In this document: one piece after another, positions 1 through 33,685 of the stretch | Position numbering within the stretch: the stretch's first letter is position 1 | Layout of the letters: each line of letters starts with the position of its first letter | Origin: a bacterium | Lineage (GTDB): Bacteria; UBP14; UBA6098 | Assembly: GCA_003645085.1 (NCBI GenBank) | Contig: QNEE01000006.1 | Location: forward strand, 1 to 33,685 | Direction of reading: 5' to 3' | Length of the DNA: 33,685 nucleotides | Program-made: the position numbers and the translations under genes | The notes under the pieces: model-generated | Told to the model about the DNA's origin: nothing | Seen by the model: the letters and a program-made list of their open reading frames with translations, nothing else | Databases searched by the model: none

Positions 1-2560
1 CCTCGTTTGCCACGCGGTCGAGTCCGGCACTTATATTCGCGCCGTCCTCTGAAAGCGACCTGGCGATATCGGCGCTGCGAGGGTCTCTGGCGATAGCGCC
101 GAGTAGTTCCTCCTGCCGAGCGGAAAGGTCGAGAAGACTGAAAACCGCTCTCCGAATAGCGGCGAGAACCTCCTGGGACAAGGCCATTTGCATTTGTTGC
201 ATCATCTGGCTTAATTGTTCCGAGGTCTGGCCGAACTGCTCGGATAAATCCCCGGCCTGGCCAGAACATTGTTTCATCGCGCCTGATTGCATACTCGCTT
301 TGCATTGTTTCGACTGTTGGCTCGGGCTGTTTTGTTTAAGGTTCTCTGAAAGTTGTTGCGCGGCACCGGCAGGCATATCCGGAAATTCTGACATCATATC
401 GGCAAGCTCTTCGATACCTTTTTCGAGCAGTTCGCTACCCTGTGTAATCCTGTCCTGCATCCGTTCCATATCGTTCTGGGACATATTTCCGTTTTCGAGA
501 CCGTCCCTGACCTTATCTTCCATTTCCTTAAGCTTATCGGCGAGAGCTTTCATATCCTCGATTCGCTGTTCGACCTGCATCCGTTTGAGTAAGGCCAGAG
601 TCCGGTCGAGGCGCTGCAGAAGCTCTTCCTGGGTAAGCTGGAATTGTTCTGCTGCTCGGCGCAACTCTTCCTGGTCCATCGATTGGAGAGCCTCCTGAAG
701 CCGTTTCATTGCTTCACGCATCTCCTCGGTCGCCACCTCGTCGAGGAGTTTTTGTATCTCCATCATTTTCTCGATAACCTCCATCGCCGCAAGCTGCTGG
801 TCGGCCACTTTTTCCGTGGTTTGCTGGTATTCTTCGGAGGTTTGTTCGAGTTGTTCGAGCAATTCCTGTTGACGTTTGAGGGCCTCGCGGAGGTCCTCGC
901 GCTGCTCGTAGCTAATCTCGCTTTCCTGTCTCATTTCGCGGGTAAGTTCTCTTAGTTCTTCCTGCAGTTCCTGCTCCTGCCTCGCGACTTCCTCGACATC
1001 GGTTATCTGCTCGCTGCGTTCTTTGGTTACCTCTTCGATTATCTCGTCGATACTGGGGAAACGCGCGGAATAGACGCGGCTTACGGCCTTTTTGGGGCCG
1101 GTTACCCTATCGTTATCGAAAACCTCGACCCAATAGAGAACGATATCGTTCGGAACGAGACCCATATTCGCGAGGTTCCAGATATAACCGAGGCTAACCT
1201 GCGGTTCGCCCAAGGCGTCGAAAGGCAACCGTATCCGCCCGGTATCTTCGGGGGAATCCTCGGTATAGTAATTCAGGTCGAAATGGGTGAACCCGTAATC
1301 GTCCTCGGCGAGTATGGACAGCGGTAGAAGCATATCTTCCGTAAGGTCGATATCGACTCCCGGGTTCGTTATCTCGACCGTCGGGTATTCGTCCATTCGG
1401 ATACGAATCGGGTATTCGATAGGGTCGTCGTTCTCGAGGCCTTCGGTATCTATTGCGCGTATATGATAGCTCCCGTGTTTTATCGCGCGGAAAGACGCTT
1501 TTGCGACTCTGTTTTCGATTTTCAGGTCGAGTTGTGTAGTATCGGAGAAAACAATCGTCCCCGATTGTAGTTTTTTTGAGAACCGAGCTTCGATTGTTAC
1601 GGTTGTCCCGTAAGGGACATCGATTGTGCCCTCGTTCTCTTCTAATCTTTGTGTCTCGAGGCCGGTATAATTCGGGTAGTTGAGAATAAGGGTCAGTCCT
1701 ACAACGCGCGGGCGGTCGACAATTTTGACCTCGAACGGTCTGCTTTCGAAATCTCCGCCGGTAACGCGATAGGTAAAGTCCCGTTTACAATCCTCGAAAA
1801 CGAAGCTCCAGTTGTGAATTTCGTTAGCGTTCTGTTCCGCACGGAAACCACGTTCCGAACCGCTTTCGAAACTACGGTAGACAGTAACTTCTTCCGGGAG
1901 CTTACCGAAGGAGGATATCGAAATTTCGAGATTACCATATTTGGTTACCTGCGTATCCCCCGGTTCGACACTGAGAGTGGTAAGCGTCGGTCTTGGTATA
2001 AATCCGAACGGATTGGAACCGCGAATCAGGCCGGTATGAAAGGTCGTAGGGAAAGCTGCCAGAAAGCCGACCAGTAGAATCAACGCGAAACCGAGAAACG
2101 CGAACCGCTCTCTTAGTATGCGTAACGGCGCCAATTTACGCGGATTAAGGCTTTCGATTTGTTTGCCGGTGTCCGATACCGAGGCGTCGACAAGTTCGGA
2201 GGAGTAACCGAGCCTTTCGGGGTCGATTTTCATTAAGTCGTAAGCGGATACAAGTCTCGATTCGAGCTGCGGATAGGTATCCTCGAGACCGATGGCAACG
2301 CGCCGATAACCGGGCGTTTTAATAAGTGGACGGAATACCCACAGAAGAACAGATACGATAACTACAGCGAGCCACAGGAAAAAGAGAGCGCTTCTCGCTC
2401 CCGTTTCCAGATAAAAGACACCGTTGAAAAGGACCAGCAAAACCGATAATATCGATATAGTCCCCAACGCGAGTATAGCTCCTCCGGCGGTATAGACGAG
2501 AGTAGACCAGGCCCTTCCTTTCGATAAGAATTGCAGTATTTTGTCTTTTGCTTCGGTCAT
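1..2560 (-). CDS. DUF4175-like membrane protein with long Gln/Glu-rich coiled-coil C-terminal half (partial, runs off left edge)
   Basis: Reverse strand is open from ATG at 2560 (MTEAKDKILQFLSKGRAWSTLVYTAGGAILALGTISILSVLLVLFNGVFYLETGARSALFFLWLAVVIVS...) to position 1. N-terminal TM segments, Ig-like middle, then coiled coil (EQEQELQEELRELTREM..., QQLSENLKQNSPSQQSKQ). Absent from the ORF track because it is truncated at the window edge. Confidence 0.8.
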   Translation of the reverse strand, partial: MTEAKDKILQFLSKGRAWSTLVYTAGGAILALGTISILSVLLVLFNGVFYLETGARSALFFLWLAVVIVSVLLWVFRPLIKTPGYRRVAIGLEDTYPQLESRLVSAYDLMKIDPERLGYSSELVDASVSDTGKQIESLNPRKLAPLRILRERFAFLGFALILLVGFLAAFPTTFHTGLIRGSNPFGFIPRPTLTTLSVEPGDTQVTKYGNLEISISSFGKLPEEVTVYRSFESGSERGFRAEQNANEIHNWSFVFEDCKRDFTYRVTGGDFESRPFEVKIVDRPRVVGLTLILNYPNYTGLETQRLEENEGTIDVPYGTTVTIEARFSKKLQSGTIVFSDTTQLDLKIENRVAKASFRAIKHGSYHIRAIDTEGLENDDPIEYPIRIRMDEYPTVEITNPGVDIDLTEDMLLPLSILAEDDYGFTHFDLNYYTEDSPEDTGRIRLPFDALGEPQVSLGYIWNLANMGLVPNDIVLYWVEVFDNDRVTGPKKAVSRVYSARFPSIDEIIEEVTKERSEQITDVEEVARQEQELQEELRELTREMRQESEISYEQREDLREALKRQQELLEQLEQTSEEYQQTTEKVADQQLAAMEVIEKMMEIQKLLDEVATEEMREAMKRLQEALQSMDQEELRRAAEQFQLTQEELLQRLDRTLALLKRMQVEQRIEDMKALADKLKEMEDKVRDGLENGNMSQNDMERMQDRITQGSELLEKGIEELADMMSEFPDMPAGAAQQLSENLKQNSPSQQSKQCKASMQSGAMKQCSGQAGDLSEQFGQTSEQLSQMMQQMQMALSQEVLAAIRRAVFSLLDLSARQEELLGAIARDPRSADIARSLSEDGANISAGLDRVANE

Positions 2561-3243
2561 CAGTGGGTCATAGCGTAGATTATTATATTCGTGCCCATTT
2601 TCAGCGCGGCCTCCCTTTTTTCGGGCGGGTCCTTATGGACATCGGGGTCCTCCCAGCCGTCGCCGAGGTCGCACTCATAGGTATAAAAGATAATCAATCT
2701 TCCTTCGTGAAAAATCCCGAAGCCCTGCGCTGGTTTGCCGTCGTGCTCGTGGATTTTAGGCAAACCGTGCGGGAAATCGTAAAAACAATGGAATATCTCG
2801 TGGTCGAACGGGAGTTCCACAAGCTCTTTATCGGGGAATATTTTTTCGATTTCCCTACGAAACGACGCATCCATACCGTAGTTGTCGTCGGCGTGAAGGA
2901 AACCGCCGCCGGTCAGGTAAGTTCTCAATCTTTCGCGTTCTTTTTCGGTAAAACGGACGTTGCCGTGGCCGGTCATATAAATATAGGGATAGTTGAAAAA
3001 ATCGTCGTCGGTCGGTTCGACATATTTACCGGTATAAACTGCCGGAACGCCGGCGTTGTCTTTTACGAATTCGATAAGGTTCGGCAGCGAAGATGGATTG
3101 GCATACCAGTCTCCTCCACCGCCGTATTTAAGCTGCGCAACGGTAAAAGGGACATTGGGTATCGCGTCTTCGGAAAAAAGCGCGCCCGAAAAGAGAGCAA
3201 AATACAGGATAATCGATTTATATTTTTGTTGGATAAGCAGAAT
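2560..3243 (-). CDS. DUF4159 domain-containing secreted protein; start codon uncertain
   Basis: Translation upstream of the tracked ORF (2560..2976) stays in frame: KYKSIILYFALFSGALFSEDAIPNVPFTVAQLKYGGGGDWYANPSSLPNLIEFVKDN...FNYPYIYMTGHGNV..., a signal peptide followed by the DUF4159 N-terminal motif. In-frame TAA lies at about 3271. Stop overlaps the next gene's ATG (TGATG). Confidence 0.8.
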   Translation of the reverse strand: MLLIQQKYKSIILYFALFSGALFSEDAIPNVPFTVAQLKYGGGGDWYANPSSLPNLIEFVKDNAGVPAVYTGKYVEPTDDDFFNYPYIYMTGHGNVRFTEKERERLRTYLTGGGFLHADDNYGMDASFRREIEKIFPDKELVELPFDHEIFHCFYDFPHGLPKIHEHDGKPAQGFGIFHEGRLIIFYTYECDLGDGWEDPDVHKDPPEKREAALKMGTNIIIYAMTH

Positions 3244-3366
3244 TACCCCCGTTTTAGCCGCGTATAAAAATCGTTATATTATACAAATTAATAAAAAAAA
3301 GTCAACGCCTAAACGGAATATAATCGTGGATAGATATATCGACAGGGATTATCTCGCGCGAGGGTT

Positions 3367-4362
3367 TTATTTGCGCGATGTGGCGTTCGGGACAATACGG
3401 TAAGTGGGATATGCGAGGTCGATATTTTTCTCTTCGCCGAAATCTTGAAGTATCGCCTCGTAAAGCTGTGATTCTTTTGAACGCCGCATTCTGACTGGTG
3501 TAAGGAATCTCGCGGTCAGCTTAACTCCATTGTCTTCGATAGTGGTGTAGACAATCGGTGTAAGCGTTCCGACCTTGATAAGGTATCTGTTTTTTGTTGA
3601 CCGAATGGCCTCGGCGGCCCTTTCGGCGGTATCTGCGGAAATCTCTTCCGCCCGTTTCGTGATAATATCGACTGCCGTTTTCCAGTCGCTTTCGAAGGTT
3701 ATTATCACTGCAACTTCCACCCAGATAAAACGGAAGCCCGTAGTATAATTATAGACTTTATGAGTAAAAAGCCAGTTGTGCGGGATATTCACCAGCCGCC
3801 CTGTGGATTGTTCGCCTCCGACCCAACCGTCGATTTCCAGCAAGGTCGTGTGGAAGACGCTTATATCGACGACATCTCCTTTGAGGTTTTTTATTTCAAT
3901 CCTGTCGCCGAGCGAGTAATGGCGCGAAACCGCGAGATATAACCAGCCGGCGACCGAGGTCAACGGGTCTTTAAGCGCCAGAGCGACTCCCGCGCCGATT
4001 ATGCCCAAAAATGTGGTGAAACCGGAGACGACCTGCGCCCAGATTGTCGCTACGAGAATAATAGCGAGAACAGTAGCGCCATAGACGGTTCTTTTACGCG
4101 CGGCATAAAGCGCCTTCGCGTCGCGAACCCATTTATCGAGAAGGCGGTAGATAATCCTGGTGAGTATATAGACGACCGCAACCGCCAATACGGAGGCCAG
4201 CAGGTTCTCGGTAAAATATGCCGTAGGGAAATCGAACATTCTACCGATAATATCGCTTCCGTTTTCGGCAATGTCAAGCAGGTTAATGGATGGTTTTCGA
4301 GGGTTTCGATTTTTTTGTGGAAACTCCCCCTTTAAAACGGCTTGACAAATAACGTTTCGCAT
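3367..4362 (-). CDS. MscS family small-conductance mechanosensitive ion channel
   Basis: 331 aa; TM helices then MscS pore/beta signature (FLGIIGAGVALALKDPLTSVAGWLYLAVSRHYSLGDRIEIKNLKGDVVDISVFHTTLLEI). True start may be the internal Met before FDFPTAYFTEN (about 4239). Confidence 0.88.
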   Translation of the reverse strand: MRNVICQAVLKGEFPQKNRNPRKPSINLLDIAENGSDIIGRMFDFPTAYFTENLLASVLAVAVVYILTRIIYRLLDKWVRDAKALYAARKRTVYGATVLAIILVATIWAQVVSGFTTFLGIIGAGVALALKDPLTSVAGWLYLAVSRHYSLGDRIEIKNLKGDVVDISVFHTTLLEIDGWVGGEQSTGRLVNIPHNWLFTHKVYNYTTGFRFIWVEVAVIITFESDWKTAVDIITKRAEEISADTAERAAEAIRSTKNRYLIKVGTLTPIVYTTIEDNGVKLTARFLTPVRMRRSKESQLYEAILQDFGEEKNIDLAYPTYRIVPNATSRK

Positions 4363-4370
4363 TTTAATAT
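4342..4370 (+). promoter_or_regulatory. Candidate sigma70-type promoter for the OMP gene at 4423
   Basis: TTGACA (4342-4347), 17-nt spacer, TAATAT (4365-4370). Confidence 0.55.
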
Positions 4371-4422
4371 CTATGAAATTTTGGCGAATAAAACAATCAA
4401 AACCCTTTCATAAGGAGGGAAA

Positions 4423-5619
4423 ATGAGAAAGATGTTTGTATTGCTGGCAATCTTGGCTGTATCGTCGGTTCTACTGGCGCAGACCGATTTTCTGCCGGTT
4501 ACTACGGATGCTAAAGCTCTGGCGATGGGCGGGTGTATCGGCACAGCGAGAGGCGCGGGCGCGATACTGCGCAATCCTGCCGGTATCGGCTGGCTCGATA
4601 TGGCTCAGGCGAAATTGTCAGCGAGAACTCATCTTTTCGGCAGTATGGGTTACGATGAAGATGTCTATGAAGATTTGGGAACAGAAGATTATAAATGCTC
4701 GATGGGGTTTCATCCGAAACTAAACAATATCGCTTTCGCCACCCCTATACCTACAAACGCTCCTTTCGGTATCGCCGGTGGAATCGCCTGGGGACCGTTC
4801 TTCGATTTCGCGGGAAAAAATACAATAAGTTACACCGAGGGCGAGACCGAATACGAGGAGAAAACGACCTATAAAGGCGGATTCCATCTTCTAATGCCGA
4901 CGGTTGCCGCTATTTTCGCGGGCAACTTTGCTGTGGGCGCGAGCTATGGCTTCGCTTTTATGTCTCCCGGCGGCTACAAGGGCGAGTATGAACAAAAGAA
5001 CCCGGATACCGACGGCGATTATGAACTAAAAGAAACGGTAACGGGTTCGATGCTTCAGATTGGTGCTCAGGGCAGGTTTATCGACCGTCTCGATGTAGGT
5101 TTTTCTTATGTTCCCGCTTTCGATATGAAGTTAGACGACCGGGAATACGAGTTAAACGAGACAGATTACGATTGGGACGATATAAAATACGAATTCCCCG
5201 CGTTTATGGCTATCGGCGCTTCTTTCGACGTTACGCCCGAGATTACTATCGCCGGGGAATACCAGAACAGGCCGTGGGACGACCTCGAAATCGAGAACAC
5301 CGAAAACGGTATAGAGAACGGCACGTCTATCCGTGCAGGTATCGAGTATCGCGGCCCGGTTGCACTCAGGGCGGGTTTCTTCACCGATAAACTGCTCTAT
5401 CCTGCAGAGGAGGGCGAGGACGAACCGGCGAGCGGTATGGGTTTCACGGGTGGTGTCGGCTTTATGGCCGGCCCCGTCGGTGTGGATGTCGCCGCTTTCT
5501 ATCAATCGGCAAAGTGGGAGGAAGACCCCGGAACAGGGAGCGACGAGGAGTTTAAGGTTAGTCTCGTCGGGGCTGCCGTTACCGCAACATACGAAACCGA
5601 CCTTTTCGGAGGAAAATAG
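4423..5619 (+). CDS. Outer membrane protein, PorV / FadL (OmpP1)-like
   Basis: 398 aa with signal peptide MRKMFVLLAILAVSSVLLAQ; DAKALAMGGCIGTARGAGAILRNPAGI motif typical of PorV/FadL-type barrels; SD aaggaggg upstream. Confidence 0.75.
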   Translation: MRKMFVLLAILAVSSVLLAQTDFLPVTTDAKALAMGGCIGTARGAGAILRNPAGIGWLDMAQAKLSARTHLFGSMGYDEDVYEDLGTEDYKCSMGFHPKLNNIAFATPIPTNAPFGIAGGIAWGPFFDFAGKNTISYTEGETEYEEKTTYKGGFHLLMPTVAAIFAGNFAVGASYGFAFMSPGGYKGEYEQKNPDTDGDYELKETVTGSMLQIGAQGRFIDRLDVGFSYVPAFDMKLDDREYELNETDYDWDDIKYEFPAFMAIGASFDVTPEITIAGEYQNRPWDDLEIENTENGIENGTSIRAGIEYRGPVALRAGFFTDKLLYPAEEGEDEPASGMGFTGGVGFMAGPVGVDVAAFYQSAKWEEDPGTGSDEEFKVSLVGAAVTATYETDLFGGK

Positions 5620-5640
5620 AGAGTTACATAATTATACCTA

Positions 5641-5678
5641 ATAACAAAAAAGCTGCCTTCGGGCGGCTTTTTCGTTAT
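5641..5678. terminator. Bidirectional intrinsic terminator between convergent genes
   Basis: ATAAC-AAAAAAGCTGCC-TTCG-GGCGGCTTTTTC-GTTAT: strong stem with UUCG loop and A/T tracts on both sides; contains the stop codon of the minus-strand gene. Confidence 0.85.
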
Positions 5679-6175
5679 CTTTTTTTGCTCAAAATATATC
5701 GAATTCCCCCGCGAAGGCTTATCGTCGTGGTCGATTCGCGTTCGCCGGTTAAATCCGACGAAGAGAGGATTACAAGCAATTCACCGAACGGTCGGAAGGG
5801 TTTATCCCCCATCTTGAATTCTATACCTCCGCCGAGTGTCATGCCGAGATTCGTATAATCTTTGATACTACTCAATTGTAATCCGCCGACGGCGTAAGGG
5901 TCGAAGGTTTCCATCGGAAATCGATATACTATATTTAGCGACTGCCCCGTCCCGAAATAGACCCCGGCGTCTGGCGAAAAGGTCAATGTGAATACTCTCG
6001 CGCGGAGCCGAATATCGTCGGTAACATCGAGAAGCGCTCCTCCGCCGACCGAAAAGGCGCTTCCGCCCTCGACGATATCCAGGTCGACGCCGCTTTCGAG
6101 GGCGAGGTTTAATTCTGCTGGTGTTATTACCGCGCAGAGAACAACGAGGATGCCGACTAAAGAGATTTTTCTCAT
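5675..6175 (-). CDS. Small outer-membrane beta-barrel-like protein
   Basis: Start at internal Met (MRKISLVGILVVLCAVITPAELNLALESG) preceded by GGAG; signal peptide, then alternating-residue strands with aromatic/Gly content. Confidence 0.6.
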   Translation of the reverse strand: MRKISLVGILVVLCAVITPAELNLALESGVDLDIVEGGSAFSVGGGALLDVTDDIRLRARVFTLTFSPDAGVYFGTGQSLNIVYRFPMETFDPYAVGGLQLSSIKDYTNLGMTLGGGIEFKMGDKPFRPFGELLVILSSSDLTGERESTTTISLRGGIRYILSKKR

Positions 6176-6287
6176 AGTTTCTCCGTTCTTTGTTTGGAAC
6201 TTCGACTCGTTGCGTAGCTCCAACTGCGTAACGAATCGGCGTAACCAAACCAGAGCTTGTTATGGGATACAGGATGTATTCAATTTA

Positions 6288-7421
6288 TCACCTGCCAAGG
6301 CGTTTCGCAAGCCAGCTTTTTTCGAAAGCGATAGCATTCTCTGGACAAAGCTCATTACAGCAAAGACAGGTAATACATTTATCGTAATCGTAATATGGCA
6401 GTTTCTCTCCCCTCATCGTAATGGCATCGACCGGGCAGTGCTTCGCGCAGACGCCGCAACGAGTGCATTTTTCTTCGAGCGGTGCGGGGCGTATCCAGAT
6501 GAAACGCGCGAGCTTTTTTACCAGCCACGACGGGATTATTCTCTCCGGCAGTCTCGCCGGGAGTTTGAACGGCTTATCGAGGACGAAATCGTGCAGTTCG
6601 CCGCCGATAACGGTAATATTCTCGAGTTTGCCATTGCCGAGGCCTTTTTTATCCGCCAGTCTGGTTGTAATAACCCTTCCCTCTTCGATGCCTATAATAT
6701 GCGAGGCGACCCTATCCAGAGCTATACCGTCGGCGGAGGCCAGAAGCAGACCGACGTCGCGTAAATCTCCGCTGGATGGGCCATTACCCTCCATCCCCAC
6801 AATTGCGTCCATAAAATGTAAAGTCACCGAGGCGTGCTTATATATAGCCAGCAGCATTTTGCCGAATTCGGTCGGCAGCGGATAAAGTTTGTGATACGCC
6901 GTTTTGCGGAATCCTGGAGCGAGTCCGAAGAGGTTTTTCACCGCGCCGGTATAGAGCATAAGGGAGTGCGTTTTCAGCTTGGATATGCTGACTATATGGT
7001 CGAATCGCTCGATAGCTTTTGTGATATAGAGTGTGATGCCGTTGTCGCCGGGAATAACTCTCGTTCCGGAGGACTCGAAATTAACCCACCCGATACCGAG
7101 TTTTTCGGCGACCTCGAGCATACCGGTATTGCGGAACACTCTTTCTACACCTTTGTCCGCGCCACCGGGGGAATCGCCGACCGCGACTGTTGCGCCGAAA
7201 TCGAGCAGGCTTTCCGCAACCGCCCGGACGACCGAGGGATGGGTTGTAACTCCACGTTCGGGGGGCCGCGCCGAGAGAAGATTGGGTTTAATGAGAACTC
7301 TCTCACCGGGAGATACGTATCTCCCCCACCCACCGAGAGTGGAAATCAACCCGTATATAGAAGAACGGAGGGCCGGATAATCATAGCCCTCCGCTCGCGT
7401 GACAGCAACAATGCTTTTCAA
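6288..7421 (-). CDS. DUF362 domain-containing protein with C-terminal 2x[4Fe-4S] ferredoxin domain
   Basis: RVLIKPNLLSARPPERGVTTHPSVVRAVAESL...VGDSPGG plus cysteine motifs CTRCGVCAKHCPVDAI and CITCLCCNELCPENAI. Confidence 0.9.
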   Translation of the reverse strand: MKSIVAVTRAEGYDYPALRSSIYGLISTLGGWGRYVSPGERVLIKPNLLSARPPERGVTTHPSVVRAVAESLLDFGATVAVGDSPGGADKGVERVFRNTGMLEVAEKLGIGWVNFESSGTRVIPGDNGITLYITKAIERFDHIVSISKLKTHSLMLYTGAVKNLFGLAPGFRKTAYHKLYPLPTEFGKMLLAIYKHASVTLHFMDAIVGMEGNGPSSGDLRDVGLLLASADGIALDRVASHIIGIEEGRVITTRLADKKGLGNGKLENITVIGGELHDFVLDKPFKLPARLPERIIPSWLVKKLARFIWIRPAPLEEKCTRCGVCAKHCPVDAITMRGEKLPYYDYDKCITCLCCNELCPENAIAFEKSWLAKRLGR

Positions 7422-7439
7422 TTAGTCGCCTTTCGATAA

Positions 7440-8150
7440 TTATTTCAGGAGCTGCCACGCATTGCGATATTTCGCATACTTGCTGGGTGGTTCCCCGCTG
7501 CGTTTGCGGCGGTAATCGGAATATCTATCTTTCAGGGTAATCAGGGTAAGGTGTTTAATCTCCTCGAAAGGGATTATATAGTAAGTATATCTATCGTTAC
7601 CCTCTTCTTCCCCGAGGTCGAGCACGAATATACAATAATCCACCGGGCGGCTAGTGATAGCGAAACGGTAGTAGATGCTTGGTCTGCGCTTACGCGGAAT
7701 ATGATAAATAGTTTCCGTATTGGTTCCGGAAATATTCACCATGTTCTCGTTTATTTTCATTTTAACCGCGCTGTTGCGTTTAGCGATAAGCTCGACATTA
7801 TATCCGAGTTGTTCCGCTTTATCTTTCACGACCTTTGTATAGAACGTTTTCTTGGCGCTGCGTTCTTTCCCCTGTTTTTTATATTCTTTAAGGCGAGCGG
7901 TCAGGTCTGTGCTGCGGCGTCTCGCCTCTCTCGCGCGTTTATCCTTGCGTTTCATCTGTATTTTGTTATACGGTTCGCCGAAGAAGCTGCGGTATAGCCC
8001 GGCTGTGTTCTGTCTGCTGAAGCCAAAATGTGCGCCTATTTCCTCGAGAGTGCGAAGTTCGTCTACCATTTGCTTAAATTTGGCAAATCCTCCCTTATGG
8101 CGATATTTCTCGTCAAATCGCGCGATTTTCCGGTCTCTGCTCATTCTCAT
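7440..8150 (-). CDS. Orphan HTH protein with possible inactivated PD-(D/E)XK-like C-terminal domain
   Basis: 236 aa; SD AAAGGAG 9 nt before ATG; HTH-like LEEIGAHFGFSRQNTAGLYRSFFGEPY; C-terminal YYRFAITSRPVDYCIFVLD...YTYYIIPFEEI pattern. Confidence 0.7.
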   Translation of the reverse strand: MRMSRDRKIARFDEKYRHKGGFAKFKQMVDELRTLEEIGAHFGFSRQNTAGLYRSFFGEPYNKIQMKRKDKRAREARRRSTDLTARLKEYKKQGKERSAKKTFYTKVVKDKAEQLGYNVELIAKRNSAVKMKINENMVNISGTNTETIYHIPRKRRPSIYYRFAITSRPVDYCIFVLDLGEEEGNDRYTYYIIPFEEIKHLTLITLKDRYSDYRRKRSGEPPSKYAKYRNAWQLLK

Positions 8151-8367
8151 CTTACAAAACTCCTTTCTCGTGTCGAAGTATCGAGCGCAATAACTACTCT
8201 TATCCCCGACAATGCGTTACTATTAAGTGATTGTTCTTATTAAACAGGTTATAAGTGGAGGCTTTACAATCAAGATTTTTCTATTTTATGCCGGCCATAA
8301 AAATAACCGGTTAATTCTTTCTCTTATAAACTCGTTGTTTTGCCAAGTATTTGTGAAGACGCAGTAG

Positions 8368-8395
8368 ATTATAAGCATGATTTCCAATCTGTCAA
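8368..8395 (-). promoter_or_regulatory. Consensus sigma70-type promoter upstream of the orphan HTH gene
   Basis: On the minus strand: TTGACA (8395-8390), 16 nt, TATAAT (8373-8368). Confidence 0.6.
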
Positions 8396-8487
8396 GCTTA
8401 TTTTTAAGATTTTTAAAAAAAGTCGGGATTGCTCTAATAGATTAAAGAATAAGAAGATGTGATAGGATTAATATAAAACGATGGGTT

Positions 8488-11304
8488 TTAGAGGAACCTT
8501 TTTATTTTCGTTATAAGTTCCTGCAGGGAATAAACCCTTTCGACCTCTACGGGCAGGGAATCGATAAACATTCTGCCGTATGCTCTCGTTCCTATTCGGC
8601 GGTCGCAGAGTATCAAAACGCCGATATCCTCCTCGCCGCGTATAAGCCTTCCTATCCCCTGGCGGAATTTTATTACGGCCTGAGGAACGGTATAGCTGCC
8701 GAAAGGGTCTCCGCCGATACGGCGGATGCGCTCGCATTGACCGGCGAAATACGGGTCTGTAGGGACTGTGAACGGCAATCGAGTCAAGAAAAGCAATTGA
8801 AGGGCCTCGCCGCGGACATCGACCCCTTGCCAGAACGACTCTGTGCCGAAAAGGACCGATTCTTTATCCCCGATAAACCGCTGGGTAAGCTGGCTCCGTC
8901 CGCCCGATATTCCTTGAGCGAGGACGAGAATGCCCTCGCCGGACAATTCTGGGGCAACGACGCTGTAGACATATTTGAGGGCTTTGTAACTCGTAAAAAG
9001 TGCAAGTGCGCCGGCACGTGTTTCTCCGCTCACGCGAGTGATAATTTCCGCAATTGCTGGGAAATAATCTTTTCCCTGCGGTTCTGGGATAAAATCCGGG
9101 AACAGGACGAGGAGTTGAGATGCGAAATCATAGGGGCTACCGAGCAGCATTTTAATTACGCGTTCCGGGTCGAGCAGGTCTAACCCGAGCCGTCCGAGAA
9201 TATAATCGAATTCCCCGGCAACGGACATAGTAGCGCTTGTAAATACTGCCGATTTTTTCTGCGTATGGAAAATGTTATACATTCTCTCGGCTACATCGAG
9301 CGGCGCCCAGCATATCCGTGAGTCGATAGATTCCTGGCGCGGCGGCGATTCCCACCAATAAACCGCATCCGGGTTTACTGGGTTGGTCATATACAGAAGC
9401 GCATCTGCAGCGGCGGAGAGTTTTTCGAGTTGCCCGGCAATCTCGCGTGTGATACGCTCGAGATTATCGTCCTCTTCGTTGGGTAGCCCGGCAAGAATCA
9501 TACTCGCTTTGTCCACCACATCAACTGCGCTTTTCGCGAGTCTTATCAAATCCGTTTTCATAACCTCGAAAACATCCTCCCTTGGATGGAATCTTTGATG
9601 GATGGAATATTCCGCCTGGCGCCAGTTATAGACGAGGTCGAGTCGGTTCGTAAGATTTACGAAGACGGATTCTGTTGTCTCCTTTATATGTCTGACAGTG
9701 GAAACACAGGATTCGTAACCGGCATAAAACTCCTCGGGCAGCTCAAAATTTTTCGAAACGTATTCAAAAAGTTCTGGTAAAAGGCCTCCGGAAGTGATTG
9801 AATCCTGGATGAGTTCGTGTAGCGGTCCGGCGAAATTCCACGTTGTAATCTGGTCTCCGAAGAACTCCGCAGCGACTTCTTCGAGATTATGGGCTTCGTC
9901 GATAATAGCGTGTTTATAATCTCCGAGCACGGCGGAATCCGCTATCTCGGCGAAAAGGAGAGCGTGGTTCACTACGACTATTTGCGCATCCACAACAGCC
10001 GAACGGATTTTCTGGACAAAACATTGTTTCCGAAAAGGGCATCGATTGCCGAGGCAGGTAGCGCTTTCGCTCCTGATTCTCGCCCAAACGCCGGGGTATT
10101 TATTTAGCTGAAAGGAATTGGCCTCGGCGATATCCCCCGACTTCGTTTCTGAGGCCCATACGATAAGTTTCGTTAATGCCGCCCTTTCGTCATAGCGAAG
10201 AACCGAGAAATCGGCGAGCAACCTCTTCAGACGACGTTTGCAGAGATAATTTCCGCGGCCCTTTAGCAACACAGCGCGGAAATCGAACGGCAAAGCTTTG
10301 TAAAGCGCCGGTAAATCCTTGAAAAATAGTTGTTCCTGGAGGTTTTTTGTTTTTGTCGAGACTACGACCTTATCTCCTTTCGCCGAACTGTAAGCTATCG
10401 CCGGTAATAGGTATGCAAACGATTTGCCGGTGCCCGTGCCGGCTTCGACAACGAGGAACATCCCGTAGTTAAGACTATCGAAAACCGCCTGCGCCATTTG
10501 TATCTGCACATCCCGGACGGTGTAGCTCTCGACGATATTCGCGAACGGCGATTCCGGTCCGAGGAACGCGATAACTTCATCCTCGCTCATACTCGATTTT
10601 TCTGGGTCTGCAGGATTTCCAAGGATGTTATCGAACCGGGCGATAAATTCCTGTCGGACCTCCGGCGGTCTTGCTTTTCCGACGAGCCCTGATTTTTCGG
10701 CGGCGGAAACCCAGGTCATAAGAGCGACATCTCCACTGGAAGATGCCACATTTCGCAGAATCCCGAAGATTTCTGGGGACAGCGAAAGTAGTTTTTCCCA
10801 CAGAACCTTCGCGACATCTAAAGTGGCCACGGCGTCAGCTTCTGCTCGATGATGGTTTTCGAGTTCGGTCCGGAATGCTTCCGTTAAAACACCCAGACCG
10901 TGTCCAATCAATCTCGGGAATAGCACACTGGCGGCCGTTTTTGTATCTATTCTGCTTCCCGACCATACAGGGAGGTCGAATCGAACGCTACGTTTGTTTA
11001 TAAAATCGATATCGAAATCGACATTCTGTCCAAGTATAGTGGATGTTCGGAGGAAATCGTGAAGGTCTTGTAGGGCTTCCTTTTCTGGAGGCGCGCCGGC
11101 GACCATTTCGTCGCTAATGCCGGTTAATCGTTGAATTGGATATGGTATTGGCACGCCCGGATTTACGAGGGTAACGAATTTATCGGAGACCTCGCCGCCG
11201 ATAACGCGCAATGCGGCAATCTCGGTTAGGTGGTCGGAATCGGGGTCGAGGCCGGTCGTCTCGACATCGATAACAATAAGGTTCTCCTCGTTTAACGGAT
11301 TCAT
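8488..11304 (-). CDS. dinG: DnaQ-type 3'-5' exonuclease fused to DinG-family Fe-S helicase
   Basis: 938 aa; exonuclease motif IVIDVETTGLDPDSD; Walker A EAGTGTGKSFAYL; HAIIDEAHNLEE; Cys set CKRR...CLGNRCPFRKQC; C-terminal GIGRLIRGEEDIGVLILCDRR. Confidence 0.92.
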   Translation of the reverse strand: MNPLNEENLIVIDVETTGLDPDSDHLTEIAALRVIGGEVSDKFVTLVNPGVPIPYPIQRLTGISDEMVAGAPPEKEALQDLHDFLRTSTILGQNVDFDIDFINKRSVRFDLPVWSGSRIDTKTAASVLFPRLIGHGLGVLTEAFRTELENHHRAEADAVATLDVAKVLWEKLLSLSPEIFGILRNVASSSGDVALMTWVSAAEKSGLVGKARPPEVRQEFIARFDNILGNPADPEKSSMSEDEVIAFLGPESPFANIVESYTVRDVQIQMAQAVFDSLNYGMFLVVEAGTGTGKSFAYLLPAIAYSSAKGDKVVVSTKTKNLQEQLFFKDLPALYKALPFDFRAVLLKGRGNYLCKRRLKRLLADFSVLRYDERAALTKLIVWASETKSGDIAEANSFQLNKYPGVWARIRSESATCLGNRCPFRKQCFVQKIRSAVVDAQIVVVNHALLFAEIADSAVLGDYKHAIIDEAHNLEEVAAEFFGDQITTWNFAGPLHELIQDSITSGGLLPELFEYVSKNFELPEEFYAGYESCVSTVRHIKETTESVFVNLTNRLDLVYNWRQAEYSIHQRFHPREDVFEVMKTDLIRLAKSAVDVVDKASMILAGLPNEEDDNLERITREIAGQLEKLSAAADALLYMTNPVNPDAVYWWESPPRQESIDSRICWAPLDVAERMYNIFHTQKKSAVFTSATMSVAGEFDYILGRLGLDLLDPERVIKMLLGSPYDFASQLLVLFPDFIPEPQGKDYFPAIAEIITRVSGETRAGALALFTSYKALKYVYSVVAPELSGEGILVLAQGISGGRSQLTQRFIGDKESVLFGTESFWQGVDVRGEALQLLFLTRLPFTVPTDPYFAGQCERIRRIGGDPFGSYTVPQAVIKFRQGIGRLIRGEEDIGVLILCDRRIGTRAYGRMFIDSLPVEVERVYSLQELITKIKRFL

Positions 11305-11312
11305 ACTATAAA

Positions 11313-11337
11313 TGATAATCCCTCAAACCGATTATCA
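11313..11337. repeat. 8-bp perfect inverted repeat just upstream of the dnaQ-dinG start codon
   Basis: TGATAATC-CCTCAAACC-GATTATCA; ends fewer than 10 nt from the start codon at 11304. Confidence 0.6.
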
Positions 11338-11592
11338 CAAGCGTTTAGTTTCGTGAATTCGCTAAAAAACGGGACATAGAAAAATCGTCCTAACGAAAAC
11401 CGATATACCACGGTTATATTGGAAGTTATTGTTTTTCTGGGGGCACTTTCGCGAAATCGCAGAACCTCAGGTAAAGGATAAACAACGATATAGCGTTCAA
11501 ATAGATTAATAGCTAACGGACGCGAATCCCAGTGAAATGGGTATTTGTCTGGATTTTGTTATTTTGATAGGTAGAATTTCTCAATAACCCTC

Positions 11593-11621
11593 TTGACCTT
11601 ATACCCTAAAAAAGATATATT
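11593..11621 (+). promoter_or_regulatory. Candidate sigma70-type promoter for the gene at 11658
   Basis: TTGACC (11593-11598), 17 nt, TATATT (11616-11621). Confidence 0.5.
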
Positions 11622-11657
11622 TCTATAAGTTAATGCGATTTGAAGGAAATTAAGATT

Positions 11658-12602
11658 ATGGATTGTATTGCAACAGAAAAACTAGCAGGAGAATGGATAG
11701 CATTGCTAAAAGCGAATCCTATTCCCAGACTTCTTAAAGAGCACGACATAGGTTTAACCAATCGAATCCAAAGAGATTTACTGGATAATCCTTCCGAGTC
11801 TATAGCCGAACCGGTCGTGGAGGACACTACCTATAAGACTCTGGTTAGACGTCAAAAACCGGATGGCAGCTGGCGCGAGTCTGGCAGGAAGAAAAGCGAG
11901 GAGAGTTGGACCTTTATAACGACCTTACGTTCGCTATATAAACTGATAGATTTGGGTGGTGGGCAGGGAGTCGAGGTTTTCGACCGAGGCGTAAAATATA
12001 TACTCGGCACGCAGACGTGTGACGGCGATTTTCGAGGAGCTTATGGTCCGGATATTCCTTCACCGAATTACACAGGTATGGTTGCGGAGGTTCTTTTTAG
12101 GGGAGGGACAGAGTATTATGAACCGGCAATGGCCGCTATTAAATGGCTTGTGGATATCCGCAGGAACGACGGCGGTTGGGCGATTCCCATTTTACGAAGT
12201 CGAGCCAAGAAAGACCCATCGAGCCACGTTGTTACAGGAATGGCGTTACGCGGTTTCATTAATGAACCTGAAAAACGTTATTGGAAAGAGGCGGAAAAAG
12301 CCGGTGAGTTACTATCGAGGTGCATATTCAAAGCGGACAAATATCCCGACCGCAGGGGAGTCGAATACTGGGGGAAGTTATCGTATCCGTTCTGGTTCAC
12401 AGACGTTTTATCTACGCTCGACGTTCTCTCTGGATTGGGTTTCGACCTTTCGACCGGCCGAATGCAACGGGCATTCGATTGGCTACTCGGCCAACAAGAT
12501 AGCGACGGTTACTGGCATTCCGATTTCCGCAAGAACAGAAAAGAACCGGACCCCTGGCTTACTTTTGCGGCTTTGAGGACGATTAAGTCGCTGGTAGGAT
12601 AG
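11658..12602 (+). CDS. Prenyltransferase/squalene-oxidase repeat (alpha/alpha toroid) protein
   Basis: QW/DGxW-like repeats: RRQKPDGSW, QTCDGDF, RRNDGGW, QQDSDGYW, spaced along a helical protein. ATG at 11658 preferred over the tracked TTG at 11640 because of SD AAGGA and the upstream promoter. Confidence 0.7.
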   Translation: MDCIATEKLAGEWIALLKANPIPRLLKEHDIGLTNRIQRDLLDNPSESIAEPVVEDTTYKTLVRRQKPDGSWRESGRKKSEESWTFITTLRSLYKLIDLGGGQGVEVFDRGVKYILGTQTCDGDFRGAYGPDIPSPNYTGMVAEVLFRGGTEYYEPAMAAIKWLVDIRRNDGGWAIPILRSRAKKDPSSHVVTGMALRGFINEPEKRYWKEAEKAGELLSRCIFKADKYPDRRGVEYWGKLSYPFWFTDVLSTLDVLSGLGFDLSTGRMQRAFDWLLGQQDSDGYWHSDFRKNRKEPDPWLTFAALRTIKSLVG

Positions 12603-12720
12603 ATTTCGTTACGGCTACGTTATTTTCGACCGGTATCGGTGTGTTAATCTTGTTTTTTGTTCTTAAGTTTGTTGAGAACTTTTTTTTCTAAAAAATTAGG
12701 TGAAAAGGAGTTTTTACGTC

Positions 12721-13362
12721 GTGAGTGAAAACCCGACCCGAATTTATCTCGTCCGGCATGGTGAGACGGCCTCCAATGTCGAAGGGCTATTTCGTGGGAG
12801 GTCTGATATTCCATTAAACGATAATGGATTAGAACAAGCACGCGATTTAGCCGATGTATTCCGTAAGTATCCGTTCGATGCCGTTTATTCTAGCCCGTTG
12901 AGCAGGGCGATGGAAACGGCGAAAGCTATTGTCGCAAATCGGCCAATCGCAGTGGTCTCTATCCCCGATTTCAATAATATCGACCTTGGCGAATGGACCG
13001 GGCGACCTAAGAGCGAAATCGAAAAGGAATATCCCGAACTCTGGGAACAATGGATAACGGTTCCCGAGGAGTTGGTTATACCGGGCGGAGAGAAAATTAT
13101 GTCCGTCAGGAAACGGTCTTTCGAGGCTTTACAAAAGCTTACCCAAAAACACAGTGGAGGATGTTTCGCGGTCGTTAGTCATAGAGCCGTTCTAAAACCG
13201 CTAATCGCCGCGGTTCTCAATATGGCGTTGCCGTTTTTTTGGCGCTTACATCTGGATACGGCGAGTTTTACTATATTCGAACACACGGAAAAAAGGGGTT
13301 ATGTGCTTACTTGTTTTAATTCGACCCATCATCTAAAGAAATACGTGATAGAAAAGGTCTGA
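12721..13362 (+). CDS. Histidine phosphatase superfamily protein (phosphoglycerate mutase-like)
   Basis: YLVRHGETASNVEGLFRGRSDIPLNDNGLEQA and AVVSHRAVLKPL catalytic motifs. GTG at 12721 preferred (MSENPTRIYLVRHGE) because the SD AAAAGGAG lies inside the longer tracked ORF beginning at 12700. Confidence 0.88.
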   Translation: MSENPTRIYLVRHGETASNVEGLFRGRSDIPLNDNGLEQARDLADVFRKYPFDAVYSSPLSRAMETAKAIVANRPIAVVSIPDFNNIDLGEWTGRPKSEIEKEYPELWEQWITVPEELVIPGGEKIMSVRKRSFEALQKLTQKHSGGCFAVVSHRAVLKPLIAAVLNMALPFFWRLHLDTASFTIFEHTEKRGYVLTCFNSTHHLKKYVIEKV

Positions 13363-13363
13363 T

Positions 13364-14443
13364 ATGAGTTTGTGGAAAGTTACAATATCGGTTATAGTCT
13401 GCCTGATTGTTTTTATTGTCGGTTGCGGGCGTAAATCCTCATATGAAACGGCCGAGGTGCTTTTCGGAGAAATAATAGAATCGGACGACCATTACGCACC
13501 ACAGATAATGGCCAATAATTGGGAGACGATGGATATTCTCCGGGAGGCATACCACAACGACCCTGACGACGAACGCGTCAGGTCTATATTCAACACCTTT
13601 TACAGCAGCCGGTTCGACTTGACCTTAGAGGAATCGTTATCGAAATCTATGGATATAATAATCGAATACGGCTCTAATCTTTTACGGTTAACGCCGAAGG
13701 ACGGGATACTTCTCGTATATCACGAGCAAATATATTATCCGGTTAGATACGCGCAGGATATAGATGGTGTTAATCCTGATATTCCGGTTATTTGCGGCAA
13801 ATTCTTGCCATTTAAGCGATATAGAGATTATCTTTCCGCGCGTTATGGTTTATGTTTTCCCTACGGTTTTCCGACGGTAAAAAGCGCCGACGACGAGGAA
13901 TATAAGTCGACCACTGTAAATGGATTAAGGTGGGTGGCGGATTCTCTGGGAAAACCGGTTCTTATCAACATGAATATGCCTTTAGAGGCTCGACCGGCAA
14001 ACGGGGCGTTGACGTATGGTTTCGGGAAACTTTACGGATTGCCTCTGACAAACGAGGAAATTAAACAGAAGAACCTCGAGTTCTATTCTTCTGTTCTTGT
14101 TTTCGATGCTGTTGCGGATACGACGTTTATGCTTCCTAATCTCGTCGAAGGAATGGTTCAATGGTATGCGGAAGCGCCTTTAGTTCAGGCTACTCACTGG
14201 CTTGCCGATGGCGATACGGCGTTTGTGGACACGCTTTTAAGTGTCCTAATAGAAAGGCTTCCGAGTTTTTGGAGACCAGCGAGTTATTATTTTTTCCTTC
14301 ACCCTGAACTTTCGGGGCAACCTAGGGAAGAGTTAATTGCCAGAATAGAAAGGTTCATTAAATTTAACCCGGACAAGCGGAACGCTCAAAACACCCTCAA
14401 GGGGATTTTAGCTACCGAGGGAAACACAGGCGAGGAAAAATGA
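13364..14443 (+). CDS. Putative lipoprotein of unknown function
   Basis: N-terminus MSLWKVTISVIVCLIVFIVGCGRKS has a lipobox-like IVGC; 1-nt gap to the upstream stop; ATGA overlap with the downstream gene. Confidence 0.75.
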   Translation: MSLWKVTISVIVCLIVFIVGCGRKSSYETAEVLFGEIIESDDHYAPQIMANNWETMDILREAYHNDPDDERVRSIFNTFYSSRFDLTLEESLSKSMDIIIEYGSNLLRLTPKDGILLVYHEQIYYPVRYAQDIDGVNPDIPVICGKFLPFKRYRDYLSARYGLCFPYGFPTVKSADDEEYKSTTVNGLRWVADSLGKPVLINMNMPLEARPANGALTYGFGKLYGLPLTNEEIKQKNLEFYSSVLVFDAVADTTFMLPNLVEGMVQWYAEAPLVQATHWLADGDTAFVDTLLSVLIERLPSFWRPASYYFFLHPELSGQPREELIARIERFIKFNPDKRNAQNTLKGILATEGNTGEEK

Positions 14444-17400
14444 CCCCAGAAAAACGCGTAAACGCCGGCGGTTTTTACGAGCATTACCAATCTCTAATAA
14501 CGGATAGGTTTGTAGGCAGGGAAGAGGCTCTCGCGCAGGTCGCCGAGATTTTACAATATCCTCGTCGCGGCAAGGGGATGCCCGTGGTTGTGATAACAGG
14601 TCAATCCGGTAGCGGTAAAAGCTGGTTATTGGCCAGGATTTCGCAAAAACTATCGGATGAGATGCTGCCGTTTATCCCGATAGATTTGCGCACTACCGTT
14701 CAGGAAACGCTTCCCGGAGGTTTTGTTCATATAGCCAACGAGACGACAAAACGGGTAAGCATTAAGACGCCGCGTCTTAACAAGGTTTTGGATATTTATC
14801 TTAAGCGTTTTATGGGCATAACTACCGACCCTGTGGAAGATTCGGGCGGTTTTTTTCGGGGAATTATCAGGTCTCTACGCGGTGAACCAGACGAGGATGC
14901 AATAGAGGCGACCGAATTGAGCAGAATTTATGGCGAAAACTGGGATGAGATACTCCCGGGCAGACCGCTTTACGAGCATCTAAAGGCTATGGCTATAGCA
15001 TTAGCAGAGGATATCGACAGTGGTTTAGAACGGACGAAATATCCTTTTATTACATTGCTTTTCGATTCGTGGGAGGATTACGCTAACCGTTTCGCGTCAC
15101 ACTGGTTCCGGTTATTTGATACAGCCAACAGGCTTTTTGTAATAATAGCAACGTGTCATCCTCCGGAAAACCGCGAGTTTATCAACATAACGCTCGGGGA
15201 TTTCGACGATACCGAGGCCAGCACCGTTCTCGAAAGAAGAGGTATCGGTTCGGGGCAAGCTTGCGCGAGAATAATTGGGAATACGGGGAATAATCCTCTG
15301 GCTATTTCTCTGGCGGCTTCGCTTGCGGACACTTTGACGCGCAAAGGGGATATTATTCGGAGTAATTCGTTCGATATCGGGGAGGATTCCACCGCCGTCG
15401 AGGAGTATTCGAAAAATACGTGGAAAGGTCTTCGCGAGTCGGAGCAATACGCTCTCGCTGCGTGCATCCGCGGGGATGGTCTACCTATCGGGATGTTCGC
15501 CGAGCTTTTCGCCCAAAGAGCCGACTTATTGCCGAGTTTGATTGTGGTATCCGGTTTTGTTCCTTTCGACCCGGTATTGTCGGGCACGTCGCCGGTTAGA
15601 TTGCATCGTCTATTAAAACCGATATTCGAGAAACTGTCGATGGATGTTACCCTTCCAACAGAGGCAGACCTTGCGGAGAGAACGAAGCGCCTTATGGGCC
15701 GGGACGACCATCCCGCCTGGGAGACTGCTCATACAAAACTCGATATGCGTATCGAACCTGAAGAGGCTTTCAACGCTGCAATCGAGCAAGTAATAGGTCT
15801 CGTTATGTTCGGCGATTTCGACCAGGCCGAGAGTCTCTGGCGGTCGGCTCGGCCGGTTTCGAATAAAAGGGGATTGGCCGCTGTCCATTGTGTTATCGGT
15901 AATCGGCTTATTGCAGATACCTTTTCGAGTGATGAACGCGTGGAATACTTCGGTTCGTTCGAGTCGGACGACACTATTTACGACGGCGCTTACCGTATCG
16001 AATATGCGCGAGCCGTGGCGGACAATGGCGATAACGAAACCGCTTTGAAAGAACTTCAGGATTGTGTAAGCGCACTATCCGGTGCTATCACCGAAACATC
16101 CGGCGGTGAACCCGCGTTGTGGTATTTGCGCGGCAGGGCATTGCATCTGGCGGCGGAGCTTATCAATCGGGCTGGAGTGCCAAAAGAAGCTATCTCTACT
16201 GGAGAGAAAGCTCTGGTTTCTTTTGACAGAGCTATTAATAGCGGTCTCGACCCGGCAGGATTGATATCGATTGATTCTGCCCGGACTACTGTGTTGATGG
16301 CCGAAGCCGAAAGCTCGTTTGGAGACCTGAAAGGAGCGTTGAAAAGACTCGATAAAGCCCGCGAATCTATTTTTAGGGCTATCGAAAAAAGGAGTGTCTC
16401 ATTGCCGGACATAAACCTGCTTGCAGCAGAAATACTATATTATCGCGGAAAAATACACAAGCTTGCGGGTAACTGGACGGAATCGGAGGAGTTTTTCAAT
16501 TCTGCTCTGGCAGAACTTAAGAATATAAATAATTCGTTCGTTCAACCGTCCGCGGAAGGCGAACTATTCGCAGGGAAAATATATCTCGCTCTTGCGGAAT
16601 TGATAGAAAAGACTGGTTCGGAAGAAACGGCTATCGAGGTTATCGGGCGAGCGCAGGATGCCTTTGCCCGCTATGAGGAATTAATCGGCGGTAACGACCC
16701 CGCTGGTTGGATAGGGCGCGGGAAAGCGCTTCTTATAAAAAGCAATCTACTTTCTATGGATGACACAGAAGAGGCTATCTCATCGGCTCGCGAGGCACGG
16801 CGATATTTTGAAAAAGCTTGGGATAACGAGAGTTCTCTGGATGCAGCGGCATGCGAGATAGACGCTCTTATATTAGAAGGCGATTTGCTTGCTGAAGATG
16901 ATAAACCGTTTGATGAGTTATTCGATAAGGCGGAGAAAACTCTTATTGCAAAACTGGATACCCCGGCATCCAGAGTTCAGTTTTTGAAGCGGTGGGTAAA
17001 ACTCGCGAAATCGCGTGGACGGGCGGCTTATTTAAATTCAGACCACGATACCGCCACACGTTATTTTGCGGATGCTATCGAGGGGTATGAAGATTTACAT
17101 AATATCGCACCGGAACAGCTTTCGATAGCGGATTTGGCGGAGATTCAACTTGCCTCGGCGATAGCGCTTCGCGCGGGCGGTGAGCCGTATAACGCTTTCC
17201 AATCGTTAATTCGCGCGGAGGAGGCTTTCGAAATTGCTGCCGATAAATCCACAAATGAGGGTCGGCGTAAGGTTTTACGCGCGAGTATCGGGGTATATAA
17301 CGACCTCGAATCGACCGGGCACGACGAGGAGGCTTTCGAGGCGGCGCTTTTCGTTCTCGAACTTATCGCACAGATAGGCGGGCAGGAGGTAATGGAGATT

Positions 17401-17508
17401 GGCCACGAATTACTCGTATTCTGGGAAGCTCAGGGCCTTTCACTAGCCGACAGTCGCCGGCTGGAACAGGTTGCCGCCCCGTTGAGGGAATATTGGGGCG
17501 AAACCTGA
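14440..17508 (+). CDS. STAND/AAA-type P-loop NTPase with C-terminal TPR-like helical repeats
   Basis: 1022 aa; DRFVGREEALAQVAEIL...VVVITGQSGSGKSWLLARI (Walker A), FITLLFDSWEDY (Walker B-like); long alpha-helical C-terminal two-thirds with TPR-like periodicity (YYRGKIHKLAGNWTESEEFFNSALAEL). Confidence 0.78.
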   Translation: MTPEKRVNAGGFYEHYQSLITDRFVGREEALAQVAEILQYPRRGKGMPVVVITGQSGSGKSWLLARISQKLSDEMLPFIPIDLRTTVQETLPGGFVHIANETTKRVSIKTPRLNKVLDIYLKRFMGITTDPVEDSGGFFRGIIRSLRGEPDEDAIEATELSRIYGENWDEILPGRPLYEHLKAMAIALAEDIDSGLERTKYPFITLLFDSWEDYANRFASHWFRLFDTANRLFVIIATCHPPENREFINITLGDFDDTEASTVLERRGIGSGQACARIIGNTGNNPLAISLAASLADTLTRKGDIIRSNSFDIGEDSTAVEEYSKNTWKGLRESEQYALAACIRGDGLPIGMFAELFAQRADLLPSLIVVSGFVPFDPVLSGTSPVRLHRLLKPIFEKLSMDVTLPTEADLAERTKRLMGRDDHPAWETAHTKLDMRIEPEEAFNAAIEQVIGLVMFGDFDQAESLWRSARPVSNKRGLAAVHCVIGNRLIADTFSSDERVEYFGSFESDDTIYDGAYRIEYARAVADNGDNETALKELQDCVSALSGAITETSGGEPALWYLRGRALHLAAELINRAGVPKEAISTGEKALVSFDRAINSGLDPAGLISIDSARTTVLMAEAESSFGDLKGALKRLDKARESIFRAIEKRSVSLPDINLLAAEILYYRGKIHKLAGNWTESEEFFNSALAELKNINNSFVQPSAEGELFAGKIYLALAELIEKTGSEETAIEVIGRAQDAFARYEELIGGNDPAGWIGRGKALLIKSNLLSMDDTEEAISSAREARRYFEKAWDNESSLDAAACEIDALILEGDLLAEDDKPFDELFDKAEKTLIAKLDTPASRVQFLKRWVKLAKSRGRAAYLNSDHDTATRYFADAIEGYEDLHNIAPEQLSIADLAEIQLASAIALRAGGEPYNAFQSLIRAEEAFEIAADKSTNEGRRKVLRASIGVYNDLESTGHDEEAFEAALFVLELIAQIGGQEVMEIGHELLVFWEAQGLSLADSRRLEQVAAPLREYWGET

Positions 17509-17544
17509 AAATCGATATTGTTATAAGTTTGCCTGGTTGATTAG

Positions 17545-17573
17545 TTGACCTTTACTGCCCTTTTGGATAATAA
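17545..17573 (+). promoter_or_regulatory. Candidate sigma70-type promoter for the aminotransferase gene
   Basis: TTGACC (17545-17550), 17 nt, TAATAA (17568-17573). Confidence 0.45.
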
Positions 17574-17671
17574 ATTTTCCGCATTAGAGAGTATTTGTAA
17601 TAGGAAATTTAATAGACTGCTGATACAAAACAAAACTGACCAAAAAATATCGAAATTTGAAAGGAGCTGTT

Positions 17672-18865
17672 ATGCCAAATTCACGTTGGGAATATAGCGA
17701 GAGGGCAATCGCGATGAAATCGAACGTAATACGCGAAATTTTGAAAATAACAAAAAAGCCGGGGGTGATTAGCTTTGCTGGAGGGCTACCGGCGCCCGAA
17801 CTGTTTCCGTCTGCCACCATTAAGGAAGTTACTAATAAAATCCTGACGGATAGTCCCGGAGAGGCTCTACAATACGGGAGAACGGAAGGTTACCCGCCGT
17901 TGAGAGAGGTTGTCGCGGAGAGAATGAACAAGCTCGGTGTTCCGTGCACCGCCGAGGAGATTCTGATAACCAGCGGGAGCCAGCAAGGCCTGGATGTTGT
18001 AGGAAGAGTATTTCTCGACGAGGGTTCTCTGGTTGTAACGTCGCGTCCGACCTATCTTGGGGCTATTCAGGCTTTCGACACATACCGCCCTCGTTATGTA
18101 ACTTTTGATTCCGACAAGGACGGGATGACGGTCGACGGCCTCGAGGATACACTCCTAACCGGCGAGGTCAGAGTGATATATCTTGTTCCCACTTTTCAGA
18201 ACCCGGATGGTCGGACAATACCGACCGACCGGCGGAAGTTGATTATCGACCTGGCCGAGAAATATGGAATACCGGTTGTCGAGGACGACCCGTATAGCGA
18301 ACTCAGTTTCGACGGCGAGGTTCCGGAGCATATGAAATCTATGTCGCCAGAAATGGTTGTCTATCTTGGAACATTCAGCAAGTTATTGGCGCCGGGCTTC
18401 AGAATCGCCTGGCTTATAGCCCCCAGAGGAGATTGTTATGACAGGTGTGTTAGAATGAAACAGGGCGCCGACCTGCATACAAATACGCTGGGACAGCACA
18501 TTATCTATGAATACCTAAAAACAGGTGATTTCGACGAGCACCTCGAGAAGATACGCAAAGCGTATTCGAAGCGGCGGAATGTTATGGTCGAGATGATGCA
18601 CAAATATTTCCCCGAGGGGGTTTCATTCACGGAACCGAACGGAGGGCTTTTCCTGTGGGTAACGCTGCCGGAGAGTATCAACACGACCGAGCTTCTGCCG
18701 AAAGCCGTGGAGAAACAGGTCGCCTATATACCCGGAAACGCTTTTTATCCCGCAGGCGGCGGGTATAATACGATGAGGATGAATTACAGCAAACCGAATG
18801 AAGAGGAAATCGAGATAGGTATTAAACGGTTGGCGGAACTTTTCGACGAGGCTCTCGGTAAATAA
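17672..18865 (+). CDS. PLP-dependent class I/II aminotransferase (2-aminoadipate aminotransferase/LysN-like)
   Basis: FAGGLPAPELFPS, TSGSQQGLDVVGRVF, VPTFQNPDGRTI, YLGTFSKLLAPGFRIAW (PLP lysine). ATG at 17672 follows AAAGGAG. Confidence 0.9.
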   Translation: MPNSRWEYSERAIAMKSNVIREILKITKKPGVISFAGGLPAPELFPSATIKEVTNKILTDSPGEALQYGRTEGYPPLREVVAERMNKLGVPCTAEEILITSGSQQGLDVVGRVFLDEGSLVVTSRPTYLGAIQAFDTYRPRYVTFDSDKDGMTVDGLEDTLLTGEVRVIYLVPTFQNPDGRTIPTDRRKLIIDLAEKYGIPVVEDDPYSELSFDGEVPEHMKSMSPEMVVYLGTFSKLLAPGFRIAWLIAPRGDCYDRCVRMKQGADLHTNTLGQHIIYEYLKTGDFDEHLEKIRKAYSKRRNVMVEMMHKYFPEGVSFTEPNGGLFLWVTLPESINTTELLPKAVEKQVAYIPGNAFYPAGGGYNTMRMNYSKPNEEEIEIGIKRLAELFDEALGK

Positions 18866-18901
18866 CCCAATCTTTTCGGTAGATATATAGAAAGAAATGC
18901 T

Positions 18902-18930
18902 TTGACAATTGTGAAATTACGAATTAAATT
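18902..18930 (+). promoter_or_regulatory. Candidate sigma70-type promoter for the YtxH-ddl cluster
   Basis: TTGACA (18902-18907), 17 nt, TAAATT (18925-18930). Confidence 0.5.
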
Positions 18931-18977
18931 AAAATAGACAGCAATCAAATCAAATTAAATTCAAAAGGAGTGGAAAG

Positions 18978-19253
18978 ATGAAAGAACACGGAATCGAGAG
19001 CTTTCTCGCGGGTTTTTTCCTCGGCGGGATAATCGGTGCCGGTGTGGCTTTGCTATTTGCGCCTGCCAGCGGCGTCGAGACGCGGGAACAGATAGCGCGC
19101 AGGGCCAACCTTATAATGGAGGAAGGAAAAGAGGGTGCCGATTATATCCGCAAACTCGTTCAAGATGAGGTAGCGTCTATAAGGGACAGTGCGGAATCTG
19201 TCAAAGGTGCCGTCCAGAAGGGTGTGGACCAATTTAAGAAACAGAAGGCCTGA
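18978..19253 (+). CDS. YtxH domain-containing protein
   Basis: 91 aa; FLAGFFLGGIIGAGVALLFAPASGVETREQI is a typical YtxH N-terminus. Confidence 0.85.
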   Translation: MKEHGIESFLAGFFLGGIIGAGVALLFAPASGVETREQIARRANLIMEEGKEGADYIRKLVQDEVASIRDSAESVKGAVQKGVDQFKKQKA

Positions 19254-19256
19254 TAG

Positions 19257-19661
19257 ATGGCTATTACTATTGCTATATGGGTCTTTGTTGCTATAGCCGG
19301 TGTGGTTGCAGTATTCGCTATATGTTTCCTTAGCCAGCTCACGCGAGTAGCCAAAGAAAGCGAACTAACTATAAAGGCTCTTAATGCGCGTCTTCCGCAG
19401 ATAATGGACCACGCGGATAAAGTCCTCGAGGACGCCGAGGCTACGGTTAAACGTGTGAACGCTACGATGGATGAACTCGAGGGGCCGATACACTATTTGC
19501 GAATGTTTACTCATCTTATGACCGAATCGAAGAGTTATATGGCGACAAGAGCGGGTCGCGCGGTGATGGCCTTTACTGCCGGATTCAACGCGTTAAAGGT
19601 GATAATCGACCGCCTCAAACAACATTTTACACACACCGGTGACAACGCTCTCCCCGAATAG
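19257..19661 (+). CDS. DUF948-like membrane protein
   Basis: 134 aa; single N-terminal TM then amphipathic helix (LTIKALNARLPQIMDHADKVLEDAEATVKRVNATMDEL); partner position next to YtxH. Confidence 0.6.
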   Translation: MAITIAIWVFVAIAGVVAVFAICFLSQLTRVAKESELTIKALNARLPQIMDHADKVLEDAEATVKRVNATMDELEGPIHYLRMFTHLMTESKSYMATRAGRAVMAFTAGFNALKVIIDRLKQHFTHTGDNALPE

Positions 19662-20607
19662 AGGTTCTCGACGCATTGCAGCGATTTGTGGAGGAACATC
19701 GAGCGAACGCGAAATTTCGCTTTCTTCGGGAAAAGCTATTGCAAAAGCCTTGAACGAAGCGGGCTGGGAAGCCGACATTCTCGATTGGCCGGAGAGTGCC
19801 GTAGTTTATCGTTGCAACGAACTAAAGGGATACGAAGTCGTATTTATCTGTTATCACGGCGGGGCTGGAGAAAACGGTAGGATTCAGGCGGTTCTGGACG
19901 TCGCAGGCATAAGATATACCGGTAGCGGTCCTCTGGCGAGTGCGCTGGCGATGGATAAAATCCAATCGAAGAGGCTATTCGAGTATAGCGGTATTCCTAC
20001 GCCGAAATGGTTTCAGTGGGAAAATAGAGAACCGCCAACAGCCGAACATATCCTCGATAATGCGGATTTGGACCTGCCGATTGTCGTTAAGCCGGCGAGT
20101 GAGGGTTCTACGGTGGGTATTACGATAGCGAAAACAGAAAACGAGCTCGCTAGCGGTATAGATGCGGCAAGGAAGTGCGGTCGAAGGATATTTTTCGAGG
20201 AATATATTCCCGGTCGCGAGGTAACCTGTGCTATTCTCGACGGTGTCCGGTTGCCGGTAGTGGAGATAGTTCCCGAAGGTGGGTTTTACGATTACGAGCA
20301 TAAATATACTAAAGGCGCGAGCCGGTATATAGTCCCGGCGGAACTCGAAGACGACGTTTCCGTGAAGATTATAGATATAGCCATGCGAGCATATAATTTG
20401 TTGGGTTTACGACATTATGCCCGTGTAGATTTCAGGTTAAATGGTTTCGAACCGTATTGTCTGGAAATAAATTCGTTGCCGGGGATGACCTCGCTTTCGC
20501 TGGTCCCGATGGCCGCAAAGGCTTTAGGTATAGAGTTCCCCGAGTTAGTGGACAGAATTGTCCGAATGGCTTTGCTAAACGAAAACAGGACGAGTGCAAA
20601 AGGATAA
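19639..20607 (+). CDS. ddl: D-alanine--D-alanine ligase
   Basis: 322 aa; GGTSSEREISLSSGKAIAKAL, GENGRIQAVLDVAGIRYTGSGPLASALAMDK, VKPASEGSTVGI, LEINSLPGMTSLSLVPMAAKALGI. GTG start overlaps the preceding gene by 23 nt. Confidence 0.94.
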   Translation: MTTLSPNRGSRRIAAICGGTSSEREISLSSGKAIAKALNEAGWEADILDWPESAVVYRCNELKGYEVVFICYHGGAGENGRIQAVLDVAGIRYTGSGPLASALAMDKIQSKRLFEYSGIPTPKWFQWENREPPTAEHILDNADLDLPIVVKPASEGSTVGITIAKTENELASGIDAARKCGRRIFFEEYIPGREVTCAILDGVRLPVVEIVPEGGFYDYEHKYTKGASRYIVPAELEDDVSVKIIDIAMRAYNLLGLRHYARVDFRLNGFEPYCLEINSLPGMTSLSLVPMAAKALGIEFPELVDRIVRMALLNENRTSAKG

Positions 20608-20640
20608 TAATAGTCGAGAAAAGCGAATTACGGAGGAATT

Positions 20641-21075
20641 ATGTTCAACAGAGTGATTTTGGTCGGCAGGATAGGCCAGGACCCGGAGATGCGCTACACG
20701 CCGAGCGGCAATGCGGTAACTAATTTTTCTATCGCTACTAACAGAAAGTGGCGTAATAGAGAAGGAAAACTGGATGAGGAAACGACCTGGCACGATATTG
20801 TTTGTTGGGGAAAGACAGCCGAATTTATCTCGGAGTATGCAGGGAAAGGGAGTCTGGTTTTTATCGAAGGACGAATACAGAAACGAAGCTGGGACGATAA
20901 GGACGGGAACAAACGATATAGCGTCGAGGTTGTCGCGAGTAATGTCCAGCTTCTGGACAGGCGCTCCGATAGGGACGATAGGAAAGGGGATTCTGGGAAG
21001 GATACCGGCGAGGTAAATAGCGAAGAAGGTGAACCGGGTCCGGATACCGGCACCGAGGACGATGTCCCTTTTTAG
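20641..21075 (+). CDS. ssb: Single-stranded DNA-binding protein
   Basis: MFNRVILVGRIGQDPEMRYTPSGNAVTNFSIATNRKW...; acidic C-terminal tip DDVPF. Confidence 0.95.
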   Translation: MFNRVILVGRIGQDPEMRYTPSGNAVTNFSIATNRKWRNREGKLDEETTWHDIVCWGKTAEFISEYAGKGSLVFIEGRIQKRSWDDKDGNKRYSVEVVASNVQLLDRRSDRDDRKGDSGKDTGEVNSEEGEPGPDTGTEDDVPF

Positions 21076-21111
21076 AATACGAGAACTGGAATAAATCGCA
21101 ATTAAATGCTG

Positions 21112-22860
21112 TTAAATTTCGAGGAATTCGGGGGGCAGAAGCTCCCTGTTTTTTTCTTCGAGAAACTCGATAACCTCGTCTTGAGTGGAAAAACGAAGCG
21201 TTTCTTCGGCTATACGGCGGGCGTCTTTAGCGCTTATAGACCGGATAATACCTTTAATCATAGGGACTGCGGGCGGATTTACCGAGAACTCATCGAGACC
21301 CATTCCGATAAGCATAGCGGTAGCACGCGGGTCGGCGGCCATCTCTCCGCACAAGCCACACCAGATTCCCCCAAAATGTGCGGCGTCGATTGTATATTTT
21401 ACTAATTTCAATACAGCCGGATTGTAACTTTGGTAGAGGTCCTTAATGCGTTGATTACCGCGGTCGACTGCAAGGGTGTATTGGATAAGGTCGTTCGTGC
21501 CTATCGAGAAAAAATCGACGAGAGGGGCAATTTCGCGGGAGAGAATCGCTGCACTTGGAACCTCGACCATAATACCGACGTCAATCTTTTTAGCGCATCG
21601 AATGCCCTCTTTCTCAAGTTCGTCCCGTGATTCCTCTAATAGCGCAATAGCCTGTGCGACCTCATCCCGGTTCGATATCATAGGGAACATTATTTTTATA
21701 TTTCTCTTATATGCGGCTCTAAGAATCGCTCTGAGTTGCGTTTTTAACACCCTTGGGCGGGAAAGGCCTATTCTGATAGCGCGCCAGCCGAGGAAGGGAT
21801 TCGGCTCGAACGGTGTTCCCAGGATTTCCGCGAATTTGTCGCCGCCTATATCGAAGGTGCGGATTACGAGGGAATTGGGATGTATCGTATCCGCAAGTTC
21901 TTTATAGACGGCGGTTTGTTCATCCTCGCCGGGGAGTTTGGTGCTGCGCGTGTATAGCAATTCGGTTCTGAATAGACCTACGCCGTCCGAACCGTATTTG
22001 ACCACGGTTTCTATCTCTCCCGGGAGTTCTAAATTTGCGCCGACGCTCAGTTTGTGACCGTCGGTAGTAACAGCCAGTTTATCTTTGAATCTAATAAGCC
22101 AGGCTTTATGTTTCTCCTGTGCTTTTTTACGGTCTTTGTATTTTTTAAGGACTGTTTTGGTTGGATTGACGATGACAGTGCCATCGTGGCCATCGACGAT
22201 TACCGTATCACCCGATTCTATAAGACCGGTGACATTACTTATACCGAGGACGCACGGCAATTCCATCGTCCTTGTCATAATAGCGACGTGTCCGGTGGCC
22301 CCACCCATCTCCAGGGCCAGGCCGACGTATTTACCATGGAAAAGTTGCGCGGTTTCGGAAGGTGCAAGGTGCTGGATTATAAGAATACGGTTTTCGGGAA
22401 CATCCTGGATTACGTGGTGCGCCATCCCCATCAGGTTCGAGAGGATTCGTCTGCGAACGTCTATGAGGTCGTGGGCGCGCTCGGCCATCGTCGCGTCGTC
22501 CGCGGACTCCAGAGCGTCGATTGCTTTACGCAGGACAATATCTAAAGCGGATTCCGCGGAAAGACGCTTGTTCTTTATACCGGCTATAGTTTCATCGACC
22601 ACCGATACATCGGACATAAGCATAATCTGAGCTTCGATAATCGCCGCCGATTCATCCCCCATAGTTTTCGCTATAGCCGCCTGGACACGAACAAGCTGGT
22701 CTTTGGATTTCTGGAGAGCTTCGCGGAAGCGCCGGATTTCTTCCTGCACTTCTTCGGAAGCTATATTCTCTGGCTCGATAGTGATTTCTCCCCGCTCGAT
22801 TTTGTGCGCGGGCGCAATAGCTATCCCGGGAGAAACCCCGATTCCCTCTATAATTTCCAT
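21112..22860 (-). CDS. ptsI: Phosphoenolpyruvate--protein phosphotransferase (PTS enzyme I)
   Basis: GIGVSPGIAIAPAH N-terminus; swivelling-His region GGATGHVAIMTRTMELPCVLG; C-terminal DFFSIGTNDLIQYTLAVDRGN and CGLCGEMAADP. Start at MEIIEGIGVSPG (22860) more likely than 22872. Confidence 0.92.
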   Translation of the reverse strand: MEIIEGIGVSPGIAIAPAHKIERGEITIEPENIASEEVQEEIRRFREALQKSKDQLVRVQAAIAKTMGDESAAIIEAQIMLMSDVSVVDETIAGIKNKRLSAESALDIVLRKAIDALESADDATMAERAHDLIDVRRRILSNLMGMAHHVIQDVPENRILIIQHLAPSETAQLFHGKYVGLALEMGGATGHVAIMTRTMELPCVLGISNVTGLIESGDTVIVDGHDGTVIVNPTKTVLKKYKDRKKAQEKHKAWLIRFKDKLAVTTDGHKLSVGANLELPGEIETVVKYGSDGVGLFRTELLYTRSTKLPGEDEQTAVYKELADTIHPNSLVIRTFDIGGDKFAEILGTPFEPNPFLGWRAIRIGLSRPRVLKTQLRAILRAAYKRNIKIMFPMISNRDEVAQAIALLEESRDELEKEGIRCAKKIDVGIMVEVPSAAILSREIAPLVDFFSIGTNDLIQYTLAVDRGNQRIKDLYQSYNPAVLKLVKYTIDAAHFGGIWCGLCGEMAADPRATAMLIGMGLDEFSVNPPAVPMIKGIIRSISAKDARRIAEETLRFSTQDEVIEFLEEKNRELLPPEFLEI

Positions 22861-23469
22861 CTTTTTTCCCAAAATTTCCCCTTATAATTCTTTATCGATA
22901 GATTTTAATAATCTCAGTGTTCCGGTCTTTCCTCGCGTTCGACGATATAAAATCCGACTTGTAAAGCAATTATAATGCCAGCGGTTGGATGTCCGTTTCA
23001 AATCGAACATTTTAAGATAGAGTATAATACGCGGTAATTAGCCAGTTAACAATAATAATGAAAAGGAATTTCCCGAAAAACCGAGATATATGATAATCTC
23101 GAATAACGACGAATAACCCACGAGTCGATTTATGGACCACAAGCCCAATATCCTACGAACAATACTATACTATCGTGGTGGGGGAAGGCTGGCGCGAGGG
23201 TGGAGTCTTTGTGGGTAGGGAGTCCGTGCGCCCGATACTAATATTTCCAACAATCATTATGAGGGCGTAGCACGGAGCGTGACAGCCTTCGGGGAGGAAA
23301 TGGTCTTTTTTATGTTCAAAAAGATATATTTCTCAGACCTACCGGAAAAATAAGATTCGTATGTTTAAAAGATTATCCTTAGTTCGAATTAAGGAGACTA
23401 AACCTCTTGCAAAGACAGCTTTCGATAGTTATCTTCTATTCGATTATATAAACTCTACAAGGAGGCAAA

Positions 23470-25200
23470 ATGAAAAAGGTTCTTATTGTTCTGGCTATAT
23501 TACTGGTTCTGGCTTTCATCCTTATCGCCGTATTGACGAAAATACAGGCCGATTTTATGGGCGGTGGTAAAGTCAGGATTAAAAAAGCCTCTGTTCTTGT
23601 AGTCGACCTATCCAAACCGTTCCCCGAACGAGGAGGTTACGATTTCAGCGGTTTTAGATTTAAGAGAAAAGCGAGTTTTCTGTCGCTGATACGTGCGATT
23701 GAAAAAGCGAAGGACGACGAGGACATAATAGCTATTTCGCTAAAACCTTGCGGAATGAGCTTTAATTTCGCACAGATGCAAGAATTCCTCGAAGCTCTCG
23801 ATAAATTCAAGGCTTCGGGAAAACCTGTTTACGCTTACGTAACGAGCGCCGGAATGGGAACATACCTTACCGCCGCCGCCGCGGATTCGATATTCCTGAC
23901 ACCTTCGGGGGATTTGATGTTCCTCGGGATGAGCGTATCTCCGATGTTCTTCGCGGGAAGCGCCGAGAAACTCGGAATCGGTTTCGACGTTATCCAGATA
24001 GGGAAATACAAAGGTGCAGCGGAAATGTTTACTGAAAAGAGTCTGACCGAGCCGCTAAGAGAAAGTCTGAGCGCGTTACTCGACGGATTGTATAGCGAAT
24101 GGTTAAACGACGTGGCCGAAAGACGTGGTTTCTCTGAAGAACAGATAAATAATTTTATCGAATACGGGGTCTTTAACGCAGACGAGGCGTTAGATTATCG
24201 TTTGGTCGACGGTCTCGAATACCCGCAGGACTACCGCAAACGAATCCTCGGTTTGGTCGATGATAACAAAGATAGACTGGTCGGCGTAAAAGAATATGCC
24301 GAGAGCCGAAACATTACGAGAGGCTCGAAAAAAATCGCTGTGATATACGGTATTGGCAGTATTCACACCGGAGAATCTGAGCCGAACCCGTTCGGCGGAC
24401 AGGAGTCTATCGGCAGCAAGACGTTCAGTAAGGTTATAGACGATGCGGTCGAGGACGACGATATCGCCGCTATCGTCCTAAGAGTAGATTCTCCCGGAGG
24501 AAGCGCTCTCGCCAGCGATATTATCTGGAAATCGGTAGTCGATGCCCGCAAGAAGAAACCCGTTTTAGTTAGTATGGGCGGAACGGCCGCCAGCGGCGGA
24601 TACTATATAAGTTTCGGTGCGGACTCGATATTCTGCGACCCGACGACGATAACCGGCTCTATCGGGGTCGTTTTCCTGAAACCTTATATGAGCGGATTGT
24701 TCGAGAAAATTGGTATCTCTGTCGATTCTATCAACCGTGGGCCACTTGCGGACGAGTTCGCGATGTATAAATCTATGGACACGGAAGGATACGAAGCTTT
24801 CACACGACTTATCGAAAGAATCTATGACGATTTCACATCTAAGGCCGCCGAAGGAAGACACCTCGAATTAGACTCCCTTTTAACACTCGCCGAGGGGCGA
24901 ATATGGGTCGGTAGCGACGCCGTGAAAATAGGACTCGCAGATAGAACTGCCGGTCTGTCCGAAACGATAGACATCGCGGCAAAAATGGCCGAACTGGACC
25001 CGGAAGATGTCGGTATCGTCACGTATCCACGCGAAAAAAGCTTTTTCGAGTTTGCTTTCGAGCTTACCGCGCCCGGCGTTACACAACTTATCCCCGAACC
25101 TATCAGAGAAACGTTATACCCCGTATTAGAAGCTTCGGAAATATATTCTTCAGGAGAGCCATTAACATTATTGCCGGTGCGTGTCGATTTTCCCCGGTAG
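23470..25200 (+). CDS. sppA: Signal peptide peptidase SppA (67K type, two-domain)
   Basis: 576 aa; N-terminal TM; GKYKGAAEMFTEKSLTEP (Lys region) and LRVDSPGGSALASDIIW...MGGTAASGGYYISFGADSIFCDPTTITGSIGV (Ser region); SD AAGGAGG. Confidence 0.93.
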   Translation: MKKVLIVLAILLVLAFILIAVLTKIQADFMGGGKVRIKKASVLVVDLSKPFPERGGYDFSGFRFKRKASFLSLIRAIEKAKDDEDIIAISLKPCGMSFNFAQMQEFLEALDKFKASGKPVYAYVTSAGMGTYLTAAAADSIFLTPSGDLMFLGMSVSPMFFAGSAEKLGIGFDVIQIGKYKGAAEMFTEKSLTEPLRESLSALLDGLYSEWLNDVAERRGFSEEQINNFIEYGVFNADEALDYRLVDGLEYPQDYRKRILGLVDDNKDRLVGVKEYAESRNITRGSKKIAVIYGIGSIHTGESEPNPFGGQESIGSKTFSKVIDDAVEDDDIAAIVLRVDSPGGSALASDIIWKSVVDARKKKPVLVSMGGTAASGGYYISFGADSIFCDPTTITGSIGVVFLKPYMSGLFEKIGISVDSINRGPLADEFAMYKSMDTEGYEAFTRLIERIYDDFTSKAAEGRHLELDSLLTLAEGRIWVGSDAVKIGLADRTAGLSETIDIAAKMAELDPEDVGIVTYPREKSFFEFAFELTAPGVTQLIPEPIRETLYPVLEASEIYSSGEPLTLLPVRVDFPR

Positions 25201-25327
25201 CCGGTGCCTTACAGCGCTGTTTTTCAATAATAAAAAAAGAAGCCTTATTTATTCGGCCACTTTTAAATTCAAATACAATGAAAGATTAGGACGAGTATTC
25301 CCGCCCTTACCTTAAGTAGTATATATT

Positions 25328-25639
25328 CTATATTTTATAACCCAACGACCGTAGCTTTTCCTTTCCTTCTTCCGAGATATTATCGACAGTCCATCGCGGT
25401 TCGAAGGTCAAATTAACAACGACTTCGTCGACACCCTCGACACCTTTCGCGGCTTCCTCGACCTGATGAGTTATCATACGGTGCATAGGACATCCCGGGA
25501 CGGTCAGGGTCATATCGACCTCGACCTTTCCCCCTTCTATCCGAATATCGTAGATGAAACCCAAGTCCACAACATTGACGGGTATTTCCGGGTCGTAGAC
25601 TTGTTTTATGGCCTCGATTATTTGTTCTTTCGTAACCAT
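25328..25639 (-). CDS. MIP18/DUF59 family metal-sulfur cluster assembly factor (SufT/PaaD-like)
   Basis: 103 aa; VYDPEIPVNVVDLGFIYDIRIEGGKVEVDMTLTVPGCPMHRMI. Confidence 0.9.
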   Translation of the reverse strand: MVTKEQIIEAIKQVYDPEIPVNVVDLGFIYDIRIEGGKVEVDMTLTVPGCPMHRMITHQVEEAAKGVEGVDEVVVNLTFEPRWTVDNISEEGKEKLRSLGYKI

Positions 25640-25675
25640 TTTACCTTTCGGTTTTGTGTTCTTAAAGCCGATTCT

Positions 25676-25714
25676 AAAAAAGGGCCGGGGCGATAACCCC
25701 AGCCCTTTTATTTT
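25676..25714 (-). terminator. Intrinsic terminator of the 1778-aa protein gene
   Basis: AAAAAGGGCCGGGG-CGATAA-CCCCAGCCCTTTTATTTT hairpin with A/T tracts, just downstream of the stop at 25742. Confidence 0.8.
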
Positions 25715-25741
25715 AGTTGAAACCGGATAGAGTATTCTATG

Positions 25742-28700
25742 CTACTTAACCAGCGTCATTTTCCGGGTTTCGTTGAAATCGCCGGCAACGACTTTATACA
25801 GGTAGATACCGCTCGGGAGTTCGTGACCGCCGCCGTCGCGAGCATCCCATATAATACGATGCCAACCGGCATCCAGCGACTCGTCGACCAGCGTGGTAAC
25901 TTTTCTGCCGAGTATGTTGAACACCTCGACCTTAACATCGGTCTCTTCCGGCAGAGCGATAGTGAATTCGGTCGTTGCGTTGAACGGGTTCGGCTTGTTC
26001 ATAGAAAGCGCGAACTCCTCCGGCCGCCTCGGCTTAATACCCAGAACACCCTCGTCGGTAAGTATGACGCTGAATACGCGGATTCCGCTCCCGAAAGTAA
26101 ACGTATATGAAGTGTCTTCGCGCATATCTATCGTAGTGCCTGTGGCCTGGTCGACCAGAGTTAAACCCCATCTTTCGTCGAGGTTATCCACTCCGCAAGA
26201 AGCGTCGTCCCCGGTCGGGGTTCTGTCTTTCGGCCACTCCAGCGTAACTTCCATACCGGCGGGAATATCGCGAACCTTAAACGTCCACACCTTACTATCG
26301 CTGGAGAAGTTAGCTTTCGTATCGCGCATCAACCTTAAGCCACCGGTTTCGAAATACGCGTCTATGGTGTTAACCGGCAGGTTTATATTCGGCTCGCGGA
26401 CATCCCAATCGTCGAATCCGTCGAGAGCGGTCTCGTTCACTCCGATATAATTATAGATATCGGTTCTGACGTCGCTGCCCTGGACACCCTTGGCAGAGAC
26501 TCTGAGCATAAACTCGGCCGGATTGAGCGTTTTAACCTTGGGTGCCGGTTTCGCTTTCGCCGCGAATGTTTCGAGAGCGCCGTCCATAGGATATATAATA
26601 TCGGTATAGACGGCGGGGTTACCGTCGCGTGCGTAGATATAGTATCCGCGCCAGGCGTCGATATACTCGTCGGCACCGCCGCCTCCACCCAACGGGTCGT
26701 AGAACGCGAAACCATCTTTTTCGCTCCAGGTCCAGTAATAGCGGTCGAGGTATGTGAAGTCGGTCGCGGCATAGACAGCATCCCAACTAACCCTCATATC
26801 GAACGGGTTACCGACTACCCACCAGCCCCAGTTCGGGCTGCCTACAGGATAATATACGGGATAGGCGAAGTCGCCGTCCGCAAACGGGGTGCCGTAGACA
26901 TCCCAGTAGGTGCGGTCGAGCCAGGTTTTCAGGAAATACCCTTTACCGCGGACGAATCCGGTCGGTAGTTCGTTGAGTCCTGTATCCTGATTATATCCAT
27001 AGATATTCGATGCCGACGGCGTAACGTTGAACGGGACAATATCGTCTACGAGTTGGATATACGGGTCGTTCGGGGTCGCGTTCAACGGAACACTTATAAT
27101 CTCCCAGCCGGCATAGGCTCTCGGTTGAACCTGAACACAGGTCGGAATCGTATATGGCGGAATGTTATCGCCGGGGTAGAAATATAGGTCGAAGCAGTAA
27201 TCGCCTACAGGAGTGGAATATTCGTGATTGATTATCGCGAACGTTACGCATTCCCCGGGAGCGATAAAGCCAGTCGTCGGGTCGACGTAAATACCGCCGG
27301 GTAATGGGCAATTTGGTGATTCTATAGAATAAACCTTAAGTGTGTTCATATTGGTAACCCAGATACGACAATTGTGGTCGACCTCGAGTCCCGCTAACGC
27401 ATAACCGCCAAGCCAACCAGCACCGGGCGCTTCGATTTCGTTGATTACCGTGCCGGTTGCTGGTTCAATTTCGTAAATCTTATCCGCAGGTTCATTTGCG
27501 GCGAACCATATAGTTCTTCGACTGGGGTCAAAGCCGATACCGGCGCAATTCGGGGCAGAATATGTATTCATCACTTCGCCCGGAACGTCCCAGTCTTTAC
27601 CCTTTATTTCGTAGATAAGGTTATCGTTCCAACCGCCGACATAGAATACATCGCGGGAGAAATCGTAGCCGACGCCGCGTTGTGAAGCCGCGGTCCAGGG
27701 TAAGGTAAAGTCACCAATCGAATCTACAATATCTCCCGTAACAACGTCGAAAGCGTATAGGAAGTTACTGCCTCCAACAGCGATCTGCCACATTAAGCGA
27801 TGATTGGCGTCCCATGCCATATCGCCCATCCACGAAGAACTTCCTACGCCGGTAACATCGACGGTAAGACCGGTATAAAGACCGGTAAGAACATCGAATT
27901 GCTGGTTATTGCACATTAACGAAATGCCTTCGACATTACTTACCCAGAAGTTAGTTATTTCGAGTCTATCGTATAACCCCAGACCCCAGGGCATATCGCA
28001 AACTGCGTTAACATCGAAACTATCGACGACATCGCCGAAAGCAGATGGTCTCGCAGATGGGCCGGGCACACCGCTCGGAATTCCAGCACGATACGCATTA
28101 GGGTCTACGGGTGTAACGGAGCCTTTATCTACGAAGGTTTCTTCTTCGACGAACATCGGGCGCGCCCTGGAACCACCGCCAACCGGGACACCTGTAAAGT
28201 TAAACCATATTGTATCGTCGGTCGGATTGCATATCTCGAAATAGACGGAATCGTCCTCGTTGTATGTCAAGTGCCCGTAAATTTCATCGACGTCTATCGG
28301 GCAAATCGGAACAAGAACCATCGCGGTATCGTCGATAAATACTACTACATCCTCGTATCCGGGGAAATATCCTAATTTAACGGCCATAACAGTATTATCG
28401 CCATACCCTACTTGCGGAATGAAGAAATACCCGGTAGAATCGGTATAAGCGACATAACCTCCGGTTCGGACCTCCGCATTCTCGATGACATCGTAAGTAT
28501 TGCAGTCGTAGACATAGCCCTCTATAGCCCCCGTAGGTGCCGGGTAATACATAAAGTCGTCCACATACCACCCGGCATCGGTAATGCTGCCATCGGAACC
28601 AAAGTGGAACCTGATATGCGATACGTCGGGGGTGAGGTCTATCCTTTGCATAAACCATTCGTCGAATCTCAAACCGGAAGACCAGCAATCTTCACCCGGA

Positions 28701-31078
28701 ATACCCGCATTAGCGCCATCGGCGACAGCGTTATAGGCTGTGTCCAGCGGTGTAGCCAATTCCCATGTTAGACCTCCATCCCTCGAGACTTTCACGTTTG
28801 CGCCGTCGTAGATATACTCGGTAATCAACCACTGATACCATGCAAACCTTGTGCAAGGATATGGTAAGGCTATATCGAGTTTACAATTTGCGCTAATGTC
28901 GTAATCGCCGTCGAGAACTGTGCCCCAGCAATTCGGTGCTGTGTGTGCGCTCGGCGGGCCATAAGTTGGGGTGCCCCATTCCCAGCAACCTGTCAGAGGT
29001 GTAGGTAGAGCGCCTCCGTCGTCGGTATCGACACTATCCCACTCCGGAACCAGAGGGTCGAGAAGCAGCGGGCCGAATATAGTATCGATATCGACCGTTT
29101 CGCCGACCGCAACAGAAAACACAGGAGTATAAGCCGTAATATAGCCCGGATATGTGCCTACGACCTGAATATCGCCCGCGTCGACGCCGTCGAGGAAGAA
29201 CGCTCCAGTGGCGTCGGTTACGTCGTTGACGCCGGAGACGAGTTCAGTAACAGCTATGCCGGCATCGGGACCGGGGACGTCCGTTAGGTCCGCGGTTCCG
29301 GTAATAAAGGCTACCGGGCGTTCGTCGAGTGTGAAATCGATTTCTACCGAGTCGTCCTCGACAACGACGACCGCGAATACCGTTTCGGCATAGAACGCAG
29401 GATGAGTGCAATAAACATCGAAGGTTCCTGCGGGAATGCCCGATATGCGGTAATAGCCGTCGATAGCGGAGATATCGTTATACGGGAATCCTACGAGGCC
29501 GACCTCCGCGCCCGAGTGGTCGGTGCGCCCGGAAAGCGTTACGTGCCCGTAAACAGTGCCCGAAGGCGGTGGAACGGTGCAGTAACGGATAGTCCGGGTA
29601 GTCGAGGTTAGGCCGAGATAGGATGGGTCGCCGTAGGTGCCACCTTCGTGCAGGTATGCGATACCCTCGCTTCCGTCGAAATTCTCCACACCCATCTCGA
29701 TATCCAGAGGGTCTTCGGGAAGACCGTTGAAGCGGACGTCGATAGCGCAGTTACCGCCCGGTGTAGGTATAACTGTCGGGTTCCAGATTTGAACCTGGCA
29801 ATCGAAGTATGCGCTGCCGCCGTATTGGCGCCAGTTTTCGAACGAGAAAAGAACATAGTCTCCCATTGGTTCTAGATATAAATACGCCCAGCCGTCGGAA
29901 CCCACCAGGTCGTCCCAGACCCAGGCGATGAAATTATCGAGCTGACCGCCGGGAGTCGGTATAAATTCGGGGGATAAGTAAGAACTCGCGGGGGCGGTCG
30001 GGTCGAATAAAATCCACCCGTTCGAGCTGAGCCAGGTGGTATCTCTCCCGACGCCGTATAGGACGAACGGGAACGGGAACCCAAAATAGCCGGTAACCGC
30101 ATCGTCGGCCTCGATTGTGGTCATTTCGATTCCGCTAGTAGCGTCTATCCACGTCGGGTCGGGGCTCATCGGGTAGCCGGTGCCGTCCTCGTAGATATAG
30201 TAACCACCCAGCACCTCGAACGAGCAGGTCCCGCTCGAACCAGTGTTCGCCGGAATAAAGGTATCGGTTGCCCTGAATAGATAGTCTATTACGCTCCAAC
30301 CCTCGAGGTCGGTGAAATCGTAATGATAATCGCCTGTGCCGTCGGGTAAGCCGCTGTCATAGACGAGATTATCGCAGACCCACGGGTCGCCGTTTATGCT
30401 GTAGCATATCTCCGCCGATAACGGGTCGATTCCGGTAAAATCGTTAATATAGACGCCAACCGTAACATCGGTTGTTCCGGAAGGATATACGGAGTCTGCG
30501 CAGGTATATGAGAAACTCGGCGGCGCGGGTTCGCTTGGCGGCGTATAGCCGTAAATAGTAACGTCGTCTAACGCCCAGTGGTAATCCCAGTTATTGTCAT
30601 ACCAGAAACAGACCTTACAGGTTGCACTGCTAGAAGTAAAGGATTCGATATGATACCTCGAGTGGACAACATCCAGTTCGGTTCGACCGTAAGAAATCGC
30701 GGTTGCCCACGTAGCACCGCCGTCGGTGCTAACGAGGATATAGGCTTCACCTGTGGACGAGCCGAACAACTCATAGTCCTCCCACATATCGACGATAACC
30801 GAGTCGTATCCACCCGAGGCGTCGAAGACCGGAGTGAACAGCGAGTCGTCGTTATCGACTTCGTAATCGACATAGGCGCTGAGCGCGCCGATAGTGAAAC
30901 CGGTGAGGAACTGGCTGTGCCAGTCTTCAGCGCCGACATAAGGCGGGTTTTGTGACCAGCCGGCGGGAATCCAGGCGCCCTCGAAACCCTCCGTAGGCAG
31001 AAGTGTAACTTCGGTTTGCGCGAATGCGACAAGGACCAGGGCGAGAATACCCAAAACGGAAATAAACGTGAGTTTCAT
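25742..31078 (-). CDS. Large secreted multidomain protein: jelly-roll/MAM-like domains, carboxypeptidase-regulatory-like repeats, beta-propeller-like segment, FlgD-Ig/T9SS type A C-terminal sorting domain
   Basis: 1778 aa; signal peptide MKLTFISVLGILALVLVAFAQ; EGFEGAWIPAGWS...; CarboxypepD_reg-like GHVTLSGRTDHSGAEVGL...; C-terminus PNPFNATTEFTIALPEETDVKVEVFNILGRKVTTLVDESLDAGWHRIIWDARDGGGHELPSGIYLYKVVAGDFNETRKMTLVK. Confidence 0.88.
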   Translation of the reverse strand: MKLTFISVLGILALVLVAFAQTEVTLLPTEGFEGAWIPAGWSQNPPYVGAEDWHSQFLTGFTIGALSAYVDYEVDNDDSLFTPVFDASGGYDSVIVDMWEDYELFGSSTGEAYILVSTDGGATWATAISYGRTELDVVHSRYHIESFTSSSATCKVCFWYDNNWDYHWALDDVTIYGYTPPSEPAPPSFSYTCADSVYPSGTTDVTVGVYINDFTGIDPLSAEICYSINGDPWVCDNLVYDSGLPDGTGDYHYDFTDLEGWSVIDYLFRATDTFIPANTGSSGTCSFEVLGGYYIYEDGTGYPMSPDPTWIDATSGIEMTTIEADDAVTGYFGFPFPFVLYGVGRDTTWLSSNGWILFDPTAPASSYLSPEFIPTPGGQLDNFIAWVWDDLVGSDGWAYLYLEPMGDYVLFSFENWRQYGGSAYFDCQVQIWNPTVIPTPGGNCAIDVRFNGLPEDPLDIEMGVENFDGSEGIAYLHEGGTYGDPSYLGLTSTTRTIRYCTVPPPSGTVYGHVTLSGRTDHSGAEVGLVGFPYNDISAIDGYYRISGIPAGTFDVYCTHPAFYAETVFAVVVVEDDSVEIDFTLDERPVAFITGTADLTDVPGPDAGIAVTELVSGVNDVTDATGAFFLDGVDAGDIQVVGTYPGYITAYTPVFSVAVGETVDIDTIFGPLLLDPLVPEWDSVDTDDGGALPTPLTGCWEWGTPTYGPPSAHTAPNCWGTVLDGDYDISANCKLDIALPYPCTRFAWYQWLITEYIYDGANVKVSRDGGLTWELATPLDTAYNAVADGANAGIPGEDCWSSGLRFDEWFMQRIDLTPDVSHIRFHFGSDGSITDAGWYVDDFMYYPAPTGAIEGYVYDCNTYDVIENAEVRTGGYVAYTDSTGYFFIPQVGYGDNTVMAVKLGYFPGYEDVVVFIDDTAMVLVPICPIDVDEIYGHLTYNEDDSVYFEICNPTDDTIWFNFTGVPVGGGSRARPMFVEEETFVDKGSVTPVDPNAYRAGIPSGVPGPSARPSAFGDVVDSFDVNAVCDMPWGLGLYDRLEITNFWVSNVEGISLMCNNQQFDVLTGLYTGLTVDVTGVGSSSWMGDMAWDANHRLMWQIAVGGSNFLYAFDVVTGDIVDSIGDFTLPWTAASQRGVGYDFSRDVFYVGGWNDNLIYEIKGKDWDVPGEVMNTYSAPNCAGIGFDPSRRTIWFAANEPADKIYEIEPATGTVINEIEAPGAGWLGGYALAGLEVDHNCRIWVTNMNTLKVYSIESPNCPLPGGIYVDPTTGFIAPGECVTFAIINHEYSTPVGDYCFDLYFYPGDNIPPYTIPTCVQVQPRAYAGWEIISVPLNATPNDPYIQLVDDIVPFNVTPSASNIYGYNQDTGLNELPTGFVRGKGYFLKTWLDRTYWDVYGTPFADGDFAYPVYYPVGSPNWGWWVVGNPFDMRVSWDAVYAATDFTYLDRYYWTWSEKDGFAFYDPLGGGGGADEYIDAWRGYYIYARDGNPAVYTDIIYPMDGALETFAAKAKPAPKVKTLNPAEFMLRVSAKGVQGSDVRTDIYNYIGVNETALDGFDDWDVREPNINLPVNTIDAYFETGGLRLMRDTKANFSSDSKVWTFKVRDIPAGMEVTLEWPKDRTPTGDDASCGVDNLDERWGLTLVDQATGTTIDMREDTSYTFTFGSGIRVFSVILTDEGVLGIKPRRPEEFALSMNKPNPFNATTEFTIALPEETDVKVEVFNILGRKVTTLVDESLDAGWHRIIWDARDGGGHELPSGIYLYKVVAGDFNETRKMTLVK

Positions 31079-31132
31079 CCGTAACCCTCCTTCTTGGTTG
31101 GATGATTGTTTTTGTAGTTAGGAATTTATCTT

Positions 31133-31161
31133 AAAATATCTACGCTATTTGGCATTGTCAA
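31133..31161 (-). promoter_or_regulatory. Candidate sigma70-type promoter of the 1778-aa protein gene
   Basis: Minus strand: TTGACA (31161-31156), 17 nt, TATTTT (31138-31133). Confidence 0.6.
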
Positions 31162-31312
31162 GGTATTTTTATGATTTACGATATTAGAAAAGGAATTTTA
31201 TTCCGGGTAGTCATTTAGTAAAATCAGGAGATATCAAAATACAAGAAGGAAATTGCATTTTAGCCGTGCACTTCCAAGGAAAATAAAAATAAGGTAATTT
31301 TAAGATTATATA

Positions 31313-31340
31313 TTGAAATACAGAGATTTTAATATATAAT
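31313..31340 (+). promoter_or_regulatory. Candidate sigma70-type promoter of the C1 protease gene
   Basis: TTGAAA (31313-31318), 16 nt, TATAAT (31335-31340). Confidence 0.45.
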
Positions 31341-31407
31341 TTAAAAATAAGAAATCCTTTAAAATCGATGGAAAAACAGAAGGGCAATCGAGCTTATGGA
31401 CGGCCAA

Positions 31408-33685
31408 ATGAAATTAAAAGTCTTATTAGGATTATTTGCGATAACAGTATCTATGTTGTTCGGAGCCGTAACGCTTTCGACGCACGGGGATTCGGTAATA
31501 GCGGAGTTCGACCCGTTAGAGGGGCAGTTACCGATAGGGTGTATTTATATCGGCGACGACTACCTCGCGAAGATACCCCCGGAGGTTTTCCCGGCGGGTA
31601 AAGTAACCGTCCCGACCGTGGATATTCTCGAAGCTATCGACGGCAGCAGCGAGTTTGAAATATTCGTTTTTCTCGAGACCGTTACCTTCGGGGACACATC
31701 GAGAGTTATCCAGGGCGCGGTTTTCAGAGTCGGAATCGGACAAACCGAGATAAGATTCAAGAAAGCAGGCGAAACTGCACCGTTTGCCGGATTGAGCGAT
31801 TTTGTTTTCGGACGGTTCACTAAATTAAGAAATATCCGCGACAAAATCGAGACCCGCGGCCTTAGGTGGACTGCGGACCTGAACCCTATTTTTATGTTGC
31901 CTGATGGGGATTGGCTAAGGCTTCTCGGCACAAAGCCGCGACCGGATACGACTATCCGTTCGCGTGAGGACACCCCTCGAGAACGTCCGATGATACCAAC
32001 AGACCTCGATTGGCGCGATAAAGACGGCTATAATTGGGTTACGCCAATAAAGAACCAGGGTTACTGTGGTTCCTGCTGGGCTTTTTCAGTCGTAGGAACC
32101 GCCGAATCGGAGTTCGTAATCGGACTGGCTCGACCTAGCCTCAGAAATACTCTGGACCTCGCCGAGCAACATACGGTTTCCTGCGACCATACGTGCTGGC
32201 CGCCGCCATACAGCAGTTATTGCAACGACGGTTGCGACGGCGGTTATACCAATCTTGCAAGCGATTTTTTACGGGATACCGGCGTTCCCGACGAGGCCTG
32301 TTTCTCTTACGTCTCCGGTGCGTCTGGATATGAACCACCCTGTAGCGACCGTTGCGCGGATTGGGCAAGCCGCGTTAAAAAAATATGCAGTTGGAGTTGG
32401 ATAAACGAAGGGGACAACGTCGATGTTACAACCGTTAAAAACGGTGTCCAGGATGCCCCACTTTCCGTGTGCATGAGAGTCTGCTCGGATTTCTCATCTT
32501 ACTCGGGCGGTTTGTATGAGAATACCTGCGGTTCGACCGGTTGGGAGGGTTGGCACGCGATTATTCTTGTCGGTTATAACGACGACTATGGCGGCTATTG
32601 GCGGATGAAAAATAGTTGGGGAACATCGTGGGGAGATAACGGTTTTTGCTATCCGGCTTATACAGAGTCGAATTACGGCGAATCGAGATTCGGGACCGAT
32701 GCACTTATACATAACTATTATCTCGCCGCCGATTTTTCCTATAGTCCGCCTTCGCCGGGAACGGGAGAGACGGTCGATTTCACCGACCTCACCAGCCATT
32801 GCCTTTCTCTGGTTAGCTGGAGCTGGGATTTCGGCGACGGTATCGGGTCCTCCTCTGCACAAAACCCGAGCTATTCGTATCCATCGAGTGGGAGCTTTAT
32901 TGTCGAATTAATCGTTTGCGACGCCAATAATTTCTGCGATACCGTTACCCATAGCATTACGGTTACGCCGAACGAACCGGATTTATATTATCACTCTCAC
33001 GTTATCGACGACGGCCTGGGCGACGGTGACGGTTACCCCGAAGCGGGGGAGTCGATTATTATGCCGATAAGTCTCGAGAACGCAGCTGGTAGCGCGACCG
33101 CAGTAAATGTAATCGGCAACGTTACCGAATCCGACCCGTATGTGAATTTCACCGATGCGAACCTCGATTGGCCGGATATCCCTGCTGGGGAATTCAGACA
33201 ATCGAACTCGAATCACGTGCGGTTCGATATTGCCGACGACGAGGCGACCTGCGACCATAATGTAACGTTCACGGTCAACTGGGACTGCGAGGGCGGGACC
33301 TATACCGGTTCGGATAATTTCGTCGTCCTGCTCGGCTGTCCCGACCCGCAGCTCGAATATCAAAGCCATGTTATCGACGACGCTGTCGGCGGGGACGGCG
33401 ACGGTTACCCAGAGGCCGGAGAGACGATAGTCCTGCCGGTAACTTTGCGTCATATAGGCGGAGCGGGCGCGGATAATGTTACCGGAACGCTCGATGAATC
33501 GGACGCTTATATCAGCATAACCGACGCTAACGCCGACTGGCCGAATATCGCCATCGGCGGCTCCGAGCAATCGAACCCGAACCATTTCGAGTTCCAGATA
33601 GACCCTCTTACGCCAGACGGGCATATCGTCGATTTCACTGTCGATTGGGATTGCTATTGCGGCAACGGCAGCGACGGTTTCCAGA
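31408..33685 (+). CDS. Secreted papain-like (C1A) cysteine protease with PKD domain and tandem Ig-like repeats (partial, runs off right edge)
   Basis: Open frame from ATG 31408 (or in-frame ATG 31396): MKLKVLLGLFAITVSMLFGAVTLS...; catalytic motifs NQGYCGSCWAFS, GWHAIILVGY, KNSWGTSWGDNGF; PKD-type LVSWSWDFGDG...NPSYSYPSSGSFIVELIV. Absent from the ORF track because no stop occurs in the window. Confidence 0.9.
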   Translation, partial: MKLKVLLGLFAITVSMLFGAVTLSTHGDSVIAEFDPLEGQLPIGCIYIGDDYLAKIPPEVFPAGKVTVPTVDILEAIDGSSEFEIFVFLETVTFGDTSRVIQGAVFRVGIGQTEIRFKKAGETAPFAGLSDFVFGRFTKLRNIRDKIETRGLRWTADLNPIFMLPDGDWLRLLGTKPRPDTTIRSREDTPRERPMIPTDLDWRDKDGYNWVTPIKNQGYCGSCWAFSVVGTAESEFVIGLARPSLRNTLDLAEQHTVSCDHTCWPPPYSSYCNDGCDGGYTNLASDFLRDTGVPDEACFSYVSGASGYEPPCSDRCADWASRVKKICSWSWINEGDNVDVTTVKNGVQDAPLSVCMRVCSDFSSYSGGLYENTCGSTGWEGWHAIILVGYNDDYGGYWRMKNSWGTSWGDNGFCYPAYTESNYGESRFGTDALIHNYYLAADFSYSPPSPGTGETVDFTDLTSHCLSLVSWSWDFGDGIGSSSAQNPSYSYPSSGSFIVELIVCDANNFCDTVTHSITVTPNEPDLYYHSHVIDDGLGDGDGYPEAGESIIMPISLENAAGSATAVNVIGNVTESDPYVNFTDANLDWPDIPAGEFRQSNSNHVRFDIADDEATCDHNVTFTVNWDCEGGTYTGSDNFVVLLGCPDPQLEYQSHVIDDAVGGDGDGYPEAGETIVLPVTLRHIGGAGADNVTGTLDESDAYISITDANADWPNIAIGGSEQSNPNHFEFQIDPLTPDGHIVDFTVDWDCYCGNGSDGFQ
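32980..33685 (+). repeat. Two tandem ~120-aa repeat domains inside the C1 protease ORF (second copy truncated)
   Basis: Copy 1 from 32980 (LYYHSHVIDDGLGDGDGYPEAGESIIMPISL...), copy 2 from 33349 (LEYQSHVIDDAVGGDGDGYPEAGETIVLPVTL...); shared VIDD..GDGDGYPEAGE, TDAN.DWP.I and QSN.NH motifs. Confidence 0.85.

What the first reader, a model, noticed from the sequence alone, without database searches (positions are those of the whole stretch)
1..33685. Near-total absence of GATC (one copy in 33.7 kb)
A manual scan of every ATC and its preceding base found GATC only at 27782-27785 (CGATCTG, inside the 1778-aa protein gene). About 130 would be expected at even base composition. The flanking contexts AATC, TATC, CATC and the permutations ATCG/CGAT are common, so this is not loss of ATC or GAT in general. 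It implies constraint on codon choice (GAC before C-initial codons; ATA/ATT after G). Avoidance this strong usually reflects long exposure to a GATC-specific nuclease (MboI/DpnII-like) or another GATC-recognising process.
Basis: partly seen in the sequence, partly recalled or inferred. Interest (0 to 1): 0.75.

Follow-up and report, generated by a model that had tools for sequence, protein, structure and literature searches.

The report
Genome nearly emptied of GATC
This uncultured bacterium has removed almost every GATC, and almost every GTAC, from its whole genome, most likely because restriction enzymes that cut those words lived in its lineage for a long time; the effect is known, but here it is unusually strong, hits several words, recurs across the bacterium's relatives, and no GATC-cutting enzyme could be recognised in the genome today.

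Summary
Confirmed and extended. The window has one GATC (27782) where about 148 are expected, and no GTAC where about 74 are expected. The loss is genome-wide: in 1.32 Mb of this 2.67-Mb MAG, GATC is 103 of 5760 expected (0.018) and GTAC 110 of 2486 (0.044). It runs through synonymous codon choice. All 15 tRNAs examined lack both words; the 16S gene keeps three GATC. Residual sites cluster in lower-GC, probably acquired stretches, including defence genes. The host carries at least nine restriction-modification (R-M) loci. Milder avoidances match some of them: GTSAC with a Tsp45I-family enzyme, GTWWAC with a methylase of that type, CCWGG with MvaI/BcnI. Relatives of the same class have lost up to eight of the 16 palindromic tetramers, in different sets. 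Best explanation: selection against self-restriction by a long-resident Type II R-M. The cognate GATC system was not found: no DpnII, MutH/Sau3AI or DpnI family gene. It is lost, unassembled, or of an unrecognised family. Known kind of phenomenon, extreme degree.

The parts
1..33685 (.). Chromosomal window depleted of GATC (1 against 148 expected) and GTAC (0 against 74); CTAG and CATG also low
   Evidence: Markov-corrected counts; Karlin Kr; same depletion across the other contigs read
27782..27785 (+). The only GATC in the window
25742..31078 (-). Gene of the 1778-aa secreted protein (CarboxypepD_reg repeats, weak C-terminal secretion-sorting domain) that holds the single GATC

Best explanation
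The genome was purged of GATC (and GTAC) by long selection against self-restriction: an orthodox Type II R-M system recognising GATC, and another recognising GTAC, lived in the lineage. Because methylation of every site is never perfect, each unneeded site carried a cost, and mutations removing sites, mostly synonymous, were fixed. Shown: the genome-wide depletion, the synonymous route, the retention of sites in 16S rRNA, the clustering of residual sites, an R-M-rich genome, and matches between other avoided words and R-M enzymes present. Inferred: that GATC and GTAC had their own R-M systems. Not shown: a GATC or GTAC enzyme in the genome today. For GATC the system is most likely lost, or sits in the unassembled 10%, or belongs to a family not recognised here. 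For GTAC the best, weakly supported candidate is the resident Type II R-M on contig C28 (L046 5039-6948).
For: Only these palindromes approach zero: GATC 0.018, GTAC 0.044 over 1.32 Mb. Synonymous codon choice carries it. All 15 tRNAs examined lack both words; their T-arms read TTCGAATCC, TTCGAGTCC and the like. The 16S gene keeps three GATC, at positions that are near-universally conserved (from general knowledge). Residual GATC and GTAC co-occur in the same 1-kb bins (Fisher p 7e-5), and GATC-bearing bins have lower GC (0.468 against 0.497), as recently acquired DNA would. At least nine R-M loci. Site-enzyme matches: GTSAC 0.45 with Tsp45I family E 1.8e-125; GTWWAC 0.54 with a methylase domain matching PDB 8urk at E 2.9e-116 and Burkholderia homologues at about 65%, where BCAM0992 methylates GTWWAC (PMC7364216); CCWGG 0.60 with MvaI/BcnI family E 1.2e-61. 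In relatives, MjaI-type enzyme with CTAG 0.11 and 0.05; DpnII-family genes in G009, G010, G015 with GATC 0.04, 0.12, 0.04. Published survey: orthodox Type II sites avoided in 48% of cases, and avoidance can outlive the system.
Against: No recognisable GATC R-M in the MAG. Five GATC-avoiding relatives (G004, G011, G012, G014, G016) also lack a DpnII-family hit. The resident systems on C16 and C61 have homologues in genomes that do not avoid GATC or GTAC (G032 over only 3.85 kb; G005, G008), so they are probably not the cause. The C28 candidate was not detected in G001, G002 and G004, which also avoid GTAC. The CCWGG match is weak: the MvaI/BcnI family includes both CCWGG and CCSGG enzymes. The site-enzyme matches were picked after both lists were seen.
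Confidence: 0.85

Rival explanations
1. Sub-case of the best explanation: a functional GATC R-M is still present but belongs to an unrecognised nuclease family or lies on unassembled contigs.
For: The MAG is 89.93% complete; the avoidance is near total, suggesting recent or current selection; several R-M-like genes have unknown specificity.
Against: The sole clear D12 methylase has no adjacent nuclease and resembles AlwI-linked enzymes. The long-resident systems with unknown specificity on C16 and C61 are argued against by their homologues.
Confidence: 0.4
2. Sub-case of the best explanation: trace of a lost GATC R-M; the enzyme left the lineage and the sites have not yet returned by mutation.
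For: Published precedent for traces of lost systems. This genome keeps a shortened 131-aa version of a methylase whose full-length relatives in G001 and G002 sit beside an EcoO109I-type nuclease, showing R-M loss in the lineage.
Against: A ratio of 0.018 leaves little room for mutational return, so any loss would be recent.
Confidence: 0.45
3. Methyl-directed (DpnI-type) restriction, or avoidance of GATC to ease DNA exchange between strains of different methylation status.
For: In the published survey GATC was avoided in 38 of 42 genomes with Type IIM enzymes of that site.
Against: No DpnI-family match above cut-off in 17 genomes, none at all in the own genome. It does not explain GTAC.
Confidence: 0.05
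4. Mutational bias: a methylated cytosine in GATC (GATm5C) deaminates and erodes the site.
For: One C5 methylase exists.
Against: Deamination would convert GATC only to GATT and AATC. TATC and GATA are at least as over-represented, although removal of GATC inflates all neighbours. The C5 methylase gene itself holds a GATC and its partner gene three. It does not explain GTAC.
Confidence: 0.04
5. Library or assembly artefact, such as GATC-cutter digestion before sequencing.
For: Only a MAG is available.
Against: Many GATC-free stretches of 20 kb cannot be made by filtering a normal genome; codon choice is adapted; GTAC, GTSAC and GTWWAC are also depleted; GATC sits inside contigs in 16S and acquired genes; relatives in other records show similar losses.
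Confidence: 0.01

Closest known systems
Restriction-site avoidance by orthodox Type II R-M systems (Rusinov and co-workers 2015, PMC4687349)
   Same: Short palindromes strongly under-represented, genome-wide; other R-M enzymes with matching avoided sites in the same genome; traces of lost systems expected
   Different: Kr of 0.018 for GATC and 0.043 for GTAC against a threshold of 0.78; cognate GATC enzyme not found; up to eight palindromic tetramers lost in one relative
DpnII/MboI (GATC) R-M family
   Same: The avoided word is its recognition site; family members occur in class relatives G009, G010 and G015, which avoid GATC
   Different: No PF04556 gene in the window's own genome
Methanocaldococcus jannaschii, with GATC, GTAC and CTAG R-M systems (from memory, not tested here)
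   Same: The same set of avoided words in one genome
   Different: There the cognate enzymes are known; here they are not identified for GATC and GTAC

Membership tests
Type II R-M site avoidance | Palindromic site far below corrected expectation across the whole genome | tested here: met
Type II R-M site avoidance | Removal by synonymous change, with retention where the sequence is constrained | tested here: met
   codons; 16S and tRNA
Type II R-M site avoidance | Newly acquired DNA less depleted than resident DNA | tested here: met
   clustered residual sites with lower GC; acquisition itself inferred from composition and gene type
Type II R-M site avoidance | Cognate R-M genes for GATC in the genome or a close relative | tested here: inconclusive
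   none recognised in own genome; DpnII family in class relatives G009, G010, G015
DpnII/MboI-type R-M in this genome | DpnII-family endonuclease (PF04556) | tested here: not met
   no match at E up to 1 in G000
DpnII/MboI-type R-M in this genome | Dam-like D12 methylase next to the endonuclease | tested here: not met
   single clear D12 methylase at C1:37.8-39.0 kb without adjacent nuclease
Sau3AI/MutH-type R-M in this genome | MutH-family endonuclease (PF02976) | tested here: not met
DpnI-type (Type IIM) in this genome | DpnI-family endonuclease (PF06044) | tested here: not met
Type II R-M site avoidance | Methylation of remaining sites by a cognate methylase | not testable with these tools
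   needs long-read kinetics

The most novel reading that the evidence does not exclude
The class to which this bacterium belongs is a natural record of successive four-base R-M sweeps, in which lineages gained and lost restriction enzymes so often that up to eight of the 16 palindromic tetramers (ACGT, AGCT, CATG, CTAG, GATC, GGCC, GTAC, TCGA in relative G014) were driven almost out of the genome; and the GATC purge here was caused by a GATC nuclease of a family not yet described.
Probability: 0.2. Interest if true: 0.65.

Novelty: new member of a known kind. Interest (0 to 1): 0.45.

Why it matters
If right, simple word counts date and name R-M systems that a lineage carried, even when the genes are gone. 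Here near-total loss of two four-base words, and different losses in sister genomes, make the time course of restriction pressure testable across one bacterial class. It also warns that GATC-based methods (Dam-type methylation calls, DpnII or MboI Hi-C and digestion libraries) will fail on these organisms.

Tried and rejected
DpnII, MutH and DpnI families as the culprit: not in the genome. D12 methylase as Dam: no PDB match at E up to 0.001, no partner nuclease, a homologue beside an AlwI-family nuclease. C16 system (L241): its nuclease homologue at 55% lies in G032, where 3.85 kb of sequence shows normal GATC and GTAC. C61 system (L079): methylase orthologues at 64-66% in G005 and G008, which do not avoid GATC or GTAC strongly. 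C28 nuclease against plasmids: no match. Taxonomy name UBP14: not in NCBI taxonomy. Two literature searches for class-wide palindrome loss returned nothing on point in their listed results.

Full report
Observation. The window holds exactly one GATC, at 27782-27785, against 147.9 expected from trinucleotide and dinucleotide counts; it is the most depleted of all 256 tetramers. Karlin's Kr, the measure used in the published survey of restriction-site avoidance, is 0.011 for GATC in the window, where 0.78 is the usual threshold.

Genome-wide test. The window is contig C6 of a 2.67-Mb, 268-contig MAG. I read 1.32 Mb of it. GATC is 103 of 5760 expected (0.018), GTAC 110 of 2486 (0.044), CTAG 0.25 and CATG 0.38; the highest GATC counts are in two contigs with acquired-looking genes or rRNA (C47, 9 of 57; C196, 6 of 20). 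Among 62 named background loci of at least 10 kb, mostly from other phyla, the lowest GATC ratio was 0.14 and the median 0.74.

How the words were removed. In 836 gene-like reading frames the choice is synonymous and context-specific. Asp is GAT in 1.1% of cases before C but 34-76% before other bases. Ile is ATC in 0.55% after G but 39-50% after other bases. Ser is TCN in 1.3% after GGA but 51-78% after other Gly codons. Tyr is TAC in 1.7% after G but 40-48% otherwise. None of 15 tRNA genes holds GATC or GTAC. The 16S rRNA gene (L065 10762-12330, minus strand) keeps three GATC, at the start (AGAGTTTGATCCTGGCTCAG), near position 1379 (GCTGATCAGCA) and at the 3' end (GGATCACCTCC), and five GTAC. 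I know these GATC positions to be near-universally conserved; that part is from general knowledge.

Residual sites. They are clumped (variance to mean 1.6 for GATC in 1-kb bins). GATC and GTAC share bins more than chance (Fisher p 7e-5), and GATC-bearing bins are lower in GC (0.468 against 0.497). Genes with several sites include an 809-aa protein of unassigned family, a Type IIG-like restriction-methylase (L071 10038-13490) and the nuclease of the C10 R-M pair. This is what recently acquired DNA would look like; acquisition is inferred from composition and gene type. Some secreted-protein genes also hold sites, so this is not the whole story.

The host's R-M genes. A whole-genome search found 13 N6/N4 methylase matches, one C5 methylase and one clear D12 methylase. 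The loci include a Tsp45I-family pair on C1, a DUF6996/DUF6997 nuclease with a CcrM-like methylase on C10, an unassigned nuclease-like gene with two methylases on C16, a Bpu10I-family pair on C242, a methylase with an N-terminal nuclease-like extension on C117, an MvaI/BcnI-family set on C58, a PADLOC Type II pair on C28, a pair on C61, a methylase fused to an Mrr-like domain on C130 (by eye), a C5 methylase with an ATPase-type Type II restriction protein on C187, and a shortened methylase next to an HNH nuclease on C55.

Matching avoided words to enzymes. GTSAC is at 0.45 of maximal-order expectation, and the genome has a Tsp45I-family nuclease (E 1.8e-125); Tsp45I cuts GTSAC (general knowledge). 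GTWWAC is at 0.54, and the C117 methylase domain matches PDB entry 8urk at E 2.9e-116 and Burkholderia homologues at about 65% identity; Burkholderia BCAM0992 methylates GTWWAC. The equation of 8urk with BCAM0992 is from memory. CCWGG is at 0.60, and the C58 nuclease is MvaI/BcnI family, a family that covers CCWGG and CCSGG. CTNAG is at 0.65 beside a Bpu10I-family nuclease, only a loose match. These were picked after seeing both lists, so they support the mechanism and do not prove each pair.

Relatives. Four genomes of the same family all avoid GTAC (0.08, 0.05, 0.16, 0.00) but avoid GATC less (0.52, 0.77, 0.62, 0.22), so the GATC purge is strongest in this genome and the GTAC one is family-wide. 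In the same class, several genomes have lost four or more palindromic tetramers; G014 has eight at or below 0.07. Sample sizes are 11-65 kb per genome, small for some. Enzymes match in relatives too: MjaI-family nuclease in G002, with a homologue by eye in G001, and CTAG at 0.05 and 0.11; DpnII-family genes in G009, G010 and G015, all GATC avoiders. Named records place the lineage near UBP14 UBA6098 and a record labelled Zixiibacteriota.

Which enzyme removed GATC? None was identified. DpnII, MutH/Sau3AI and DpnI families are absent. The D12 methylase stands alone and resembles AlwI-linked enzymes. The C16 and C61 systems have homologues in genomes that do not strongly avoid either word; the C16 argument rests on 3.85 kb. 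The C28 nuclease occurs in G003 and G016, with short matches in G006 and G012; all of these avoid GTAC to some degree (0.16, 0.00, 0.45, 0.18), and its genes in this genome hold no GATC or GTAC, so it is a candidate for GTAC, though G001, G002 and G004 avoid GTAC without a detected copy.

Conclusion. Long selection by restriction is the best explanation, with the mechanism supported by the pattern and the particular GATC enzyme inferred. The phenomenon is known (Rusinov 2015, PMC4687349). What stands out is the degree, the number of words lost and the recurrence across the class.

Noticed in passing
window 1-33685: GTAC is completely absent (0 against 74 expected), and genome-wide at 0.044; avoidance is shared by the whole family.
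   Followed up: yes
L097, L136, L153 (relative G014): Eight of 16 palindromic tetramers (ACGT, AGCT, CATG, CTAG, GATC, GGCC, GTAC, TCGA) at or below 0.07 of expectation in 14.7 kb; other class members have lost different sets.
   Followed up: partly
L081 2217-3686: A methylase matching PDB 8urk (GTWWAC type, by homology) with an N-terminal nuclease-like extension sits between yidC-like and small yidD-like/rnpA-like genes, inside a conserved housekeeping operon.
   Followed up: partly
L073 9911-11232: Shortened methylase (131 aa) whose full-length relatives in G001 and G002 pair with an EcoO109I-type nuclease, here followed directly by an HNH nuclease: a possible remnant of a lost or replaced R-M system.
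   Followed up: partly
own genome, 1.32 Mb read: GRGCYC (BanII-type word) is at 0.44 and GGWCC at 0.60 of expectation with no enzyme assigned.
   Followed up: no
window 7440-8150: 236-aa protein with no Pfam or PADLOC match above threshold, between the ferredoxin-domain DUF362 gene and a helicase-exonuclease gene.
   Followed up: no
window 14440-17508: 1022-aa AAA/STAND-like NTPase with repeat-rich C-terminus next to a gene of unknown family.
   Followed up: no
L258 and L259 (relatives G002, G003): EcoRV-family nuclease with D12 methylase (Pfam-tested in G002; similar pair by eye in G003).
   Followed up: partly
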